Source of the DNA: Nocardioides jiangsuensis | GTDB taxonomy: Bacteria > Actinomycetota > Actinomycetes > Propionibacteriales > Nocardioidaceae | Assembly: GCF_019679455.1 (NCBI RefSeq) | Contig: NZ_JAIEZQ010000001.1 | Location: forward strand, 868,001-932,000 | Reading direction: 5' to 3' | DNA: 64,000 nt | Part shown: piece after piece, positions 1-64,000 of the stretch | How the letters are laid out: each line of letters starts with the position of its first letter | Position numbering within the stretch: position 1 is the stretch's first letter | Position numbers and translations under genes: made by a program | Notes under the pieces: model-generated | Databases searched by the model: none | What the model was told of the DNA's origin: nothing | The model's input: only the letters and a program-made list of their open reading frames with translations

Positions 1-112
1 GCCGCTGTCGGCCAACGACCACGCGAAGATCGAGCTCGAGGTCCGGCGGCTCGCCTGGCTGGACACGTACCGGGAGGAGCTCACCCAGATCTGCACGGCC
101 GCGGCCCGCTAG
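1..112 (+). CDS. C-terminal end of an unidentified protein (partial)
   Basis: An open frame enters from the left edge and stops at TAG 110-112. It reads 36 residues, rich in Glu, Leu, Arg and Ala and probably helical, ending in TAAAR. Codon use matches the neighbouring genes, with G or C at nearly all third positions. Too little is present to name a family. The next gene starts 112 bp downstream behind its own promoter, so the two are probably not co-transcribed. Confidence 0.55.
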   Translation, partial: PLSANDHAKIELEVRRLAWLDTYREELTQICTAAAR

Positions 113-212
113 TCGCGAGGATGGCGCCCGCGGCCGTGCGGCGGCTCTCCTCGACCGTCGCGTGCCGACCCGGTCCGGGCGGGCCACGGGACGCAGGGAC
201 ATTCCGGTCTTC

Positions 213-218
213 TAGGCT
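213..218 (+). promoter_or_regulatory. -10 box of a probable leaderless transcript
   Basis: TAGGCT lies exactly 6 nt before the ATG at 225. There is no Shine-Dalgarno sequence in front of that ATG. In actinobacteria a TANNNT box at this distance places the transcription start at or next to the start codon. No clear -35 box is visible. Confidence 0.6.
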
Positions 219-224
219 CGGGGC

Positions 225-1049
225 ATGACCTCAGACCAGGAGCGGCTCGCCGGGTACGTCGAGACGTGGAAGAGCGCCGTGGACGACGTGCTGGTGCTGC
301 TGCGCAGCCTCGACGAGGACGACTGGTCCCGCCCGACCGACCTGCCCGGGTGGGACGTGAAGGGCGTCGCCGCGCACCTCGCCCACCTCGAGTCCGAGCT
401 CAGCGGCGTGCGGCAGCAGCGCGTGGAGGTTCCCGAGGGCGCGCACCTGACCGCCCCCACGTCGCAGTACACGGAGAGGGGCCTGGTCGCCCGCGCGTCG
501 ATGAGCGGCCCCGAGATCGCCGACGAGCTCGAGCAGGCGGCCGCGGCACGCTGGCGCCTGCTCCGCGACGAGCCGCCGACCGACGGCTCCGCGGACCCGC
601 CCCGCACGCCGGGCAAGATCGGGTGGAGCTGGGAGACGCTGCTCAGCAACCGACCGGTCGACGTGTGGATGCACGAGCAGGACATCCGGCGCGCCGTCGG
701 CCGGCCCGGCGGTCTGAACAGCGCCGCCGCGGCGCACACGGTCGCCGTGTTCACCAGGAGCCTGCCCTACACCGTGGGCAAGCGGGTGGCGCCTCCGGTC
801 GGTACGACGGTCGTGCTGGACGTGACCGGGGTCAGCCCCGTGCACCTCGCCGTCGTGATCGACGAGAACGGGCGCGCCGTACCGATGAGCGGCGACCCGG
901 AGCAGCCCACCACGCACCTGCGGATGGACCGCGAGGCGTTCACGCTGCTCGCGGGCGGCCGCCGTCCCGCGTCGGTGCTCGACGTGGAGGTGACCGGTGA
1001 CGAGGACCTCGGCCGGCGGGTCCTCGACGCGATGGCGGTGACGCCGTGA
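225..1049 (+). CDS. maleylpyruvate isomerase family, mycothiol-dependent enzyme
   Basis: The 274-residue protein has the DinB-like helical N-terminal domain of the mycothiol-dependent maleylpyruvate isomerase family (TIGR03083 type). The signature LPGW (40-43) is followed by His51 and His54, and a second motif WMHEQDIR holds His150 and Asp153; His residues of this kind bind the metal in characterised members. The C-terminal third resembles the sterol-carrier-like domain often attached to this family. Family members use mycothiol as a thiol cofactor in isomerisation or transfer reactions; the substrate here cannot be read from the sequence. The stop codon overlaps the start of the following SDR gene by 4 nt, so the two are probably made together. 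Confidence 0.85.
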   Translation: MTSDQERLAGYVETWKSAVDDVLVLLRSLDEDDWSRPTDLPGWDVKGVAAHLAHLESELSGVRQQRVEVPEGAHLTAPTSQYTERGLVARASMSGPEIADELEQAAAARWRLLRDEPPTDGSADPPRTPGKIGWSWETLLSNRPVDVWMHEQDIRRAVGRPGGLNSAAAAHTVAVFTRSLPYTVGKRVAPPVGTTVVLDVTGVSPVHLAVVIDENGRAVPMSGDPEQPTTHLRMDREAFTLLAGGRRPASVLDVEVTGDEDLGRRVLDAMAVTP

Positions 1050-1981
1050 CCGCGGCGCACCAGTGGACGCTGGCCGAGATGCCGGACCTGTCCGGGAAGC
1101 GGGCCCTGGTCACCGGCGTGACCAGCGGCATCGGCGAGCACACCGCGCTCGAGCTGGCCCGCAAGGGCGCCGAGGTGGTGATGGCCGCGCGCAACGAGAG
1201 CAAGCTGCGCCGCGCGGTCGACGACATCCGGCGGGTGCTGCCCACGGCGCGGCTCGAGCCGCTGCTGCTCGACCTGGCCGACCTCGGCTCGGTGCGCCGT
1301 GCCGCCGACGAGGCGGTCGCGCTCGGGGAGCTCGACCTCCTGGTCAACAACGCCGGCGTGATGGCCACCCCGGAGCGGCGGACCGTGGACGGCTTCGAGC
1401 TCCAGCTCGGGACCAACCACCTCGGCCACTTCGCGCTGACCGGTCTGCTGTGGCCGGCGTTGACCAAGGCGCCCTCGGCGCGGGTGGTCACGGTGTCCTC
1501 GCTCGCGCACCGGCTGGTCCGGCGGGTGCCGCTCGACGACCCGCGCACCACCACCGGGCACTACCGGAAGTGGACCGCGTACGGGTACTCCAAGCTGGCG
1601 AACCTGCTCTTCGCCTTCGAGCTCGACCGGCGGGCGCGCGCCGCCGGGGCCGCGGTCACGTCCATGGCCGCGCACCCGGGCTACGCCGCGACGAACCTCG
1701 TGCACGCCGGGATGAACATGGACGGCACCCGCGCCGACGGCGCGATCGGGGTCGGCGCGACCCGGCTCCTCGGGCAGCCCGCGGACCTGGGGGCGCAGCC
1801 GTCGTTGATGGCCGCGACCATGCCGGGCCTCGCCGGCGGCAGCTACACCGGGCCGCGCGGCTTCGGGGAGCTGCGCGGCCTGCCAACGGTGGTCGGCGCC
1901 TCCCGCGCCGCGCGCGACGGGAAGCTCGCCCGGGAGCTCTGGGAGGTCTCCGAACGGGCCACCGGCGTCACCTTCCCCTGA
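1046..1981 (+). CDS. SDR family oxidoreductase (retinol dehydrogenase-like)
   Basis: This 311-residue short-chain dehydrogenase/reductase is of the classical type. The NAD(P)-binding motif TGVTSGIG is at 23-30, NNAG at 101-104 and the catalytic YGYSK at 179-183. The residues after the glycine motif (MAARNESK) include a basic pair, which favours NADP(H). Overall arrangement and length match the retinol dehydrogenase/protochlorophyllide reductase-like group that bacteria use on lipophilic alcohols or aldehydes. The GTG start overlaps the upstream stop (GTGA), so translation is likely coupled to the isomerase-family gene. The substrate is unknown. Confidence 0.9.
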   Translation: MTAAHQWTLAEMPDLSGKRALVTGVTSGIGEHTALELARKGAEVVMAARNESKLRRAVDDIRRVLPTARLEPLLLDLADLGSVRRAADEAVALGELDLLVNNAGVMATPERRTVDGFELQLGTNHLGHFALTGLLWPALTKAPSARVVTVSSLAHRLVRRVPLDDPRTTTGHYRKWTAYGYSKLANLLFAFELDRRARAAGAAVTSMAAHPGYAATNLVHAGMNMDGTRADGAIGVGATRLLGQPADLGAQPSLMAATMPGLAGGSYTGPRGFGELRGLPTVVGASRAARDGKLARELWEVSERATGVTFP

Positions 1982-2039
1982 CCGCCGGGACGAGGCGGGT
2001 CGGCGGCAAGCCGGGGCAGGACGAGCCGGGCCGGCGTGT

Positions 2040-2045
2040 CAGGCT
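2040..2045 (+). promoter_or_regulatory. -10-like box of a probable leaderless transcript
   Basis: CAGGCT, one base from TAGGCT, ends 6 nt before the ATG at 2052. There is no Shine-Dalgarno sequence. The spacing and sequence repeat those at 213 and 23359. Confidence 0.45.
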
Positions 2046-2051
2046 TGGCTC

Positions 2052-2534
2052 ATGCCGATCCTGCGACGCATCTCCGAGCGCGACCACGACCTCGTGCTCG
2101 ACCTGAACCAGCGCAACGTGGAGGCGCTCGCCCCCATGGACCGGGCGCGGCTGCTCGAGCTCGACGGGATCGCCGACCGGTTCGACGTGGTGGACGTGGA
2201 CGGGGAGTTCGGCGGCTTCGTGGTGACGTTCGCCCCGGGCACGGCGTACGACTCCGAGAACTACCGCTGGTTCACCGAGCGCTACGCGGACCGCTTCTAC
2301 TACCTCGACCGGATCGTGCTCAGCGACCGGTTCCGGCGGCGCGGGCTCGGGACGTTCGTGTACGACGAGGTCGAGCGGGTCGCCGCGGCGTACGAGCGGC
2401 TCACCCTCGAGGTCAACCTCCTCCCGCCCAACGACGTCTCGCTCGCCTTCCACGGCGCGCGCGGCTACCTCGAGGTCGGCACCCTCGGCGACGACGAGCA
2501 CCTGGTGTCGCTCATGGAGAAGAAGCTCCCGTGA
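2052..2534 (+). CDS. GNAT family N-acetyltransferase
   Basis: The 160-residue protein has a single GNAT fold. The acetyl-CoA binding motif A is visible as YLDRIVLSDRFRRRGLGTFV around residues 77-97, with the R-R-x-G-x-G/A pyrophosphate-binding pattern. The conserved end strand (FHGARGYLEVG) follows. Such enzymes acetylate small amines or protein N-termini; nothing identifies the acceptor. The gene probably has a leaderless transcript, and its TGA overlaps the GTG of the next gene (GTGA), suggesting coupled translation with the PaaI-like thioesterase. Confidence 0.9.
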   Translation: MPILRRISERDHDLVLDLNQRNVEALAPMDRARLLELDGIADRFDVVDVDGEFGGFVVTFAPGTAYDSENYRWFTERYADRFYYLDRIVLSDRFRRRGLGTFVYDEVERVAAAYERLTLEVNLLPPNDVSLAFHGARGYLEVGTLGDDEHLVSLMEKKLP

Positions 2535-2983
2535 GCGGGCTCCGGCCGGACGCGGGCGAGGCCGTCGAGACGGCCCGGCGCAGCGCCGAGGCGATGTGGG
2601 AGGACGACCGGGCCAGCCAGTCGCTCGGGATACGGATCGTCGCGGTCGGACCCGGTACGGCGACCGTGCAGATGACCGTGCGCGACGACATGGTCAACGG
2701 GCACGGCATCGGGCACGGCGGGTTCACGTTCTCCCTGGCCGACTCGGCCTTCGCGTTCGCGTGCAACAGCTACAACCGCCGCACGGTCGCCCAGGCCTGC
2801 GAGATCCGCTACCTCGCCCCGACCCGCCTCGGCGACGTGCTCACCGCGGTGGCGGTGGAGCGCACCCGCGCGGGGCGGGACGGGACCTACGACGTGACGG
2901 TGTCCTCCGCCGACGGCGTGGTCGCCGAGTTCGTCGGCACGAGCAAGGAGATCCGCGGCACGTTCTTCGACGACACTCCCTGA
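2531..2983 (+). CDS. paaI: PaaI family hotdog thioesterase
   Basis: The 150-residue hotdog-fold acyl-CoA thioesterase carries the family signature of hydroxyphenylacetyl-CoA thioesterase PaaI: DDMVNGHGIGHGGFTFSLAD in the first half, with the H-G-G helix start, and a YLAPTRLGDVL strand later. PaaI removes dead-end thioesters such as ring-hydroxylated phenylacetyl-CoA during phenylacetate breakdown. No other paa genes are in the window, so a general housekeeping thioesterase role is equally possible. The GTG start at 2531 was chosen because it overlaps the upstream stop by 4 nt and gives the normal family length. It ends 6 bp from the convergent glpD. Confidence 0.85.
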   Translation: MSGLRPDAGEAVETARRSAEAMWEDDRASQSLGIRIVAVGPGTATVQMTVRDDMVNGHGIGHGGFTFSLADSAFAFACNSYNRRTVAQACEIRYLAPTRLGDVLTAVAVERTRAGRDGTYDVTVSSADGVVAEFVGTSKEIRGTFFDDTP

Positions 2984-2989
2984 CACGGC

Positions 2990-4711
2990 TCAGCTCAACG
3001 GCACGACGTCCGGCGCCCCGAGCCGCGCGGCGTCCGCGGTCTGGTCGTCCGGCATCTGCTGGCTCTCCCGCTCCGCGGCCACCCGCTGCAGGTAGTGCTC
3101 CACCTCGAGCTTCACCTGGTCCGGGCTCCACCCCAGCGGCTCCGCCATCAGCTCGGCGGTCTCCTCCGCCGACCGGGTGCCGCGGTGGAAGGTCTCGATC
3201 GAGATCCGGGTACGACGGGTGAGCACGTCGTCGAGGTGACGGGCCCCCTCGTGCGTGACGGCGTACACGACCTCCGCGCGCAGGTAGTCGTCGGTGCCCT
3301 CGAGCGGCTCGCCGAGCGACGGGTCGGACTCGACCAGGGCGAGCACCTCGCGCGCCAGCGTGCCGTAGCGGTGGAGCAGGTGCTCCACGCGCACCAGGTG
3401 CAGCCCGGAGCGTTCCGCGAGCCGGTGCCGGGAGTTCCACAGCGCGTCGTACCCCTCGGCGCCGAGCAGCGGCACGTCCTCGGTGCACGAGGCCGGCACC
3501 CGGAGGGCCTGCGAGGCCTCGAGCCCGTGCACCGCCTCGTCGACGGCGTCCTTGGCCATCACCCGGTAGGTGGTGTACTTCCCGCCGGCCACCACCACGA
3601 GCCCCGGGACCGCGTGGGCCACGGCGTGCTCGCGGGACAGCTTGGAGGTTGCCGCGGACTCCCCGTGCAGCAGCGGCCGGAGCCCGGCGTACACGCCCTC
3701 GACGTCGGCGCGGGTGAGCGGGGTCGCGAGCACCTCGTTGACGTGCTCGAGCAGGTAGTCGATGTCGCTGGAGCTGGCGGCCGGATGGGCCTTGTCGAGC
3801 TCCCAGTCGGTGTCGGTCGTGCCGATGATCCAGTGCCGGCCCCAGGGGATCACGAACAGCACCGACTTCTCGGTGCGCAGGATCATCCCCGACTCCGAGC
3901 GGATCCGGTCCTTGGGCACCACGAGGTGGATGCCCTTGCTCGCCCGCACCTTGAACTGGCCGCGCTCGTCCACGAGCGACTGGGTGTCGTCGGTCCACAC
4001 GCCGGTGGAGTTCACCACCTGCCGGGCCCGCACCTCGAACCGGCGGCCGGACTCGAGGTCGTGCACCACCGCCCCGCACACCCGCTCGCCCTCGCGGAGG
4101 AAGTCCACCACGCGGGTGCGGCTGGCGACGTGGGCGCCGTACGCCGCGGCGGTGCGCGCCAGGAACATGGTGTGCCGGGCGTCGTCGACCTGGGCGTCGT
4201 AGTACTGCAGCGCACCGATCAGGCTGTCCTTGCGCAGCGACGGGGCGACCCGCAGCGCCTGCCGGCGGCTCAGGTGCTTGTGCCGCGGCAGGCCGCGGGA
4301 CCGGCCGGACAGCACGGCGAGGGTGTCGTAGAGCGCGACCCCGGCCCCGGCGTACACCCGCTCCCACACCCGCCCACGAAGCGGGTAGAGGAACGGCACC
4401 GGGCGCACCAGGTGCGGGGCGAGTCGCTGGATCAGCAGCCCGCGCTCCTGGAGCGCCTCGGCGACGAGCGCGAAGTCGAGCATCTCCAGGTAGCGCAGGC
4501 CACCGTGGATCAGCTTGCTGGAGCGGCTCGACGTGCCGGAGGCGAAGTCGCGGGCCTCCACCAGGCCGACGTCCAGGCCACGGGTGACCGCGTCGAGGGC
4601 GCAGCCGGCGCCGACGACCCCACCGCCCACGACCAGGACGTCGAGCTCGGTGGTGGCCATCGCGTCGAGCGCGGACTCACGCTGCTGCGGCGAGAGCGCG
4701 ACGGGCTGCAT
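2990..4711 (-). CDS. glpD: glycerol-3-phosphate dehydrogenase (FAD-dependent)
   Basis: The 573-residue flavoprotein oxidises sn-glycerol 3-phosphate to dihydroxyacetone phosphate and passes electrons to the quinone pool at the membrane. The N-terminal FAD-binding motif LDVLVVGGGVVGAG is clear, followed by SSRSSKLIHGGLRYLE, a hallmark of GlpD. The C-terminal DAO-C domain covers roughly the last 130 residues. A start 15 nt further upstream is in frame, but the ATG at 4711 is preceded by AGGAGG with 4 nt spacing, and that Shine-Dalgarno would lie inside the longer reading. Third gene of a glpF-glpK-glpD unit, probably controlled by GylR. Confidence 0.95.
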   Translation of the reverse strand: MQPVALSPQQRESALDAMATTELDVLVVGGGVVGAGCALDAVTRGLDVGLVEARDFASGTSSRSSKLIHGGLRYLEMLDFALVAEALQERGLLIQRLAPHLVRPVPFLYPLRGRVWERVYAGAGVALYDTLAVLSGRSRGLPRHKHLSRRQALRVAPSLRKDSLIGALQYYDAQVDDARHTMFLARTAAAYGAHVASRTRVVDFLREGERVCGAVVHDLESGRRFEVRARQVVNSTGVWTDDTQSLVDERGQFKVRASKGIHLVVPKDRIRSESGMILRTEKSVLFVIPWGRHWIIGTTDTDWELDKAHPAASSSDIDYLLEHVNEVLATPLTRADVEGVYAGLRPLLHGESAATSKLSREHAVAHAVPGLVVVAGGKYTTYRVMAKDAVDEAVHGLEASQALRVPASCTEDVPLLGAEGYDALWNSRHRLAERSGLHLVRVEHLLHRYGTLAREVLALVESDPSLGEPLEGTDDYLRAEVVYAVTHEGARHLDDVLTRRTRISIETFHRGTRSAEETAELMAEPLGWSPDQVKLEVEHYLQRVAAERESQQMPDDQTADAARLGAPDVVPLS

Positions 4712-4756
4712 ACATCCTCCTGGCACGGTGCGACGGGCGGGCGTGACGGGACGTGA

Positions 4757-6274
4757 TCAATCTACGTCAACCCAGTCGAGGGTCCGGCTGACCGCCTTCT
4801 TCCACTCGGCGTACCCGGCCTCGCGCTTCTCCTCGTCCCAGTTCGGCTCCCACCGCTGGTCCTCGTTCCAGTTCTGGCGCAGCTCATCGGTGTCCTTCCA
4901 GAAACCGACCGCCAGCCCGGCGGCGTACGCCGCGCCGAGCGCCGTGGTCTCCGCGACCACCGGACGGCTCACCGGCACGCCGAGCACGTCGGCCTGGATC
5001 TGCATGCACAGCTGGTTCGCGGTCACGCCGCCGTCGACCTTCAGGGTCTCCAGCTTCACCCCGGAGTCCTGCTCCATCGCCTCGGCGACGTCGCGGCTCT
5101 GGTAGCAGATGCTCTCCAGCGTCGCCCGCGCCAGGTGCGCGTTGGTGTTGTAGCGGGAGAGGCCGACGATCGCGCCCCGGGCGTCGGCCCGCCAGTACGG
5201 CGCGAACAGGCCGGAGAACGCCGGGACGAAGTACATGCCGCCGTTGTCCTCGACCTGCCGGGCCAGCGACTCCGACTGGGCCGCGCCGCTGATGATGCCG
5301 AACTGGTCGCGGAGCCACTGCACCGCCGAGCCGGTCACCGCGATCGAGCCCTCGAGGCAGTACACCGGCTTCTCTTTGCCGAACTGGTAGCCCACCGTGG
5401 TGAGCAGGCCCGCCTTGGACCGCACCATGTCCGTGCCGGTGTTGAGCAGCATGAAGTTGCCGGTGCCGTAGGTGTTCTTGGCCTCGCCCGGGGCGAAGCA
5501 GACCTGGCCGACGGTGGCGGCCTGCTGGTCGCCGAGGTCACCGGTGAGCGGCACCTCGCCGCCGAGCGGGCCGGTGGCCAGCGTCATCCCGTACGGGTCG
5601 GGCGCGGACGACGGCTTGATCTCGGGCAGCATCGACCGCGGGATGTCGAAGATGGCCAGGAGCTCGTCGTCCCAGTCGAGGGTCTCGAGATCCATCAGCA
5701 TGGTGCGGCTGGCGTTGGTCGGGTCGGTGACGTGCACACCGCCGCGCGGCCCGCCGGTCAGGTTCCACAGCAGCCACGAGTCGGTGTTCCCGAAGATCGC
5801 GTCACCGTTCTCGGCCGCCTCGCGGACCCCGTCGACGTTGTCCAGGATCCACTTGATCTTGCCGCCCGAGAAGTACGTCGCCGGCGGCAGCCCGGCCTTG
5901 TGCCGGATGGTGTCGCCGTGCCCGTCGCGCTCGAGCTTGGAGGCGATCTTGTCGGTCCGGGTGTCCTGCCACACGATCGCGTTGTAGTAGGGCCGCCCGG
6001 TCTTCTTGTTCCAGATCACCGTGGTCTCGCGCTGGTTGGTGATCCCCAGCGCGGCCAGGTCCTCCGCCTGGAGGTTGGACTTCCCCAGGCCGGTCTGGAT
6101 CACCGAGGCGGTCCGCTCCCAGATCTCCACCGGGTTGTGCTCGACCCAGCCGGCCTTCGGCAGGATCTGCTCGTGCTCGAGCTGGTGACGGCCGATCTCG
6201 TTGCCGCCGTGGTCGAAGATCATGAAGCGGGTGCTGGTCGTGCCCTGGTCGACGGCTCCGACGTACTCCGGCAT
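4757..6274 (-). CDS. glpK: glycerol kinase
   Basis: The 505-residue FGGY-family kinase phosphorylates glycerol to sn-glycerol 3-phosphate with [18 protein letters not shown] at the N-terminus is the phosphate-binding loop of sugar/glycerol kinases, and [12 protein letters not shown] plus [15 protein letters not shown] are the FGGY signatures. Length is typical for GlpK. It has a Shine-Dalgarno GGAGAG just before the ATG. It lies between glpF (103 bp upstream) and glpD (45 bp downstream), giving uptake, phosphorylation and oxidation in order. A paralogue (8109-9611) lies on the opposite strand beyond gylR. Confidence 0.95.
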
Positions 6275-6377
6275 GGCTCTCTCCTGTGGTCTCGTTCGAG
6301 GTCTGGGTGCTGGGTCGTTGCTGGGCGGTGCTGGTGGTGCTGCGGCGTGCCGCGGGCGCGGCGGGCTGCCGCCGTCG

Positions 6378-7220
6378 TCAGCGGGAGGCGCCGCTGACGA
6401 GGTCCGCCTGCGGCTCGGAGACGGGCGGGGTCTCGCCCTCCACCTCCTCGGGCAGGTGGGACTCGATCAGCAGCTTGAACAGACCGCCGCCGATGAGCCC
6501 GCCGATGATCGGGGCCACGATCGGCAGCCAGAAGTACAGCTCCCCGTTCTGGTCCTGCATCGCGGTGCCGTAGCCGGTGACCAGCGAGGCGAGCCGCGGG
6601 CCGAGATCGCGGGCGGGGTTGATCGCGTAGCCGGCGTTCGCGCCCCAGGCCATGCCGATCGCGACCACGAGCAGCCCGACCACGACCGGACCGAGGTTGG
6701 ACATCGGCGGGTTGTTGGTGGCCGTGGTGAGCGCGAAGATCACGAAGACGAGGATCGCGGTGCCCACGACCTGGTCGAAGAACGCCGTGGTGGTGCTGAC
6801 GTCGTACACGCCGTTGCCCGGCAGCGTGGAGAAGATGCCCTGGGTCGCGACCGTGTGCCCGGGATCCACGGAGGCGATCAGGTCGCCGTAGGTGAACCGG
6901 ACGACGATCGCGCCGGCGAAGGCGCCCGCGAGCTGCGCGATGCTGTAGGGCAGCACCTTGGCCCACGAGAAGCCCTTGAACGCCGCCAGGGCGATGGTGA
7001 CCGCCGGGTTCAGGTGCGCGCCGCTGATCCGCGCGGCGACGTACACGCCGAGTGCGACACCGAGGCCCCAGGCCCAGGCGATCGCGTCGTGCTCCCCGGC
7101 CGGCGCGTCGGTGCCGGCGGTGGTGACCACCTGGGCGACCACGCCGCATCCGAAGAGGATCAGGATCATGGTTCCGGCGAACTCGGCGCACATCTCGCCG
7201 ACCAGTGAGTTCCGCTTCAT
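6378..7220 (-). CDS. glpF: glycerol uptake facilitator, MIP/aquaporin family
   Basis: The 280-residue integral membrane channel has six hydrophobic helices and the two half-membrane NPA loops of the major intrinsic protein family: [12 protein letters not shown] in the first half and [13 protein letters not shown] in the second. The Asp after the second NPA (NPARD) marks glycerol facilitators as opposed to water channels. The ATG at 7220 is chosen because GGGGAG lies 4 nt before it; an in-frame ATG 36 nt upstream lacks this. First gene of the glpF-glpK-glpD unit, behind a good promoter at 7269-7297. The C-terminal tail of about 25 residues is acidic. Confidence 0.95.
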
Positions 7221-7268
7221 GTCACTCCCCACGTTCGGGCCCACAGAAGGGGCCATGACAGGGCTCCG

Positions 7269-7297
7269 ACGCTAGGAGTGGCGTATGTGACGGTCAA
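7269..7297 (-). promoter_or_regulatory. predicted promoter of glpF-glpK-glpD
   Basis: On the minus strand TTGACC (7292-7297) and TAGCGT (7269-7274) are separated by 17 nt, a near-consensus housekeeping promoter. It lies about 50 nt before the glpF start and faces away from gylR. Confidence 0.7.
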
Positions 7298-7308
7298 CAC
7301 ACCCGGTT

Positions 7309-7319
7309 CGACATTGTCG
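7309..7319. promoter_or_regulatory. candidate GylR operator (palindrome)
   Basis: CGACATTGTCG is a perfect 11-bp palindrome centred between the glpF promoter and the gylR start. IclR-family regulators bind palindromes in divergent intergenic regions and GylR of Streptomyces controls its glycerol operon, so this is the natural operator candidate. No second copy was found to confirm it. Confidence 0.45.
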
Positions 7320-7338
7320 GACAGGGTACGCAGAACGT

Positions 7339-8106
7339 GTGCCAGGTCACATCCAGTCGGTCGAGCGTGCCGCCGCCATGCTGCGGATGGTCGGCGCGGT
7401 TCCGCACGGCTTGGCCCTGCAGGAGATCGCGGACTCCCTCGGCCTGGCGAAGTCCACCGCCCACGGGATCCTGGCCACCCTGAAGCACGTGGGAATGGTC
7501 GAGCAGGACCGCCGGACGGGGCGGTACCGGCTCCCCGGTGGCCCCGCCTCCTCCCGGCTCACGGGGGAGATCGACCCGCACCTGCTCCGCTCGTACGCGA
7601 TGAACTGGACCGACAGCCTGGCCGCGCACGCAGGGGAGGCGGTGCTCATCGGCGTCCTGGCCGACACCGACGTCGAGGTCGTCCACCACGTCTTCTCCCC
7701 CGACGGCACCCGCCAGCGCCTGGTGTTCGGCAAGCGGTTCCCCGCGCACGCCACCGCGCTCGGGAAGGTGCTGCTGGCATTCGCCGGGTGGCGCGTCCCC
7801 CGGGAAGGGGGACATTGGCTGCCCCGGTACACCTCCCGCACCGTGGTCGACCCCGAGCAACTGCACCGGGAGTCGCTCGACATCCGCGCCCGCGGCCACG
7901 CGGTGGCCGTGGGCGAACTGCAGCCGGACATCGCCTCCGTCGCGGCCCCGGTCCGGGCTCCCGGCGGGATCTGCGTGGGCGCGGTCGCGGCGGCCGGCCC
8001 CCTGGACCGGGTCTGCCCCGACGGCCGGCGGCCCCGGGCCGACCTGGTCGAGCAGGTGGTCGCCACCGGGCACGCCGTCAGCGGACAGCTCGAGCGGGAG
8101 GCGTGA
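7339..8106 (+). CDS. gylR: IclR family transcriptional regulator of glycerol genes (GylR-like)
   Basis: The 255-residue regulator has an N-terminal winged helix-turn-helix (IQSVERAAAMLRMVG, then LQEIADSLGLAKSTAHGILA, residues about 5-50) and a C-terminal IclR ligand-binding domain. The opening residues closely resemble GylR, the glycerol-inducible repressor of the Streptomyces gyl operon as I remember it. Its position between glpF-glpK-glpD and a second glpK supports this role: it likely represses both arms until glycerol or glycerol 3-phosphate is present. The GTG at 7339 gives the expected N-terminus; no strong Shine-Dalgarno is visible. Its stop lies 2 nt before the chosen start of the downstream kinase gene. 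Confidence 0.85.
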   Translation: MPGHIQSVERAAAMLRMVGAVPHGLALQEIADSLGLAKSTAHGILATLKHVGMVEQDRRTGRYRLPGGPASSRLTGEIDPHLLRSYAMNWTDSLAAHAGEAVLIGVLADTDVEVVHHVFSPDGTRQRLVFGKRFPAHATALGKVLLAFAGWRVPREGGHWLPRYTSRTVVDPEQLHRESLDIRARGHAVAVGELQPDIASVAAPVRAPGGICVGAVAAAGPLDRVCPDGRRPRADLVEQVVATGHAVSGQLEREA

Positions 8107-8108
8107 GC

Positions 8109-9611
8109 GTGACCGACAGCCTCGTGGCCGCGATCGACCAGGGCACGACCTCCACCCGGTGCCTGCTGTTCGACCGGGCCGGCCGGATGGTCTCGATGGC
8201 GCAGACCGAGCACCGCCAGCACTACCCGCGCCCGGGCTGGGTGGAGCACGACGCGATCGAGGTGTGGCGCAACGTGCAGCGCGTCGTACCGCGGGCGCTG
8301 CGACAGTCCGGGGCCACCCCGTCGCAGGTCGCCGCTCTCGGACTGGCCAACCAGCGCGAGACGACGGTGGTCTGGGACCCGCGGGACGGTACGCCGTACG
8401 CCCGGGCGATCACCTGGCAGGACACCCGGACCTCCGCCCTCGTCGCGGCGCTGCGCAGGGGCCCGCACGCGGAGACGTTCCGCCGGGTCTCGGGGCTCTC
8501 CCCCGCGCCGTACTTCGCCGGGCCGCGGGTGCGGTGGCTGCTCGACAACGTCCCCGGGCTCCGCGACCGGGCGGAGGAGGGCAACGCGCTGTTCGGGACG
8601 ATGGACAGCTGGCTGGTCTGGAACCTCACCGGCGGCCCGGACGGCGGGCTGCACGTGACCGACGTGACCAACGCCAGCCGGACCATGCTGATGGACCTGC
8701 GCACGTTGACCTGGGCGCCGGAGCTGCTCGCCACGCTGGACATCCCGCCCGCCATGCTGCCGGAGATCCGCGGCAACGCCGACCTGGGCACGTCCTGCCG
8801 CACGCTGCTGCCGGGGGTGGAGATCGGCGCCGTGCTCGGGGACCAGCAGGCGGCGCTGTTCGGGCAGACCTGCTTCGACGCCGGCGAGGCGAAGTGCACC
8901 TACGGGACCGGCGCGTTCCTGCTGATGAACGTCGGGCAGCACGTGGTCGACTCCGCCGAGGGACTGCTCCCCACCGTGGCCTACCAGCTTCCGGGCGAGG
9001 TGGCCACCTACGCCGTCGAGGGGTCGATCGCGATGGCCGGCTCGCTGGTCCAGTGGCTACGGGACTCGCTGCAGATGATCGACAGCGCGCCGGAGATCGA
9101 GACGCTGGCGCGATCGGTGCCCGACAACGGCGGCTGCTACGTCGTCCCCGCGTTCTCCGGGTTGTTCGCGCCGCGCTGGCGTCCCGATGCCCGGGGGGTG
9201 ATCGTCGGGCTGACGTCGTACGTCGACAAGGGGCACGTGGCGCGGGCGGTCCTGGAGGCGACCGCGTGGCAGACCCGCGACGTCGTGGACGCCGTGAACC
9301 GCGGCTCCGGCCTGGGCCTTCGCCGCCTCAAGGTGGACGGCGGGATGACCTCCAACTACCTGCTCATGCAGTGCCTCGCCGACGTGCTCGACGTCCCGGT
9401 CGAGCGGCCGATGGTCACCGAGACCGTCTCGCTCGGCGCGGCGTACCTCGCCGGGCTCGCCGTCGGGTTCTGGGCGGACCTGCAGGACCTGCGGAAGAAC
9501 TGGCACCTCGCGGCCCGCTGGGAGCCGGAGATGAGTGCGGCGCGCCGGGCGCGCGAGCAGGTCGAGTGGGGCCGGGCGGTGGAGCGCGCCTACGGCTGGT
9601 CGCCCGAGTAG
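8109..9611 (+). CDS. glpK: second glycerol kinase paralogue
   Basis: The 500-residue FGGY-family glycerol kinase has [16 protein letters not shown] at the N-terminus, YGTGAFLLMNVG in the middle and LKVDGGMTSNYLLMQ near the end. It is collinear with the kinase at 4757-6274, including the stretch around MDSWLVWNLTGG. An in-frame GTG at 8103 overlaps the gylR stop, but GTG 8109 is preferred because GGGAGG (8096-8101) lies 7 nt before it. Co-transcription with gylR is likely. Whether it acts on glycerol or a related polyol is not shown; all visible family motifs are intact. A strong hairpin follows at 9632. Confidence 0.9.
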   Translation: MTDSLVAAIDQGTTSTRCLLFDRAGRMVSMAQTEHRQHYPRPGWVEHDAIEVWRNVQRVVPRALRQSGATPSQVAALGLANQRETTVVWDPRDGTPYARAITWQDTRTSALVAALRRGPHAETFRRVSGLSPAPYFAGPRVRWLLDNVPGLRDRAEEGNALFGTMDSWLVWNLTGGPDGGLHVTDVTNASRTMLMDLRTLTWAPELLATLDIPPAMLPEIRGNADLGTSCRTLLPGVEIGAVLGDQQAALFGQTCFDAGEAKCTYGTGAFLLMNVGQHVVDSAEGLLPTVAYQLPGEVATYAVEGSIAMAGSLVQWLRDSLQMIDSAPEIETLARSVPDNGGCYVVPAFSGLFAPRWRPDARGVIVGLTSYVDKGHVARAVLEATAWQTRDVVDAVNRGSGLGLRRLKVDGGMTSNYLLMQCLADVLDVPVERPMVTETVSLGAAYLAGLAVGFWADLQDLRKNWHLAARWEPEMSAARRAREQVEWGRAVERAYGWSPE

Positions 9612-9631
9612 CCGGTGGGGCCCGGCGCGGA

Positions 9632-9654
9632 CCCGGTTTCCAGTGGAAACCGGG
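9632..9654 (+). terminator. hairpin after gylR-glpK, likely terminator
   Basis: A perfect 10-bp stem (9632-9641 with 9645-9654, CCCGGTTTCC) with a 3-nt loop sits 20 bp after the kinase stop. There is no T-run, which is common for actinobacterial terminators. Confidence 0.65.
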
Positions 9655-9710
9655 AGAGCCCACCAGGACCAGCAAGACGGTCCGCTGCACCGGGCCGGGG
9701 CGTGAGGCCC

Positions 9711-9748
9711 GGCGGGGCGCGAGGCGTGCGGCGGGGCGCGAGGCGCGC
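9711..9748 (+). repeat. tandem 19-bp direct repeat, two copies
   Basis: Two 19-bp units start at 9711 and 9730 and share GGCGGGGCGCGAGGCG; they differ at one base. They lie in the intergenic space and have no visible function. Replication slippage in G-rich DNA could explain them. Confidence 0.6.
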
Positions 9749-9781
9749 GACGAAACCCGAGCGCACGCCGCGGGCCGTCAC

Positions 9782-9787
9782 TAGACT
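9782..9787 (+). promoter_or_regulatory. -10-like box before the CoA-transferase gene
   Basis: TAGACT matches the TANNNT form seen elsewhere in this window. No start codon follows at 6-7 nt, so here it would produce a transcript with a short leader that carries the small frame at 9818-9898. Confidence 0.4.
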
Positions 9788-9817
9788 CGGCGCCCTGTCG
9801 ACCGCCGGGAGTCCCCC

Positions 9818-9898
9818 ATGCGCCATCCCGCCGTGCCTGCGCTCACCGTGGCGCCGTGCCCGACGCACGCGGCGCCGTACGACGAGCCGCCTGCATGA
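9818..9898 (+). CDS. possible 26-codon leader peptide coupled to the CoA-transferase
   Basis: ATG 9818 has GGGAG (9807-9811) 6 nt upstream and opens a 26-codon frame rich in Pro and Ala. Its TGA (9896-9898) overlaps the ATG of the next gene as ATGA. The CoA-transferase ATG has no Shine-Dalgarno of its own, so translation of this short frame could bring ribosomes to it. The peptide resembles nothing I know and may have no function beyond coupling. Confidence 0.35.
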   Translation: MRHPAVPALTVAPCPTHAAPYDEPPA

Positions 9899-11112
9899 CC
9901 GGGCTGCTGTCGGACCTCGTCGTGGTCGACCTGACCCGGGCACTCGCCGGCCCGCACGCGGGCATGATGCTCGGCGACCTCGGCGCCCGGGTGATCAAGG
10001 TCGAGACGCCCGGTGCCGGTGACGACTCCCGGACCTGGGGGCCGCCGTTCGTCGGCCCGGACGACGACCCGGTGTCGACGTACTTCCTCTCCTGCAACCG
10101 CAACAAGGAGTCGGTGACCGCGGACCTGAAGTCCGAGGAGGGCCGCGCGTTCCTGACCCGGCTGGTGGCCCGGGCGGACGTGCTGATGGAGAACTTCCGG
10201 ACCGGCGTGCTCGACCGGCTCGGCTTCTCCGTCGACCGGCTGCACGAGATCAACCCGCGACTGGTGGTCCTCTCGATCACCGGCTTCGGCCACGACGGGC
10301 CCGAGGGCGGTCGAGCGGGGTACGACCAGATCGCGCAGGGCGAGGCCGGACTGATGTCCATCACCGGGCCCTCCCCGGACGAACCGACCCGGGTCGGCGT
10401 CCCGATCGCCGACCTCCTGGCCGGGATGTACGGCGCCTTCGGGCTGCTCGCGGCGCTGCACGAGCGGCACACGACCGGGCGCGGCCGGGTCGTCCGCACG
10501 AGCCTGCTCGCCGCCGTGGTCGGGGTGCACGCCTTCCAGGGGACCCGGTGGACCGTGGCGCACGAGGTGCCCCGCGCGAGCGGGAACCACCACCCGGCGA
10601 TCGCGCCGTACGGCCTGTTCCACACCGGCGACGGCCCGATCCAGATCGCCTGCGGCACCGACGGCCAGTGGCGCGCGCTGGCCACGCTGCTCGGCGTCGA
10701 CGACCCCCGGTTCGCCACCAACCGGGAACGGGTGGCCCACCACCCCGACCTGGTCGCCGCCATGGAGCGGGCGCTCGCCGCCGACGGCGCCGCAGCGTGG
10801 CTGGCCCGGCTCGCGGAGGTCGGCATCCCGGCCGGCAAGGTGCGCACGCTCGACGAGGTCTACGGCTGGGAGCAGACGCTCTCGCAGGGGCTGCTCGTGG
10901 ACGTCGCCCACCCCACCGCCGGGCCGATGCAGCTGCCGGGGCCGGCGCTGCGGTTCGACGACAACGCGTACGCCGGCGGCCGGGACCAACACCTCCCGCC
11001 GCCCCGGCTCGGCGAGCACGACGCCGCGGTCCGGGCCTGGCTCGACGCGCTCGACGCCGCGGACGCCGGGACGGATCGGGACGTTCCCGGCGGAACGCCG
11101 CCCGTGGTCTAG
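9895..11112 (+). CDS. CaiB/BaiF CoA-transferase family (class III)
   Basis: The 405-residue family III CoA-transferase has the opening LLSDLVVVDLTRALAGPHAG and LGDLGARVIKVETPG, typical of formyl-CoA transferase and CaiB relatives. The catalytic aspartate of this family is expected at VGVPIADLLAGMYGAFG (Asp in PIADL). Members move CoA between carboxylic acids without a ping-pong release of thioester. The substrate cannot be predicted. A longer start at GTG 9856 is in frame, but ATG 9895 matches family N-termini and overlaps the stop of a small upstream frame. A carboxyltransferase gene follows 222 bp later. Confidence 0.9.
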   Translation: MTGLLSDLVVVDLTRALAGPHAGMMLGDLGARVIKVETPGAGDDSRTWGPPFVGPDDDPVSTYFLSCNRNKESVTADLKSEEGRAFLTRLVARADVLMENFRTGVLDRLGFSVDRLHEINPRLVVLSITGFGHDGPEGGRAGYDQIAQGEAGLMSITGPSPDEPTRVGVPIADLLAGMYGAFGLLAALHERHTTGRGRVVRTSLLAAVVGVHAFQGTRWTVAHEVPRASGNHHPAIAPYGLFHTGDGPIQIACGTDGQWRALATLLGVDDPRFATNRERVAHHPDLVAAMERALAADGAAAWLARLAEVGIPAGKVRTLDEVYGWEQTLSQGLLVDVAHPTAGPMQLPGPALRFDDNAYAGGRDQHLPPPRLGEHDAAVRAWLDALDAADAGTDRDVPGGTPPVV

Positions 11113-11240
11113 TCCCTTCACCGCCCCGTGTGAGAGCCGCCGGAACGGTGGGCATAAGAGTCTCACCAGGCCTTTCCAGCTCCACTCCCAGCAGGTGTCA
11201 CCACCGTGCCGGGCCCGGACGGCGGCCTGCCCCTGGACGT

Positions 11241-11275
11241 CATGCCCCGGCCGTGTCCCCTCCGGCCGGGGCATG
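11241..11275 (+). terminator. 13-bp perfect hairpin between CoA-transferase and carboxyltransferase genes
   Basis: The stem pairs 11241-11253 with 11263-11275 (CATGCCCCGGCCG), with a 9-nt loop. It is 128 bp after one stop and 59 bp before the next start. It may end the first transcript or be part of the second leader; there is no T-run. Confidence 0.55.
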
Positions 11276-11334
11276 GCTTCGAATGCGATGCTTCTCCCTC
11301 AGCCGCTCCGCAGCCGCACCTGAGGGGAACCGCC

Positions 11335-12831
11335 GTGAGTGACCGTCTCTCCGCCGCAGCGCTCATCGACCTGGTCCTCGACGAGGGGTCCTGGGAGTCG
11401 TGGGACAGCCCGCCCGAGCGTGGCCTTGTCTCCGAGCAGTACGCCGCGGAGCTCCGTGCCGCCGAGGAGAAGACCGGGCTCGACGAGTCGGTGGTCACCG
11501 GAGCGGGGCTGATGCGCGGTCGCCGGGTGGCCGTGGTCGCCTGCGAGTTCCGGTTCCTGGCCGGCTCGATCGGGGTCGCCGCGGCCGACCGGCTCGTCGC
11601 GGCGGTCGAGCGGGCGACCGCGGAGGGTCTCCCGCTGCTGGCCGCCCCGGTCTCGGGTGGCACCCGGATGCAGGAGGGCACGGTCGCCTTCGTCCAGATG
11701 GTGAAGATCTCCGCGGCGATCGCGGCGCACAAGACCGCCGGGCTGCCGTACCTGGTCTACCTCCGCAACCCGACGACCGGCGGGGTGATGGCCTCGTGGG
11801 GCTCGCTCGGGCACGTGACGGTCGCCGAGCCGGGCGCGCTCGTCGGCTTCCTGGGGCCACGCGTCTACGAGGCGCTGTACGGGCGGCCGTTCCCTCCCGG
11901 CGTGCAGACCTCGGAGAACCTCTACGCGCACGGGCTGGTCGACGCGGTGGTGCCGCCCGAGGAGATCGCGGACATCCTCGACCGGGCGCTGACCGTGCTG
12001 CTCGCGCCGAAGCGTGACCTGGAGGAGATCCCGAACCCCGTCGACGAGGAGGTCCCCGACGTCGACACCTGGGAGTCCATCACCCGCTCGCGGCGGGCGG
12101 ACCGTCCCGGCGTACGGCGTCTGCTCCGGTACGCCGCGACCGACGTCATCCCGCTCAACGGCACCGGCCAGGGCGAGTTCGACCCCGGGCTGCTGATCGC
12201 GCTCGCCCGGTTCGGCGGGTCGCCGTGCGTCTTCCTCGGCCAGGACCGGCGCGGGCAGACCGAGGACCACCCGCTCGGGCCCGGCGCGCTCCGGGAGGCC
12301 CGTCGCGGGATGCGGCTCGCCGCGGAGCTCGGCCTGCCGCTGATGACCGTGATCGACACCCACGGCGCGGCGCTGTCGGTGGAGGCCGAGGAGGGTGGGC
12401 TCGCCGGCGAGATCGCCCGCTGCCTCGCGGACCTGGTGACGCTCGACGCGCCGACGCTCACCCTTCTGCTCGGTGAGGGCACCGGCGGCGGGGCGCTCGC
12501 CCTCCTGCCCGCGGACCGGGTGGTCGCCGCGCAGCATGCCTGGCTCTCCCCGCTCCCGCCCGAGGGGGCGAGCGCGATCGTGCACCGTGACGTCGAGCAC
12601 GCCCCGGACATGGCGCGGGCGCAGGGGGTGCGGGCGCTCGACATGCGGGCCGCCGGGATCGTGGACCGGATCGTAGTGGAGCGGCCCGACGCGGCCGACG
12701 AGCCGGAGGAGTTCTGCGCGCGACTCGGGGCGGTGCTGCGGTATGAGCTCGCGGAGCTGTGGCAGCGGGACCGGGAGGCGCTGGTCGGCGCGCGGACCCA
12801 TCGGTACCAGCGGATCGGGCGGCTGGGCTGA
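11335..12831 (+). CDS. acyl-CoA carboxyltransferase, fused beta/alpha type (AccD3-like)
   Basis: The 498-residue protein contains two crotonase-fold carboxyltransferase halves, AccD-like then AccA-like. Visible signatures are PVSGGTRMQEGTVAFVQM with ATTGG-type NPTTGGVMASWGSLGH in the first half, and FGGSPCVFLGQDRRGQTEDH plus LLGEGTGGGALALLPADRVV in the second. It transfers carboxyl from biotin to acetyl- or another acyl-CoA, together with a biotinylated subunit encoded elsewhere. There is no Cys4 zinc ribbon at the N-terminus, unlike E. coli AccD; this is normal for actinobacterial fused forms. GTG 11335 has GAGGGG 7 nt upstream. It ends 3 bp from the convergent MFS gene. Confidence 0.85.
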   Translation: MSDRLSAAALIDLVLDEGSWESWDSPPERGLVSEQYAAELRAAEEKTGLDESVVTGAGLMRGRRVAVVACEFRFLAGSIGVAAADRLVAAVERATAEGLPLLAAPVSGGTRMQEGTVAFVQMVKISAAIAAHKTAGLPYLVYLRNPTTGGVMASWGSLGHVTVAEPGALVGFLGPRVYEALYGRPFPPGVQTSENLYAHGLVDAVVPPEEIADILDRALTVLLAPKRDLEEIPNPVDEEVPDVDTWESITRSRRADRPGVRRLLRYAATDVIPLNGTGQGEFDPGLLIALARFGGSPCVFLGQDRRGQTEDHPLGPGALREARRGMRLAAELGLPLMTVIDTHGAALSVEAEEGGLAGEIARCLADLVTLDAPTLTLLLGEGTGGGALALLPADRVVAAQHAWLSPLPPEGASAIVHRDVEHAPDMARAQGVRALDMRAAGIVDRIVVERPDAADEPEEFCARLGAVLRYELAELWQRDREALVGARTHRYQRIGRLG

Positions 12832-12834
12832 GCC

Positions 12835-14139
12835 TCAGCGCAGGTGCTTGGTCATCTCGGCGTAGGTGTCGGGCTGCGACTCCGCGAGGTGGGCCCGGGC
12901 CTTGCGGCGGTACCTCCAGATCTGCACGCCACCGACCGTCCAGCCGACGTACTGCACCGACATCGCCACGGCGTACGCACCGGGGCTGTAGTCGGTCGAT
13001 GACCCCGGGGTGACCACGTCGAGCAGCACGCCGATGGCCAGCACGGTCAGGAGCGAGGCGACGAACCCGCCGATGTTGACGATGCCGGTCGCGGACCCGA
13101 GCCGCCGGGGCGGGGCGAAGGTGCGGGCGAGGTCGAAGCTGATCATCGACCCCGGCGCCCCGAGACCGGTGGCCACGACCATCACCGCAAGCAGCCAGAC
13201 GGGTGCGTCACCGGGCCAGAGGAGCACGGCGGTCCAGCAGGCCACGATCGCGCCGATGATCGAGAGCACCACCGTCGAGCGCTGCCACGGGTTGTGCGCG
13301 ATGAACCAGCCGATCAGCGGCCCGCCGAGCATCATCGTGAGCACGAGCAGGGACACCAGGAGCGCGGCCGTCGGGCGACCGGTGTGCTCGGAGTCGACGA
13401 AGAACGGGAAGCCCCAGAGCAGGCCCATCACGTTGGCCGCGAACTGCGCGGTGAAGTGCGACCAGAGGGCGAGCCGGATGCCCGGGTCCTTCCAGGCCAG
13501 GGCCAGGTCGCGGCGGACGGTGGCCAGGCTCTTGGAATGCCGCGAGGACGCGGCGCCCGGCGGCACGTCACGGACGACCAGCAGGACCAGGATGCCGAGC
13601 ACGACGCCGAGCGCGGCGCTCACCGCGAAGGTCGTGGTCCAGCCGAGCGAGGACAGCGACGCTGCGAGCGGTACGGCGGCCACGAGCGCGCCGCACTGCC
13701 CGAGCAGCGAGGTGAACTGGGTCATCACCGGGTTGCGCATCGGCGGGAACCAGGAGGCGATCAGGCGCAGGATGCTGATGAACACCATCGCGTCGCCCAT
13801 CCCGACGAACACGCGGGCGGCCAGCGCGCCGGTGTACGACCCGGTGAACGCGAAGCCGAGCTGGGCCAGCGTCATCACGACGGCGCCGCCGAACAGCATC
13901 CGCTGCGGGCCGAACCGGTCGAGCATCACGCCGACCGGGATCTGCATGGCCGCGTAGACCAGGAGCTGCACCATGGTGAACGTCGACAGCTGCGACGCCG
14001 AGATGTCGAACCGCTCCGCGGCAGCGATGCCCGCGACGCCGAGCGACGACCGGTGGAAGATCGCGAGGAAGTAGACCGAGACGCCGGTGACCCACACCGC
14101 CAGGGCCCGGCGGCCCCCCCGAGGTGTTTCGACGGTCAC
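12835..14139 (-). CDS. MFS transporter
   Basis: The 434-residue protein has about twelve hydrophobic segments and the MFS loop motif between helices 2 and 3 (GVMLDRFGPQRMLFGGA, the D-R/K-x-G-R-R/K type). The nearest group is the anion:cation/nitrate-sulfonate style major facilitators that export or import small organic acids; the substrate is not readable. Its GTG start overlaps the stop of the GntR gene (GTGA), so the transporter is made from the regulator transcript and is likely under that regulator. It converges with the carboxyltransferase gene. Confidence 0.85.
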   Translation of the reverse strand: MTVETPRGGRRALAVWVTGVSVYFLAIFHRSSLGVAGIAAAERFDISASQLSTFTMVQLLVYAAMQIPVGVMLDRFGPQRMLFGGAVVMTLAQLGFAFTGSYTGALAARVFVGMGDAMVFISILRLIASWFPPMRNPVMTQFTSLLGQCGALVAAVPLAASLSSLGWTTTFAVSAALGVVLGILVLLVVRDVPPGAASSRHSKSLATVRRDLALAWKDPGIRLALWSHFTAQFAANVMGLLWGFPFFVDSEHTGRPTAALLVSLLVLTMMLGGPLIGWFIAHNPWQRSTVVLSIIGAIVACWTAVLLWPGDAPVWLLAVMVVATGLGAPGSMISFDLARTFAPPRRLGSATGIVNIGGFVASLLTVLAIGVLLDVVTPGSSTDYSPGAYAVAMSVQYVGWTVGGVQIWRYRRKARAHLAESQPDTYAEMTKHLR

Positions 14140-14786
14140 CGAGACTCACGCGCCAGGTTGGTCGACCACACCAGGTGCTCGTTGACGACGCCTGCGAAGG
14201 CGTCGACGTCGTCTGCCTGCAGCCGCTCGATGATCCTGTCGTGCTCGGCGATCGCGGCGTCCATCCGGTCGCCCCGGCCGCGGACCATCACCGACGTGAA
14301 CAGGGTCTGCCTCTCGCGCAGGGTGCGGTAGATCGCGGAGAGGACGGCGTTGCCCGCGCCGTCGACGATCAGCTCGTGGAAGATCCGATCGCACTCGGTG
14401 AAGCCGGCGGTGTCCTGCTCGCGGCGGCGGCGGCCCATGTCCTCGTGCACCTGGACCAGGGCGTCCAGAAAGGTGGCGCGGTTCGCGAACGACCGCGCGG
14501 CGGTGAAGTTCTCCACCAGCACCCGGGCCTCGAGGACGTCCTCGACCTCCTGCTGGGTGAACGAGGTCACCACCGCGCCCTTCTTCGGGTGCAGCTCGAC
14601 CAGCCCCTCCACCTCGAGGCGCAGCAGGGCCTCGCGCACGGGCGTCCGGCTCACGCCGATCTCGTTGGCGAGAGCTCCTTCGGTGATCACGTCACCGGCG
14701 CCGTAAACCGCGTTGAGGATGGCCCACTTCGCGAAGTCGTAGGCGCGTTGCGCGGCGGAGCCGGTGGGGCGGGCAGAGGTACGCAT
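14136..14786 (-). CDS. GntR family transcriptional regulator (FadR/FCD subfamily)
   Basis: The 216-residue regulator has an N-terminal winged helix (AKWAILNAVYGAGD, then EGALANEIGVSRTPVREALL, residues about 20-60) and an all-helical FCD effector domain with the metal-binding type histidines (FTECDRIFHELIV; later EHDRIIERL). FCD regulators sense small organic acids. ATG 14786 has GGAGGGG close upstream; longer in-frame readings lack support. Overlap with the MFS gene by 4 nt suggests local control of that transporter. Confidence 0.9.
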   Translation of the reverse strand: MRTSARPTGSAAQRAYDFAKWAILNAVYGAGDVITEGALANEIGVSRTPVREALLRLEVEGLVELHPKKGAVVTSFTQQEVEDVLEARVLVENFTAARSFANRATFLDALVQVHEDMGRRRREQDTAGFTECDRIFHELIVDGAGNAVLSAIYRTLRERQTLFTSVMVRGRGDRMDAAIAEHDRIIERLQADDVDAFAGVVNEHLVWSTNLARESR

Positions 14787-14872
14787 GTCCCCTCCATGAT
14801 AGATACAACAGCGCCGAGGTCGGGCATGGCTCTCATCGCGGACATCTTTCTCCCGACGAGCCGACGGCGGCC

Positions 14873-14916
14873 GGTGCGGCCACCGGCTTCCGACGCCGGG
14901 TGCGGCCACCGGCTTC
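14873..14916. repeat. 18-bp direct repeat with small inverted repeats
   Basis: GGTGCGGCCACCGGCTTC occurs at 14873-14890 and 14899-14916, 26 bp apart start to start. Each copy contains the two arms of a short GCCGGTG/CACCGGC type hairpin. It lies between the HNH gene end and the GntR promoter and could be a termination signal or an operator pair. Confidence 0.5.
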
Positions 14917-14947
14917 AGGCGCCCGCGGATCACCGCGCCACCTCGGC

Positions 14948-16204
14948 CTATTGGCGTCTGCGGAACCGGACCTGTCCGGAGGGCAGCGACGTCTTCGCGT
15001 AGCCCGAGTCGTGCTTCAGCCGATGGTGGTGGGCGCAGTAGGGCCGACCGTTCTCGAGGTCGGTCCGTCCACCCTCCTCCCACGCCTGGTGGTGGTCGAT
15101 CTCGCACCACGACGGCGGCCGGTCGCAGTCCTCGGCGCAGCAGCCGCCGTACCGGGTCGCGAGCGCGATGCGCTGGTAGCGGCTGAACAGCCGCCGCTCG
15201 CGGCCGATGTCGAGGGGTTTCGAGTCGCCTCCGAGGACGAGCGGGATGATGCCCGCGGAGCAGGCCAGCCGCCGAGCCTCGGACGCCGAGATGCGGGTGC
15301 CGTCGTCCAGGCTCGCTGCTCCCAGAGGCGTGCGCAGGGCCTGGAGGTCGACGGTGACCACGACGGTCACAGGAGACCCGCCGGGGGCCGGCAGCGACTC
15401 GACGGGCAGGTGCTCGAGCAGCTCCATCAGACCCTGGCCGAGCAGGCGCGGGTACGGGAGCTTCCGGCCTGTCTCGTCGAGCCTGCCCTCACCGAGCCGG
15501 CGAGGAGCGGTGAGGGTCTGCAACGCCTTCCTCAGGATCGCCGCGTGGAGGTCGGGGAGCTTGAAGCACCCGGAACTGGTGCCGTCACCGTTGGCGCGCA
15601 TCGAGAACATCGCCGTGGCCCGGGCTCGCGCCTCCTCGCGCTCGAGCGCCTTGCCCTCCTCCTCGTCGGCACGGTCGGGGTCGATCACCTCGAACAGCCT
15701 CCGACCGAGGCGGCGCAGCGCGTGGGCGTCGAATTGCTGCGCCTGCTCCACGAGGTGTCGCTCCGCGGCCAGGCGGCCCTCTGCTCCCACCTCGTCGGAG
15801 AGCTTGTCGACGCATCCGACGATGGCTCGGGCCTGAGCGGTGTTCAGGGCGCCGACCGCCATGGCAGCCCGGGTCTGCTCGAACCGCTCGTCCAGCGCGG
15901 TCGCCAGCCGCACGTCGGAGGACACCGTCTCCCGCGTCTGACGGGTGGTGCGGGCGACGTACGCCGCGGTCGAGGAGGCCCCTGCGTCCCTGCCGATCTC
16001 GTCGGTGTCCGCGGCGGCCAGAACGCGGAGCCTCAGCTCCTGCAACCGCGACTCGGTGGTGGCGAGTGCGCTGACCGCGGCACGCTTCTCGGCGGTGCTC
16101 ATGAAGACGGGTGCGGAGGACGCGACCCTGGTCAGCGCCGCCGACAGCTCGGCGACGCAGCCCAGGATCGGGTGCACCTCCGTGGCAGGCAGCGTGGTCT
16201 CCAT
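14948..16204 (-). CDS. DUF222 domain protein with C-terminal HNH endonuclease motif
   Basis: The 418-residue protein belongs to the multicopy actinobacterial DUF222-HNH family (called 13E12 repeat family in mycobacteria). The long helical DUF222 part covers about residues 10-300. The HNH nuclease module near residue 370 shows CCAEDCDRPPSWCEIDHHQ followed by YCAHHHRLKHD, so the zinc Cys residues and catalytic His are all present. These genes are thought to be mobile or selfish, but no partner element or terminal repeats are visible here. The transcript looks leaderless from TAGCGT 6 nt upstream. Confidence 0.9.
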   Translation of the reverse strand: METTLPATEVHPILGCVAELSAALTRVASSAPVFMSTAEKRAAVSALATTESRLQELRLRVLAAADTDEIGRDAGASSTAAYVARTTRQTRETVSSDVRLATALDERFEQTRAAMAVGALNTAQARAIVGCVDKLSDEVGAEGRLAAERHLVEQAQQFDAHALRRLGRRLFEVIDPDRADEEEGKALEREEARARATAMFSMRANGDGTSSGCFKLPDLHAAILRKALQTLTAPRRLGEGRLDETGRKLPYPRLLGQGLMELLEHLPVESLPAPGGSPVTVVVTVDLQALRTPLGAASLDDGTRISASEARRLACSAGIIPLVLGGDSKPLDIGRERRLFSRYQRIALATRYGGCCAEDCDRPPSWCEIDHHQAWEEGGRTDLENGRPYCAHHHRLKHDSGYAKTSLPSGQVRFRRRQ

Positions 16205-16210
16205 GAGGCA

Positions 16211-16216
16211 ACGCTA
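16211..16216 (-). promoter_or_regulatory. -10 box of a probable leaderless transcript (HNH gene)
   Basis: On the minus strand TAGCGT lies 6 nt before the ATG at 16204 with no Shine-Dalgarno between them. Confidence 0.55.
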
Positions 16217-16423
16217 GAAGTCCGGCCCGCCTGTTTTCGAACGGACTCGAACGCGGGGGACCACCTCCGACGAGCGGACCTTGGGGACGAAATCTGGCCC
16301 GCACCGTCGGGACCTGGGCGGCAACGCGCACGAATCCGGCAGGACGCCCCGGCAGCACCGCGCCCGGGCAGCGCTACAGCTGGGTCCGCGGAGACACGAC
16401 GCGCCGGATCCCCGGAGAGACGG

Positions 16424-16459
16424 CCGAGCCGGTCGACCCCGGAGGGACGACCGGCTCGG
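16424..16459 (-). terminator. terminator of the 2-oxoacid dehydrogenase operon
   Basis: A perfect 12-bp stem (16424-16435 with 16448-16459, CCGAGCCGGTCG) encloses a 12-nt loop that itself contains CCC/GGG. It begins 62 bp after the E2 stop. The rest of the 317-bp gap 16205-16521 shows only the HNH promoter. Confidence 0.7.
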
Positions 16460-16521
16460 TCGGTGCTGCTCAGTCCGTGCCACGGGCCGGCGGGTTGCGG
16501 CGGCTCGGCAGGAGCCCTCGC

Positions 16522-18024
16522 TCAGAAGAGCAGGGCGCTCGCCGGGTCCTCGAGGATTCCCGCCACGTCGGCGAGGAAGCGCGAACCCTTCTCCCCGTCG
16601 ATCAGGCGGTGGTCGAACGACAGCGCCAGCGTGGTGATGTCACGCGCCTTGATCTTGCCCTTGTGCACCCACGGCTGCTTGCGGACAGCCCCGAAACAGA
16701 GGATCGCCGACTCGCCGGGGTTGATGATCGGCGTTCCCGCGTCGACCCCGAACACTCCGACGTTCGTGATCGTGAACGACCCGCCGCTCATCTCGGCCGG
16801 CTGGGTCCTGCCCTCGCGGGCCGTGCGGGCGAGCGCGTTGATCGCCCCGCCCAGCTCGACCATGCCCATCTGGTCTGCGTCCTTGATGTTCGGGACGACG
16901 AGCCCGCGGGGCGTGGCGGCGGCGACGCCGAGGTTCACGTAGTGCTTGAACACGACCTCCTGCGCCTGCGCGTCCCAGGTGGCGTTGACCTCCGGGGTAC
17001 GGCGCATGGCCAGGCACACGGCGCGCGCGACGACCAGCAGCGGCGAGACCTTCACGTCGCGGAAGTCGCGGTGCGCCTTGAGGCGCTCGACGTACTTCAT
17101 CGTCTTGGTGACGTCGACGGTGATCCACTCGGTGACGTGCGGCGAGGTGAACGCGGAGTCGACCATGGCCTGCGCCATCATCTTCCGCACGCCCTTGATC
17201 GGCTCGCGCGTCTCCCGCTCACCGGCCCGGGCCGCCGGTGCGAACGCCGGAGCCGCAGCAGCCGGGGCAGCAGACGGAGCGGCAGCCGCACCGCCCCTGA
17301 AGCCCTCCACGTCGGCCCGGGTGATCGTGCCGTTCGGCCCGGTGGGCGTGACGTCGCGAAGGTCGACACCGAGGTCGCGGGCGAGCTTGCGCACCGGCGG
17401 CTTCGCGAGCACGGCCACGCCGCCAGGCGACCCCGAGCCGGAGACCGGCGCCGTGACCGATGGGACCGGCGTCTCGTCGCCCTCGACGACCGCCGAGGAC
17501 TCCGCGCCACCCGGGGCGAATGCGCCCTGGAGCTGGAGCTGGGCGGCAGCCCCCGCGTCGGAGGTCGGGCTCGCCGTCCCCTTGCGCGGCCGTCGCCGGG
17601 ACTCGACCGTGCGCGGGCCGTAGCCGACCAGCGTCTTCATCGGCGGCTCGTCCGCCTCGGCGGTGGACGCACCGGCAGCGACGGCGGGAGCCACGGACGC
17701 CCCGGCCGGGCCGGTCTCGGCAGCGGCCGGCGACGCCGGAGCAGCCGCACCCGCCGCCGGAGCGGCCGGCGCCTCGGGAGCGGCGGACCCGGGCTCGCCG
17801 ATCGCGATGATCGGGGTGCCGACCGCGACGGTCTCCCCCTCGGGGACGAGGAGGGCGGTGACCGTGCCGGCGTACGGCGACGGCAGCTCGACGAGCGACT
17901 TGGCGGTCTCGATCTCGACCACGATGTCGTTGATCTTGACCACGTCGCCGACCTTGACCCGCCAGCCGACGATCTCGGCCTCGGTCAGACCCTCACCGGG
18001 GTCGGGAAGCTTGTACTCAGGCAT
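16522..18024 (-). CDS. dihydrolipoamide acyltransferase, E2 of a 2-oxoacid dehydrogenase complex
   Basis: The 500-residue E2 has three domains. An N-terminal lipoyl domain (about 1-78) carries the lipoylated Lys in VEIETAKSLVELPSPY. A small E1/E3-binding domain (VRKLARDLGVDLRDVTPTGP) follows a long Ala/Pro-rich linker. The C-terminal catalytic domain ends with SFDHRLIDGEKGSRFL, containing the H-x-x-x-D-G active site. It transfers the acyl group from E1 to CoA. The start ATG 18024 has AGGAGA upstream. The linker (about 80-240) is unusually long and low in complexity. Substrate may be pyruvate or branched-chain 2-oxoacids. Confidence 0.92.
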   Translation of the reverse strand: MPEYKLPDPGEGLTEAEIVGWRVKVGDVVKINDIVVEIETAKSLVELPSPYAGTVTALLVPEGETVAVGTPIIAIGEPGSAAPEAPAAPAAGAAAPASPAAAETGPAGASVAPAVAAGASTAEADEPPMKTLVGYGPRTVESRRRPRKGTASPTSDAGAAAQLQLQGAFAPGGAESSAVVEGDETPVPSVTAPVSGSGSPGGVAVLAKPPVRKLARDLGVDLRDVTPTGPNGTITRADVEGFRGGAAAAPSAAPAAAAPAFAPAARAGERETREPIKGVRKMMAQAMVDSAFTSPHVTEWITVDVTKTMKYVERLKAHRDFRDVKVSPLLVVARAVCLAMRRTPEVNATWDAQAQEVVFKHYVNLGVAAATPRGLVVPNIKDADQMGMVELGGAINALARTAREGRTQPAEMSGGSFTITNVGVFGVDAGTPIINPGESAILCFGAVRKQPWVHKGKIKARDITTLALSFDHRLIDGEKGSRFLADVAGILEDPASALLF

Positions 18025-18040
18025 GAGAGGGGTCTCCTGG

Positions 18041-19018
18041 TCAGAAGGCGAGCGAGCGGTCGACGGCGTCGAGAACCCGGTCGAGGTCGGGCAGGAACTC
18101 CTCTTCGATCCGGCTCGGCGGGTAGGGGGTGTCGAACCCGCCCACACGCAGCACCGGCGCCTCGAGGGAGAAGAAGCACTCCTCGGCGATCCGGGCCGCG
18201 ATCTCCGAGCCCATGCCGAGGTTGACGTGCGCCTCGTGGGCGACGACCGCGCGGCCGGTCTTGCGGACCGAGGCGAACACCGGGTCCATGTCGAGCGGGG
18301 ACAGCGTGCGCAGGTCGATGACCTCGATGCTCTTGCCCTCGCCCGCGGCGGCCTCCGCGCTCTGCATGCACGTCTTCACCATCGGCCCGTAGGCCAGCAG
18401 GGTCAGGTCGCTGCCCTCGCGCACGACGCGGGAGGCGAACAGCGGGTCGGGCGTCGCGGACTCGTCGAGCTCGGCCTTGTCGGCGTGGTACTGCCGCTTG
18501 GGCTCGAGGAAGACGACCGGGTCGTCGCAGGCGATGGCCTGCTGGATCATCCAGTAGCCGTCCACCGGGTTGGAACAGGCCACGACCTTGAGGCCGGGGG
18601 TGTGCGCGAACTGCGCCTCCGGGCTCTCGCTGTGGTGCTCCACGGCGCCGATACCGCCGCCGAACGGGATCCGGATGACCATGGGCATCTTGACCTTGCC
18701 CTGGCTGCGGAAGTGGATCTTGGCGACCTGGCTGACGATCTGGTCGTACGCCGGGTACACGAAGCCGTCGAACTGGATCTCGCACACGGGTCGGTAGCCG
18801 CGCATCGCGAGGCCGACCGCCGTACCGAGGATGCCGGACTCGGCGAGCGGGGTGTCGATGACCCGGTCCTCGCCGAAGTCCTTCTGGAGGCCGTCGGTGA
18901 TCCGGAAGACGCCGCCGAGCTTGCCGACGTCCTCGCCCATGATGACGACCTTCGGGTCCTTCTCCATCGCCGCGCGGAGGCCGGCGTTGAGGCCCTTGGC
19001 CAGGGTGATCTTGGCCAT
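18041..19018 (-). CDS. 2-oxoacid dehydrogenase E1 component, beta subunit
   Basis: The 325-residue thiamine-diphosphate-dependent transketolase-like subunit pairs with the alpha subunit to decarboxylate the 2-oxoacid and reduce the lipoyl group of E2. Typical motifs are VVIMGEDVGKLGGVFRIT, ESGILGTAVGLAMRGYRPV and the C-terminal GRAVVAHEAHVNLGMGSEI. ATG 19018 overlaps the alpha-subunit stop (ATGA), indicating tight coupling, and E2 begins 16 bp after its stop. The sequence resembles both PdhB and BkdB; the two cannot be separated here. Confidence 0.93.
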   Translation of the reverse strand: MAKITLAKGLNAGLRAAMEKDPKVVIMGEDVGKLGGVFRITDGLQKDFGEDRVIDTPLAESGILGTAVGLAMRGYRPVCEIQFDGFVYPAYDQIVSQVAKIHFRSQGKVKMPMVIRIPFGGGIGAVEHHSESPEAQFAHTPGLKVVACSNPVDGYWMIQQAIACDDPVVFLEPKRQYHADKAELDESATPDPLFASRVVREGSDLTLLAYGPMVKTCMQSAEAAAGEGKSIEVIDLRTLSPLDMDPVFASVRKTGRAVVAHEAHVNLGMGSEIAARIAEECFFSLEAPVLRVGGFDTPYPPSRIEEEFLPDLDRVLDAVDRSLAF

Positions 19019-20187
19019 CAGCGTGCCCCTTCCTTGTGGCCCTCGAACGACGCGAGGTAGGCCGCGAAGCCTTCCTTCTGGGCGGCGAGCTCGGGTGTCT
19101 GGTCGACGTAGACGTGGTCGAAGATGCTCAGCGGGTCGGGCTCGGGCAGCGCCTTGCAGCCGGCCCGGAGGTGCTCGCCGAGCCGCTCGGCCTCCTCCTC
19201 GACCTCGGCGAAGAACGCCTCGTCGACGAGGCCGTTGCGGGTCAGATAGGCGTGCACGCGGGCGATCGGGTCCTTGAGCTTCCAGTGCTCGAGGTCCTCC
19301 GACAGCCGGTAGCGGGTCGGGTCGTCGGTGGTGGTGTGCGCACCCATCCGGTACGTGTAGGCCTCGACGAAGGTCGGGCCGCTGCCCTCGTGCGCGCGCT
19401 GGAGCGCGGCCTTGGTCACCGCGTAGCAGGCCAGGACGTCGTTGCCGTCGACGCGGACGCCGGGGAAGCCGAAGCCGAGGGCGCGCTGGTAGAGCGGGAT
19501 CCGGGACTGGCGCTCGATGGGCTCGGAGATCGCCCACTGGTTGTTCTGGCAGAAGAACACGACCGGGGCGTTGTACGACGCCGCGAAGATGAACGACTCG
19601 TTGACGTCGCCCTGGCTGCTCGCGCCGTCACCGAAGTAGGCCACGACCGCCGCGTCGCGCTCCGGGTCACCCGTGCCGACGACGCCGTCGCGCTGCATGC
19701 CCATCGCGTAGCCGACCGCGTGCAGGGTCTGCGCGCCGATCACGATCGTGTAGAGGCCGAAGTTGCCGTCGTTCGGGTCCCAACCGCCCTGGTCGACGCC
19801 GCGGAACAGGCCGAGCAGCCGGAGCGGGTCGACGTCGCGGCACCAGGCGACGCCGTGCTCGCGGTAGGTCGGGAAGACGAAGTCCTGCGGGGCCAGCGCA
19901 CGGCCGGAGCCGATCTGCGCGGCCTCCTGCCCGAGCAGCTGGGCCCAGATCCCGAGCTCGCCGTGCCGCTGGAGCGCGGTGGCCTCGGTGTCGATGCGTC
20001 GGGTGAGCACCATGTCGCGGTAGAAGCCCTTGATCGCCTCGTCGTCGAGGTCGAAGGAGAAGTCGGGGTGCTCCACACGCTCGCCCTCGGGCGTCAGCAG
20101 CTGCACCAGCTCAGGGCCGCCGTCGGCGTGCGACGGGCCGAATACCTCACCGAGGTCGGGACCGAAGTCCGTGTTGCTCTCTGTCAC
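19018..20187 (-). CDS. pdhA: 2-oxoacid (pyruvate or branched-chain) dehydrogenase E1 component, alpha subunit
   Basis: The 389-residue subunit contains the thiamine diphosphate motif GDGASSQGDVNESF ending in CQNNQWAISEP (GDG...NN pattern), and the phosphorylation-loop-like YTYRMGAHTTTDDPTRYR. GTG 20187 is chosen over GTG 20193 because AGGAG lies 5 nt before it but touches the other. The order E1alpha-E1beta-E2 without E3 is the usual actinobacterial layout; lipoamide dehydrogenase must come from elsewhere. Branched-chain function (bkdA) is a real alternative: specificity cannot be read. The operon is divergent from a DMT exporter. Confidence 0.9.
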   Translation of the reverse strand: MTESNTDFGPDLGEVFGPSHADGGPELVQLLTPEGERVEHPDFSFDLDDEAIKGFYRDMVLTRRIDTEATALQRHGELGIWAQLLGQEAAQIGSGRALAPQDFVFPTYREHGVAWCRDVDPLRLLGLFRGVDQGGWDPNDGNFGLYTIVIGAQTLHAVGYAMGMQRDGVVGTGDPERDAAVVAYFGDGASSQGDVNESFIFAASYNAPVVFFCQNNQWAISEPIERQSRIPLYQRALGFGFPGVRVDGNDVLACYAVTKAALQRAHEGSGPTFVEAYTYRMGAHTTTDDPTRYRLSEDLEHWKLKDPIARVHAYLTRNGLVDEAFFAEVEEEAERLGEHLRAGCKALPEPDPLSIFDHVYVDQTPELAAQKEGFAAYLASFEGHKEGAR

Positions 20188-20338
20188 CTGCACTCCTATG
20201 AGTTGTCGACGGTCGGGGTCTCCGACGTCGGCTGGAGTTCACGACCTGCCCGGCACACGCGCGGGGGTGGTGCGCAGCTGGCCGTGCAAGCCTGATCCTG
20301 ATTCCTGTGACCGGCGACACACCGGCCTCAGTGCTCAT

Positions 20339-20368
20339 AAAGTACCGATCTTTCGTGCCGCCGCCTAA
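20339..20368 (-). promoter_or_regulatory. predicted promoter of the E1alpha-E1beta-E2 operon
   Basis: On the minus strand TTAGGC (20363-20368) and TACTTT (20339-20344) are 18 nt apart, giving a leader of about 145 nt. A palindrome CGTCGGCGACG (20370-20380) sits directly upstream of the -35 box and could be an operator. The rest of the 316-bp gap 20188-20503 shows no gene. Confidence 0.5.
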
Positions 20369-20471
20369 TCGTCGGCGACGCGTCCCGGAGGGTCGTGACC
20401 CGATCGTCACCTGGCGGGAAATCGCCGGAGGTTGGCGGTAAACCCGGGCGACGGGGCCCGCCGGCGGCCCG

Positions 20472-20477
20472 TATCCT
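20472..20477 (+). promoter_or_regulatory. -10 box of the DMT exporter gene
   Basis: TATCCT lies 26 nt before the ATG at 20504. The leader would contain the inverted repeat CCTGTC/GACAGG (20475-20480 and 20492-20497), whose second arm overlaps the weak Shine-Dalgarno AGGA. Confidence 0.45.
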
Positions 20478-20503
20478 GTCAGGAGTCACGAGACAGGACG
20501 GTC

Positions 20504-21481
20504 ATGACACGGACACTCCGGCCCGAGCACGCACCCAAGGTCGCCCCCAGGGCGGGCCTCGTCGTGATGGCGCTGGGAGCGGTGTACGTCGTGTGGGGGT
20601 CGACCTACCTCGGGATCCGGATCATGGTCGAGGAGGCCCCGCCGCTCACCTCCGGCGGTCTCCGCTTCATGACCGCGGGCATCCTGCTGGGCGCCGTACT
20701 CGCTCTGCGTGGTGGCCTGCGCCGGCTCGCCGTCACCCCGCGCCAGCTGGCCGGGGCCGCCTTCCTGGGGCTGATGCTGCCGATGCTGGGCAACGGCCTG
20801 GTCTCCGTCGGCGAGAACATGGGCGCCCCCTCCGGGGTCACCGCGCTGCTGATCGCGGTGGTCCCGCTGTGGATCGTGGTGTTCCGCACCGTGGGCGGCG
20901 ACCGGCCCGGTCCGCTCTCCCTGCTCGGCGTGCTGCTCGGGTTCGCCGGGCTGGCGTACCTGGTGCTCGCCGGGCACGGCGCGGAGGGGGCGATCAGCCT
21001 CCCGGCCGCGGCCCTGATCCTCTTCGCCTCGACCTGCTGGTCGGTGGGCTCGTTCGTGCAGCCGCGGCTGTGGCTGCCGCAGGACGTGTTCGTGACGACC
21101 GTCTACGAGATGATCTGCGGCGGCACGATCATGGTCCTGGTCGGGCTCGTCGCCGGCGAGCGGTTCACCGGTGACTACTCCGCGCGGACCTGGCTGGCCT
21201 TCGGCTACCTCGTCGTCTTCGGGTCGATGGTGGCCTTCACCTCCTACGTCTGGCTGTTGTCGAACGCGCCGATCTCGCTGGTGGCGACGTACGCCTACGT
21301 GAACCCCGTGGTCGCGGTGTTCCTCGGCTGGCTGATCCTCGCCGAGCCGGTCACGGGGCCGATCGTGATCGGCGGTGGCGTCGTCGTGCTGGCGGTGGCG
21401 ATCGTGATCACCGCGGAGCGACCGCGCCGCAAGCCGCTGCCGGACACCCCCGTCCCCGAGGACGTCGCCGCCCGCGCCTGA
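20504..21481 (+). CDS. EamA family (DMT superfamily) exporter
   Basis: The 325-residue protein has ten hydrophobic segments in two EamA repeats. The first repeat starts YVVWGSTYLGIRIMVEEAPP, a classic EamA opening, and the second holds the conserved SFAYVNPVVAVFLGW-like stretch (here TYAYVNPVVAVFLGW). Members export amino acids, nucleosides or other metabolites; the substrate is unknown. ATG 20504 is taken rather than an upstream in-frame ATG because the promoter -10 and a Shine-Dalgarno-like AGGAC precede it. Confidence 0.9.
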   Translation: MTRTLRPEHAPKVAPRAGLVVMALGAVYVVWGSTYLGIRIMVEEAPPLTSGGLRFMTAGILLGAVLALRGGLRRLAVTPRQLAGAAFLGLMLPMLGNGLVSVGENMGAPSGVTALLIAVVPLWIVVFRTVGGDRPGPLSLLGVLLGFAGLAYLVLAGHGAEGAISLPAAALILFASTCWSVGSFVQPRLWLPQDVFVTTVYEMICGGTIMVLVGLVAGERFTGDYSARTWLAFGYLVVFGSMVAFTSYVWLLSNAPISLVATYAYVNPVVAVFLGWLILAEPVTGPIVIGGGVVVLAVAIVITAERPRRKPLPDTPVPEDVAARA

Positions 21482-21563
21482 CCCCCGCCACGCCGCTGCC
21501 CGGTTCCGGGCCGTCCGCTCGAGCACCTCGGCCGTTGCCCGGTCGCACCCGCTCCCGAGGCAG

Positions 21564-21569
21564 TAACTT
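21564..21569 (+). promoter_or_regulatory. -10 box of a probable leaderless transcript (SulP gene)
   Basis: TAACTT lies 6 nt before the ATG at 21576; no Shine-Dalgarno is present. Confidence 0.55.
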
Positions 21570-21575
21570 CGGCTC

Positions 21576-23333
21576 ATGAGCGATGACGGGTCGGCCCCGC
21601 CGGGCGGCCGGCTCGGGCGCCTGACCCCCGGCCTGGTCACGCTGCGGCACTACGAGCGCACCTGGCTGCGCGGCGACGTGCTCGCCGGGGTCACGGTCGC
21701 GGCCTACCTCGTCCCGCAGGTGATGGCCTACGCCGAGGTGGCGGGCCTCCCCGCCGTGGTCGGGCTCTGGGCGACGATCGGGCCGCTGCTGGTGTACGCC
21801 TTCCTCGGGTCCTCGCGGCAGCTGTCGGTGGGTCCGGAGTCGACCACCGCGCTGATGACCGCCGCGGCCGTGGGGGCGATGGGGGCCGGCGACCCGGAAC
21901 GCTACGCCTCGCTCGCGGCGGCCCTCGCGATCGCGGTCGGTGCGGTCTGCCTGCTCGGCTGGGCGGGCCGCCTCGGGTTCCTCGCCGACCTGCTCTCCCG
22001 GCCGGTGCTCGTCGGCTACATGGCGGGGATCGCCGTGCTCATGGTGGTCAGCCAGCTCGGCAAGCTCGCCGGCATGTCCGTGGAGGGGGACACCCCGGTG
22101 CAGGAGGTGGGATATTTTCTGACCCACCTGGACCAGATCGAGCCGCCCACCCTGCTCCTGGGCACCGCGGTCGTGGTGCTGCTGCTCCTCGCCCAGCGCT
22201 ACCGGCCGCACTGGCCGAACCCGCTGATCGCGATGCTGGGGGCCACCGCGGTGGTGGCCGCCTTCGACCTCGACCAGCGCGGTATCGACCTGGTCGGCGC
22301 GATCCCGGCCGGGCTCCCTGCCCCGGGGCTGCCGGACGTCGACCTGGCCACGATGACCGAGCTGCTGCTCCCGGCGATCGGGGTGGCCATCGTGGGCTAC
22401 TCCGACAACGTGCTCACGGGGCGGGCGTTCGGCTTCCGCCACCACGAGCGGATCGACGCCAACCAGGAGTTCCTCGCCCTCGGCGCCGCGAACCTGTCCG
22501 CCGGGGTCTTCCAGGGGTTTCCGGTCAGCAGCAGCGGCAGCCGCACCGTGATCGGGGACGCCCTGGGCTGCCGCAGCCAGCTCTACTCCCTGGTCGCGCT
22601 CACGGTGGTGCTGGCCACCATGTTCCTGCTCGACCCGTTGCTCGCCGCCTTCCCGTCCGCGGCGCTCGGTGGCGTGGTGGTCTACGCCGCGATCCGGCTC
22701 GTCGACGTGGGCGAGCTGCGCCGGATCGCGGGGTTCCGGCGAAGCGAGCTGTTCCTCGCGGTGGCGACGACCGCCTCGGTGCTGCTGATCGGGGTGCTCG
22801 CGGGGATCGCGGTCGCGATCGGACTGTCGATCCTCGACCTGCTGCGCCGGGTGGCCCGGCCGCATGACGGGATCCTCGGCTACGTGCCGGGGGTGCCCGG
22901 GATGCACGACGTGGACGACTACCCCGACGCTCGCCCGGTGCCCGGGCTCGTGGTGTACCGCTACGACTCCCCGCTGTTCTTCGCCAACGCCGACGACTTC
23001 CGGCGCCGCGCGCTGGCCGCGGTCGAGGAGGCCACCCCACCGGCCGAGTGGTTCCTGCTCAACGCCGAGGCGAACACCGAGGTGGACCTCACCGGCGTCG
23101 ACGCGCTCGAGGAGCTGCGCCGTACCCTCGCCGACCGTGGGGTGGTCTTCGCGATGGCGCGGGTCAAGCAGGACCTGCGCGACGACCTCGACGCCGCGGG
23201 ACTCGTGGAGCGGGTCGGCCCGGAGCGGATCTTCATGACGCTGCCGACCGCCGTGGAGGCCTACGTGCAGGCGTACGTCGAGCGCCACGGCACCCCTCCG
23301 GCGGGCCCGCCGATCCCGCGCCCGCCGCACTGA
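21576..23333 (+). CDS. SulP family inorganic anion transporter (SLC26 type)
   Basis: The 585-residue protein has the SLC26/SulP core: a run of hydrophobic helices from about residue 25 to 425 with the SulP signature LVPQVMAYAEVAGLPAVVGL near residues 45-65, and a cytoplasmic STAS domain from about 445 to 575 (LVVYRYDSPLFFANADDFRR...VDLTGVDALEEL). Family members carry sulfate, bicarbonate or other anions, usually with protons or sodium. No carbonic anhydrase or sulfate genes are adjacent, so the anion is not indicated. The gene appears to be transcribed on its own. Confidence 0.92.
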   Translation: MSDDGSAPPGGRLGRLTPGLVTLRHYERTWLRGDVLAGVTVAAYLVPQVMAYAEVAGLPAVVGLWATIGPLLVYAFLGSSRQLSVGPESTTALMTAAAVGAMGAGDPERYASLAAALAIAVGAVCLLGWAGRLGFLADLLSRPVLVGYMAGIAVLMVVSQLGKLAGMSVEGDTPVQEVGYFLTHLDQIEPPTLLLGTAVVVLLLLAQRYRPHWPNPLIAMLGATAVVAAFDLDQRGIDLVGAIPAGLPAPGLPDVDLATMTELLLPAIGVAIVGYSDNVLTGRAFGFRHHERIDANQEFLALGAANLSAGVFQGFPVSSSGSRTVIGDALGCRSQLYSLVALTVVLATMFLLDPLLAAFPSAALGGVVVYAAIRLVDVGELRRIAGFRRSELFLAVATTASVLLIGVLAGIAVAIGLSILDLLRRVARPHDGILGYVPGVPGMHDVDDYPDARPVPGLVVYRYDSPLFFANADDFRRRALAAVEEATPPAEWFLLNAEANTEVDLTGVDALEELRRTLADRGVVFAMARVKQDLRDDLDAAGLVERVGPERIFMTLPTAVEAYVQAYVERHGTPPAGPPIPRPPH

Positions 23334-23358
23334 CCTCGCGACCACCCGCGGCCCTGGC

Positions 23359-23364
23359 TAGGCT
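23359..23364 (+). promoter_or_regulatory. -10 box of a probable leaderless transcript (SRPBCC gene)
   Basis: TAGGCT lies 7 nt before the ATG at 23372; no Shine-Dalgarno is present. The hexamer is identical to those at 213 and 33766. Confidence 0.6.
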
Positions 23365-23371
23365 CGACGAC

Positions 23372-23839
23372 ATGACGGACAAGCTGATCTCGGCGACCAC
23401 CACGGTCGAGGCCCCGCCCCACCTGGTGTTCGCGATCCTCACCGACCCCCGCCAGCACGCGCGCATCGACGGCTCCGGCTCGGTCGGCGCGGTGATCGAC
23501 GCCCCCGAGCGCCTCGCGGCGAAGGGCGACACGTTCACCGTGCACATGAAGATGTTCGGCCTGCCCTACAAGATCCACAACACCGTCGTGGAGTACGACG
23601 AGGACCGGCGGATCGCGTGGCGGCACTTCGGCGGCCACCGCTGGCGCTACGAGCTCTCCCTGACCGACGACGGGGGCACCCAGGTCACCGAGACCTTCGA
23701 CTACAGCCGCTACGACGCGCTCCGGTCGATGGTGATCCGCGTGACCGGCTTCCCCGAACGCAACCGGCGGGGGATCAACGCGACGCTGGCCCGGCTCAAG
23801 GACGCCGCGGAGGCCGACGCCGTCGAGCGGGCCCGCTGA
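23372..23839 (+). CDS. SRPBCC family protein (polyketide cyclase/dehydrase-like)
   Basis: This 155-residue START/Bet v1-fold protein fits the SRPBCC pattern: an N-terminal strand ISATTTVEAPPHLVFAILTD, a central WRHFGGHRWRYELSL stretch and a long C-terminal helix (RRGINATLARLKDAAE). Proteins of this fold bind hydrophobic ligands in a deep cavity; some are cyclases, many have no known reaction. It stands alone between SulP and an unusual block of inverted repeats. No function beyond ligand binding can be claimed. Confidence 0.85.
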   Translation: MTDKLISATTTVEAPPHLVFAILTDPRQHARIDGSGSVGAVIDAPERLAAKGDTFTVHMKMFGLPYKIHNTVVEYDEDRRIAWRHFGGHRWRYELSLTDDGGTQVTETFDYSRYDALRSMVIRVTGFPERNRRGINATLARLKDAAEADAVERAR

Positions 23840-23863
23840 CCGGCCGACCCGGTCGCCCCCCCT

Positions 23864-24024
23864 CGTTGAGGCGTCACTCGTGAGGCGTTGAGGCGTCAGT
23901 CGTTTCGGCTCGAGGTGTCATCCGCGCGGCAGCGACCGCACGGGTGACGCCTCGTTGCCGACGGACTGACCTCTCAACACCGACGGACTGACCTCTCAAC
24001 ACCGAACGAGTGACGTCTCAACGG
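23864..24024. repeat. nested inverted-repeat block of seven related units
   Basis: Three units of the form GTTGAGGCGTCACTCG (23864-23881, 23886-23903, degenerate 23910-23924) are followed by four in the opposite orientation (23941-23954, 23959-23980, 23981-24002, 24003-24024). Units at 23959 and 23981 are identical over 22 bp and abut. The outermost units are complementary at about 16 of 17 positions, so the block can fold into a nested cruciform. It fills the gap between convergent genes and may be a two-way terminator or a binding array. Confidence 0.8.
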
Positions 24025-24029
24025 CGACG

Positions 24030-25931
24030 CTAGGCGAGCGAGGCCAGCCAGGCGTCGTGCAGGTCGGAGAACCGGCCCTCGCCGCCCTCGACCAGGTCGT
24101 GCGGCGAGCCGTCCTCGATGATCCGGCCGTGCTCGAGCACGAGCACCCGGTCGGCGATCTCCACGGTGGAGAGCCGGTGGGCGATGATGATCGCGGTCCG
24201 TTCGGCCAGGATCGTGCGCAGCGCACGCTGGACCAGCCGCTCCGACGGCACGTCGAGCGAGGACGTCGCCTCGTCGAGGATCAGCACGTCCGGGTCGGCC
24301 AGGAACGCCCGGGCGAACGCGACCAGCTGCCGCTGTCCCGCGGAGAGCCGGCCGCCGCGGTTCGCGACGTCGGTGTCGTAGCCGTCGGGCAGCGCGGTGA
24401 TGAACTCGTGGGCGCCGATCGCGGTGGCCGCCGCCACGACCTCCTCCATCGTCGCCTCGGGGCGGCCGAAGCGGATGTTGTCCGCGACCGTCCCGCCGAA
24501 CATGTAGTTCTCCTGGGTGACCATCACGATCGACCGGCGCAGGGTCGGCTCGACGAGGTCGCGCAGGTCCACCCCGTCGAGCCGCACGCTGCCCCGCACT
24601 GGGTCGTAGAAGCGCGACACGAGCTTGGCGATCGTGGTCTTCCCGGCCCCCGTCGTGCCGACCAGCGCGATGGTCTGGCCCGCGGGAACGGTCAGGTCGA
24701 GCCCGGGCAGCACCGCCACCCCGTCGACGTACTCGAAGCGGACCTGGTCGAAGCGCACCTCGCCCCGGACGTCGTGCAGCGGGACCGGGGACACCGGCTC
24801 CGCCACCGACGGCTCCTCCTCGAGCACCCCGGACAGCTTCTCCAGCGCCGCCGACGCGGACTGGAAGGTGTTGTAGAACTGCGAGATCTCCTGCATCGGC
24901 TCGAAGAACTGGCGCAGGTAGAGCAGGAACGCGGCGAGCACACCGACCGTCACCTCGCCCTCGAAGGCGAGGAAGGCGCCGTACAGCAGCACCACGGCGA
25001 TGGTGACGTTGCCGATCAGCTTGATGCCGGGCATGAACAGGGCGACCAGGCGGAACGCGCGCAGGTTCGCGACGCGGTACTGGTCGTTGACGTCGTCGAA
25101 GATCTCCTGGTTGCGGTCCTCGCGGCGGAACGCCTGGACCGCGCGGATGCCGCCCATCGACTCCACGAAGTGCACGATGACCAGCGCGACCTTCTCCCGG
25201 GTGACCCGGTAGGTCTTCGCCGACGCCTTGCGGAACCAGTTCGTGATCACGACCAGGAACGGGAAGCACAGCAGCGCGACGAGGCCGAGCTTCAGGTCGA
25301 GCACGAGCAGCAGTACGGCGGTGCCGAACAGCGTGAGCACGGCGGTGACCAGGCCGTCGAACCCGGTCTCGAGCATCTCGTAGATCGCGTCGACGTCGGA
25401 GGTCTGCCGCGAGATCACCCGGCCGGACGTGTAGTCGTCGTGGAAGGCGGGGCTGAGCTTCTGGAAGTGGCGGAAGACCCGGCGGCGCAGCTCGAAGAGC
25501 ATGTCCTGCCCGATCCGGCCGGACAGCACCAGGAACGTCTGCCGCGTGACCGCCTGCACCACGATGGCGCCCAGCACGATCCCGACGACCGTGAACAGGA
25601 ACGAGGTGTCCCCGGACTCCTGGATCGGCGGGATGCCGTTGTCGATGCCCTCCTTGACCAGGAACGGGATCGACAGCCGGGCGGCGTTCTCCGCCACCAC
25701 GATGCCGACCAGGATCCAGATCCACTTCTTGTGCGGGCGGAGCAGGTCGCCGAGCAGCCGGCGGGACCGGTCGCGCAGCCGGACCGTGGTCGCCTCGGTC
25801 AGCTCCTCGGAGAGGTTGTCCGCGGCGACGCCCCGCCAGCTCTGCTCGTGGTCCTCGTTCTCGGCGACCACGCGGGCCTCGTCCTCGAGGGGCTCGTTGC
25901 CCGGCCCCGGGGTGGGAGAGGTGGTGCTCAT
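24030..25931 (-). CDS. ABC transporter, fused permease/ATPase, second half of a heterodimer
   Basis: The 633-residue type I ABC exporter has an N-terminal extension of about 70 residues, six transmembrane helices (about 75-370) and a C-terminal nucleotide-binding domain. The Walker A motif is GTTGAGKT, signature LSAGQ (Ala instead of the first Gly pair), Walker B VLILDEATSS with the catalytic Glu, and switch His in IIAHRLST. ATG 25931 overlaps the stop of the partner gene (ATGA). With that partner it should form a multidrug or lipid exporter with one fully active ATP site. Confidence 0.93.
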   Translation of the reverse strand: MSTTSPTPGPGNEPLEDEARVVAENEDHEQSWRGVAADNLSEELTEATTVRLRDRSRRLLGDLLRPHKKWIWILVGIVVAENAARLSIPFLVKEGIDNGIPPIQESGDTSFLFTVVGIVLGAIVVQAVTRQTFLVLSGRIGQDMLFELRRRVFRHFQKLSPAFHDDYTSGRVISRQTSDVDAIYEMLETGFDGLVTAVLTLFGTAVLLLVLDLKLGLVALLCFPFLVVITNWFRKASAKTYRVTREKVALVIVHFVESMGGIRAVQAFRREDRNQEIFDDVNDQYRVANLRAFRLVALFMPGIKLIGNVTIAVVLLYGAFLAFEGEVTVGVLAAFLLYLRQFFEPMQEISQFYNTFQSASAALEKLSGVLEEEPSVAEPVSPVPLHDVRGEVRFDQVRFEYVDGVAVLPGLDLTVPAGQTIALVGTTGAGKTTIAKLVSRFYDPVRGSVRLDGVDLRDLVEPTLRRSIVMVTQENYMFGGTVADNIRFGRPEATMEEVVAAATAIGAHEFITALPDGYDTDVANRGGRLSAGQRQLVAFARAFLADPDVLILDEATSSLDVPSERLVQRALRTILAERTAIIIAHRLSTVEIADRVLVLEHGRIIEDGSPHDLVEGGEGRFSDLHDAWLASLA

Positions 25932-27766
25932 GCCTGCCCCTTCCCGTCGCCGCGTCCGGAGCCGGCGCCGACGAGGTCGTCGGCGTCGGTGGCCTCGGCG
26001 GCGAGCAGCGCGCGGTACGCGGGCACCGTGGCGAGCAGCTCGCTGTGGTCGCCGACGTGGGTGATCGTGCCGTCCTGGAGCAGCGCGACCTTGTCGGCCA
26101 GCATCACGGTGGAGGCGCGGTGGGCCACGACGATCCCGGTGGCGTTCTCGAGCACGTGCCGGAGCGCGGCCTCGACGAGCTTCTCGGTGTGCACGTCGAG
26201 CGCGGAGAGGGTGTCGTCGAGGACCAGGATCTTCGGCTCCGCGAGCACGGCACGGGCCAGCGCGAGGCGCTGCCGCTGGCCGCCGGAGAGCGACATCCCC
26301 TGCTCGCCGATCCGGGTGTCGAGACCCCACGGGAGGTCGTGGACGAAGCCGGCCTGGGCGACCTCGACCGCGGCGTCCACCTCCTCCTCCGTGGCGTCGG
26401 AGCGGCCGAGCATGAGGTTCTCCCGGGCGCTCATCGAGAACAGCGTGGGCTCCTCGAACGCGGTCGCGACGATCTGCCGCAGGTTCGGCAGGGTGAGCTC
26501 GCGTACGTCGACCCCGTCGATCGTGATGCGTCCCCCGCTGACGTCGTACAGCCGGGGCACCAGCGCGGTGAGCGTGGTCTTCCCGGAGCCGGTGGCGCCG
26601 ACGATGGCGACCGTCTCGCCGGGCGCCACGTCGAGGTTCACGTCGCGCAGCACCAGCCCGCCGGGGCCGTCGTCGTCCTGGTCGGGGAAGCGGAAGTCGA
26701 CGTGCTCGAAGCGCAGGTGGCCGCGCGGGCGCTCGAGGACCCGCTCGCCCGAGGTGATCGCGGGCTCGGTGTCGAAGATCTCCAGGACCCGGGCCGCCGC
26801 GGTCATCGCCTCCTGCGCCATCGCCAGGATCACGCCGAGCGCGGCCACCGGCCAGACCAGGGAGAGCATGAGGATGATGAAGGCGACCAGGGTGCCCGGG
26901 GTGAGGTCGCCGCGGCCGACGCCGAGGGAGCCGAGCAGCAGCACGAGCACCACGGCGAGGTTGGGGATGACCTCCAGGAAGGTCCAGAACCGCGCGGACA
27001 GGCGGACCTTGTCCATCGAGGTGTCGTAGAGCTGGCGGGCGGCGCCGTCGTACTGCGCCGACACGTGCCGGCTGCGCCCGAAGGACTTGATCACCCGGAT
27101 GCCGACGGCGCCCTCCTCCGCGAGGGTGGCGAGGTCGCCCTGCTCGTCCTGCACGCGGCGGGAGACGACCACGTAGGCCTTCTCGAAGCGCATCGACAGG
27201 TAGATGATCGGGACCGCGGCGCCCACGACGACGAGGCCGAGCGGCCAGTACATGTGGAGCAGCACCCCGGAGACCACGGTGAGCTGGGTGATGTTGATGA
27301 TCAGGAAGATCAGCCCGAAGCCGCTGAACCGGCGGATGCTGGAGAGGTCGGTGGTGACCCGGGACAGCAGCTGCCCCGACTGCCAGTGGCCGTGGAAGGC
27401 CATCGGCAGCTCCTGGAGCCGCTCGTAGAGGTCGTGGCGGACCGCGGTCTCGAGCCCGAGCACGGCGTTGGACTGCACCCAGCGACGCCAGAAGATCAGC
27501 ACCGCCTCGAGGATCCCGAGGCCGAGGGCGAGCAGGCCCAGCGGCCAGATGGCCCCGACCTCGCGGTTCGCGATCGGCCCGTCGATCATCGCCTTGGTCA
27601 CCAGCGGGATCGCGATACTGACCCCGACGCCGGCGAGCGAGGTGGCCAGCATGATCACCAGCGCGGCGATGTGGGGACGGAGGTACCCGCGCAGCCGCCA
27701 CAGCGAGTGCACGCCGGCGGGCGGGTGGTCGTTGGGCCGGGTCACTGTCGGTGCTGGCGACGACAT
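25928..27766 (-). CDS. ABC transporter, fused permease/ATPase, first half of a heterodimer
   Basis: The 612-residue exporter half has transmembrane helices in about residues 20-330 and an ATPase domain after 350. Walker A is GATGSGKT and the signature is a perfect LSGGQ, but the Walker B end reads LVLDDTLSALD, with Asp where the catalytic Glu should be. That is the mark of the degenerate-site partner in heterodimeric exporters of the TM287/288 or BmrCD type. ATG 27766 is chosen as the first start giving a normal N-terminus; no strong Shine-Dalgarno is visible. The cargo is unknown. Confidence 0.92.
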   Translation of the reverse strand: MSSPAPTVTRPNDHPPAGVHSLWRLRGYLRPHIAALVIMLATSLAGVGVSIAIPLVTKAMIDGPIANREVGAIWPLGLLALGLGILEAVLIFWRRWVQSNAVLGLETAVRHDLYERLQELPMAFHGHWQSGQLLSRVTTDLSSIRRFSGFGLIFLIINITQLTVVSGVLLHMYWPLGLVVVGAAVPIIYLSMRFEKAYVVVSRRVQDEQGDLATLAEEGAVGIRVIKSFGRSRHVSAQYDGAARQLYDTSMDKVRLSARFWTFLEVIPNLAVVLVLLLGSLGVGRGDLTPGTLVAFIILMLSLVWPVAALGVILAMAQEAMTAAARVLEIFDTEPAITSGERVLERPRGHLRFEHVDFRFPDQDDDGPGGLVLRDVNLDVAPGETVAIVGATGSGKTTLTALVPRLYDVSGGRITIDGVDVRELTLPNLRQIVATAFEEPTLFSMSARENLMLGRSDATEEEVDAAVEVAQAGFVHDLPWGLDTRIGEQGMSLSGGQRQRLALARAVLAEPKILVLDDTLSALDVHTEKLVEAALRHVLENATGIVVAHRASTVMLADKVALLQDGTITHVGDHSELLATVPAYRALLAAEATDADDLVGAGSGRGDGKGQA

Positions 27767-27945
27767 CAGGCGGCGGGGGTCCCCTCGTGAAAGAAACGCG
27801 GGCGTCGGAGCGACTCGTGGTCTGCCGGCGGAGCCCGCGCAAGTTTGTAAGAGCCAGATTACCCCCTGGTCCTGACGAGCCCAACCAGTTTTCGGCACGA
27901 ATCTCGCCTTTCGTGCACCCCTCCGTCGCCCGGCCCCGGGACAAC

Positions 27946-27985
27946 ACGTCGCTCCCCACGGCGGATCTGCCGTGGGGAGCGACGT
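27946..27985 (-). terminator. strong terminator of the surface protein gene
   Basis: A perfect 17-bp stem pairs 27946-27962 with 27969-27985 around a 6-nt loop (GGATCT). It lies 50 bp after the stop of the LPXTG protein gene and upstream of the ABC genes, so it insulates the two. Confidence 0.85.
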
Positions 27986-28034
27986 CTCGGGTGGAGCGGG
28001 CCGGCGGAACCTGACCGTGCCGGGCCCGCTCATC

Positions 28035-31000
28035 TCACGGCTGGCTCCTCCGGCGGGCCATCAGCCCGGTGCCGAGGGCCAGCATCAGCCCGCCGGCGAG
28101 GGTCCAGACGCCGAGCCCCTCGGGCGCGCCGGTGACGGGCAGGACCGTCGCCGGCGGCCGTGGCCGCTCGACCTCCGTCCCGAGGATCTCGGGGCCGCAG
28201 ACGTCGACCGCGGCCTGTGCCTGCTGGCCGGTCTCGACGATCGTCGCGGTGTTGACCACCGTGTCGCAGCGGTTGACCCGGCCCTGCACATCGACGGAGT
28301 AGGTGAACCGGGTCGGCTCCCCCGCGGCGTTCCAGGTGGCCGTGCCGAGCTCGGCCGGGTCGACCATGTCGTCGGTGACGGTGACCGTGCGGTCGGTCTC
28401 CTCGTCGCGCCTGAAGTCGACGTCCGTCGAGGCCTCCACCTCGCCGCCGTCCCAGGCGACGGTGACGGTGTCGGTCCCGTCGTACTCCGGCCTCTGCTCG
28501 AAGGTGCAGCCGTAGTCGAAGGTGCGCGTCTCCCCCGCGGCCACGAGCGTGTCCATGGCGTCCGCGGCGTACGTGCAGGTCATGCCCACGCCGAGGTCGG
28601 GCACGCCGGTGAGCGACACGTCCACGTCCTTGTAGTCGTTCGGGTTGGTGACGGTGACCGTGCCGTCCATCTCCCAGCCCGAGTCCTCGAAGGTCGTCGG
28701 CGTGACCTCGACCGTGTAGCCGACCGTCCCGTCGTCCCGGTCGTCGGTGCGCACCGTGGTCCGGTCGGCGACCTTGTCGATCTCCCAGGCGAAGGCGCGG
28801 TCGTAGGTGGCCTCCGCGGTGGTGTCCACCACCAGGTCGGCCTGCCGGCAGACCGAGACGGTCTCGGAGTCCGACTGGTCGGTCTCCTCGACCATCGCGG
28901 TGTTGGTGAAGTCGGTGCACCGCCCGGCCTCGCCGCCGAAGGTCAGCGAGTAGTCGAACGTCGTCGGCCCGTCCTCCCAGCTCGCCTCGCCCAGCAGCAC
29001 CGGGTCGGAGGTGTGGGCGACCTTGTCGTCGTAGACGTGCACCGACGCGTCGGTCTCGTCGTCGAGGCGGAAGTCCACGCCGGCCGTGCCGGTCGCCGTG
29101 CCGCCGTCCCAGGTGACCGTGGCGGTGTGGGTGCCCGTGTCGTAGAGGTCCTCGTCGAGATCGTCGACGGTGCAGTCGTAGCCGACCGTCACGCTCCGGT
29201 CCGCGGGGACCTCCAGGTCCTCGCCGTCGTCCACGACGCAGGTGACGCCGGGCAGGTCGACGGCGTCGTCGACGTCGACGGTGACGTCCTTGTAGGCGTT
29301 CGGGTTGGTGACGGTGATCGTGCCGTGCAGGTCGTAGCCGCTGTCGTCGTTCCCGTCGGGGCTCGCGGTCACCTCGTAGGCGAAGGTGGCGTCGCCGTCC
29401 TCGTCGACCTCGACCTCGGTGCGGTCGACGTCCTTCTCGATCTCCCAGGAGTAGGTGCGGTCGTAGGACGCCCACGCCGTCGTGGCCACGGTCACGTCGA
29501 GCGGCGAGCAGACCCGGACGGTCTCGTCCGCCGACTGGCCGGTCTCGTGGATCCAGGCGACGTTGTCGTGCTCGGTGCACCTGCCGGGGGTCCCGGCGAG
29601 GGTGACCGAGTACGGGAACTCGAAGGTCGCCCCCGTCGTCCAGGTGACCATGCCGAGCACCACCGGGTGCTTCGGGTCGGTCTTGTCGTCCTTGACGGTC
29701 ACGGTCTTGTCGACCGGCGTCTCGGACCACGCGTCCGCCACGACCGCGGCGCTGCCCGAGGCGCTCCCGGCCGGGGTCGAGTACCTCTGCGCGTCCCAGG
29801 TGACGGTCGCGGTGTTGGTGCCCGCGTACGCCGGCCGGCTGTCGAAGCTGCAGGTGTAGGCGAAGCTGCGCGAGCCCGAGGCGGGGATGGCCAGGTCGGT
29901 CCCCTGGGCCACGACGCACTCCGCCCCGCCGCCGACGTTGACCACGTCCTCGATGCCCGAGAGGGTCACGGCCTGCCAGGAGTTCGGGTTGGCCACGGTG
30001 ATCGTGCCCGACATCGCCCAGCTCGAGTCGGCGGTGCCGACGGCCGTGGCGACAACCGTGTAGTCGAAGGTGGCCCTGCCCGTCTCCGGGTCGACGTTCT
30101 CGGTGTGCTCGCCGTCGACCTCCTTGCTGATGTCCCAGAGGTAGGTCCGGTCATAGCCGTGCACCACGTTCTTGGTCACCGCGAGGTCCTTGCCCTCGCA
30201 GACCCGCACCGTCTCCGAGGAGGTCTGGCGGTCGCCGTCGGGCTCGGTGATCGCGGCGGTGTTGTCGTAGTCCTCGCACGCGCCGGCGACCCCGGGCCAC
30301 GTCAGCGGGTAGCTGAACGTCGTGGCGCCGTCGGCTGCCCGGACGACGGTGTCGACCGTGCCGCCGCGGGTCAGGTCGTACCGGTCGTCGGTCACGGTCA
30401 CCCGGCCGTCGCTCGTGTCCGGCGTGGCCGTCGCGAACTCGAAGCCGGCGGACCCGGTCGCGGCGCCGCTGGTGCCGTAGTAGGCGGAGGCGTCCCACGT
30501 GGCGGTCGCGGTGTTCGTCCCGCTGGTGTCCGCGGTGGTGCCGGCGGGCATCGTGCAGCTGTAGTCGAAGCCGGTGGTCCCCGGCTGGACCGTGACCGTG
30601 CCGCCGGCGCCGGTGACCGCGCAGGTCGCCCCCGGGATCGCGTCCGACAGCCTCACGCCGGTGACCGGCACCTGGTTCGGGTTGGTCAGGCTGATCCGGC
30701 CGGTGACGCGGAAGCCCGAGTCCTCCGGCGCCGACGGGGTGACCAGCACCTCGTACTCGAACGTGGCGCTCTGCCCGTCGGCGATGTTCCGCCGCGAGGA
30801 GTCCACGCTCTTCTCGATCGTCCAGTCGTAGTCCCGCTCGTACGCCGGGACCGCGGTCGTGGAGACCCGCAGGTCCTGGTAGACGGTCCTGGCGTTGGTG
30901 AAGGTGCAGGTGACGGTGGCGTCGTCCGCGACGGTGACGGTCGCCGTCCGCGCGCCGAGGTCGACGGTGGCGGTGGGCGAGCAGACCAGGCCGGACAGCT

Positions 31001-32177
31001 GCCACTCGGCGGGCAGGTCGGTCTCCTGCACCGCGTAGGTGCCGGGTGCCACGCGGTAGGTGACCCGGTCCGCGAGCGTGGCGTCGTCGTCGACGTCGAG
31101 GGAGAAGGTCGAGGCGTCCCCGCCGGGGGTGATCGCGAAGTCGAAGTCCGTGCCGTCCGCGGGCCTGGCGTCCTTGACCACGGTCAGCAGGCCGGCGTCG
31201 ACCGCGTCGGCCATGAGCTGGTTGTCCTGGGCGCCGGCCGAGGCGCAGTTCAGGGTCTCCAGCGAGAAGTGGTACGGCGCCCCGTTGATGCTGCCCGCGC
31301 CCGAGCCCGGGCCGTGGTCGAGCTCGGCCGCGATGTGCCCGGCGAAGTAGAGCGTGGCCCGGCCGTCGCCGCCGGCGGGCACGGTGAACGTGACCGAGAC
31401 GGTGGCCGTAGGACCGCCGGCGTCCTGCACGCTCCAGCTCGTGATGGTGCCCCCGGTCATCCGCTCCCGGTCGACGTAGTCGTAGGCGAACGTGTCGTCC
31501 TTCTTCACGTCGTAGGTGAAGACGAGCTCGTTCTCCCCGTCCGCGAGGTCCTTCAGCTGCACCCGCTGCGGGACGAAGTCACCCTCGGCGTAGTTCGAGT
31601 TCTGCTGGTTCAGGGCGCCGTTGATCCAGGTCCCGGACTCGTCTTCCGCCGTGTTCTGGCTGAACGACTCGACGTCGCCGGTCCCGCTGTTCGTGTCGCA
31701 GACCCCGGCCACACCGGTGGCCACGAGGCTCTCCTGCGTCGAGGACGCGGACGCCGTACGACGGGCGCCGTCCTGCCCGGAGGACTCCGGGACCGCGCCG
31801 GTGGCGGCGTCCTCCTCCGCGACAGGGGCGGAGGCCGGCTCCTCGGCGGGCTCCGCCGCAGGCTCGCCCGCGGGCCGGTCCGCCGCGGGCTCCGCGGCCG
31901 GCTCTTCCACGACCGGTTCCTCCGCGGCCGGTTCCTCGACCGGCTCCTCTGCCGTGGCCTCGGCGGCGGGCTCCTCCGCGGAGGGCTCCGCGGTGCTCGA
32001 GGTGGTCTCCTCGGCCACGGCACCCTCGGCGCCCTCGTCCTCGGCCGACGCGGTCGCCCCGAAGAGCGGCAGCATCAGGACGGCGAGCGCGAGCGCGAGG
32101 AGCACCCGCAGGGAAGTCCACCTGCGCGATAGGTGCTTCCGGTGTCGGACAGGTCCGATGTTGAGCTGGCTGGCCAC
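28035..32177 (-). CDS. large LPXTG-anchored surface protein with four ~225-residue repeats
   Basis: The 1380-residue protein is built for the cell wall. A signal peptide (about 1-45, hydrophobic LRVLLALALAVLMLPLFG, cut near ATASA) is followed by a Glu/Pro/Ala-rich spacer (46-125). A globular part (about 150-325) ends in the stretch SINGAPYHFSLETL, then a SpaA/prealbumin-like domain (about 330-440) begins TVVKDARPADGTDFDF. Four repeats open with Y-D/E-R-x-Y/F-x-W-x-I-x-K at about 446, 671, 903 and 1122, each with a TNPN strand motif and a paired-Cys region. The end is LPVTG (about 1345), a hydrophobic helix and RRR. Sortase would link it to peptidoglycan. No sortase gene is nearby. An adhesin or stalk role is inferred. 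Confidence 0.88.
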   Translation of the reverse strand: MASQLNIGPVRHRKHLSRRWTSLRVLLALALAVLMLPLFGATASAEDEGAEGAVAEETTSSTAEPSAEEPAAEATAEEPVEEPAAEEPVVEEPAAEPAADRPAGEPAAEPAEEPASAPVAEEDAATGAVPESSGQDGARRTASASSTQESLVATGVAGVCDTNSGTGDVESFSQNTAEDESGTWINGALNQQNSNYAEGDFVPQRVQLKDLADGENELVFTYDVKKDDTFAYDYVDRERMTGGTITSWSVQDAGGPTATVSVTFTVPAGGDGRATLYFAGHIAAELDHGPGSGAGSINGAPYHFSLETLNCASAGAQDNQLMADAVDAGLLTVVKDARPADGTDFDFAITPGGDASTFSLDVDDDATLADRVTYRVAPGTYAVQETDLPAEWQLSGLVCSPTATVDLGARTATVTVADDATVTCTFTNARTVYQDLRVSTTAVPAYERDYDWTIEKSVDSSRRNIADGQSATFEYEVLVTPSAPEDSGFRVTGRISLTNPNQVPVTGVRLSDAIPGATCAVTGAGGTVTVQPGTTGFDYSCTMPAGTTADTSGTNTATATWDASAYYGTSGAATGSAGFEFATATPDTSDGRVTVTDDRYDLTRGGTVDTVVRAADGATTFSYPLTWPGVAGACEDYDNTAAITEPDGDRQTSSETVRVCEGKDLAVTKNVVHGYDRTYLWDISKEVDGEHTENVDPETGRATFDYTVVATAVGTADSSWAMSGTITVANPNSWQAVTLSGIEDVVNVGGGAECVVAQGTDLAIPASGSRSFAYTCSFDSRPAYAGTNTATVTWDAQRYSTPAGSASGSAAVVADAWSETPVDKTVTVKDDKTDPKHPVVLGMVTWTTGATFEFPYSVTLAGTPGRCTEHDNVAWIHETGQSADETVRVCSPLDVTVATTAWASYDRTYSWEIEKDVDRTEVEVDEDGDATFAYEVTASPDGNDDSGYDLHGTITVTNPNAYKDVTVDVDDAVDLPGVTCVVDDGEDLEVPADRSVTVGYDCTVDDLDEDLYDTGTHTATVTWDGGTATGTAGVDFRLDDETDASVHVYDDKVAHTSDPVLLGEASWEDGPTTFDYSLTFGGEAGRCTDFTNTAMVEETDQSDSETVSVCRQADLVVDTTAEATYDRAFAWEIDKVADRTTVRTDDRDDGTVGYTVEVTPTTFEDSGWEMDGTVTVTNPNDYKDVDVSLTGVPDLGVGMTCTYAADAMDTLVAAGETRTFDYGCTFEQRPEYDGTDTVTVAWDGGEVEASTDVDFRRDEETDRTVTVTDDMVDPAELGTATWNAAGEPTRFTYSVDVQGRVNRCDTVVNTATIVETGQQAQAAVDVCGPEILGTEVERPRPPATVLPVTGAPEGLGVWTLAGGLMLALGTGLMARRRSQP

Positions 32178-32290
32178 GATCCCCCCAAGGATCTGGTCCG
32201 TCAGCCACCGCGTTGCCGGGAGCAGCAGGCGACACGCACCGTGCGGCTACGCCCCCCTGGCGTGCCGCAACCCGAGACAGCTCGTTCCCC

Positions 32291-32363
32291 CCACCTGGCC
32301 CCCCGAGGTGGCTGACAGACGAAGAGTTGCTGCACCCGGTCGGGTGCCTCGTCTGTCTCAGAC
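32291..32363 (-). ncRNA. structured leader candidate of the surface protein mRNA
   Basis: In the 5' region of the LPXTG gene three hairpins follow one another. The middle one pairs GACAGACGA (32314-32322) with TCGTCTGTC (32349-32357) and encloses GCACCCG/CGGGTGC (32332-32338, 32341-32347). A competing small hairpin GTCTG/CAGAC (32351-32363) uses the same bases as the outer stem, so only one can form. A third stem CCACCT/AGGTGG (32291-32296, 32306-32311) lies nearer the gene. The arrangement looks like an attenuator or sensor, about 115-185 nt before the start codon. It matches no RNA family that I recognise. Confidence 0.45.
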
Positions 32364-32504
32364 GCGTCCGCCGCTCCCCCGGCACGCAGTGCCGGCACCG
32401 GACCCGTCGTCAAGGTTCTGAGTCGCGACCGGCTCGAATCCCCACCCGGACGATCCCGACACATTCATCATGTCGCCGCCTCGTCCCGGACGGAAGGGAC
32501 AGAG

Positions 32505-32670
32505 GTCGCTAATTGCCGTAGTCGATTCTGACTACGAGATTTTGCTTTTTAAGCGGCCAAAAAGAATCGAATCCGTCGTGACGGACCTACGACGACAACG
32601 AGTTTCGTCGTGGTTGTGGGTTTCCATGATGCTATGCCCGATTTGCGCTATCCGGCGAGAGCCGGCTGCG
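32505..32670. other. AT-richer gene-free patch between hisC and the surface protein gene
   Basis: This stretch is clearly less GC-rich than its surroundings, with runs such as TTTTGCTTTTTAAG and CCAAAAAGAATCG. It contains a 6-bp hairpin GTAGTC/GACTAC (32518-32523, 32530-32535) followed by T-runs on the plus strand, and ACGACGA/TCGTCGT (32589-32595, 32605-32611) behind the hisC stop. It most likely holds the hisC terminator and the surface protein promoter. I cannot place a convincing -35/-10 pair. The remainder of the 498-bp gap is the leader described separately. Confidence 0.4.
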
Positions 32671-32675
32671 CCGCG

Positions 32676-33758
32676 TCAGCCCGCGAAGCCCGCCGCGACC
32701 TTCAGGAAGACGTCGTTGCCGGCCGGGTCGCCGATGCTCACGCGGGCCCCCTCGCCCGCGAAGGGCCGGACCATGACCCCGGCCTCCTCCGCGGCGGCGG
32801 CGAACTCGCCGGTGCGGTCACCGAGCGAGAGCCACACGAAGTTGCCCTGGGCGTCCGGGACGCTCCAGCCCTGCTCGCGCAGGGCGGTGACGACCCGCTC
32901 GCGCTCGGCCACGAGCGCGTCGACCCGCTCGAGCAGGTCCGCCTCGCGCTCCAGCGACGCCACCGCGGCCGCCTGGGCCACCGCGGAGACCCCGAAGGGC
33001 AGCGAGCAGGCGCGCACCGCGGACGCGATCGGCTGGGCCGCGACCAGGTACCCGACCCGGAAACCGGCGAGGCCGTAGGCCTTCGCGAAGGTCCGCATCA
33101 CCACGAGGTTGGGCCGGTCCCGGTAGAGCGCGACCGCGTCCACCGGGTCGTCGATCCGGACGAACTCGCGGTAGGCCTCGTCGACGACCACGACCACGTG
33201 CGGTGGCACCCGGTCCAGGAACGCCTCGAGCTCCGCGCGGCCCACGGCCGGGCCGGTGGGGTTGTTCGGCGTGCACACGATGACGACCTTCGTGCGGTCG
33301 GTGATCGCCTCGGCCATCGCGTCGAGGTCGTGCCGGGCCTCGGGGCCGAGCGGCACCTGCACCGAGGTCGCACCGGTCACCGCGACCGCGATCGGGTAGG
33401 CCTCGAACGAGCGCCAGGCGTAGACGACCTCGTCGCCGGCCTCGCAGTAGGCCTGGAGCAGGTGGTAGAGCACCGCGACGGAGCCTGCTCCGGCGGCGAG
33501 GTTGTCGGCGGGTACGTCGAGGTGCTCGCCCAGCGCGGCGTACAGCGCGGTGCATCCCATGTCGGGGTAGCGGTTCATCGTCGCGGCCGCGGCGGTGGCC
33601 GCCTCCAGCACACCCGGCAGCGGCGGGTAGGGGTTCTCGTTGGAGGACAGCTTGTACGTCGGCACGCCGGGGCGCGGAGCCGGCGGCCTCCCCGGGACGT
33701 AGGCCGGGATGCTGGCGATGGCCGGACGGACCCGGGGCCCGTTGTGCGCTGAGGTCAT
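32676..33758 (-). CDS. hisC: histidinol-phosphate/aromatic aminotransferase (class II fold-type I)
   Basis: The 360-residue PLP enzyme is of the HisC family, which transaminates imidazole acetol phosphate in histidine synthesis; close relatives (Pat) act on aromatic amino acids. Conserved stretches are [14 protein letters not shown] near the N-terminus, [20 protein letters not shown] and [16 protein letters not shown] with the PLP-binding Lys226. The N-terminus [15 protein letters not shown] matches actinobacterial HisC2/Pat proteins, and no other his genes are near, so the aromatic aminotransferase role is quite possible. ATG 33758 is supported by a -10 box 7 nt upstream (leaderless). Confidence 0.88.
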
Positions 33759-33765
33759 GGCGGTC

Positions 33766-33771
33766 AGCCTA
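33766..33771 (-). promoter_or_regulatory. -10 box of a probable leaderless hisC transcript
   Basis: On the minus strand TAGGCT lies 7 nt before the ATG at 33758, with no Shine-Dalgarno. Divergent to the -10 box at 33821; the two promoters share about 50 bp. Confidence 0.6.
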
Positions 33772-33820
33772 GCCAGTCCCGCCCCGCGGCAGGACAGGAG
33801 CATGCCGTGTCTTCGCCCCT

Positions 33821-33826
33821 TACACT
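33821..33826 (+). promoter_or_regulatory. -10 box of a probable leaderless transcript (DMT exporter)
   Basis: TACACT lies 6 nt before the GTG at 33833, with no Shine-Dalgarno. Confidence 0.6.
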
Positions 33827-33832
33827 CGTCCG

Positions 33833-34786
33833 GTGGTCACCCGGAACCCCGCACTCGGCCTCGCCCTGGTCGTCACCGGCGCGACGATGTTCATCATCAA
33901 TGCCGGCGTCTCCCGGGTGGTGCTGCGGGCCGGCGTCGACCCGGTCACCCTGACCACGGTCCGGGTCACCGGCACCTTCCTGCTGCTCGCCCTGATCGCC
34001 GCCCTGTTCCGGCGCAGCGCGCTGCGCCCGCCGACCGGGCGGCTCGGCCTGCTCGTGGTCGTGCACGGCGTCATCGGGGTGGCCGCCCTGCAGTGGACCT
34101 ACTTCGTCGCGATCGACCGGCTGCCGGTCGGGATGGCCCTGCTGCTGGAGTACCAGGCCCCGATCCTGGTCGCGGTCTGGGCACGCTTCGTGCAGAAGGA
34201 GCAGGTGCGCAACCGGATGTGGGCGGGCCTCGCGCTCGCCATGGTCGGCCTCGCCGCGGCCACGGGGGTGGTCGACGGCGCGACCTTCGACGCGGTCGGC
34301 ATCGCCGCCGGCTTCGGCGCGGCGCTCTGCTTCGCGACGTACTTCCTCGTCGGCGAGCACGGCGTCGGCGCCCTGGACCCGCTGCGCGTGATCGTCTGGT
34401 CGTTCTTCGTCGCCGCGCTGGCGCTGAACCTGGTCCACCCCGTGACGTCGTTCCCCACCGAGCTGCTCACCGAGCAGGTGTCCCTGCTCGGCTCCCTCGA
34501 GGAGTACGTCGCCCCGGTGTGGGCGCTCCTGGGCTGGATCGTCGTGCTGGGCACGGTGGTGCCGTTCGCGGTGGAGCTGTTCGCGCTGCGCCACCTGCGG
34601 GCCACCACGGTGACCATGGTCGCCATGCTCGAGCCGGTCGGGGTCAGCGCGCTGGGCTGGGTGTGGTTCCACGAGCGCCTCGACGCGGTGGCGCTGCTCG
34701 GCGGCGTCGCGGTGGTGACCGGGATCGTGCTGGCGCAGAGCGCGCGCCGCGAGCACCTCCTCGTCGAGCCGCCGCACCTGACCTGA
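33833..34786 (+). CDS. EamA family (DMT superfamily) exporter
   Basis: The 317-residue membrane protein has ten predicted helices in two EamA repeats. The first includes [20 protein letters not shown] and the second [26 protein letters not shown], with the conserved Glu-Pro of this family. It is only loosely similar to the exporter at 20504. Cargo is unknown; the divergent neighbour hisC makes an amino acid or aromatic metabolite conceivable, but that is a guess from position only. It converges with the small membrane protein gene, stops being 1 bp apart. Confidence 0.88.
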
Positions 34787-34787
34787 G

Positions 34788-35027
34788 CTACGACAGCGGC
34801 GCGGCCTCGGGGACCTGCTGGTCCTCGGCCTCGGCCACCTCGGGCCGCGGCGGCGGGCCCACCAGCATCGCGACCAGGCCCAGCGCGGCCCAGCACAGCA
34901 GCACGCTGACCAGGTAGCGCGAGAGCGCGACCTCGACCGAGGCGGTGCCCTCGACCAGGGCGCGCCACATCGTCGGCGCGGTCACGATCGCCGCTCCTGC
35001 CAGCACCGGCAGCGACAACGGGCTCAT
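34788..35027 (-). CDS. small membrane protein downstream of flhA, unknown function
   Basis: The 79-residue protein has two hydrophobic segments (about 5-20, PVLAGAAIVTA, and about 30-55, LVSVLLCWAALGLVAMLVG) and an acidic tail PEVAEAEDQQVPEAAP. ATG 35027 has AAGGGAG 5 nt upstream. It starts 70 bp after flhA on the same strand with no terminator between, so it is probably the last gene of the flhA transcript. I recognise no family. A link to the flagellar export gate is suggested by position only. Confidence 0.7.
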   Translation of the reverse strand: MSPLSLPVLAGAAIVTAPTMWRALVEGTASVEVALSRYLVSVLLCWAALGLVAMLVGPPPRPEVAEAEDQQVPEAAPLS

Positions 35028-35097
35028 GGGAGCTCCCTTCCTCGACACGGGTCACACACTTCCGGGCACCTCTCCGGCAGGCTTCGCGGCACCGGAG

Positions 35098-37146
35098 TCA
35101 CACCCCGACCGCGGCCGGCTGGCCGGTCACCACGCCGACGGACCGGATCTGCACCGGTCCGCCCAGCTCGCTGTAGGAGACCACCGGCAGCCGCGGGAGC
35201 GAGGGGCTCACCATCCGGCGGACGGCCGGGCGCAGCTGCGGCGCGCAGGCCAGGACCGGGGTGAGGTTCTCGTCCTCCCCCTGCCGGGCCAGCGCCGCCA
35301 GCTGGGTCAGCACGCCCTGGGCCAGGTCGACGTCGACGGTGAGGAAGGCCCCCTCGTCGCCGACGCGCAGCCCCTCGAGCAGGCGCTGCTCCAGCCCGGG
35401 CTCGAAGCTGATCACCGGGAGGGACCCGGCCGAGACGTACGGCGCCACGACCGCCGGGCCCAGCACGGCGCGGGCCGCCTCGACGAGGCCGTCGGTGTCC
35501 TTGCCGACCCGGGCCCGGAGCGAGAGCGCCTCGAAGATCCGGACCAGGTCGCGGATCGACACGCACTCCTCGAGCAGGGCCTGGAGCACCCGCTGGACCT
35601 CGCCCAGGCTGAGCTGCGCGGGCATGAGCTCCTCGACCACGACGGGGTTGCTGCGCTTGACCGCGTCGGTCAGCGTGCGCACGTCCTCAAAGCTGAGCAG
35701 GCGGGAGGCGTGCGCCCGGACCACCTCGGCGAGGTGGGTGGTCAGCACCGAGGAGCGGTCCACGACGGTGGCTCCGGCGAGCTCGGCCTGGCTGCGCAGC
35801 TCGACGGGGACCCACACCGCGGCGAGCCCGAAGACCGGCTCCTGGGTGCGGGTGCCGGGGATCGCGTCGAGCCGGTCGCCGATCGCGAGCACGGTGCCGG
35901 GAGGGGCCTCGCCGCGGGCCACCTCGACGCCGAACAGCCGGATCGCGTAGGTCCGCAGCGGGAGGTCGAGGTTGTCGCGGGTGCGCACCGGCGGCACGAC
36001 CACGCCGAGGTCGGTGGCGATCTTGCGGCGCAGCGCCCGCACCCGGTCGAGCAGGTCGCCGCCGGCCGTCGAGTCGACGAGGTCGATCAGGTCCGCGGAG
36101 AGCTCGAGCTCGAGCGGGTCGACCCGGATCTCCTCCACGAGCGCCTCGAGGGAGTCCGGGGCCGGCCCCGCCGCCTGGAGCGCGGGCGCCTGCGGGTCGG
36201 CCGGCTCCTCGTCGCCGGGGTGGCGGAGCGAGGCGAACAGCAGCACGCCGCCGGCGAGCAGGAACGGCAGCTTCGGCATGCCCGGGATCAGGATCAGCAC
36301 GATCGCCGCGATGCCGGCCAGCCGGAGCGGCTGCTGGTAGCGGGTCATCTGGCGGACCAGGTCGGTGCCCATGTCCCCGTCGCCGGCGGACCGGGTGACG
36401 ATCAGGCCGGTGGCCACCGAGAGCAGCAGCGCCGGGATCTGGGAGACCAGGCCGTCGCCGACGGTCAGCAGGCTGTACGTCGCGACCGCGTCGCCGAAGG
36501 ACATCCCGTTCTGCACGACGCCGACGGTGAAGCCGCCCACGAGGTTGACCAGCGTGATGATGATGGCGGCGATCGCGTCGCCCTTGACGAACTTCGAGGC
36601 ACCGTCCATCGCGCCGTAGAAGTCGGCCTCGCTGGCCACCTCCGCGCGGCGGCGCCGGGCCTCGTCGTCGTCGATGAGGCCGGAGTTAAGGTCGGCGTCG
36701 ATCGCCATCTGCTTGCCGGGCATCGCGTCGAGGGTGAACCGGGCGCCGACCTCCGCGACGCGCCCGGCGCCGTTGGTGACGACGACGAACTGGATCACGA
36801 CGAGGATCGCGAACACGATGATGCCGACGATCAGCGAGCCGCCGATCACGAAGTGGCCGAAGGTGTCGATCACCTTGCCGGCGTACCCGTCGAGCAGCAC
36901 GAGCCGGGTCGCGCTCACGTTGAGCGCGAGGCGGAACAGCGTGGCGACCAGGATCAGCGCCGGGAAGGCGGAGAAGTCGAGGGGACGGCGCACGAACATC
37001 GCCGTCATCAGGATCAGCATCGCGCCGGTGATGTTGGCCGCGATCAGCATGTCGAGCAGCAGCGGCGGCAGCGGGACGACGAGCATGACCACCACGGCCA
37101 CGACGGCGACGGGCACGCCGACCTGGGCGAGACGTTTCTGCGCCAC
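35098..37146 (-). CDS. flhA: flagellar biosynthesis protein FlhA
   Basis: FlhA is the largest protein of the flagellar type III export gate; its cytoplasmic part docks chaperone-substrate complexes. The protein (682 residues) has about eight transmembrane helices in the first 320 residues, the FHIPEP-region equivalent RPLDFSAFPALILVATLFRLALN, and GKQMAIDADLNSGLIDDDEA, which is highly conserved. The cytoplasmic domain makes up the rest. The GTG at 37146 is preferred over a TTG 15 nt upstream because AAAGG lies 6 nt before it. It has its own FliA-type promoter inside the end of flhB, and two GGA-loop hairpins in its leader. Confidence 0.96.
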   Translation of the reverse strand: MAQKRLAQVGVPVAVVAVVVMLVVPLPPLLLDMLIAANITGAMLILMTAMFVRRPLDFSAFPALILVATLFRLALNVSATRLVLLDGYAGKVIDTFGHFVIGGSLIVGIIVFAILVVIQFVVVTNGAGRVAEVGARFTLDAMPGKQMAIDADLNSGLIDDDEARRRRAEVASEADFYGAMDGASKFVKGDAIAAIIITLVNLVGGFTVGVVQNGMSFGDAVATYSLLTVGDGLVSQIPALLLSVATGLIVTRSAGDGDMGTDLVRQMTRYQQPLRLAGIAAIVLILIPGMPKLPFLLAGGVLLFASLRHPGDEEPADPQAPALQAAGPAPDSLEALVEEIRVDPLELELSADLIDLVDSTAGGDLLDRVRALRRKIATDLGVVVPPVRTRDNLDLPLRTYAIRLFGVEVARGEAPPGTVLAIGDRLDAIPGTRTQEPVFGLAAVWVPVELRSQAELAGATVVDRSSVLTTHLAEVVRAHASRLLSFEDVRTLTDAVKRSNPVVVEELMPAQLSLGEVQRVLQALLEECVSIRDLVRIFEALSLRARVGKDTDGLVEAARAVLGPAVVAPYVSAGSLPVISFEPGLEQRLLEGLRVGDEGAFLTVDVDLAQGVLTQLAALARQGEDENLTPVLACAPQLRPAVRRMVSPSLPRLPVVSYSELGGPVQIRSVGVVTGQPAAVGV

Positions 37147-37177
37147 GAACGAGCCTTTCAACGGTTCACCTGCACGG

Positions 37178-37193
37178 GCACCGTCCCTGGTGC
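37178..37193 (-). promoter_or_regulatory. candidate CsrA-binding hairpin in the flhA leader
   Basis: Read on the minus strand, GCACC-AGGGAC-GGTGC forms a 5-bp stem with the hexaloop AGGGAC (ANGGAN form). It lies 32 nt before the start codon, downstream of the flhA promoter. A second GGA loop, GCC-AGGAC-GGC, is at 37203-37213. Confidence 0.5.
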
Positions 37194-37221
37194 GTCGAGG
37201 CTGCCGTCCTGGCGGAGCGTC

Positions 37222-37248
37222 CTATCGGCCGGGGGCGGGGGCACCTGA
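37222..37248 (-). promoter_or_regulatory. FliA-type promoter of flhA, overlapping the flhB stop codon
   Basis: TCAG (37245-37248), 15 nt, then GCCGATAG (37222-37229) on the minus strand. The final TAG of the -10 box is the flhB stop codon. Leader to the flhA GTG is about 70 nt. Confidence 0.75.
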
Positions 37249-38388
37249 GGAGTTCTCGTCGGCCGCTCCCGGGCGGGCCGCGCGGCGCCGTCCGCGGGTG
37301 AGCGTAGGCAGCGTCTTCGCCGTGCGCGGGGACCGGTGCCGCCCCGCCGCGGAGCCGCGCGCCCGGCGGCTGAGCACGAACGCCAGCACCTGGGCGACCG
37401 CGTGGTAGAGCTCCGGCGGGATCTCCTGGCCGACCTCGCAGCTCGCGTGCAGGGCACGGGCGAGCGGCACGTCCTCGACCAGCGGCACCCGGCTGCTCTC
37501 GGCGAGCTCGCGGATCCGGGCGGCCACGGCGCCGGCGCCCTTGGCCACCACCCGGGGCGTCCCGCGATCCGCCTCGTAGCGCAGCGCGACGGCGACGTGC
37601 ACCGGGTTGACCAGGACCACGTCGGCCTGGGGCACGTCGGCCATCATCCGGTTCCGCGCGGCGGCGAGCTGGCGGGCCCGGAGCGCCCCGCGCACCATCG
37701 GGTCGCCCTCGCTCATCCGGTGCTCGTCGCGGACCTCCTTCTTGGTCATCCGGACCTGCTTGCCGGTACGGCGCCGCGCCATCGCGTAGTCCGCGGCCGC
37801 CGCCAGCAGGCCCGCGACCGCGACGTCCCGCATCAGCGTGGTCGCCGCGGAGGCCGCGAGCTCGAGCGCGGCGTCGACCGGCACCAGCCCGCCGAGCAGC
37901 GGCATCAGCTCCTTGACCCCGCGCCACACGAGCAGCGCCACCACCGCGCTCTTCACCAGGATCTTGGCGCCCTCCCACAGGGCGTGCGGGCCGAACAGTC
38001 GCTTCGCGCCCTGGAGCGGGTTGAGCCGGGACCACTTGGGCTTGAGGGTCTTCGTCGCCAGGTGCAGCCCGCCCTGGCCGGCGGCGGAGACGACGCCGAC
38101 GAACAGCACGCCGATGCCGAGCGCCAGGGACAGCAGCAGGGCCAGCGTCGAGCCCTCCTGGAGCAGCTGCAGCGCGCGGCCCGCCTCCGGCTGCTCCACC
38201 AGCGCGAGGGAGGTGACCAGCAGCTCGCGGATCTCGTCGGTGCCGTGCTGGACCAGCCAGCCGAGCATCATCGCGACCACCAGCATCGAGGCCCAGCCGC
38301 CGATCTCGGGGGTCCGCGCGACCTGCCCCTCCTTGCGGCTGTCCTTCAGCTTCTTGGGGGTGGCCTTCTCGGTGCGCTCCTCGCTCAC
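37222..38388 (-). CDS. flhB: flagellar biosynthesis protein FlhB
   Basis: FlhB is the export-gate protein that switches secretion from hook to filament substrates. It has 388 residues: a conserved start SEERTEKATPKKLKDSRKEG, four transmembrane helices between about 30 and 210, and a cytoplasmic domain with the autocleavage site VVLVNPVHVAVALRY. Here the usual NPTH reads NPVH; the Asn-Pro cut position is kept. The C-terminal tail of about 40 residues is basic and not conserved. GTG 38388 overlaps the fliR stop (GTGA). The last codons also serve as the flhA promoter. Confidence 0.96.
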   Translation of the reverse strand: MSEERTEKATPKKLKDSRKEGQVARTPEIGGWASMLVVAMMLGWLVQHGTDEIRELLVTSLALVEQPEAGRALQLLQEGSTLALLLSLALGIGVLFVGVVSAAGQGGLHLATKTLKPKWSRLNPLQGAKRLFGPHALWEGAKILVKSAVVALLVWRGVKELMPLLGGLVPVDAALELAASAATTLMRDVAVAGLLAAAADYAMARRRTGKQVRMTKKEVRDEHRMSEGDPMVRGALRARQLAAARNRMMADVPQADVVLVNPVHVAVALRYEADRGTPRVVAKGAGAVAARIRELAESSRVPLVEDVPLARALHASCEVGQEIPPELYHAVAQVLAFVLSRRARGSAAGRHRSPRTAKTLPTLTRGRRRAARPGAADENSSGAPAPGR

Positions 38389-39143
38389 CCGATCACCGCC
38401 ATCGCGTCGTTGGCGGCGTCGACGAGCCGGTCGATCGCGTGCGGCAGCACCGGGAAGGACATGCCGACGACGAGCAGGGTGAGCCCGATCTTGGCCGGGA
38501 ACATGATGCCGATCGCGTTCAGCTGCGGCGCGACCTTGGTGAGCAGGGCGAGGCCGAGGTCGGCGATGAACAGCACCGCGACCAGCGGCAGCGCGATCTG
38601 CACCGCGCAGGTGAAGAACACCCCGAAGGCGACGGTCACCACCGAGGTCACGTCCTCGGGCTGCCACGGGGCGCCCACCGGGACCCGCTCGAACGTCGAC
38701 AGCAGGCCGCCGAAGACGAGCAGGTGCGCGTCGGTGGCGAACAGCAGCATCGTCGCGAGCATCCCGTGCAGCTTGCCGAAGACCGAGTTGTTGTTCATCG
38801 ACATCGGGTCGAACGCGGCGGCGAGGCTGAAGCCGCCGAACACGTCGACGAGGTCACCGGCCGCCTGGACCGCGGCGAAGACGAGGTAGGTGACGAAGCC
38901 CATCGTGGCCCCGAGGAGAGCCTCCTGCAGCGCGTAGGTGACCAGCGTGACCAGGTCCTGCGGCACCTCCTCGAGCGACAGGGCCGGGGCGACCGCGAAG
39001 GCGAGGCCGAGTGCCAGCAGCGTCTTCGCGGCGACCGGCACGGCCCGGGACGAGAACGGCGGCACGATCACCAGCCAGGCGACCACCCGGACCGCGGCGA
39101 GCACGTAGAGGATGAACGGCTCCCCCGCCAGCGTGATGGTCAC
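38385..39143 (-). CDS. fliR: flagellar biosynthetic protein FliR
   Basis: FliR, 252 residues with about six transmembrane helices, forms the export gate with FliP and FliQ. Characteristic stretches are RVVAWLVIVPPFSSRAVPVAAK near the N-terminus and GDLVDVFGGFSLAAAFDP in the middle, followed by MSMNNNSVFGKLHG. Length matches the family. It begins 2 nt after the fliQ stop and overlaps flhB by 4 nt. Confidence 0.95.
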   Translation of the reverse strand: MTITLAGEPFILYVLAAVRVVAWLVIVPPFSSRAVPVAAKTLLALGLAFAVAPALSLEEVPQDLVTLVTYALQEALLGATMGFVTYLVFAAVQAAGDLVDVFGGFSLAAAFDPMSMNNNSVFGKLHGMLATMLLFATDAHLLVFGGLLSTFERVPVGAPWQPEDVTSVVTVAFGVFFTCAVQIALPLVAVLFIADLGLALLTKVAPQLNAIGIMFPAKIGLTLLVVGMSFPVLPHAIDRLVDAANDAMAVIG

Positions 39144-39145
39144 CG

Positions 39146-39415
39146 CTACCCCAGCAGGCTGGGGATGCGCGCGAACAGGTCCTCGGTGAACGCGACCAGC
39201 GTGTGCAGCATCCAGTTGCCGGAGACCAGCAGCGCGATCCCCACGCCGATCAGCTTCGGCACGAAGGAGAGCGTGAACTCCTGGATCTGGGTCATCGACT
39301 GCACGAGCGAGATGACGAACCCGATGACCAGGGCGGGAACGAGGATGGGGGCGCAGAGCTTGAGCGCGACCAGCATGGTCTGAAGCGCGATGTCGAGGAC
39401 GCTGCTGTCGGTCAC
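39146..39415 (-). CDS. fliQ: flagellar biosynthetic protein FliQ
   Basis: The 89-residue protein has the two transmembrane helices of FliQ and the conserved pattern LCAPILVPALVIGFVISLVQ followed by TQIQEFTLSFVPK. It is part of the FliPQR core of the export gate. The GTG at 39415 was chosen because it lies 5 nt after the fliP stop and gives the normal length. Confidence 0.95.
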   Translation of the reverse strand: MTDSSVLDIALQTMLVALKLCAPILVPALVIGFVISLVQSMTQIQEFTLSFVPKLIGVGIALLVSGNWMLHTLVAFTEDLFARIPSLLG

Positions 39416-39420
39416 CGCTC

Positions 39421-40359
39421 TCAGCCCCCGCCGTAGCTGGCGACCAGCGAGCGCACGATCAGCCCCCACCCGTCCACGAGGACGAACAGCAGCAGCTTGA
39501 AGGGCAGGGAGACCATCACCGGCGGCATCATCATCATGCCGAGCGACATCAGGGCCGCGCTGACCACGATGTCGATCACCAGGAACGGGATGAAGATCAC
39601 GAAGCCGATGATGAAGGCCTGCTTGAGCTCGCTGAGGATGAACGCCGGCACCAGCGTCGCCATCCCGACGTCGTCCTGGTTGTCGGGCATCGGCCGGTCG
39701 GCGACCTCGGTGAGCAGGGCCAGCTCCTCGTCGCCGGTCTGCCCGAGCATGAAGCCCCGGAGCGGCTCGATGCCGTCCTCCCATGCCTGCGTCTGCGTCT
39801 TGTCGCCGTCCAGGTAGGGCTGGAGGCCCTCGTCGTTCATCTCCGACAGCACCGGCGACATGATGAACAGGCTCAGGAAGAGGGCGAGCCCGGCGAGCAC
39901 CTGGTTGGGCGGGATCTGCTGGAGGCCGAGCGCGTTCCGGGTGAGGCCCAGGACGACCAGGATCTTGGTGAAGCTGGTCGTGGTCAGCAGGATCGCCGGG
40001 ACCAGCGACAGCAGGGTCAGCCCGAGCAGCACCAGGACCGGGGTGCTCGGCTTCTTCGTCAGGTCGTCGAACTCCACGGTGACGTCGCCGCCGTTCGCGC
40101 CCCGCGGACCACGGGGGCCGTCCGGCGCCAGCGGCACCGGGGCGAGGGCGGGGCTCGCGACGACCGAGCCGGAGGCGGCCGTCCCCGCGGGTACGGCGGT
40201 CGCCGGCACGTAGGCCGCGACCGGGCCGGCCGCCGCGAGGGGGGTCGTGACGGGAGCGGCGACCGCGGGAGCGGCGCCGAGGGCGAGGCCACCGAGGCAG
40301 GCCAGGAGGAGGAGCACGCCCGCGACGAGGCGACACGCTCCCGGGGTCGGGTCAGGCAC
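39421..40359 (-). CDS. fliP: flagellar biosynthetic protein FliP
   Basis: FliP is the central pore protein of the flagellar export gate. The 312-residue product has a cleavable signal sequence (LVAGVLLLLACLGGLALGAAPAVA), as in other FliP proteins, then a Pro/Ala-rich stretch of about 60 residues, then the FliP core: ILTTTSFTKILVVLGLTRNA, PPNQVLAGLALFLSLFIMSP and GFVIFIPFLVIDIVVSAAL. The extra-cytoplasmic spacer is longer than in E. coli FliP (245 residues). GTG 40359 overlaps the end of fliO. Confidence 0.95.
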   Translation of the reverse strand: MPDPTPGACRLVAGVLLLLACLGGLALGAAPAVAAPVTTPLAAAGPVAAYVPATAVPAGTAASGSVVASPALAPVPLAPDGPRGPRGANGGDVTVEFDDLTKKPSTPVLVLLGLTLLSLVPAILLTTTSFTKILVVLGLTRNALGLQQIPPNQVLAGLALFLSLFIMSPVLSEMNDEGLQPYLDGDKTQTQAWEDGIEPLRGFMLGQTGDEELALLTEVADRPMPDNQDDVGMATLVPAFILSELKQAFIIGFVIFIPFLVIDIVVSAALMSLGMMMMPPVMVSLPFKLLLFVLVDGWGLIVRSLVASYGGG

Positions 40360-40795
40360 CGGCGGAGCCGTTCCTGCTGGTGGCCGCGGCCCAGGCCTGC
40401 TTCCAGGTGGTGCCGGCGAGCAGCGAGCCGCTCGTGCCGCGCGGGGCCGCGTGCAGGGGACCGCCGGCCAGCGCCCGGACGGGGCGCGTCCCCAGCGCGT
40501 CGGCGGGGTCCGTCGTGGCACGCTCCGGCTGCACCGGGACGCGGCTGGTCAGCTCGGCCGGGTCCATCTCGGTGAGCAGGGAGACACCGCCGTCGCTGAC
40601 CCCGACCACGAGCACCCGCTCGCCCACCTCGACCACGGCGAGGGAGGAGCCGCGCGACAGCGGCTGGCGGGCCACCACCGCGACGACGGAGCGGGAGCGG
40701 CCGCCGAGCTTCCGCGAGCTCGCCCGGGCCACGAACCACATGAGGCCGAGGACGATGCCCAGGGAGAGCACCACGCGCAGGACCAGCTCGACCAC
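40352..40795 (-). CDS. fliO: flagellar biosynthetic protein FliO
   Basis: The 147-residue protein has one N-terminal transmembrane helix (LRVVLSLGIVLGLMWFVAR) and a small cytoplasmic domain with RSVVAVVARQPLSRGSSLAV and ERVLVVGVSDGGVSLL, the pattern of FliO. FliO helps assemble the FliP ring. The GTG at 40795 is the first plausible start after fliN; no strong Shine-Dalgarno is visible, so translation may depend on coupling with fliN 5 nt upstream. The tail beyond residue 90 is poorly conserved. Confidence 0.85.
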   Translation of the reverse strand: MVELVLRVVLSLGIVLGLMWFVARASSRKLGGRSRSVVAVVARQPLSRGSSLAVVEVGERVLVVGVSDGGVSLLTEMDPAELTSRVPVQPERATTDPADALGTRPVRALAGGPLHAAPRGTSGSLLAGTTWKQAWAAATSRNGSAGA

Positions 40796-40800
40796 GAGGC

Positions 40801-41565
40801 TCAGCTCGCAGCCGCGTTGGCGGCGACGATCTCGGTGATGCGCAGCGCGAAGTCCTCGTCGACCACGACCACCTCGCCACGGGCGATCAGCCGCCCGTTC
40901 ACGAGGAGGTCGGCCGGGCTGCCGGCGGCGCGGTCGAGCTCGAGGACGTCGCCGGGGGTCAGCGCGAGCAGCTCGCGCACGGACAGCCGGGTGCGACCGA
41001 GCTCGACGGTGACGTCCATCGCCACGCCGTGCAGCAGCTCGATCCCGGGACGGGCCTGCGCCACCGGCGCCGGGGCGGCGGTCGCCGTACGCACCGGCGC
41101 CACCTGCGGGGCGGTGCCGCCGAGCAGCAGCACCGCCGCGGTGCTCCCGCCGACGAGCAGCGGCACGCTGTGCGTGGCGGCGGCGAGCGCGGCGGGCACC
41201 TCGGAGGCGTCCAGGGACCGGCCGGCCGAGGCGGTGGTGCCCAGCGCGGCAGCCGCCGCGTCCAGGGCGGGCTGCACCGCGGCGCCGAGCTCGAGCGGGC
41301 CCATCGGGGACTCCGCCAGCGCGGCCACCAGGTCCGGGCCGACCAGGACCGCGACCGTGCCGTCGGCGGTGCCGGTGAGCGTGGCCACCGCGGCACCCGC
41401 CCAGGCGGCGGCGTCGACGAGCACGGCCGGCTGCACGACCCCGGCGACGAGCTCCCCGGGGGCGGGCAGCAGCGGGGCGACCGCCTGCGCGGCGCGCTCG
41501 GCGCTCTCGTCGGAGACCGGCGCGGACGCGGGATCGTGGGCGGCGGGCTTGCCGATGAGGGACAT
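40801..41565 (-). CDS. fliN: flagellar motor switch protein FliN with extended N-terminal domain
   Basis: The C-terminal 80 residues are the SpoA (FliN) domain: GVAMDVTVELGRTRLSVREL, then GDVLELDRAAGSPADLLVNG and IARGEVVVVDEDFALRI. FliN forms the bottom of the C-ring where CheY-P acts. The protein is 254 residues, about twice the E. coli length. The first 165 residues resemble in size and composition the CheC-like part of FliY, but the D/S-x3-E-x2-N phosphatase motif of CheC is not seen. ATG 41565 overlaps the fliM stop (TGATG). Confidence 0.92.
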   Translation of the reverse strand: MSLIGKPAAHDPASAPVSDESAERAAQAVAPLLPAPGELVAGVVQPAVLVDAAAWAGAAVATLTGTADGTVAVLVGPDLVAALAESPMGPLELGAAVQPALDAAAAALGTTASAGRSLDASEVPAALAAATHSVPLLVGGSTAAVLLLGGTAPQVAPVRTATAAPAPVAQARPGIELLHGVAMDVTVELGRTRLSVRELLALTPGDVLELDRAAGSPADLLVNGRLIARGEVVVVDEDFALRITEIVAANAAAS

Positions 41566-42518
41566 CAGTTCTCCTGGGTGGACGGCGCGACGATGAGGCA
41601 GGCCAGGCGCTGGCCGGCGCTGCCGGGGGTGGCATGGGCGAAGACGACGTCCGCGGCGGTCACGTCGAGCGGGGCCTGCGCGGGGTGGCGGAGCCGGACC
41701 ACGTCACCGACCGTGAGACCGACGAGGTCGGCCGGGTCGGCGGTGGTGCCGCGGAACCGCACCGCGACCTCGACCGGGACCTCCTGGAAGCCCTCGGCGA
41801 GGCGGGCCGAGGCCTGCTCGCGCTGGGCGCGCTCCCGCTCAGAGACCACACCGGCGGTGCCGCTGGCGTTGAGGAAGGGCAGCAGGCCGTTGAACGACAT
41901 GCACAGGGTGACCACGTCCTCGGCGTCGCCGCGCCGCAGCACGAACCGGGCCACCACCATCGGGTCGGACGCAGCCGCGACCTGCGCAAGCTGCGGGCTG
42001 TACTCCACCCCGGTGACGACGGGCTCGAGCCGCACCAGCGAGGCGAACGCGTAACGGACCTCGCTGACCAGCCGCTCGACGAGCCCGCCGACGACGGTGC
42101 TCTCGAGGTCGGTGAGCGGACGCGCCGGCTGGGCCTCGGTGCCGGGGCCGCCGAGGAGGTGGTCCAGGCAGGCCATCGTGGTGGGGAGCGGGATCTCCAG
42201 GACGGCCGGCTGCTGGACCGGGTCGAGGGAGAACACGGTGAGGTACGTCGCGTCCGCGAGCGTCTCGACGTACTCGGTGTAGGTCAGCTGCTCCACCGAC
42301 AGCAGGGTGAGCTCGCAGACGGTGCGCAGCGCCGACGTCATCACGATCGACGTCTGTCGCGCGTAGGTCTCGAAGGCGATCTGGAGCGTGCGCGAGTTCT
42401 CGCGCGACAGCTTCACGGGTCGCCGGAAGTCGTACGGCGTCGGTTCCGTCCGGGCAGGCCGACGTCGTGCGTGGACGGAGGACGCACGCACGGGGGTCAC
42501 GGACGAGGGGGCGGTCAC
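41565..42518 (-). CDS. fliM: flagellar motor switch protein FliM
   Basis: The 317-residue FliM links the C-ring to FliG and binds CheY-P. It shows YDFRRPVKLSRENSRTLQIAFE early, the middle domain with a GGPG loop (LLGGPGTEAQ) and a C-terminal SpoA-like domain (EVPVEVAVRFRGTTADPADL). The usual N-terminal CheY-binding motif (LSQ-E-I-D-A-L) is not present in the first 30 residues. The GTG start sits only 8 nt after a FliA-type -10 box and has no Shine-Dalgarno, so the mRNA is probably leaderless. First gene of fliM-N-O-P-Q-R-flhB. Confidence 0.93.
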   Translation of the reverse strand: MTAPSSVTPVRASSVHARRRPARTEPTPYDFRRPVKLSRENSRTLQIAFETYARQTSIVMTSALRTVCELTLLSVEQLTYTEYVETLADATYLTVFSLDPVQQPAVLEIPLPTTMACLDHLLGGPGTEAQPARPLTDLESTVVGGLVERLVSEVRYAFASLVRLEPVVTGVEYSPQLAQVAAASDPMVVARFVLRRGDAEDVVTLCMSFNGLLPFLNASGTAGVVSERERAQREQASARLAEGFQEVPVEVAVRFRGTTADPADLVGLTVGDVVRLRHPAQAPLDVTAADVVFAHATPGSAGQRLACLIVAPSTQEN

Positions 42519-42526
42519 GAGGGGCT

Positions 42527-42553
42527 GTATCGGCTCGTCGTGGCGGCACCTGA
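42527..42553 (-). promoter_or_regulatory. FliA-type promoter of the fliM-flhB operon
   Basis: TCAG (42550-42553), 15 nt, then GCCGATAC (42527-42534) on the minus strand, 8 nt before the fliM GTG. Confidence 0.8.
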
Positions 42554-42587
42554 GCAGAACCGGCCGTCCCTCTTCGGGACGGTGGTC

Positions 42588-43022
42588 CTACTGGGTCACG
42601 AAGTCGGTGAAGTAGACGCCGATGACCTCCTTCTCGTAGCTCTCCTCGAGCTGCTCGACCAGCTCGTCCTTGAGGCGGTGCCGGTGCTTCTCATTCGCGA
42701 GGCTCTCCACCGACTCCCCGGTGAACAGCTCGATCGTCGCGTCGAGCGCCTTGCTGCCCTCGACCTCCTCGGCGCCCTCGACCGCCTGGAGCGCGACCCC
42801 GATCCGCAGGTAGTGACCGCCCTCGAGGTTCACCTGGATCGGCTCGAGCTGGAGCACCTCACCCGGCTCGGGCTCCTGGTCGGCCGCGGCGGGGCGCATC
42901 ATGAACCACCACCACGCGGCAGCGGCCAGCGCCACGACCAGCACGCCGACGAGCAGCATCTTCTTCCGCCCGCCGCCCTGCTCCTCCTCCGGCTCGACCT
43001 CAGCCATGTCCAGCACACTCAT
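42588..43022 (-). CDS. fliL: flagellar basal body-associated protein FliL
   Basis: The 144-residue single-pass membrane protein has an acidic N-terminus, a transmembrane helix at about 22-40 (MLLVGVLVVALAAAAWWWF) and the periplasmic-side FliL domain with VNLEGGHYLRIGVALQAVEG and a C-terminal EVIGVYFTDFVTQ. FliL surrounds the stator units and supports torque. ATG 43022 overlaps the motB stop (ATGA); an alternative ATG lies five codons inside. It appears to end the flbD-motA-motB-fliL unit, with the fliM promoter directly after it. Confidence 0.93.
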   Translation of the reverse strand: MSVLDMAEVEPEEEQGGGRKKMLLVGVLVVALAAAAWWWFMMRPAAADQEPEPGEVLQLEPIQVNLEGGHYLRIGVALQAVEGAEEVEGSKALDATIELFTGESVESLANEKHRHRLKDELVEQLEESYEKEVIGVYFTDFVTQ

Positions 43023-43912
43023 CCTCGTTCTCCTCCCGAGATACCGCGGTCCGCGAGGACCTCGTCGAACAGTGCCCGTGTGGCGTCGTCCGCGCCGGAG
43101 ACGACCACGACGTCGACCCGCTTGTTCAGCGTCCTGGCCTCCGGTCGCGACGGGTCGATCAGCGGCCGCTGGTGGCCGAACGCGACGGCCGTGAGCCGCG
43201 ACGCGGCCACGTCGCCCCGCTCGTTCAGGTAGCGCAGGACGGTGACGGCCCGCGCGGCCGAGAGCTCCCAGTCGGTCGGGTAGTACTTCGGCTTCACCTT
43301 GACCTGGTTGGTGTGCCCGTCGACGTCGACCCGGTCCGGGATGTCGCGCAGCACGGGCGCAAGCACGTCGAGGACCTGGACGCCCCGTGACGTCAGGTCC
43401 GCGACGTCCGGCGCGAACACGATGTGCCGCGAGACCAGGCTGACGGTCAGCCCGCGCTCGTCGAGCTGCATCCGCACGTCCTGGCGCAGGCCCCGCTCCC
43501 GCAGCGCCTGGTCGATCCGGCGCCGCAGGGCGTCGAGCCGGTCGACCTCGGCGGCGGCCTCGGAGTAGCGGTCCTGCTCGTCCTGCTCCGCGAGCGCCGC
43601 CGTCCGGGAGACCGTCGCGGGGTCCTCCGGACCGGTGCCCTCGGCGGCGAGCGGGGTCACCGGCGCGATCGGCTGGGTGGCGCCGTCCGGCATCACCGCC
43701 TCGGTGCCCTGGAACGGGGAGGCGTTCTCACCGAAGCCGGCGGCCATCCCCTCCTTGAGCTGCTCGAAGCGCTTCTGGTCGACCTGGCTGATCGCGAACA
43801 TCACGATGAACAGCACCATCAGCAGGGTGATCATGTCGGCGTAGGTGATCAGCCAGCGCTCGTGGTTGCCGTGCTCCTCCTCGATCACCCGACGACGGCG
43901 GGGCGCGGCCAT
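43019..43912 (-). CDS. motB: flagellar motor protein MotB
   Basis: MotB (297 residues) anchors the stator to peptidoglycan and carries the proton-channel aspartate. The single helix RWLITYADMITLLMVLFIVMF includes the essential Asp. The OmpA-like domain in the second half has DVDGHTNQVKVKPKYYPTDW, LSAARAVTVLRYL and LNKRVDVVVVS, the usual peptidoglycan-binding pattern. The family markers match proton-driven MotB. It begins 1 nt before the end of the motA stop region and overlaps fliL. Confidence 0.95.
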   Translation of the reverse strand: MAAPRRRRVIEEEHGNHERWLITYADMITLLMVLFIVMFAISQVDQKRFEQLKEGMAAGFGENASPFQGTEAVMPDGATQPIAPVTPLAAEGTGPEDPATVSRTAALAEQDEQDRYSEAAAEVDRLDALRRRIDQALRERGLRQDVRMQLDERGLTVSLVSRHIVFAPDVADLTSRGVQVLDVLAPVLRDIPDRVDVDGHTNQVKVKPKYYPTDWELSAARAVTVLRYLNERGDVAASRLTAVAFGHQRPLIDPSRPEARTLNKRVDVVVVSGADDATRALFDEVLADRGISGGERG

Positions 43913-43913
43913 G

Positions 43914-44687
43914 TCAGGCGGCCCTCTGCTCGGTCTCGCGCTCCTCGGCCGGGAGCAGCGACTGCAGCCGCTGGGCGACGACGCGGGGGTTGCTGCCGGC
44001 CTGGATCGCCATCACGCCTTCGACGACGAGCTCCATCCGCTGCGCCTCGAGCTCGCCGATCCGGGAGAGCCGGCTGCCGATCGGCAGCCAGACCACGTTC
44101 GCGGACAGCACGCCCCACAGCGTGGCGATGAACGCGCCGGCGATGAGGTGGCCGAGCTCCTCGGGCTGGGAGAGGTTCTCGAGCACGTGCACGAGACCCA
44201 TGACGGTGCCGATGATGCCGATCGTGGGGGCGTAACCGCCCATGTCGTTGAAGAACTTCGCGGCGTGCTTGTCCGCGGACCGCTTGGCGAACAGCTCGGA
44301 CTCGAGGATCTCGCGCAGCTCGTCGGGGTCGGTCCCGTCGACGGCCAGGGACACCCCGCGGCGCAGGAAGTCGTCGTCGACCTCCTTGGCCGCGTCCTCC
44401 AGCATCAGCAGGCCCTCGCGGCGGGCCTTGTCGGCCAGCGAGACCACGACCGGGACCAGCTCGGCCGGCGGCGTCGCCTTCCAGGCCATCGCCCGCTTGA
44501 GCGAGGTGACCGCGTGCTTGGCATCGGCCATCGTGCCGCCCGCGACCGCGGCGCCGACCGTGCCGCCGAAGACCAGCAGCATCGGAGGAAGGAGCAGCAG
44601 CGACATCGGGTTGCCGCCCTCGAGCACGTTGGCGACGAGGATCGCGGCGAGGCCGAGGCCGACGCCGATGGGGGTGGCGCGGTCCAT
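43914..44687 (-). CDS. motA: flagellar motor stator protein MotA
   Basis: MotA (257 residues) has four transmembrane helices and the cytoplasmic loop that acts on FliG. Conserved parts are LLPPMLLVFGGTVGAAVAGG, KARREGLLMLEDAAKEVDDDFLRRG and FFNDMGGYAPTIGIIGTVMGLVHVLENL. ATG 44687 is chosen because GGGAGG lies 4 nt before it; GTG 44690 directly upstream is possible and would overlap the flbD stop. Confidence 0.95.
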   Translation of the reverse strand: MDRATPIGVGLGLAAILVANVLEGGNPMSLLLLPPMLLVFGGTVGAAVAGGTMADAKHAVTSLKRAMAWKATPPAELVPVVVSLADKARREGLLMLEDAAKEVDDDFLRRGVSLAVDGTDPDELREILESELFAKRSADKHAAKFFNDMGGYAPTIGIIGTVMGLVHVLENLSQPEELGHLIAGAFIATLWGVLSANVVWLPIGSRLSRIGELEAQRMELVVEGVMAIQAGSNPRVVAQRLQSLLPAEERETEQRAA

Positions 44688-44983
44688 CACGCCTCCCGGT
44701 GCGGGAAGGCCAGCACGTCGAGGTCGTCGTCGGGGCCCGGTACGGCGGTCAGCCGCGAGCGCCGTACGGTCGAGCGCTCCATGGCCTCGAGGGACCCGGC
44801 GGCGGCGATCAGGCGGGCGCGGAAGTCGAGCACCGCGGCGACCACGTCGTCGAGCGACTCGCGCACGAGGTACTTCGTGCCGTCGACCAGCGTGATGACG
44901 GTGTCGGGCGTCGTGTCGACCCGTTCGACGAGATCCGGGTTCAGGGCGAACACCGCTCCCGTGAGACGCGTGAGCGTGACCAT
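44687..44983 (-). CDS. flbD: FlbD/SwrD family flagellar protein
   Basis: The 98-residue protein starts with the compact FlbD (SwrD) domain: MVTLTRLTGAVFALNPDLVE then VITLVDGTKYLVRESLDDVV. In Bacillus SwrD raises torque by supporting stator function, which fits its place directly before motA. The C-terminal 40 residues are not conserved. It has its own FliA-type promoter and a leader with two CsrA-like sites, one covering the Shine-Dalgarno. Confidence 0.92.
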   Translation of the reverse strand: MVTLTRLTGAVFALNPDLVERVDTTPDTVITLVDGTKYLVRESLDDVVAAVLDFRARLIAAAGSLEAMERSTVRRSRLTAVPGPDDDLDVLAFPHREA

Positions 44984-44990
44984 CTGCGCA

Positions 44991-45001
44991 CCATCCTTGT
45001 G
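44991..45001 (-). promoter_or_regulatory. candidate CsrA site at the flbD Shine-Dalgarno
   Basis: CACAAGGATGG on the minus strand contains ACAAGGATG, an exact match to the core of the CsrA consensus ACARGGAUG, and it includes the ribosome binding site AAGGA of flbD. Confidence 0.55.
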
Positions 45002-45011
45002 CCGTGGAGAA

Positions 45012-45031
45012 CAGGGCCGTCCGTGGCCCTG
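45012..45031 (-). promoter_or_regulatory. candidate CsrA-binding hairpin in the flbD leader
   Basis: CAGGGCC-ACGGAC-GGCCCTG on the minus strand: a 7-bp stem with the hexaloop ACGGAC (ANGGAN form). It lies between the flbD promoter and the Shine-Dalgarno. Confidence 0.6.
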
Positions 45032-45040
45032 CACCCCCAC

Positions 45041-45067
45041 GGATCGGCCGATGCGCGCCGAACCTGA
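45041..45067 (-). promoter_or_regulatory. FliA-type promoter of flbD-motA-motB-fliL
   Basis: TCAG (45064-45067), 15 nt, then GCCGATCC (45041-45048) on the minus strand; about 58 nt before the flbD ATG and just after the flgE stop. Confidence 0.8.
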
Positions 45068-45078
45068 GCGGTTCGGGG

Positions 45079-45927
45079 TCAGCGCTTGATGTTGACGAGC
45101 TCCTCGAGCACCGAGTCGGAGGTGGTGATCACCCGGGAGGTCGCCTGGAAGCCGCGCTGGGCGACGATCAGGTTCGTGAACTCCTGGGCGAGGTCGACGT
45201 TCGACATCTCCAGCGAGCCGCCGATCAGGCTTCCGCGGCGGCCGGAGCCGGGCGCGCCGACCTGGGCGGCACCGGAGTTGGTGCTCTCCCGGAACGCGGT
45301 GTCGCCTGCCCGCTCGAGGCCCTCGGGGTTCGCGAAGTTGGCCAGCGCGAGCTGGAACAGCGGGCGCCGGGTGCCGTCGTCGAAGATGCCGGTGATCACG
45401 CCGTCGCCGCCGATGTTGTAGGAGCGCAGCGGGTTGGCGGCGTTCTCGTCGGCCATCTCGGGGACCGTCACGTCGACGGGGTTGCCCCCGGCGATGTTGC
45501 CCGCGGCGTCGGCGCGGTAGCCCTGCACGGTGTCGCCGTCGAGGGTCACCAGCTGGCCGGCGCTGTCGAAGCTGAACGCGCCGGCGCGGGTGAACAGGTC
45601 CTCACCGTTGCGGCGGACCATGAAGAAGCCGTCACCCTGGATCATCAGGTCCGTGGCGCGGCCGGTGGCCTGGGCGGAGCCCTGGTTGAGGTTGGTGGTG
45701 GTGCCGCCGACCTGGACGCCGAGCCCGACCTGGATCGGGTTGGTCCCGCCGCGGTTGCCGGCGGGCGCCGAGGCGCTGGTCAGCATCTGGCTCAGGGTGT
45801 CCTGGAAGACGATGCTGGTGCCCTTGTAGCCGGCGGTGTTCGCGTTGGCGATGTTGTTGCCGGTCACGTCGAGCATGGTCTGGTTGGCCCGGAGGCCGCT
45901 GATCGCGGAGAAGAGCGAGCGGAGCAT
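45079..45927 (-). CDS. flgE: flagellar hook protein FlgE
   Basis: The 282-residue hook-basal body protein begins MLRSLFSAISGLRANQTMLD and VTGNNIANANTAGYKG, the N-terminal heptad region of hook/rod proteins, and ends VDLAQEFTNLIVAQRGFQAT...VLEELVNIKR, the C-terminal counterpart. The position directly after flgD and the ending favour FlgE (hook) over FlgG (rod). It is short like Bacillus FlgE rather than the 400-residue enteric hook protein. The Shine-Dalgarno AAAGGA precedes the ATG. Last gene of the long flgB operon; the flbD promoter follows. Confidence 0.9.
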   Translation of the reverse strand: MLRSLFSAISGLRANQTMLDVTGNNIANANTAGYKGTSIVFQDTLSQMLTSASAPAGNRGGTNPIQVGLGVQVGGTTTNLNQGSAQATGRATDLMIQGDGFFMVRRNGEDLFTRAGAFSFDSAGQLVTLDGDTVQGYRADAAGNIAGGNPVDVTVPEMADENAANPLRSYNIGGDGVITGIFDDGTRRPLFQLALANFANPEGLERAGDTAFRESTNSGAAQVGAPGSGRRGSLIGGSLEMSNVDLAQEFTNLIVAQRGFQATSRVITTSDSVLEELVNIKR

Positions 45928-46008
45928 GGGGGTGTCCTTTCGACAGGTGCCGGGGGCCGGCGGGGTGGGGAGCGGTGAGCGGGGCTGACGGTCGGGTAGC
46001 GGGTGACG

Positions 46009-46422
46009 TCAGCCGGTGACGGTGACGACCTGGTCGAGCGGCACCTCGGTGCCGTCCACCCCGAGCAGCGGGCCGGTGCCGGCGAACCGGACCGAGCCGA
46101 CCTGGCCGGAGACCTCGCCGCCGTCCGCGCCGGTGTACGTCACGGTCCGGCCGACGAGGCTGCTGGCGCCGAAGGCCATCTGCGCCGAGAACGCCTGGGC
46201 GGACTGGTCGGCGACCTGCTCGAGCTTCTCGAGCGAGGTGAACTGCGCGGTCTGGGCGAGGAACTCCGCGGAGTCCGTCGGGTTCATCGGGTCCTGGTTG
46301 CGCAGCTGGGCGACCATCAGCGTCAGGAAGGTGTCCTTGTCCAGGGCGCTGGTCGACGACGTCGTGCCTGCCGTGGCGCCGGTGGTGGCGGCGCCGAGGG
46401 CCGAGCCGAGGGGTGTGATCAC
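46009..46422 (-). CDS. flgD: flagellar hook assembly (capping) protein FlgD
   Basis: The 137-residue FlgD caps the growing hook. It shows KDTFLTLMVAQLRNQDPMNPTDSAEFLAQTAQF split over residues about 28-62, the hallmark of the FlgD N-terminal domain, and SSLVGRTVTYTG after it. The C-terminal Ig/tudor-like domains of enteric FlgD are missing, as in Bacillus FlgD. GTG 46422 has AGAAGGAGA upstream. It lies between fliK and flgE, the standard order. Confidence 0.92.
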   Translation of the reverse strand: MITPLGSALGAATTGATAGTTSSTSALDKDTFLTLMVAQLRNQDPMNPTDSAEFLAQTAQFTSLEKLEQVADQSAQAFSAQMAFGASSLVGRTVTYTGADGGEVSGQVGSVRFAGTGPLLGVDGTEVPLDQVVTVTG

Positions 46423-46434
46423 GGGGGTCTCCTT

Positions 46435-47784
46435 CTAGATGCTGAGGTCGAGGGTGCGGTGGCCGGCCCGGGACGCGCCGGTGGCATCGGTCCCGGGGGC
46501 GGGCCGGACGTCCGGGCCGGTGGGTGCGCCGCCGTGCGGGCCGGTGGTCCCGCCGCGGCCCGCGCCACCGCCGTGCGCGCCGGAGCCGCCGGAGCCGTCC
46601 GAGCCGCCGGCGAGGGGCGAACCGCCCCGCGCGTCGCGTCCGGCGTCCTGGCCGAGGTGCTGCTGGGTCGTGCCGGGCTGGCCCGACGCGCTCCCACTGC
46701 CGCCGCTCGTCGTGGCCGGTGCGCCGGCAGGGCCGGTGAGCTCCCGGACGGTCAGGTTGCCGGCCGTGGCGCCGGTCAGCTCGAGCAGCGAGCGCAGGTG
46801 CGGCGAGCCCTCCCGGAGCGCCTCGCGGGCGCCGGGTCCGGCGGCGAGGCTGACGTCGACCCGGCCTGCGCGCACGGTCAGCGTCACGCGGACCTCGCCG
46901 AGGTCGGCGGGGTGGAGCCGGAGGCTGAGCCGGTGCACGCCGTCGCCGCGGCTCACCAGCCGCGTGACCACCGGGGCGACCTGGGCGGTGACCGGGTTCG
47001 GGGCGGCGGCGGTCCCACTTCCGGCGCCGGTGCTGCCGGCCGTGCCGGTCGCCGGGGCGGTCGCCGCGACGGCACCCGCCGGGGCTCCGGCCTGCTCGGG
47101 GCCGGCGGTGCCCGGGAGGGCACCGGCGTCTCCGCGCCGGTCGGTGGCGGCGGTGCCGCGAGCCGGCTCGGTGGCCGCGCCGGGGGCGGCGGTCGTCGCG
47201 CTCGTGCCGGGCCGGGTGGCGGCGGCGGTGCTACCCGGGCCGGTTGCCCCGCGCGCCTCGGCGGCCGTGCCGTCGCCGTCCGGGGAGGCACCGGCACCCG
47301 GCCCTGCCTCCCCCGGGCCGTCGACCGCGGGGGTGGCGTCGGAGCCCGGGCCGGCCGGCGCGCCCGCGAGCGCTGCGCGAGCCGCCGGGTCGCCGAGGAG
47401 AGTCGGGGCGGCCCGAGCCACGAGCCCGGCTCCGGTCGCAGCGCCCGTGGTGGTCTGGTCGACGTCGGCGCCCGGCGCGGCGGCCGCCGCTGCGGCAGGC
47501 GCGTCGGGCGTGGGCGACGTACCCGGGACCGTCACGGCGGGCTCGCCCAGGCCGAGGCCGACGAGCAGCGGGCCGAGGCCGGCGGCGTCGCGGGAGTCCC
47601 CGGCCGCGCTCTCGTCGCGCGCCGTGCGCCCGCCGCCGGAGCGGCGGTCGGCGCGCTCGGCGGGCCGGCGGTCGTCGAGGTGGCCGCGCACCAGCGCGTC
47701 GAAGTCGTCCCGACCCGACGGACGGCGCGGGTCGGCGGCCGCCTCGGGAGCCGGCTTCGGGCTCACGGGAAGGACCGTGTTCAT
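46435..47784 (-). CDS. fliK: flagellar hook-length control protein FliK
   Basis: The 449-residue protein has a long low-complexity Ala/Gly/Pro/Thr-rich N-terminal part (about 1-265), expected of the FliK ruler, and a compact C-terminal Flg_hook domain recognisable by VHRLSLRLHPADLGEVRVTLTV and LREGSPHLRSLLELTG. The last 90 residues are Gly-rich again. FliK is secreted, measures the hook and triggers the FlhB switch. ATG 47784 overlaps the stop of the hydrolase gene (ATGA). Confidence 0.88.
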   Translation of the reverse strand: MNTVLPVSPKPAPEAAADPRRPSGRDDFDALVRGHLDDRRPAERADRRSGGGRTARDESAAGDSRDAAGLGPLLVGLGLGEPAVTVPGTSPTPDAPAAAAAAAPGADVDQTTTGAATGAGLVARAAPTLLGDPAARAALAGAPAGPGSDATPAVDGPGEAGPGAGASPDGDGTAAEARGATGPGSTAAATRPGTSATTAAPGAATEPARGTAATDRRGDAGALPGTAGPEQAGAPAGAVAATAPATGTAGSTGAGSGTAAAPNPVTAQVAPVVTRLVSRGDGVHRLSLRLHPADLGEVRVTLTVRAGRVDVSLAAGPGAREALREGSPHLRSLLELTGATAGNLTVRELTGPAGAPATTSGGSGSASGQPGTTQQHLGQDAGRDARGGSPLAGGSDGSGGSGAHGGGAGRGGTTGPHGGAPTGPDVRPAPGTDATGASRAGHRTLDLSI

Positions 47785-48809
47785 GCGCGCTCCAGCCTGC
47801 TCTGGTGGGCCAGCACGGCGGGGACGTAGCTGCGGGTCTCGGGGTACGGCGGGATCCCGTCGTAGCGGTGCACCGCGCCCGGACCGGCGTTGTACGCCGC
47901 GAGCGCGAGGTCGGTGCGGCCGAACTCGCGGATCAGGTCCTTGAGCAGGCGGGCGGCGCCGTCGACCGCCTGGGCGGGGTCGAAGGCGTTGCGCACGCCG
48001 AGCCCGGCCGCGGTCGCGGGCATCAGCTGCATCAGGCCCTGCGCCCCGGCGTGGCTGACCGCGCGGGCGTCGAAGCCGGACTCCTGGGTGGCCACCGCCG
48101 CGAGCAGGCTGGCGCTGACCCCGTGCCGAGCGGCGGCCCGCTCGAAGAGCGCGGCGTACGGCGTCCCGGCCGGGAGCGACGAGGCACCGGCGACCGCACC
48201 CGCGGGCCCGGTGGAGGCCACCGGTGCGTCCGGGAGGACCCGGCGGATCGCGGTGGGCTCCTCGTAGACGTCGATGACGCGGACGTCGAGGCCGGTGCGC
48301 GGCGCCTCGATCATCTTGTTGTTCCCGATGTAGATCGCGACGTGGTCGACCGGGGAGTCGAAGGCGAGGATGTCGCCGGGCCGCGCGTCGGCGAGGCTCG
48401 CGACGGGTCGGCCGGCGCTGGCCTGCTGGTAGGAGACCCGGGGCAGGTCGATGCCGAGCTTGCCGTAGACGAGCTGGACGAGCCCGGAGCAGTCGAGGCC
48501 CTTCTCGGGGTCGGTGCCACCCCACAGGTACGGCACGCCGAGGTAGCGGCGGGCCTCGGCGACCACGCGCCGGCCGGCGGAGGCGTCGGGGCCGCCGGCG
48601 CGGGTGGCCGGAGGCGTCCACACCTCGCCGGCGGAGCCGGTCGCGCCGGCCGCGGCGGCCTGCTCCGCGCCCAGCACGCTGCTGAACGTGGCGCCCGCGC
48701 CGGTGGCGCGGGAGGCGGTGGTCGTCGTGGCGGCGGGGGCGATGCCGGCGGACCGGGCGAACTGGGCCTGGATCTGCTGGATCCGGCCGGTGACCTCGGC
48801 GACGCTCAT
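47781..48809 (-). CDS. peptidoglycan hydrolase with NlpC/P60 and lytic transglycosylase domains, in place of FlgJ
   Basis: The 342-residue protein joins two wall-cutting domains. Residues about 80-195 are an NlpC/P60 peptidase: RRYLGVPYLWGGTDPEKGLD, then the catalytic Cys in DCSGLVQLVYGKLG and His in DHVAIYIGNNK. Residues about 225-335 are a soluble lytic transglycosylase: catalytic Glu in VATQESGFDARAVSHAGAQG, then LMQLMPATAAGLGV and LAAYNAGPGAVHRYDGIPP. It has no signal peptide and lies between fliJ and fliK, so it is probably exported through the flagellar system to open the wall for the rod. A FlgJ rod-capping domain is not visible. Confidence 0.88.
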   Translation of the reverse strand: MSVAEVTGRIQQIQAQFARSAGIAPAATTTTASRATGAGATFSSVLGAEQAAAAGATGSAGEVWTPPATRAGGPDASAGRRVVAEARRYLGVPYLWGGTDPEKGLDCSGLVQLVYGKLGIDLPRVSYQQASAGRPVASLADARPGDILAFDSPVDHVAIYIGNNKMIEAPRTGLDVRVIDVYEEPTAIRRVLPDAPVASTGPAGAVAGASSLPAGTPYAALFERAAARHGVSASLLAAVATQESGFDARAVSHAGAQGLMQLMPATAAGLGVRNAFDPAQAVDGAARLLKDLIREFGRTDLALAAYNAGPGAVHRYDGIPPYPETRSYVPAVLAHQSRLERA

Positions 48810-48813
48810 GCGC

Positions 48814-49284
48814 TCAGCTCCTCGGTGTCCGGGGCGGGGCGGTCTCGGGGGCGACCCGGGCGCGTACCCAGGCCTGGCCGGCGAGCTCGTCGAGGTCGCG
48901 GGCCTCGAGGCGGGCGCGCTCGGCGCGGCGTTCGGCGGCGCGGCGCTCGAGCAGCAGCTCGACCACGCGGACCGCCTGGCGGTCGCCCGCCCAGCGGCGG
49001 CGGGCCTCGTCGGCGACGGTGCGGCTGCTCCGCAGCAGCTCCTCGGTGCGGGCCACCTCGCCGGCCAGGCCGGCGCCGCGCAGGGAGTGCAGCCGGTACT
49101 CGTCGGCGCTGCCCCCGGCGAAGGCGGGCGCGGTCTCGAGCCGGGCGCGGGAACGTGTCGCGTCCTCCTCACGGCGCCGGGTGGTCGTGAGGGCGTGCTG
49201 GAGGCCGATCCGGCTGTCCCGCTCACGGGCCTCCCGGACCCTGCGGACCGCCTTCAGGCCGCGGTCGGCACTGCGCGCGCTCAC
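48814..49284 (-). CDS. fliJ: flagellar export chaperone FliJ
   Basis: The 156-residue protein is nearly all helix and charged (Arg/Glu/Ala), fitting the coiled-coil FliJ that sits in the FliI ring and links it to FlhA. Stretches such as LKAVRRVREARERDSRIGLQ and VVELLLERRAAERRAER are typical. Sequence conservation of FliJ is low, so identification leans on the position after fliI and on length. GTG 49284 overlaps the fliI stop (GTGA). Confidence 0.82.
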   Translation of the reverse strand: MSARSADRGLKAVRRVREARERDSRIGLQHALTTTRRREEDATRSRARLETAPAFAGGSADEYRLHSLRGAGLAGEVARTEELLRSSRTVADEARRRWAGDRQAVRVVELLLERRAAERRAERARLEARDLDELAGQAWVRARVAPETAPPRTPRS

Positions 49285-50597
49285 CGGGCACCCGCCAGGT
49301 CGTGGAGCGCCCGCCAGGTCTCGTCCAACGGCGTGGGCTCGTCGACGCGCTGGCGCAGGAAGTCGTTGATCCGCGGCATGAGCGCGAGCGCGCGGTCCGC
49401 GTCGGGGTCGCTGCCGGCGGCGTACGCCCCGATCTCGACGAGCTCGCGGACGTCGCGGTGGGCGGCGAGCAGCCGGCGCACCGTGGTGGCGGCCGCCATC
49501 TGCTCGCGGTCGGTGACGACCGGGGCGACGCGCGAGAGCGACTCCAGCACGTCGATGCTCGGGTAGTGCCCGCCGGTGGCGAGCCGCCTGGACAGCACCA
49601 CGTGCCCGTCGAGGATGGACCGGGAGGTGTCGCCGATCGGGTCCTGGAGGTCGTCGCCCTCGACCAGCACCGTGTAGAGGCCGGTGATGCTGCCGACGGC
49701 GCCGGGGCCGGTCCGCTCGAGGAGCCGGGGCAGCATCGCGAAGACGCTGGGCGGGTAGCCGCGCGTGGTCGGCGGCTCCCCCGCGGACAGCCCGATCTCG
49801 CGCTGGGCCATCGCGACCCGGGTGAGGCTGTCCATCATCAGGACGACGTCCTCGCCGGCGTCGCGGAACCACTCCGCGATCCGGGTCGCGACGAACGCCG
49901 CGCGCAGCCGCACCACCGGGGGCGCGTCGGAGGTGGCCACGACCACCACGGACCGGGCGAGCCCCTCTGGGCCCAGGTCGTTCTCGATGAACTCGCGGAC
50001 CTCGCGGCCGCGCTCCCCGATCAGTGCGACCACGGACACGGCGGCCTCGGTGCCGCGGGCGACCATCGACAGCAGCGTGGACTTGCCGACGCCGGAGCCG
50101 GCCATGATGCTCATCCGCTGGCCGCGGCCGCAGGGCACCAGCGCGTCGAGCGCACGGACGCCCAGGCCGACCTGACGGTCCACCAGCGAGCGACTCAGCG
50201 CCTCGGGGGCGTCGTTCTCCACCGGCACCCGGGGCAGGTCCGCGAGCGAGGGGCCGCCGTCGAGGGGGCGGCCGAGCCCGTCGAGCACGCGGCCCTGGAG
50301 CGCCCGGCCGACCGGCACCAGCAGCGGGGCGCCGGTGCTGCGGACGGGGGCGCCGGTGCGCAGGCCCGCGGTGTTCCCGAGCGGCAGGCAGACGACGCCC
50401 TGCGGAGTGCTCGCGACCACCTCGGCGGGGACCGCGCCGGCGTCCCCGGTCACCTCGACGAGACCGCCGACGGCCGCGTCCACGCCGCGGGCGAGCAGGT
50501 GCAGGCCCTTGAGCTCGACGAGCCGGCCCAGGCGCTGCGGGCGCGCGGCCTCGAGCGCCTCGTCGACGCGGGTGCGTCCGGTGCTGACCACGGTCAT
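49281..50597 (-). CDS. fliI: flagellum-specific ATP synthase FliI
   Basis: FliI (438 residues) is the F1-beta-like ATPase of the flagellar export apparatus. The Walker A loop reads AGSGVGKSTLL near residue 165, Walker B DVVLMMDSLTR, followed by ATP synthase signature-type GGHYPSIDVLESLSR. The N-terminal barrel region (VVASTPQGVVCLPLGNTAGL) is also present. The ATG overlaps the fliH stop. Confidence 0.96.
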   Translation of the reverse strand: MTVVSTGRTRVDEALEAARPQRLGRLVELKGLHLLARGVDAAVGGLVEVTGDAGAVPAEVVASTPQGVVCLPLGNTAGLRTGAPVRSTGAPLLVPVGRALQGRVLDGLGRPLDGGPSLADLPRVPVENDAPEALSRSLVDRQVGLGVRALDALVPCGRGQRMSIMAGSGVGKSTLLSMVARGTEAAVSVVALIGERGREVREFIENDLGPEGLARSVVVVATSDAPPVVRLRAAFVATRIAEWFRDAGEDVVLMMDSLTRVAMAQREIGLSAGEPPTTRGYPPSVFAMLPRLLERTGPGAVGSITGLYTVLVEGDDLQDPIGDTSRSILDGHVVLSRRLATGGHYPSIDVLESLSRVAPVVTDREQMAAATTVRRLLAAHRDVRELVEIGAYAAGSDPDADRALALMPRINDFLRQRVDEPTPLDETWRALHDLAGAR

Positions 50598-51298
50598 CGG
50601 CCGAGCACCTCCCGGACCCGGGCCAGCGCACTGCCGAGGGTGGCGTCCACGACGTTGTCGGTGGTCTCCACGACCGCGTCGCCGCGGGAGAGGGTGGGGT
50701 CGTCGGCGAACGCGACGGACCGGCCGGCGAGCACCTCGGGGTCGAGGCAGGCCCGGTCGGCGGGGTGCATCCGGACGGTCACCGCGACCTGCGGGCCGAC
50801 CAGCGCGAGGGCCCGGCGCAGGGCGTCGGCGCCGGGGTCGGCGGCGGTGGCGACCTCGCGGCCGACCACGGCCTCGGCGACCTGCAGGGCCACCTCGACC
50901 GACTGCGCGGACAGCTCCTCGAGCGCCGCGGCGAGGGTGTCCTGCATCCGGGTCAGGGCGCTCTCCAGGGCGTGCACGGCAAGGGCCTGCGCGTCGCGCT
51001 GCCGGAGCAGCTCGTCGTGCCGCACCTGAGCGTCGGCGGTGGCCTGGGTCTCGGCCTTGGCGAGCGCCGTACGGCGTCCCTCGGCCCAGCCCTGGGCGTA
51101 CCCCTGGGCCCGCGCCGCCCGGTGCGAGCGCTCCGCGAGGCCGTGCAGGGTGGCCTCGGTCGCGGCGTCGCCGAGCACCCCGGCCGCACCGAGACGGGTC
51201 CAGCCGCCCGAGCGCAGGTCGACGGCCTGGGCCATCGGGGCGAACGAGCCGGCGGGGAGGTCCCGCGCGACGACGCCGTCAGACGACGTACTCGTCAT
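50594..51298 (-). CDS. fliH: flagellar assembly protein FliH
   Basis: FliH (234 residues) binds FliI and holds it inactive until docking. A GYAQGWAEGRR stretch near residue 70 recalls the G-x-x-x-G repeats of FliH, then a helical middle leads to the stator-like C-terminal domain (VEVALQVAEAVVGREVATAA, VRMHPADRACLDPEVL). ATG 51298 is chosen over GTG 51304 because AGGAGG lies 7 nt before the ATG but touches the GTG. It overlaps fliG by 20 nt. Confidence 0.9.
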   Translation of the reverse strand: MTSTSSDGVVARDLPAGSFAPMAQAVDLRSGGWTRLGAAGVLGDAATEATLHGLAERSHRAARAQGYAQGWAEGRRTALAKAETQATADAQVRHDELLRQRDAQALAVHALESALTRMQDTLAAALEELSAQSVEVALQVAEAVVGREVATAADPGADALRRALALVGPQVAVTVRMHPADRACLDPEVLAGRSVAFADDPTLSRGDAVVETTDNVVDATLGSALARVREVLGR

Positions 51299-52313
51299 CG
51301 CCACCCCTCCTCAGCACGATCTCGCCCGCCTCCTCGAGGCGGCGGACCGTGGCGAGCACGGCGGCCTGGGCCTCCTCGACCTGCCGCAGCAGGACCGGGC
51401 CGAGCAGGTCGACGTCCTCGAGCAGGGTGACCGAGGCGCGCTCGGACATGTTGGAGGTGACCTTGGTCCTGACCTCGTCGCTGACGCCCTTGAGCGCCAT
51501 CGCCAGGTCGCCGGACTCCACCTGCCGCAGCACCTGCTGCATGTCGCGGTCCTCGAGCATCACGATGTCCTCGAACATGAACATCCGGCTCTTGACCTCC
51601 TCGGCCAGCGCCGGGTCGCGCTGCTCGAGCGCCTCGACGATGAGCCGCTCGGTGGTGCGGTCGGAGCGGTTGATGATCTCGATCAGCGGCTCGACGCCGC
51701 CGACGGCGGAGAAGTCGGTCGGCTGCAGCACCGACGACATCCGGTGCTCCAGGGCCGCCTCGAGCTGCTTGAGCACCGCCGGCGAGGTCCGGTCCATGAC
51801 CGCGAGCCGGTGCGCCACGTCGGCCTGGGTGGCCGGCTCGAGCCCGGACAGGACGAGCGTGGCCCGGTCGCTGGGCAGGTGCGCGAGCACCACCGCGATG
51901 ATCTGCGGGTGCTCGCCGGAGATGAAGGAGAGCAGCTGGCGCGGGTCGGCGCGGTGCAGGAACTGGAACGGCAGCTGGCGCGCCGCGGCGGCCAGCCGGT
52001 TCATGATCGACTCCGCGCGGTCGCGCCCCAAGGACTCCTCGAGCAGCGCCCGGGCGAAGTCCGGGCCGCCCTGGAGCACGTTGGCGTGCGCGGTGGCGAG
52101 GGTGTGGAACTCGCTGATCACCGCGTCGGTCTCCTCGGCGCGGAGGCCGTCGAGCTGGGAGATCTCCGACGAGATCGCCTCGACCTCGCTCTCGCGGAGG
52201 TGGTGCAGGATCTTCGCGGCCTTGTCCTGGCCGAGCTGGACCAGCAGGATCGCCGCCTTGCGGATCCCCTCCTGGCTCAGCGCGGTGGGGGCCATCGTCG
52301 TCATCGTCGTCAT
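51279..52313 (-). CDS. fliG: flagellar motor switch protein FliG
   Basis: FliG (344 residues) couples the stator to rotor rotation. It begins LSQEGIRKAAILLVQLGQDK and holds the middle-domain EHPQ motif (SGEHPQIIAVVLAHL). The C-terminal torque domain EVKSRMFMFEDIVMLEDRDM contains the charged residues that face MotA, and LEEAGEIVLRRGG closes it. ATG 52313 overlaps the fliF stop (ATGA). Confidence 0.96.
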   Translation of the reverse strand: MTTMTTMAPTALSQEGIRKAAILLVQLGQDKAAKILHHLRESEVEAISSEISQLDGLRAEETDAVISEFHTLATAHANVLQGGPDFARALLEESLGRDRAESIMNRLAAAARQLPFQFLHRADPRQLLSFISGEHPQIIAVVLAHLPSDRATLVLSGLEPATQADVAHRLAVMDRTSPAVLKQLEAALEHRMSSVLQPTDFSAVGGVEPLIEIINRSDRTTERLIVEALEQRDPALAEEVKSRMFMFEDIVMLEDRDMQQVLRQVESGDLAMALKGVSDEVRTKVTSNMSERASVTLLEDVDLLGPVLLRQVEEAQAAVLATVRRLEEAGEIVLRRGGDDEYVV

Positions 52314-53905
52314 CCGCCGTGTCCCACCAGCCAGCCGCGCAGCAGCTGCGCGACCTCCTCGGGCTGACGCTCCACGAGCGCAGCGATCTCGTCACGGGCG
52401 CTCTCGCGCAGGTCGTCCTCGTCGTCATAGCCTGCCTCGAGCGCCGCGGCGGCCGGCAGCGTGGAGACCGCGGTCCGCTCGGCGGCGTCCCGACGCAGCT
52501 GCTCGACGACGTACGTCGTGGCCTCGTCGCGCGCCTGGCGGCGCTTGCGGCCCCGCAGCCAGGCCGCGAAGAAGATGCCGGCGACCACGAGCGCGAGCGC
52601 ACCGGTCTTGAGCATCGACATCAGCTCGGCCTGCTTCTCGGCGGCCTTCGCCTCGGCGAGCGCCTTGGCCGCGGCCTCCTCCGCGCTCCGGTCGAACTGC
52701 ATCGCGCTGACCTCGACGGTGTCGCCGCGGTCGGCGTCGATCCCGAGCGCCGAGGTCACCAGGTTCTGCACCTCGGGGGTGGTGATGCCGCCGACCGAGG
52801 CCGAGTCGAGCACGATGCCGACGTGCAGGCTGTCCACCGTGCCGGGGGCGGCCTCGCGCTGCTCGATGGTCTTGCCGACCGCGTTGTCGGAGGTGCGCTG
52901 CTCCTTGCGGTAGTTCGTCTCCCCGTCCTCGTCGGCGTTGCCCGCGGCGGGGTCGAGCCCGCCGTCCGGACCGACCACCCCACCGATGCCGGCCTGACCG
53001 GGCGCCGTGTAGGTCTCGGTGAGCGTGGTGTCCGACAGCGGTACGGCGTCGGGGTCGCTGAAGTAGCGGGTGGTGTTGGTGACCGTCTTGTCGAAGTTCA
53101 GGTCCGCGGTGACCTTGACCGCGGAGTTGCCCGCGCCGACGACCCGGTCCAGCACGTCCTGCACGGAGCCGGACATCCGCTCCTCGAAGGCCTTCACCTG
53201 CTGCGAGCGGGTGTCGGCGACGGTGTCGAAGCCGTCCCCGGAGGTGGAGAGCACCGTGCCGGTGGAGTCCGCGACGGTGACCTGCTTGGGGTCGAGGCCC
53301 TCGACGCTGGAGGCCACGAGGTGGACGACCGCCTGCACCTGCTCGGGGTCGAGGTCGGAGCCGGGCCGGGTCTCGACGAGGACCGACGCGGTGGTCGGCT
53401 CCTGCTCGTCGGCGAACAGCTCGTCCTGCGGGAGCGCGAGGTGCACGACCGCGGTCTCGACGGAGTCGAGCGCCTCGATGGTGGTCTGGAGCTCCCCCTC
53501 CATGGCCCGCTTGTAGCCGGTCTGCTCCTGGAACTGGGAGGTGGAGAGGTCCTGCTCGTCGAGGATCGCGTAGCCGCTCGAGCCCTCGCTGGGGAGGCCC
53601 TCGCCGCTCAGCCGGATCCGGGCGTCGTACACGTCGGCGCGGGGCACGAGGATCGTCGCGCCGCCGTCGCCGAGCTCGTACGGCGTGCCGTCGGCCTCGA
53701 GCTGCTCGACGATCGCGGAGGCGTCCGCCGGCGCGACGTTGGTGAACAGCGGCGCGTACGACGGGGCGGCGGCCCACCGGAACAGGAGGACCGCGCCCAT
53801 GACGAGTGCGAGGCCGCCGACGACCGCGACGGTCTTCTGGCCGGCGGTGAAGGACGCGAAGACCCGCTGGAACGCCTGGAGGCGTCCGGTCAGCTGCTGG
53901 CGCAT
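52310..53905 (-). CDS. fliF: flagellar MS-ring protein FliF
   Basis: FliF (531 residues) builds the MS ring in the membrane. Transmembrane helices lie at about 27-45 (VAVVGGLALVMGAVLLF) and 440-460 (TGALALVVAGIFFAAWL). Between them are the ring-building domains with SSGYAILDEQDLSTSQFQEQ and LDPKQVTVADSTGTVLS; a low-complexity loop (about 300-345) interrupts the beta collar. The C-terminal tail that binds FliG has ARDEIAALVERQPEEVAQLL. The ATG overlaps the fliE stop (TGATG). Confidence 0.95.
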   Translation of the reverse strand: MRQQLTGRLQAFQRVFASFTAGQKTVAVVGGLALVMGAVLLFRWAAAPSYAPLFTNVAPADASAIVEQLEADGTPYELGDGGATILVPRADVYDARIRLSGEGLPSEGSSGYAILDEQDLSTSQFQEQTGYKRAMEGELQTTIEALDSVETAVVHLALPQDELFADEQEPTTASVLVETRPGSDLDPEQVQAVVHLVASSVEGLDPKQVTVADSTGTVLSTSGDGFDTVADTRSQQVKAFEERMSGSVQDVLDRVVGAGNSAVKVTADLNFDKTVTNTTRYFSDPDAVPLSDTTLTETYTAPGQAGIGGVVGPDGGLDPAAGNADEDGETNYRKEQRTSDNAVGKTIEQREAAPGTVDSLHVGIVLDSASVGGITTPEVQNLVTSALGIDADRGDTVEVSAMQFDRSAEEAAAKALAEAKAAEKQAELMSMLKTGALALVVAGIFFAAWLRGRKRRQARDEATTYVVEQLRRDAAERTAVSTLPAAAALEAGYDDEDDLRESARDEIAALVERQPEEVAQLLRGWLVGHGG

Positions 53906-54219
53906 CAGATCGACATCCGCATGATCTCTTGGAACGCCTCGAGGGCCTTGTTACGCACCGCGGTGGTGAGCTGCGTGGTGACCGCGGCCTCGGTCGCGGT
54001 GATCGTGTAGTCGTGCAGGTTCGCCAGGTCGCCGCTGGCCGCCTGGACGGCGAGCTGGTCGGCCTTGTCGTGCAGCGACTGCAGCCGGTCGACGCCGTCG
54101 GAGAGCATGCTGGCGAAGTCGACGCCGCCGGCGTTCTCGGGGGCGGTCGCGGCCGACGGGGAGGCGACCGGGGCCACGAAGGGGACGAAGCCGCCGGGCT
54201 CGATGGCGGGGATGCTCAT
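53905..54219 (-). CDS. fliE: flagellar hook-basal body protein FliE
   Basis: The 104-residue FliE joins the MS ring to the rod. The conserved second half reads DFASMLSDGVDRLQSLHDKADQ and DLHDYTITATEAAVTTQLTT-like sequence (here NLHDYTITATEAAVTTQL), ending ALEAFQEIMRMSI, which is standard. ATG 54219 overlaps the flgC stop. Confidence 0.93.
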   Translation of the reverse strand: MSIPAIEPGGFVPFVAPVASPSAATAPENAGGVDFASMLSDGVDRLQSLHDKADQLAVQAASGDLANLHDYTITATEAAVTTQLTTAVRNKALEAFQEIMRMSI

Positions 54220-54614
54220 GCGTTGCGTCCGATCGAGAGGGCGCTGGAGTAGACGTCCTGCGCGTTCCGGATCACCGCGGCCTGCGCCTGGAACCCGCGC
54301 TGGGCCATGACCAGCTGGCTCATCTGGGAGGCCATGTCGACGTCCGGCATCCGCACGTAGCCGTCCTCGTCGGCGAGGGGGTGCTCCGGGTTGTGCACCA
54401 TCCGGCCCTCGGGGTCGCCGAGCGCGATCCCGGAGACCTCGACGCCGCCGTCCGGCACGGCCTCGGCCATGACGAACTGCGCCTGGAAGGCGTCCTCGTC
54501 GGTGGAGCGGACGGTGTTGACGTTGGCGATGTTGAACGACACCGCGTCCAGCCAGGTCTGGTGCGTGGCCAGGCCGCTGCCGGCGATGCCGAGCATGTCG
54601 AAGGCACCCATCAC
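54216..54614 (-). CDS. flgC: flagellar basal-body rod protein FlgC
   Basis: FlgC (132 residues) is a proximal rod subunit. It starts FDMLGIAGSGLATHQTWLDAVSFNIANVNT in outline, with the N-I-A-N motif, and ends with DVDMASQMSQLVMAQRGFQA and AVIRNAQDVYSSALSIGR. GTG 54614 overlaps the flgB stop; the ATG one codon later is equally possible. Confidence 0.94.
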   Translation of the reverse strand: MMGAFDMLGIAGSGLATHQTWLDAVSFNIANVNTVRSTDEDAFQAQFVMAEAVPDGGVEVSGIALGDPEGRMVHNPEHPLADEDGYVRMPDVDMASQMSQLVMAQRGFQAQAAVIRNAQDVYSSALSIGRNA

Positions 54615-54970
54615 ATGCCGCCGATCGCGGTGGTGACGAGGGAGTACCGGTCACCCACGGAGCGGGTGAGCAGCTGGTACTGGAAGACCGACTGCATCGC
54701 GGTCATCGTCTCGGTGGCCAGGTCGACGTTGTTGCCGTTCGCGCCGGCCGGGGCCGAGGAGAGACCGGTGGTGGGCAGCACGTCGCCCTCGGTCATCTCC
54801 CCGTCGGCGAGGGCGCTGCGCAGCGAGCTCTCGAAGTCGAGGGTGGCAGCCGTGAACCCGGGGGTGTCGATGTTGGCGATGTTGTCCGCCGCGACCCGTT
54901 GGCGCAGCGCAAGGCCGTCGAGCGCGCTGCCGAGGGCAGCCGCGACGGGGTCCGACGCAGAGACCAGCAT
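54611..54970 (-). CDS. flgB: flagellar basal-body rod protein FlgB
   Basis: FlgB (119 residues), a proximal rod subunit, has the N-terminal RQRVAADNIANIDTPGFTAA motif and the C-terminal VDLATETMTAMQSVFQYQLL motif. It is the first gene of a twelve-gene unit running to flgE, behind a FliA-type promoter at 55046-55072 and a leader of about 70 nt with a GGA-loop hairpin. The Shine-Dalgarno AGGAGA is 9 nt before the ATG. Confidence 0.94.
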   Translation of the reverse strand: MLVSASDPVAAALGSALDGLALRQRVAADNIANIDTPGFTAATLDFESSLRSALADGEMTEGDVLPTTGLSSAPAGANGNNVDLATETMTAMQSVFQYQLLTRSVGDRYSLVTTAIGGM

Positions 54971-55000
54971 GTGATCCGTCTCCTGGGGAGGCGTGAGGCT

Positions 55001-55014
55001 GCCGGTCCGTCGGC
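55001..55014 (-). promoter_or_regulatory. candidate CsrA-binding hairpin in the flgB leader
   Basis: GCCG-ACGGAC-CGGC on the minus strand: a 4-bp GC stem with the hexaloop ACGGAC, 30 nt before the flgB start. The Shine-Dalgarno AGGAG adds a second GGA. Confidence 0.45.
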
Positions 55015-55045
55015 GGAGGGGTGAGCGATCCCTGCTCGTGGTCTT

Positions 55046-55072
55046 CCTTCGGCCACCCCGCGCGGGACCTGA
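55046..55072 (-). promoter_or_regulatory. FliA-type promoter of the flgB-flgE operon
   Basis: TCAG (55069-55072), 15 nt, then GCCGAAGG (55046-55053) on the minus strand. The -10 box is the weakest of the six (AAGG instead of AT). Confidence 0.7.
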
Positions 55073-55129
55073 GGAAATCCTGTCCCTTTTCGTCCGATTT
55101 CCGCGCGGCGCCGCGGCGGGCGCAGCGGG

Positions 55130-55435
55130 TCAGGCGGTGACGTCGACGTACACCGGCTGCTGCTCGGCCCCGGTGTGCATCCGGCCGGCCAGCGCCGCCT
55201 GCCTGCGGACCGCGGCGACCGCCTCGGTTGTCGCGGCCACCGCCGCCTGCTGGCGGTGGTGCAGCAGCAGCGCCCGGGTGCGCAGGTCAGCCGGCATCGG
55301 TCCCGGGACCTGCGGCGGCACCCAGGCCGGGAGCGGGGTGCTGCCCGCTCCCGCCAGCAGCCGGTCGGCGGCGTCCAGGCTCAGCTCGAGCTCGTCGAGC
55401 GCGACCTCCCAGACGGCACGCCAGTCCTGGTCCAT
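55130..55435 (-). CDS. small protein after fliS, possible FliT-like chaperone
   Basis: The 101-residue acidic protein is mainly helical, with WRAVWEVALDELELSLDAAD at the start and a Pro-rich break (PLPAWVPPQVPGPMP) in the middle. ATG 55435 gives a start 14 nt after the fliS stop. I recognise no family. Genes in this position, after fliD and fliS, often encode FliT, the chaperone of FliD, which is a short four-helix protein; that role is an inference from place and size alone. Confidence 0.65.
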   Translation of the reverse strand: MDQDWRAVWEVALDELELSLDAADRLLAGAGSTPLPAWVPPQVPGPMPADLRTRALLLHHRQQAAVAATTEAVAAVRRQAALAGRMHTGAEQQPVYVDVTA

Positions 55436-55449
55436 CGTGGTGGCGCCGG

Positions 55450-55827
55450 TCAGCCGGCGGCGAGCGAGGTGAGCGCCGCCTCGCGCCACGCGTCGGCCAG
55501 CGGCACGAGCACGGTGAGGCAGTCGTCGGTCACCGCGGCGTCGCGGCTCGTGTTGGCGCGGACCAGCTCCCTGTGCAGCCAGCTGTAGATGGCCGACAGC
55601 CGCTCAGAGCCCTCCCAGACCCCGTGCTTCAGGGACCCGCTCAGCTCGAGCACGATCTCCTGGGCGTGCATCAGGTGCTGGCCCGCGGTCTGGTGGTCGC
55701 CGGCACGCTGGGACTCGACGGCGCGCTGGACGTCGAGGACGAGCCGGTCGTAGAGCATCACCAGGAGCCGGGTGGGGCTCGCGGTGGTGACCATCTGGCC
55801 GACGTAGGCGGCGCGGGGGTTGTTCAT
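55450..55827 (-). CDS. fliS: flagellar export chaperone FliS
   Basis: FliS (125 residues) binds the C-terminus of flagellin and keeps it unpolymerised in the cytoplasm. The pattern AAYVGQMVTTASPTRLLVMLYD at the start and the later GVWEGSERLSAIYSWLHREL match FliS. Its Shine-Dalgarno TAGGAGG includes the stop codon TAG of fliD, so the two genes are closely coupled. In Bacillus FliS also helps free CsrA by removing flagellin from FliW competition, a link worth noting because fliW and csrA are in the cluster. Confidence 0.93.
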   Translation of the reverse strand: MNNPRAAYVGQMVTTASPTRLLVMLYDRLVLDVQRAVESQRAGDHQTAGQHLMHAQEIVLELSGSLKHGVWEGSERLSAIYSWLHRELVRANTSRDAAVTDDCLTVLVPLADAWREAALTSLAAG

Positions 55828-55837
55828 CGTGGTCCTC

Positions 55838-57214
55838 CTACGAACCTGACGTCGGCAGTGAGCTGATCTGTCCCGCGAGCCAGGACGACTGCTGCTGGAG
55901 CTGGCCGAGCGCGACCTCGAGCGCGGCGTACTGCCGCTCCAGCGCGCTCTGGCGCTGGCCGAGGCGGACGTCCCAGTCCGCGATGTCGTCCTCCCAGCCC
56001 CGGATCTGGGACTGGCGGCCCTTGATGGCCAGGGTGACCGTGCCGTCCAGGGAGTCGCTGAGCTGCTTGGCGAGAGCCTCGAGGTTGTCGGCGAAGCCGG
56101 CCGTGGGGGTGGTCCCGTCGATGCCGGCGATCCTGGCGGTGGTGCCCGCTGCGTCGGCCTCGTAGGCCGCGGCGAACCTGGCGGCGTCGAAGGTGAGCTT
56201 GCCGGAGCGGTCGGTCTGGATGCCGACGGAGGCCAGGGACTGGCCGCCGACGCCTCCGGAGACCGTCTGCAGCAGCCGGTCGCGGACCGTGCGCAGGGTG
56301 CTGTCGCCACCGAGCAGCCCGGACTTCTTGGCGGTCGCGTCGTACGCCGTGAGCGTGTCGATGTCGCTGAGGGCGGCGTTGACCGCGTCCACCATCGCCT
56401 TGACCGAGTCCGACAGCGCGGTGGTGTCGCGCGTGACGGTGATCGTCGCGGTCTGTCCCGCGGAACCCGCGCCGAGCGTGACGTCCACGCCCGGCATCAG
56501 CCCCGTGACGGTGTTGGTCGACGAGGTCAGCGCCTGGCCGTTGAGGCTGAACGCGGCGTCCGTGCCCGGCTTCTGCGTCGCCGTCTCGCCGTCGAGGAAC
56601 GGCGCCGCGGCCGGGTCCACCGGACTGATGGTGAAGCCGGTGTCCGCCCCGGTCGTCGCGGAGCTGACCTGCATCGCGTAGACCGGGTTCCCCGTGGCGT
56701 CGGTGCCGGTCCGCAGGAGGGTTGCCCTCAGCCCGGTGGTCGAGGCGTTGACGGCGTCCGCCACCGAGCGCATCGTGCCGTCACCGACCGTGAAGGTGAC
56801 CGGGGTTCGGGTCGGGTCGGCGAAGGTGACCTGGTACTCGGCGTCCTGGGTCGCGACGGCCGTCCCGAGCGTGCCGGTCCTGGCGTAGGTCGAGATGGCG
56901 CTGGTCGCCGGCCCGGTCACGTCCAGCGTGAACGAACCGGGCGTGGCGCCGGTGGTCGTCTTCACGGTCACGAACGGGTTGTCGCTGGTGGCCTTGGCCG
57001 GCGACCAGCTCGTGGTCCTGCCGAGGTCGGCGGCCTTGGCGGCGATCCCGGCCAGCTTGGTGTTCAGCGCCTGGAGCGCGGTGACGACCTTCTGCTCGGT
57101 CGAGACGCGGGTCTTGAGCGTGGTCTGCGGCTTGGCCTCGAGCTGCATCAGCTGGCTGATGATCGTGGAGGTGTCGAGCCCGCTGACGAGCCCGCTCACG
57201 CTGGTGCTGGCCAT
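55838..57214 (-). CDS. fliD: flagellar filament cap protein FliD
   Basis: FliD (458 residues) caps the filament and folds flagellin at the tip. The N-terminal ASTSVSGLVSGLDTSTIISQ with LMQLEAKPQTTLKTRV is the FliD coiled-coil start; the C-terminal coiled coil is QRQSALERQYAALEVALGQL followed by QQQSSWLAGQI. The middle (about 80-370) is rich in Thr/Ala/Gly and will be surface-exposed. ATG 57214 has GGAGGAG upstream. No FliA-type promoter was found for it; it may be read through from fliC or use another promoter. Confidence 0.94.
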   Translation of the reverse strand: MASTSVSGLVSGLDTSTIISQLMQLEAKPQTTLKTRVSTEQKVVTALQALNTKLAGIAAKAADLGRTTSWSPAKATSDNPFVTVKTTTGATPGSFTLDVTGPATSAISTYARTGTLGTAVATQDAEYQVTFADPTRTPVTFTVGDGTMRSVADAVNASTTGLRATLLRTGTDATGNPVYAMQVSSATTGADTGFTISPVDPAAAPFLDGETATQKPGTDAAFSLNGQALTSSTNTVTGLMPGVDVTLGAGSAGQTATITVTRDTTALSDSVKAMVDAVNAALSDIDTLTAYDATAKKSGLLGGDSTLRTVRDRLLQTVSGGVGGQSLASVGIQTDRSGKLTFDAARFAAAYEADAAGTTARIAGIDGTTPTAGFADNLEALAKQLSDSLDGTVTLAIKGRQSQIRGWEDDIADWDVRLGQRQSALERQYAALEVALGQLQQQSSWLAGQISSLPTSGS

Positions 57215-57237
57215 GGGGCCGTCTCCTCCAGGTCCGT

Positions 57238-57251
57238 CGGGGTCCGTCCCG
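57238..57251 (-). promoter_or_regulatory. candidate CsrA-binding hairpin in the fliD leader
   Basis: CGGG-ACGGAC-CCCG on the minus strand: 4-bp stem with the hexaloop ACGGAC, 24 nt before the fliD ATG. A second ACGGAC follows directly and the Shine-Dalgarno carries GGAGGA. Confidence 0.5.
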
Positions 57252-57303
57252 GCGCCGTACCGGTGCCGGTGCCGCGCCGGCTGGGGCCGGCAGAGGCTGG
57301 TGG

Positions 57304-57341
57304 CCGGTGGGGACGGGGGTTGGCGGTCCCGCCCCCACCGG
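57304..57341 (-). other. hairpin between fliC and fliD
   Basis: CCGGTGGGG (57304-57312) pairs with CCCCACCGG (57333-57341), 9 bp, with further pairing possible inside. Together with the hairpin at 57351 it could reduce read-through from fliC into fliD. Confidence 0.5.
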
Positions 57342-57350
57342 CGTGTCGAC

Positions 57351-57379
57351 CGGGGACGGCGCTTGCGGCGCCGCCCCCG
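57351..57379 (-). terminator. terminator after the flagellin gene
   Basis: A 12-bp stem (57351-57362 with 57368-57379) and 5-nt loop, 22 bp after the fliC stop. In the minus-strand RNA the one non-Watson-Crick position is a G-U pair, whereas it would be an A-C mismatch in the opposite direction. Confidence 0.65.
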
Positions 57380-57401
57380 TCAACGAGTCAGTGACAGGTC
57401 A

Positions 57402-58220
57402 TCACTGGAGCAGACGCAGCACACCCTGCGGCGCCTGGTTCGCCTGGGCCAGCATCGCGGTGCCGGCCTGGGACAGGATCTGCGAGCGGGTGAAGGCGAC
57501 CATCTCGGAGGCCATGTCGGTGTCGCGGATCCGGCTCTCCGACGCGGACAGGTTCTCCACCGCGACGTTGAGGTTGTTGATCTTGTGCTCGAGTCGGTTC
57601 TGGACCGCACCGAGGCCGGCGCGCTCCGTGGAGACCGTCTTGATCGCGGCGTCGATGTTGTCCAGCGCGGTCTGGGCGGTGGCCGTGGTGGTGAGGTCAC
57701 CGACTGCGGTCAGGATGGTGGCCGCCTTCATGTCACCGATGGTGACCTGAAGCTGCTCGCCCGAGTTGGCGCCGACCTGGAAGGCCTTGTCGTAGGTGCC
57801 GTCGAGCAGCGCCGTGCCGTTGAACGTGGTCTTGTTGGCGATGTCGTCGAGCTCGAGCGCGAGGGCCTGGTACTCGGTGTTGGCCGCGGCCTGCGCGTCC
57901 GTGCCCTGGGAACCCTCGTTGGACGCCTGCACCGCGAGGTCGCGCATGCGCTGCAGGATGGAGTGCGTCTCGGTGAGCGCACCCTCCGCGGTCTGGACGA
58001 CGGAGACGCCGTCCTGGGCGTTGCGCACGGCGACCTTGAGGCCACCGGTCTGGGCGCGCAGGCCCTCGCTGATCGCGAGACCGGCCGCGTCGTCCGCCGC
58101 GCGGTTGATGCGGAAACCGCTGGACAGCTTCTCCAGCGACTTCGACATCTGACCGTCGGTGACCGACAGGTTGCGGTACGCGTTCATCGCCGCGATGTTC
58201 TGGTTGATGCGAAGACCCAT
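57402..58220 (-). CDS. fliC: flagellin
   Basis: The 272-residue flagellin is a minimal form. The D0/D1 N-terminal helix starts MGLRINQNIAAMNAYRNLS and continues with EKLSSGFRINRAADDAAGLA; the C-terminal helix ends with SQILSQAGTAMLAQANQAPQ and GVLRLLQ. Only about 60 residues lie between the helical parts, so the outer D2/D3 domains are absent, like Bacillus Hag. ATG 58220 has the strong AGGGAGGA. A FliA-type promoter and a GGA-loop hairpin precede it, the same arrangement as the CsrA-controlled hag leader. Only flagellin gene in the window. Confidence 0.96.
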   Translation of the reverse strand: MGLRINQNIAAMNAYRNLSVTDGQMSKSLEKLSSGFRINRAADDAAGLAISEGLRAQTGGLKVAVRNAQDGVSVVQTAEGALTETHSILQRMRDLAVQASNEGSQGTDAQAAANTEYQALALELDDIANKTTFNGTALLDGTYDKAFQVGANSGEQLQVTIGDMKAATILTAVGDLTTTATAQTALDNIDAAIKTVSTERAGLGAVQNRLEHKINNLNVAVENLSASESRIRDTDMASEMVAFTRSQILSQAGTAMLAQANQAPQGVLRLLQ

Positions 58221-58226
58221 GATTTT

Positions 58227-58234
58227 TCCTCCCT
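58227..58234 (-). promoter_or_regulatory. fliC ribosome binding site, possible second CsrA contact
   Basis: AGGGAGGA on the minus strand, 6 nt before the ATG, contains two GGA triplets, about 29 nt from the GGA in the upstream hairpin loop. Confidence 0.5.
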
Positions 58235-58248
58235 GAGTGGGTCGAGAA

Positions 58249-58266
58249 CGGCCCGTCCATGGGCCG
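58249..58266 (-). promoter_or_regulatory. candidate CsrA-binding hairpin in the fliC leader
   Basis: CGGCCC-ATGGAC-GGGCCG on the minus strand: a perfect 6-bp GC stem with the hexaloop ATGGAC (ANGGAN form). It would begin within a few nucleotides of the predicted transcription start. Confidence 0.65.
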
Positions 58267-58277
58267 TGACGCAGGAG

Positions 58278-58304
58278 GGATCGGCCGCTCCTGCGGGAAC
58301 CTGA
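58278..58304 (-). promoter_or_regulatory. FliA-type promoter of fliC
   Basis: TCAG (58301-58304), 15 nt, then GCCGATCC (58278-58285) on the minus strand, right after the fliA stop. Leader about 50 nt. Confidence 0.8.
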
Positions 58305-58308
58305 GGCG

Positions 58309-59160
58309 TTAGGCGGAGTGAATCTCGTACGGCGCCGGGGCGAGCCGTGCCGCGAAGGTGCGGTGCGACGCGACCTCGGCGAAGTAGGCCTCCCGTCGCC
58401 GCGCCGCGCAGCCGGTGGGCCGCGCGTGCTCGGTGACCAGGTGGGGGTCGAGGGCGCTGTTCAGGGCGTCTTTCAGCAACGCGACCGCCTCGGCCCGGAG
58501 CTGGGAGATCCGCGACTCAGTGACCCCGAGCTCCGCGGCGAGCTCGGCCATCGGCCGCTCCGCGAAGAAGTAGCCCTCGACGACCGCCCGCAGACGCTCG
58601 GGCAGCCGCTCGACGGCGTCGCGCAGGTAGGCCAGCCGCTCCCGGTGCTCCAGCACGTCCGCGGGGGTCTCCCCGCGCACGGGAAGGACGTCGTCGATCG
58701 TGCTGTCGTCGAAGCCCTGCAGCGACAGGACCGACGCGCGGGAGACGTCGTCGCGGTGCGCCTTGAGCTGGTCCAGCCCCATGCCGAGCGCCGCGGCGAC
58801 CTCGGCGTCGGTCGGCGGGCGGCCGAGCTCGGTGGACAGCGTGCCGCGGACCTCGTCGACGCTGCGGGCGCGGCGACGGACCGAGCGGCTCGCCCAGTCC
58901 ATGCCGCGCAGCTCGTCGACGACGGCGCCGCGGATGCGGGTCGAGGCATAGGCGACGAAGCCGGCGCCGCGCTCGGCGTCGTACGCGCGGGCGGCTTGGG
59001 CCAGGGCAGCGAGGCCTGCGGAGGTCAGGTCGTCCCGGGACACGTGAGCGGGGACGCGGGTGAGCGTCTCGCGCACGATGTGCCCGACAAGGGGGATTCC
59101 TTGGTGGACCAGATCTTCGTAAGCGTCGCGAGCGGGGGGGAGCTCGCTGTGGGGGATCAC
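58309..59160 (-). CDS. fliA: flagellar sigma factor FliA/WhiG family
   Basis: The 283-residue sigma-70 group 3 factor directs RNA polymerase to flagellar promoters. Region 2 reads GFVAYASTRIRGAVVDELRG followed by MDWASRSVRRRAR, which is diagnostic for FliA/SigD/WhiG. Region 3 (RGTLSTELGRPPTDAEVAAA) and region 4 with a helix-turn-helix (MAELAAELGVTESRISQLRA) follow. A tail of about 45 residues beyond region 4 is extra. GTG 59160 is chosen as the first plausible start; no Shine-Dalgarno is seen. No flgM anti-sigma gene is in the window. Confidence 0.95.
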   Translation of the reverse strand: MIPHSELPPARDAYEDLVHQGIPLVGHIVRETLTRVPAHVSRDDLTSAGLAALAQAARAYDAERGAGFVAYASTRIRGAVVDELRGMDWASRSVRRRARSVDEVRGTLSTELGRPPTDAEVAAALGMGLDQLKAHRDDVSRASVLSLQGFDDSTIDDVLPVRGETPADVLEHRERLAYLRDAVERLPERLRAVVEGYFFAERPMAELAAELGVTESRISQLRAEAVALLKDALNSALDPHLVTEHARPTGCAARRREAYFAEVASHRTFAARLAPAPYEIHSA

Positions 59161-59172
59161 AAGAGAATTAAG

Positions 59173-59215
59173 CGGGCAAAACGGACATAAATTTTACGAA
59201 CTTCGGGCCAAACGA
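59173..59215 (-). promoter_or_regulatory. possible fliA promoter region
   Basis: In the AT-richer fliA-flgN gap, TTGGCC and TATGTC on the minus strand are 16 nt apart and point to fliA. The boxes are weak matches and no FliA-type element is present, so fliA may be driven by another sigma factor. Confidence 0.35.
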
Positions 59216-59287
59216 CCCATTTGCCCGGTACATACCACCCATGTGGACTAGTCCCGCAAAGTAAAACCTGGCAGCAATGGACTATGT

Positions 59288-59304
59288 ACTTGCGTAGAGC
59301 AAGT
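59288..59304. repeat. perfect inverted repeat in the fliA-flgN gap
   Basis: ACTTGC (59288-59293) and GCAAGT (59299-59304) flank 5 nt (GTAGA). It lies between the two divergent flagellar promoters and could bind a dimeric regulator. Confidence 0.4.
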
Positions 59305-59339
59305 AACCGTGTCCTGGCTCGTTCACCGTGCGTTATCGC

Positions 59340-59366
59340 TCAGGATGGGTCGGGCGCGGCCGATAG
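59340..59366 (+). promoter_or_regulatory. FliA-type promoter of flgN-flgK-flgL-fliW-csrA
   Basis: TCAG (59340-59343), 15 nt, then GCCGATAG (59359-59366), 50 nt before the flgN ATG. The only plus-strand copy of this element. Confidence 0.8.
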
Positions 59367-59416
59367 ACCGGCCAAGCAACGCAACACCACCAACACCCGG
59401 GGGGGTAGGAGCAACC

Positions 59417-59896
59417 ATGTCGATGGAGGACCTTTCTTCCGTCCTCTGGCGCGAGAGAGAGCTGCTGGAGACCCTGCTCTTCAAGCTCGAGGTCGAGCAG
59501 CTCGTGCTGGCGTCGGGGCGCACCCGCTGGCTCGCACCGGCGGCGCGCGAGATCGAGGACGTGCTGGAGAACATCCGTCAGACCGAGCTGCTGAGGGCGG
59601 TGGAGGCGGACGCCGTGGCGGCGGAGCTCGGGCTGGACCCGAACCCGAGCCTGCAGCAGATCGCCGAGGCCAGCGAGGAGCCGTGGCGCACGCTCTGGCT
59701 CGACCACCGCTCGACGTTCGCGGAGGTCTCCGCCGAGATCCAGACGATGGCCGAGAACAACCGCGAGCTGCTGACCTCGGGCTACCAGGCCGCGCAGGCC
59801 ACCCTGCTCTCGATGTCCGAGGAGCCGGGGACCTACACCGCCGCCGGTACGGCGGTCACCGAGCGCCGGACCAGCTTCGTGGATCGGAGCATCTGA
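59417..59896 (+). CDS. flgN: flagellar export chaperone FlgN
   Basis: The 159-residue, largely helical acidic protein has the FlgN-type pattern: LLETLLFKLEVEQLVLASGR at the start and a long heptad helix TMAENNRELLTSGYQAAQAT near the end. FlgN escorts the hook-filament junction proteins FlgK and FlgL to the export gate, and both follow directly. ATG 59417 has AGGAG 5 nt upstream. The flgK GTG lies 2 nt after its stop. Confidence 0.88.
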   Translation: MSMEDLSSVLWRERELLETLLFKLEVEQLVLASGRTRWLAPAAREIEDVLENIRQTELLRAVEADAVAAELGLDPNPSLQQIAEASEEPWRTLWLDHRSTFAEVSAEIQTMAENNRELLTSGYQAAQATLLSMSEEPGTYTAAGTAVTERRTSFVDRSI

Positions 59897-59898
59897 CC

Positions 59899-61266
59899 GT
59901 GTCCGGGACCTTCTCGTCGCTCTCCAACGCGCTCTCCGCGCTGCGCTACAACCGCGTCGCCATGGACGTGGCCAGCGGGAACGTGGCCAACGCCGGCACC
60001 GCCGGGTACGCCCGCCGCGCCGCCGTCGCCCAGGCCACCGGCGCCCCCGCCGAGCTGGCCCTGTGGTCGCGCTGGGAGGGTGCCGGCGACGGCGTCCAGG
60101 TGGGTGGCATCGACCGGATGGTCGACCCGCTGCTCGACGCCCGGGCGCGCAGCGAGCACGCCGCCCGGTCCTTCCTCGACGCGCGGGCGACCTCGCTGGT
60201 CCGCTTCGAGACCACCATCGGCGAGCCGGGCGACGGGGGTGTCGCCGCCGCGCTGGCCGCCTTCAAGCAGGGCTGGCACGACGTGGCCAACAACCCCGGC
60301 GACGGTGCCGCGCGCAGCCAGCTGCTCGGTCGGGCCGAGACGCTGCGCTCCACGATCGCCGCCCAGGGCCGCGCGGTCTCCACCGAGTGGACCGACCAGC
60401 GCACCCGGCTGACCGCCGTGGCCACCGAGACCAACGAGCTCGCCGCCGGCCTGGCGAAGATCAACGAGGGCCTGCGGATCTCCCACGTCTCGGGCACCGA
60501 CGCCGGCGTCCTGCTCGACCAGCGTGACCAGCTCACCCTGCGCCTCGCCGAGCTCACCGGCGCCACCGTGACCGTCAACGAGGACACCACCGTCGACGTC
60601 CGCGTCGAGGGCCAGGTGCTCGTCGCCGGCAACGCCGCCACCCCGGTGACGGTCTCCGGCTCGGCCGACCTCGCCGGCGCGGGGACCGACCCGGTCCGCG
60701 TGAGCGTCGGCGGCACCGCCGTCACCCTGCGCGGCGGCGAGCTCGGCGCGGCCCAGGACCTGCTCACCGGCGCGCTCCCCGACTACCTCACCCGGCTCGA
60801 CGCGGTGGTCGCCGACCTCGCCGCCGCGGTCAACGCGCAGCACGCCCAGGGCGCGGACCTCGACGGCGCCGCCGGTACGGCGTTCTTCACCGGCAGCACC
60901 GCGGCGACGCTGCAGGTGGCGGTCACCGACCCCCGCGCGGTCGCGGCGGCCGACCCGGCGAAGGGCATGCTCGACGGCTCGAACGCCGACCTGCTCGGCA
61001 CCCTCGGCCTCGCCGCGGGCGCCTACCGCAGCCTGGTCACCGACTTCGGGGTGGCGGTCTCCTCGGCCCGCCGGGTCGCGGAGAACCAGACCATCCTGAC
61101 CGCGCAGGTCGACGCCTCCCGGGAGGCCCTCTCGGGGATCAACGTCGACGAGGAGATGGTGAACCTGCTGGCCGCCCAGCGTGCCTACGAGGGAGCCGCG
61201 CGGGTGCTGACCACGCTCGACTCGGTCCTCGACACGCTCATCAACCGGACGGGCCTGATGCGCTGA
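59899..61266 (+). CDS. flgK: flagellar hook-associated protein 1, FlgK
   Basis: FlgK (455 residues) is the first junction protein between hook and filament. The N-terminus FSSLSNALSALRYNRVAMDV with ASGNVANAGTAGYARR and the C-terminus GINVDEEMVNLLAAQRAYEG plus LDTLINRTG match the family. A GWHDVANNPGDGAARSQLL stretch near residue 130 is another FlgK hallmark. The GTG start at 59899 gives the conserved N-terminus directly. It overlaps flgL by 1 nt (TGATG). Confidence 0.94.
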   Translation: MSGTFSSLSNALSALRYNRVAMDVASGNVANAGTAGYARRAAVAQATGAPAELALWSRWEGAGDGVQVGGIDRMVDPLLDARARSEHAARSFLDARATSLVRFETTIGEPGDGGVAAALAAFKQGWHDVANNPGDGAARSQLLGRAETLRSTIAAQGRAVSTEWTDQRTRLTAVATETNELAAGLAKINEGLRISHVSGTDAGVLLDQRDQLTLRLAELTGATVTVNEDTTVDVRVEGQVLVAGNAATPVTVSGSADLAGAGTDPVRVSVGGTAVTLRGGELGAAQDLLTGALPDYLTRLDAVVADLAAAVNAQHAQGADLDGAAGTAFFTGSTAATLQVAVTDPRAVAAADPAKGMLDGSNADLLGTLGLAAGAYRSLVTDFGVAVSSARRVAENQTILTAQVDASREALSGINVDEEMVNLLAAQRAYEGAARVLTTLDSVLDTLINRTGLMR

Positions 61267-62153
61267 TGACCTCGCCACGGATCACCCAGCGGCTCATGGT
61301 CGAGCGGTCGATGACCGCGCTGCAGACCGGGATGGGCCGCCTCGGCCGTGCCCAGGAGCAGCTCTCCACCGGCCGCCTGATCAACCGCCCCTCGGACTCC
61401 CCCACCGGAGCCAACGCCGCGATGCGCCTGCGCGAGGAGCTCGCGGCGGGCAACCAGTACGCCCGCAACGCCTCGGACGGCCTCTCCTGGCTGGGCCGGG
61501 CGGACAACACGCTGACGTCGATGCTCGACGGTGTCCGCCGCTCGCGCGACCTCATGCTCCAGGGCGCCTCGACCGGCAGCACCGGGACGGACACCCGTCG
61601 CGCGCTCGCCGCGGAGGTCACCCAGATCCGGGAGTCGCTGCTCTCGCTGGCCAACACCGAGCACCTCGGCCGGCCGCTGTTCGGCGGGACGACGGGCGGC
61701 GGCGCGGCGTACGACGTCGCCGGCGCCTTCGTGGGCGACACCGAGGCGGTCAGCCGCACGGTCGGGGCCGGGGTCGGCGTCCGGGTCAACATCAGCGGGC
61801 CCGAGGCGTTCGGTGCGGGCGCCGACAGCCTGTTCGCGGTCCTCGACGAGGCGGTCGCCGCACTCGAGACGAACCCGGGCGCCCTCGGCGGCGTGCTGGA
61901 CCGGCTCGACGCCGTCTCGGAGCGGATGCGCACCGCGCTCGCCGACGTGGGCACCCGATATGGTCGGGTCGAGTCGGCCCTGACCACGGTCGACTCGACC
62001 ACCATCGACACCCATGCGGCGCTTTCCGAGGTGGAGAACGTGGACATCGCCAAGGCGATCGTCGACCTGCAGCTGCAGGAGGTCGCCTACCAGGCGGCGC
62101 TCGGCGCGACGGCCCGCGTGATCCAGCCGTCCCTGCTGGACTTCCTCCGGTGA
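61266..62153 (+). CDS. flgL: flagellar hook-associated protein 3, FlgL
   Basis: FlgL (295 residues), the second junction protein, resembles flagellin at its ends: RITQRLMVERSMTALQTGMG and QLSTGRLINRPSDSPTGANA at the start, VDIAKAIVDLQLQEVAYQAA at the end. The length is normal. The fliW GTG overlaps its stop (GTGA). Confidence 0.94.
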   Translation: MTSPRITQRLMVERSMTALQTGMGRLGRAQEQLSTGRLINRPSDSPTGANAAMRLREELAAGNQYARNASDGLSWLGRADNTLTSMLDGVRRSRDLMLQGASTGSTGTDTRRALAAEVTQIRESLLSLANTEHLGRPLFGGTTGGGAAYDVAGAFVGDTEAVSRTVGAGVGVRVNISGPEAFGAGADSLFAVLDEAVAALETNPGALGGVLDRLDAVSERMRTALADVGTRYGRVESALTTVDSTTIDTHAALSEVENVDIAKAIVDLQLQEVAYQAALGATARVIQPSLLDFLR

Positions 62154-62680
62154 GCACCCTGGCAACCCAGGCACCCGGCGAGGTGCCGGCCCAGGCGAGA
62201 GTCCGGGCACCCGACGAGGCCGACACGATGCGAGGGACCCCCACGATGCCCGACGCCACCACCCCCGACAGCGGCCCGGGCGCGATCCCGGTGCTCGACA
62301 TGGTCAGCCCCATGCTGGGCTTCCCGGAGCACCGCCGGTTCGCCCTGGCCCGCCTCGACGAGGAGGGCACGGTCTGCGACCTGCGCTCGCTGGAGGACAC
62401 CGACCTCCGTTTCGTGGTCGTGCCGCCCTCGCTGTTCTTCGACGACTACACCCCGGAGGTCGCCGACACCGTCGCCGAGTCGCTCCGCGCCGAGTCCGGC
62501 GACGACCTGGTGGCGCTGGTCGTGGTGACCCTCGGCGAGGCCTCCGGCGACGCCACCGCGAACCTGCTCGCCCCGGTCCTGGTCAACCCCCGCCACCGGC
62601 TCGCCGCCCAGGTCGTGCTCGACGACGCCGACCTCCCCGTGCGCGCTCCCCTGCTCCCCGCCGGTGCCGCCGCGCGCTGA
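62150..62680 (+). CDS. fliW: flagellar assembly factor FliW
   Basis: FliW (176 residues) binds flagellin and, when free of it, binds and inhibits CsrA, so that flagellin synthesis follows filament growth. The core is recognisable from PMLGFPEHRRFALARLDEEG and LVALVVVTLGEASGDATANL followed by APVLVNPRHRLAAQVVL, which is the typical FliW ending. The first 45 residues are an extra Pro/Ala-rich extension; ATG codons at 62228 or 62246 could be the true start. csrA follows 48 bp later. Confidence 0.92.
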   Translation: MSTLATQAPGEVPAQARVRAPDEADTMRGTPTMPDATTPDSGPGAIPVLDMVSPMLGFPEHRRFALARLDEEGTVCDLRSLEDTDLRFVVVPPSLFFDDYTPEVADTVAESLRAESGDDLVALVVVTLGEASGDATANLLAPVLVNPRHRLAAQVVLDDADLPVRAPLLPAGAAAR

Positions 62681-62728
62681 CCGGGCAGACTGTGCCCCGT
62701 CCGCCGAGCGAAGAGTAGGGAGTAGCCC

Positions 62729-62986
62729 ATGCTGGTGCTGAGCCGTCGCGTCGGCGACAGCGTCGTGATCGGCGACGACGTCGTCGTCACCGTGCTCGAG
62801 GTCCGCGGGGACGTGATCCGGATCGGCGTGGACGCGCCCCGTTCGGTCGCCGTACGCCGCCAGGAGCTGCTCGCCGAGCTGACCGAGAACAACCGGGCCG
62901 CGGCCTCGCCCAGCCCGGCCGCGGTGGACGGGCTCGCGGACCTGCTGCAGCGGCGACAGCGGCGGGACGACGGCCCCACGGCCTGA
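62729..62986 (+). CDS. csrA: carbon storage regulator CsrA
   Basis: CsrA (85 residues) is an RNA-binding dimer that blocks ribosome access at GGA motifs. The core MLVLSRRVGDSVVIGDDVVV and RIGVDAPRSVAVRRQELL includes the conserved L4, R6 and R7 near the start and V40/R44-type residues of the binding surface. A tail of about 25 residues beyond the core is Ala/Gln/Arg-rich. The Shine-Dalgarno AGGGAG is clear. Adjacent fliW and the hairpins in flagellar leaders point to a local CsrA circuit. Confidence 0.95.
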   Translation: MLVLSRRVGDSVVIGDDVVVTVLEVRGDVIRIGVDAPRSVAVRRQELLAELTENNRAAASPSPAAVDGLADLLQRRQRRDDGPTA

Positions 62987-63370
62987 GATCGCCCCATGAC
63001 ACGCCGCCGGTCTAGACCATCTGAGGTCTCGACGGGACGTTTCGGCACAGGATCGGACAAAGAACGCCGACCCCAGTAGTCACAACGGGCCACGACCCTG
63101 GGGTGTTGGCGCGCCATTCGCCACGAAGTCCGTTGTTTTGACTCGGATCCGCTACGCATCCGCCCGGGCGTCGTCCACCATGGACTCAGCGGCAGCCTGA
63201 CCGGGAGGGGATTCTCAGGTCGCGCCGTCGCGAGCACCAAGGCGGTTTCGAGCCAGCATCCGCTGGGGGGACTCGAACCTGTCTCGGCCAGGGGTCGAAC
63301 GACGCGCTCACCGCGCGTGGGGGGATTCACTGGGCGCCACCTTGGGGCCAGGGTGGGGGGACCACCGTGT

Positions 63371-63406
63371 CGGCCCCGGCGAGACCACCGCGTCGCGCCG
63401 GGGCCG
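63371..63406. terminator. 11-bp perfect hairpin in the csrA-holin gap
   Basis: CGGCCCCGGCG (63371-63381) pairs with CGCCGGGGCCG (63396-63406) around a 14-nt loop. Without nearby genes its direction is uncertain; it may separate csrA from the downstream gene. Confidence 0.5.
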
Positions 63407-63628
63407 GACGCTGTGTCCGTGTCACCGCCGGCCCGACCGGGGGGCCGGGCTCCCGCGCGACCCACCCCTCGACCGCAACGGTTCACCTGCGCGGTCGTGG
63501 CCCCGCCCCCGGCGGTTGCGGGGGCCGCAGCGGCTCACGTGACCGGCTCGGGCCCCACGCCGCGACGACCGCCGCGCGTGCGTCCGCGTGCGGTTGCGCA
63601 CGGGATCGGCAAGCATCACCCCGTCTGG

Positions 63629-63634
63629 CAGTAT
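63629..63634 (+). promoter_or_regulatory. -10-like box of a probable leaderless transcript (holin-family gene)
   Basis: CAGTAT ends 6 nt before the GTG at 63641; no Shine-Dalgarno is visible. Confidence 0.4.
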
Positions 63635-63640
63635 CGAGGC

Positions 63641-64000
63641 GTGAAGTTCCTGATCTGGGTCGTCGTCAACGCTCTCGCCCTGGCCGCCGCGGCCTGGCTC
63701 CTCGACGGTATCCGGGTCACCGGGGCGACCACCGAGGAGCGGGTGATCACCCTGGTGCTGGTGGCGCTGATCTTCGGCGTGCTCAACGCCGTGATCGCGC
63801 CGATCATCAAGCTGCTGTCGCTGCCGTTCATCATCCTCACGCTGGGGCTGTTCCTGCTGGTGATCAACGCGGGGATGCTCATGTTCACCAGCTGGCTCTC
63901 CCTGCAGCTCGGCCTCGGCTTCCACGTCGACGGCTTCTGGACCGCCGTGGGCGGTGCGATCATCGTGACCCTGTCCACCTGGCTGCTCGAGGCGGTGCTC
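63641..64000 (+). CDS. phage holin family membrane protein (partial, runs off the window)
   Basis: The first 120 residues show the four transmembrane helices of the Phage_holin_4_2 family: KFLIWVVVNALALAAAAWLL, ITLVLVALIFGVLNAVIAP, LPFIILTLGLFLLVINAGML and a last segment at the window edge. The pattern LNAVIAPIIKLLSLPF is typical. Despite the name, these are common chromosomal membrane proteins in actinobacteria with no proven lysis role. The reading frame is still open at 64000. Confidence 0.88.
   Translation, partial: MKFLIWVVVNALALAAAAWLLDGIRVTGATTEERVITLVLVALIFGVLNAVIAPIIKLLSLPFIILTLGLFLLVINAGMLMFTSWLSLQLGLGFHVDGFWTAVGGAIIVTLSTWLLEAVL

Follow-up and report, generated by a model that had tools for sequence, protein, structure and literature searches.

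In Bacillus subtilis, the leader of the flagellin gene hag is controlled by CsrA and FliW (Yakhnin 2007 and Mukherjee 2011, via PMC7652899 and PMC8523840). Partner-switching control of flagellin by FliW, CsrA and FliC, with two predicted CsrA sites, is also described for Clostridioides difficile, flagellin being the sole target in the part of that report drawn on here (PMC8523840). Broad flagellar action of CsrA is known from Campylobacter jejuni, where the protein binds many flagellar mRNAs and FliW is its main antagonist (PMC4894983). Among actinobacteria, a CsrA site was predicted in 2008 at the flagellin Shine-Dalgarno sequence of Kineococcus radiotolerans, which carries csrA in a motility island and has no FlgM; the prediction was drawn for a single gene from its resemblance to hag BS2, and neither hairpins nor further operons are named in the sections of the report cited here (PMC2587704). 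The same sections leave FliA control open and record four genomes without FlgM, and FliA without FlgM is reported for the non-FlgFG classes (PMC10746217). Because flagellated actinobacteria of this type have FliA and apparently lack FlgM, the usual checkpoint protein, the coupling of expression to assembly has been an open question in these organisms since at least 2008.

We analysed a 64,000-nt stretch (the window) from Nocardioides jiangsuensis, Nocardioidaceae. Hairpins in the leaders of several of its flagellum operons suggest candidate docking sites for CsrA, and one RNA-binding protein may thereby help to coordinate flagellum building in this actinobacterium and many flagellated relatives. 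The locus shares with hag two CsrA-type sites in the flagellin leader, one of them over the Shine-Dalgarno sequence, and a FliW antagonist, and it likewise resembles the C. difficile system. Unlike hag as presented in the sources cited, it has three further operon leaders with conserved sites, two of them mostly off the Shine-Dalgarno sequence. C. jejuni belongs to another phylum, and the targets named in the cited account are flaG, flaB, flgI and others, compared with flgB, flbD and flhA here. The precedents are Campylobacter for breadth and Kineococcus for the fliC site. A sequence-only reading of the window had used Bacillus as its baseline, which is the wrong one because the host is an actinobacterium, of the same family as Nocardioides pocheonensis.

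The flagellar cluster encodes CsrA, a candidate FliW and a sigma-28-type factor

As the sequence-only reading had noted, csrA and fliW lie in the same cluster, in one gene run.

62729..62986, plus strand: csrA, 85 aa, L4, R6 and R44 present, extending past the core; TIGR00202 and NF002469 over cut-off
62150..62680, plus strand: fliW, candidate CsrA antagonist; PDB 5dmb_A match, E 1.9e-13
58309..59160, minus strand: fliA, sigma-28-type factor; FliA/WhiG models match at E 6e-53 and 2e-52 but stay under their curated cut-offs

The csrA product matches CsrA/RsmE structures in the PDB. L4 and R44, which we take to be RNA-contact residues, are kept in 54 and 52, respectively, of 55 distinct CsrA sequences. 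The FliW models of NCBIfam all fall below their cut-offs for the fliW product; its match to a FliW structure is clear. The fliA product should read the FliA-like promoters of the flagellar leaders, and a search of the genome for FlgM gave no match. Across 293 genomes of the order, csrA occurs in 52 and fliC in 50, and csrA accompanies fliC in 50/50. Among the 49 genomes behind the named loci, csrA was not found in five; in one of these, G330, the contig stops short of where G314 would place the gene.

Hairpins lie between predicted promoters and start codons

Promoters and transcription starts were predicted from the FliA-like pattern CTCAGG-N14-GCCGA.

58281..58305, minus strand: predicted FliA-like promoter of fliC, CTCAGG-N14-GCCGA
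58248..58267, minus strand: fliC leader hairpin with a 7-bp stem and a hexaloop, ACGGCCC-AUGGAC-GGGCCGU; conserved among relatives, where its stem covaries
58218..58235, minus strand: fliC Shine-Dalgarno with AGGGA/GGA, from its sequence a likely second CsrA contact
55049..55073, minus strand: predicted FliA-like promoter of flgB
55023..55037, minus strand: flgB leader hairpin 1, GAGC-AGGGAUC-GCUC, heptaloop
55001..55014, minus strand: flgB leader hairpin 2, GCCG-ACGGAC-CGGC
45044..45068, minus strand: predicted FliA-like promoter of the flbD-motA-motB operon
45011..45032, minus strand: flbD leader hairpin 1, GCAGGGCC-ACGGAC-GGCCCUGU; covarying in relatives
44988..45002, minus strand: flbD leader hairpin 2, GCAC-AAGGAUG-GUGC, whose loop contains the Shine-Dalgarno
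44687..44983, minus strand: flbD; Pfam FlbD PF06289, 84.2 bits; no NCBIfam match
37225..37249, minus strand: predicted FliA-like promoter of flhA
37203..37213, minus strand: flhA leader hairpin 1, GCC-AGGAC-GGC, its pentaloop closed by just 3 bp in the window
37178..37193, minus strand: flhA leader hairpin 2, GCACC-AGGGAC-GGUGC; covaries in relatives
42530..42554, minus strand: predicted FliA-like promoter of fliM; the window's leader lacks a hairpin
59339..59363, plus strand: predicted FliA-like promoter of the flgN-flgK-flgL-fliW-csrA run; this leader also lacks a hairpin

All five ANGGAC hexaloop hairpins previously reported for this stretch (fliC, fliD, flgB, flbD and flhA) are present on the minus (coding) strand where they had been placed. 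Their assignment to the interval between promoter and start codon holds for fliC, flbD, flgB (which opens the rod/MS-ring/switch/export-ATPase run) and flhA (export gate), each behind a FliA-like promoter, and fails for fliD, which lacks one. The exact promoter pattern is not enriched genome-wide (eight matches versus ten for the reversed pattern); six of the eight precede flagellar genes, all six inside the window. A looser form, CTCA-N14-18-GCCGA, gives 12 window sites, the other six away from flagellar leaders.

Counting both strands, the window holds nine ANGGAN hexaloops with at least four Watson-Crick pairs, or ten when wobble pairs are admitted, and the chance of such a hairpin in a random 80-nt window segment is p = 0.0049 (0.5%). 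Four of the six leaders behind CTCAGG-N14-GCCGA promoters carry one, fliM and flgN being without; the corresponding binomial value, 9e-9, is a guide and not a blind p-value because the test was designed after the hairpins had been seen. Among relatives, GGA hairpins occur in 5/68 fliM leaders and 1/67 flgN leaders. Within window positions 34000-64000, an Rfam search to E 5 gave three matches; each scored under the gathering score and lay away from the hairpins, leaving this leader family without a match.

GGA loops recur in four leaders, and three of them covary

Among relatives, loops of 5-7 nt containing GGA were found in 53/81 fliC, 52/72 flbD, 89/90 flgB and 43/74 flhA leaders, and nine other triplets used as a control reached at most 9 leaders for any one (at most 6/90 in flgB). 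ANGGAN hexaloops closed by at least four Watson-Crick pairs were present in 50/81, 47/72, 40/90 and 33/74 of these leaders, respectively; 89 letter-permuted loops at the same four genes gave means under 1, with maxima of 8-14, a control that, like the arm swaps described below, leaves relatedness in, one permuted loop having reached 28/71 at fliR. The return of these hairpins in dozens of leaders for each gene, together with the binomial value in the window, speaks against their being chance products of sequence with 73% GC. Stems of 4 bp are common in GC-rich DNA and the hairpins at fliD and motA look like such products, but for fliC, flbD, flgB and flhA a chance origin is untenable on these counts, and we give it the lowest probability of all the explanations considered. 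For fliD it is likely right: the upstream hairpin (CGGG-ACGGAC-CCCG, 57238..57251, minus strand) occurs in 1/72 leaders, the window's own, lies outside the predicted minimum-energy fold, and was rejected as a conserved element. The motA hairpin (44676-44693) is found in 3/69 leaders.

For covariation, sites were picked by position only, and the mean number of consecutive pairs was compared between each stem's own arms and arms swapped between genomes (2000 swaps). The fliC stem scored 4.92 against 2.59 swapped (maximum of 2000: 3.11), flbD hairpin 1 5.42 against 2.98 (maximum 3.65), and flhA hairpins 1, the pentaloop stem, and 2 4.56 against 3.15 (maximum 4.00) and 3.32 against 2.39 (maximum 2.95), respectively; compensatory stem changes were seen for all four. 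For flbD hairpin 2 the value, 2.75, equalled the swapped maximum of 2.75. In flgB, conservation is near-total but covariation does not exceed the controls: the mean was 2.07, with 2.10 as the highest swapped value, and among 53 aligned leaders, in which the inner arms of hairpin 1 are nearly invariant, the covariation score was 0.070 versus 0.058, with 50/500 shuffles scoring as high. RNAalifold did not recover the tandem flgB fold.

A C-ANGGAN-G closure was kept at distinct sites in 62/62 cases for fliC, 49/52 for flbD and 39/56 for flhA, and corresponds to the CANGGANG hexaloop form (PMC4894983); flgB does not have it and carries G-ANGGAN-C hexaloops or heptaloops instead. In Geodermatophilaceae, none of the six members listed with data has a plain fliC, flbD or flhA hairpin, and the fliC stem requires an A-A mismatch. 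Neither the plain nor the mismatch-stem hairpin was found in 7/81 fliC leaders. A model built only from relatives ranked flbD, fliC and flhA (hairpin 2) as the best three of 76 matches in the window, and in the 3.97-Mb genome placed flbD hairpin 1 first and fliC third among the 15 matches listed (150/4738 candidates scored). Scored against the mean of shuffles, only the fliC (z -1.10) and flbD (z -2.30) leaders of the window fold better; flgB and flhA gave +0.73 and +0.54. Hairpin 1 of flgB and hairpin 2 of flhA are absent from the minimum-energy folds of the window leaders, the latter being supported by the relatives.

The inverted repeats could in principle be operators in the DNA, bound by a transcription factor immediately past the promoter, and their fairly fixed position, with the first GGA at a median of 16-21 nt behind the -10-like GCCGA, would suit this. 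An operator would not explain why the fliC, flbD and flhA arms covary while their sequence is not kept, why the loop is kept in sense orientation only (each gene has 0-1 cases of the reverse-complement loop), why loop length varies, or why the Shine-Dalgarno sequence sits inside flbD hairpin 2; we consider operators very unlikely. The broad CsrA regulon proposed by the sequence-only reading is partly supported, by conserved GGA-loop hairpins at fliC, flbD, flgB and flhA, and not at fliD. The lack of conservation or covariation which that reading named as telling against it did not appear for fliC, flbD and flhA; flgB showed conservation only. In our judgement the hairpins are probably CsrA-binding sites in sigma-28-driven leaders, belonging to a CsrA-FliW regulon that would reach the rod, stator and export-gate operons.

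Paired GGA sites and a possible mode of control

Many leaders contain a second GGA site, which the sequence-only reading had overlooked. Two GGA hairpins are present in 66/90 flgB, 38/72 flbD, 22/74 flhA and 14/81 fliC leaders. Counting GGAs in or out of hairpins and at least 10 nt apart, the median distance from the first to the next is 22 nt in flgB, 23 nt in flhA and 25 nt in flbD; in fliC it is scattered, with a median of 15. A CsrA dimer tolerates a wider range of site spacings than its optimum, and the second GGA in flgB, flhA and flbD falls within its reach. The optimal spacing is 18 nt (PMC4894983).

The leaders differ in where these sites lie. ANGGA covers the Shine-Dalgarno region in 81/81 fliC leaders (at -22..-3), placing a CsrA-type motif over that of flagellin, and in 56/72 flbD leaders, versus 10/59 for flgB and 6/63 for flhA. 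In the window, flgB departs from most relatives in carrying ACGGA close to its start codon. This difference, and the flgB stems without covariation, would fit a Bacillus-like regulon with true CsrA targets at fliC, perhaps at flbD, and nowhere else, the hairpins of flgB and flhA being recognised by another factor such as an RNase or protecting the 5' end. A plain protective hairpin has no need of GGA in its loop, yet other triplets are rare there in flgB and GGA is retained while loop size varies from 5 to 7 nt; moreover, the flhA stems covary. We regard this narrower regulon as improbable.

Under the broader CsrA-FliW regulon, two GGA sites ~22-25 nt apart in flgB, flhA and flbD could be bridged by one CsrA dimer. 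In fliC and flbD-motAB the second site is the Shine-Dalgarno sequence, and bound CsrA should therefore keep ribosomes off. In most relatives the flgB and flhA leaders have both sites ahead of the Shine-Dalgarno sequence, close to the presumed 5' end; CsrA would therefore act differently on these two, most likely through the stability of the mRNA or by occluding part of the leader. FliW, whose gene shares a run with csrA, would hold CsrA off except when bound to flagellin; that it binds the two by turns is suggested by homology. Unexported flagellin would in this way feed back on both flagellin and the earlier operons.

The conserved GGA-hairpin leaders of flgB, flbD, fliC and flhA point to CsrA-FliW as the coupling, and would give CsrA clear early-gene targets in Actinomycetota. 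More tentatively, CsrA-FliW might be the assembly checkpoint missing in actinobacteria without FlgM: as long as flagellin stays unexported, free CsrA would block fliC and the stator operon at their Shine-Dalgarno sites and also protect or promote the flgB and flhA operons via paired 5'-end hairpins; if true, this would be a two-mode switch that uses a single RNA-binding protein to separate early from late genes post-transcriptionally. A further leader hairpin, likewise absent from the sequence-only reading, precedes flgD in about one third of relatives.

Promoters and GGA hairpins in the flagellar cluster

In the 3.97-Mb genome of N. jiangsuensis, whose window has a GC content of 73%, the flagellar cluster from fliA to flhA lies on the minus strand and flgN-flgK-flgL-fliW-csrA on the plus strand, which bears out the sequence-only reading that csrA and fliW sit in the flagellar cluster. 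Scanning of the window located six CTCAGG-N14-GCCGA sites, before fliC, flgB, flbD, fliM, flhA and flgN; judged from their sequence, these are likely FliA promoters. The whole genome holds 8 exact matches, compared with 10 for the reversed control. Since this count is not above control, support comes from the placement of 6 of the 8 inside the window; downstream of the two matches outside it, no flagellar gene was recognisable by eye. The fliM site (42530-42554) ends ~12 nt before a GTG start, and a promoter of this kind precedes 33 of 68 fliM genes; the fliM transcript may have almost no leader.

All five ANGGAC hairpins proposed as CsrA targets, upstream of fliC, fliD, flgB, flbD and flhA on the minus strand, were found in the window as described. 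An ANGGAN hexaloop closed by at least four Watson-Crick pairs was present in 4/6 promoter leaders (p = 0.0049 for a random 80-nt segment; binomial 9e-9), in a chance test devised only after the hairpins were known. Minimum-energy folds of the window leaders include both flbD hairpins and the fliC hairpin. Absent from these folds are flgB hairpin 1 (GAGC-AGGGAUC-GCUC, a heptaloop) and flhA hairpin 2 (an AGGGAC hexaloop), and a search of Rfam returned no family match over threshold.

Conservation of the hairpins among relatives

Relatives were represented by the best 80 of at least 567 flagellin loci from the species collection, plus 77 flhA-to-flgB stretches from csrA-bearing family genomes and the genomes behind the named loci. 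Genes were placed by tblastn, and the region from -150 to +15 of each was scanned.

Leaders of relatives carrying hairpins (gene: ANGGAN hexaloop with at least four Watson-Crick pairs; at least one GGA hairpin, loop 5-7 nt; two GGA hairpins)
fliC: 50/81; 53/81; 14/81
flbD: 47/72; 52/72; 38/72
flgB: 40/90; 89/90; 66/90
flhA: 33/74; 43/74; 22/74
flgD: 21/65 (22/66 before regions were limited to 165 bases); 22/65; 4/65

At these five genes, scrambling the loop letters in 89 ways gave averages below 1 and peaks of 8-14, nine control triplets gave at most 9 leaders with one hairpin and at most 1 with two, and reverse-complement loops numbered 0-1 per gene, placing the signal on the sense strand only. 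Kinship can raise such counts: one permuted loop reached 28/71 at fliR. No ANGGAN hexaloop hairpin was counted at flgN (0/67), fliW (0/59), fliA (0/72), flgC (0/98), fliE (0/92), fliH (0/73), fliN (0/68), fliR (0/71) or flhB (0/72), and counts were low at fliF (2/94), fliM (6/68), flgE (4/89), fliI (3/88), fliP (3/68), motB (2/68) and fliS, fliG and fliL (1 each). Those compared among the 9/81 at flgL were flagellin leaders picked up by the flgL query.

With one mismatch allowed and six pairs required, the fliC hairpin was found in 64/81 leaders (control maximum 7), and 7/81 had neither form. This set includes L073 and L079, whose titles are not actinobacterial, a pair of contigs from the same MAG (L042, L050) and L023, the second copy from a single genome; without these five rows, which the flbD, flgB, flhA and flgD sets do not contain, 51/76 fliC leaders have a GGA hairpin and 12/76 have two. 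About a third of the flgD leaders of relatives (e.g. loci L096 and L117) bear hairpins such as CACGC-ACGGAC-GCGUG ~100-140 nt before the flgD match; the window has no flgD leader hairpin.

The proposal fails at fliD, which we rejected as a CsrA target: the site has no promoter, is not in the fold, and among 72 leaders a GGA hairpin occurs in the window alone. An earlier count of 6/77 had been raised by mis-anchored regions, and regions of 165 bases leave only the window. Allowing one mismatch gave 3/72 (control maximum 2), the three being unlike in position and sequence. A hairpin at the motA start codon (44676-44693), found in 3/69 leaders, was likewise set aside as chance.

Stem covariation and motif models

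Pairing was assessed blind to the stem: the motif was chosen by position only, and pairing between its own 5' and 3' arms was compared with 2000 arm swaps between genomes, a procedure that leaves kinship in. For fliC, flbD and flhA own-arm pairing was above all 2000 swaps, and flhA hairpin 1, an AGGAC pentaloop, likewise exceeded every swap. The expectation of conserved, covarying stems in relatives thus holds for these three leaders but not for flgB, where own-arm pairing (2.07) did not exceed the swapped maximum (2.10), though 89/90 leaders have a GGA hairpin. The inner arms of flgB hairpin 1 are nearly invariant. Counting the named structure, with one register of hairpin 2, revealed no excess covariation in the 53 of 89 distinct leaders used, and RNAalifold did not recover the tandem fold from an alignment of flgB leaders with promoter columns and two hairpin-2 registers. 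The arms of hairpin 2, chosen by stem and hence biased, are GCCG/CGGC around a hexaloop; around a heptaloop they read GGCC/GGCC, CGCC/GGCG, UGCC/GGCA or AGCC/GGCU. The case for flgB comes from near-universal conservation, the hairpin-2 arm variants and the GGA.

We also aligned 62 sites from relatives, hand-picked from 110 of the 147 with at least four pairs. The alignment scored 0.516 for covariation vs 0.156 when shuffled, a score that, like the closing pair, is biased because picking was by hand and G-closed flgB sites were excluded. A model built from these sites ranked flbD first and fliC third among 15 whole-genome matches, with flhA not among them (150/4738 candidates scored). Within the window, flbD, fliC and flhA were the top three of 76 matches, flgB, at 10.2 bits, was within the noise, and fliD was not listed. 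Among the genome stretches inspected, drawn from the 150 scored candidates, no convincing leader besides flbD and fliC was seen that would point to a non-flagellar target.

Two arrangements of sites

Two sites per leader are common. Between the promoter-proximal GGA and the next GGA lying 10 nt or more further downstream, the median distance is 22 nt for flgB (n=31), 23 for flhA (n=44) and 25 for flbD (n=45); for fliC it is 15 and scattered (n=30), and for flgN, which is without hairpins, 14 (n=16). The 22-25 nt spacing can be set against the 21 nt between the two flaA hexaloops of Campylobacter and an optimum of 18 nt, both given in PMC4894983.

The leaders are of two kinds with respect to the start codon. 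ANGGA lies at -22 to -3 in 81/81 fliC and 56/72 flbD leaders, vs 10/59 for flgB and 6/63 for flhA, the last two counted over leaders whose match starts within nine residues of the start; the baseline genes range from 0/92 (flgC) to 27/68 (fliD), and csrA has 29/44. The window's own flgB is an exception, with ANGGA at -22 to -3. In flbD the Shine-Dalgarno itself falls within a hairpin loop.

The flgB element beyond the class

A further set comprised 29 of 30 loci (L229 was excluded, and L226 is seemingly mis-anchored at a contig edge). A GGA hairpin precedes flgB in 8/28 non-window loci, in tandem in three (L207, L208, L213), and other triplets reached at most 3/29. With 2/3 same-class loci carrying it, the flgB element belongs chiefly to the window's class and is patchy beyond; to call it a phylum-wide element is too strong.

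CsrA, FliW and the proposed control

CsrA is a clear family member with an extension beyond the core. In the 55 distinct CsrA sequences from the loci retrieved, L079 included, L4 is kept in 54/55, R6 in 55/55 and R44 in 52/55. Upstream of csrA lies fliW, which matches FliW in PDB 5dmb; a CsrA chain is present in that entry as well. Across the order, csrA was found in 52/293 genomes and fliC in 50/293; csrA is present in all 50 fliC genomes and thus behaves as a flagellar gene in the order. It was found in 44/49 genomes behind the named loci. In the phylum, csrA occurs in 73/396 genomes and flgB in 60/396 (both in 55, flgB only in 5, csrA only in 18), where the divergent flgB query may miss some. 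No FlgM match was obtained in the window's own genome; 3/14 control genomes gave one.

Binding of CsrA to the fliC, flbD, flgB and flhA leaders is the simplest account of these sequences. Where a leader has two GGA sites, a CsrA dimer could occupy both. A site over the Shine-Dalgarno (fliC, flbD) would let CsrA block translation; with both sites upstream (flgB, flhA), CsrA would act otherwise, perhaps via stability. Through FliW, this control would be coupled to the export of flagellin, as it is in Bacillus and Campylobacter. We infer the binding, the direction of regulation and the FliW link alike.

CsrA control of flagellin is already known from Bacillus, Clostridioides and Campylobacter (PMC7652899, PMC8523840 and PMC4894983); the last also describes binding of Campylobacter CsrA to many flagellar mRNAs, and a flagellin CsrA site has been predicted in Kineococcus (PMC2587704). 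Our search of open-licence papers found no report of CsrA-type leaders on actinobacterial flgB, flbD or flhA operons, and it is these leaders that appear to be new.

Further observations at csrA and beside the cluster

Two family genomes, G148 and G169, gave a csrA match and no fliC match. Downstream of flhA, csrA follows after 29-105 bp in G321-G324 and G327-G329 (Microbacteriaceae by locus title) and after ~1 kb in G314, G317 and G319; it was not found in the fliC loci of these ten genomes.

ANGGAN hexaloops occur in 13/44 csrA leaders, all from Geodermatophilus, Blastococcus or Modestobacter (L004, L005, L006, L009, L013-L016, L036-L039, L070). They have the form ACCC-AUGGAG-GGGU (alternatively with ACGGAG) and lie 14-15 nt upstream of the start, and the loop contains a Shine-Dalgarno-like GGAG, a sequence that suggests csrA autoregulation in these genera.

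Beside the flagellar cluster, positions 28035-32177 encode a repetitive 1380-aa protein whose beginning looks, by eye, signal-like and whose end looks membrane-like.
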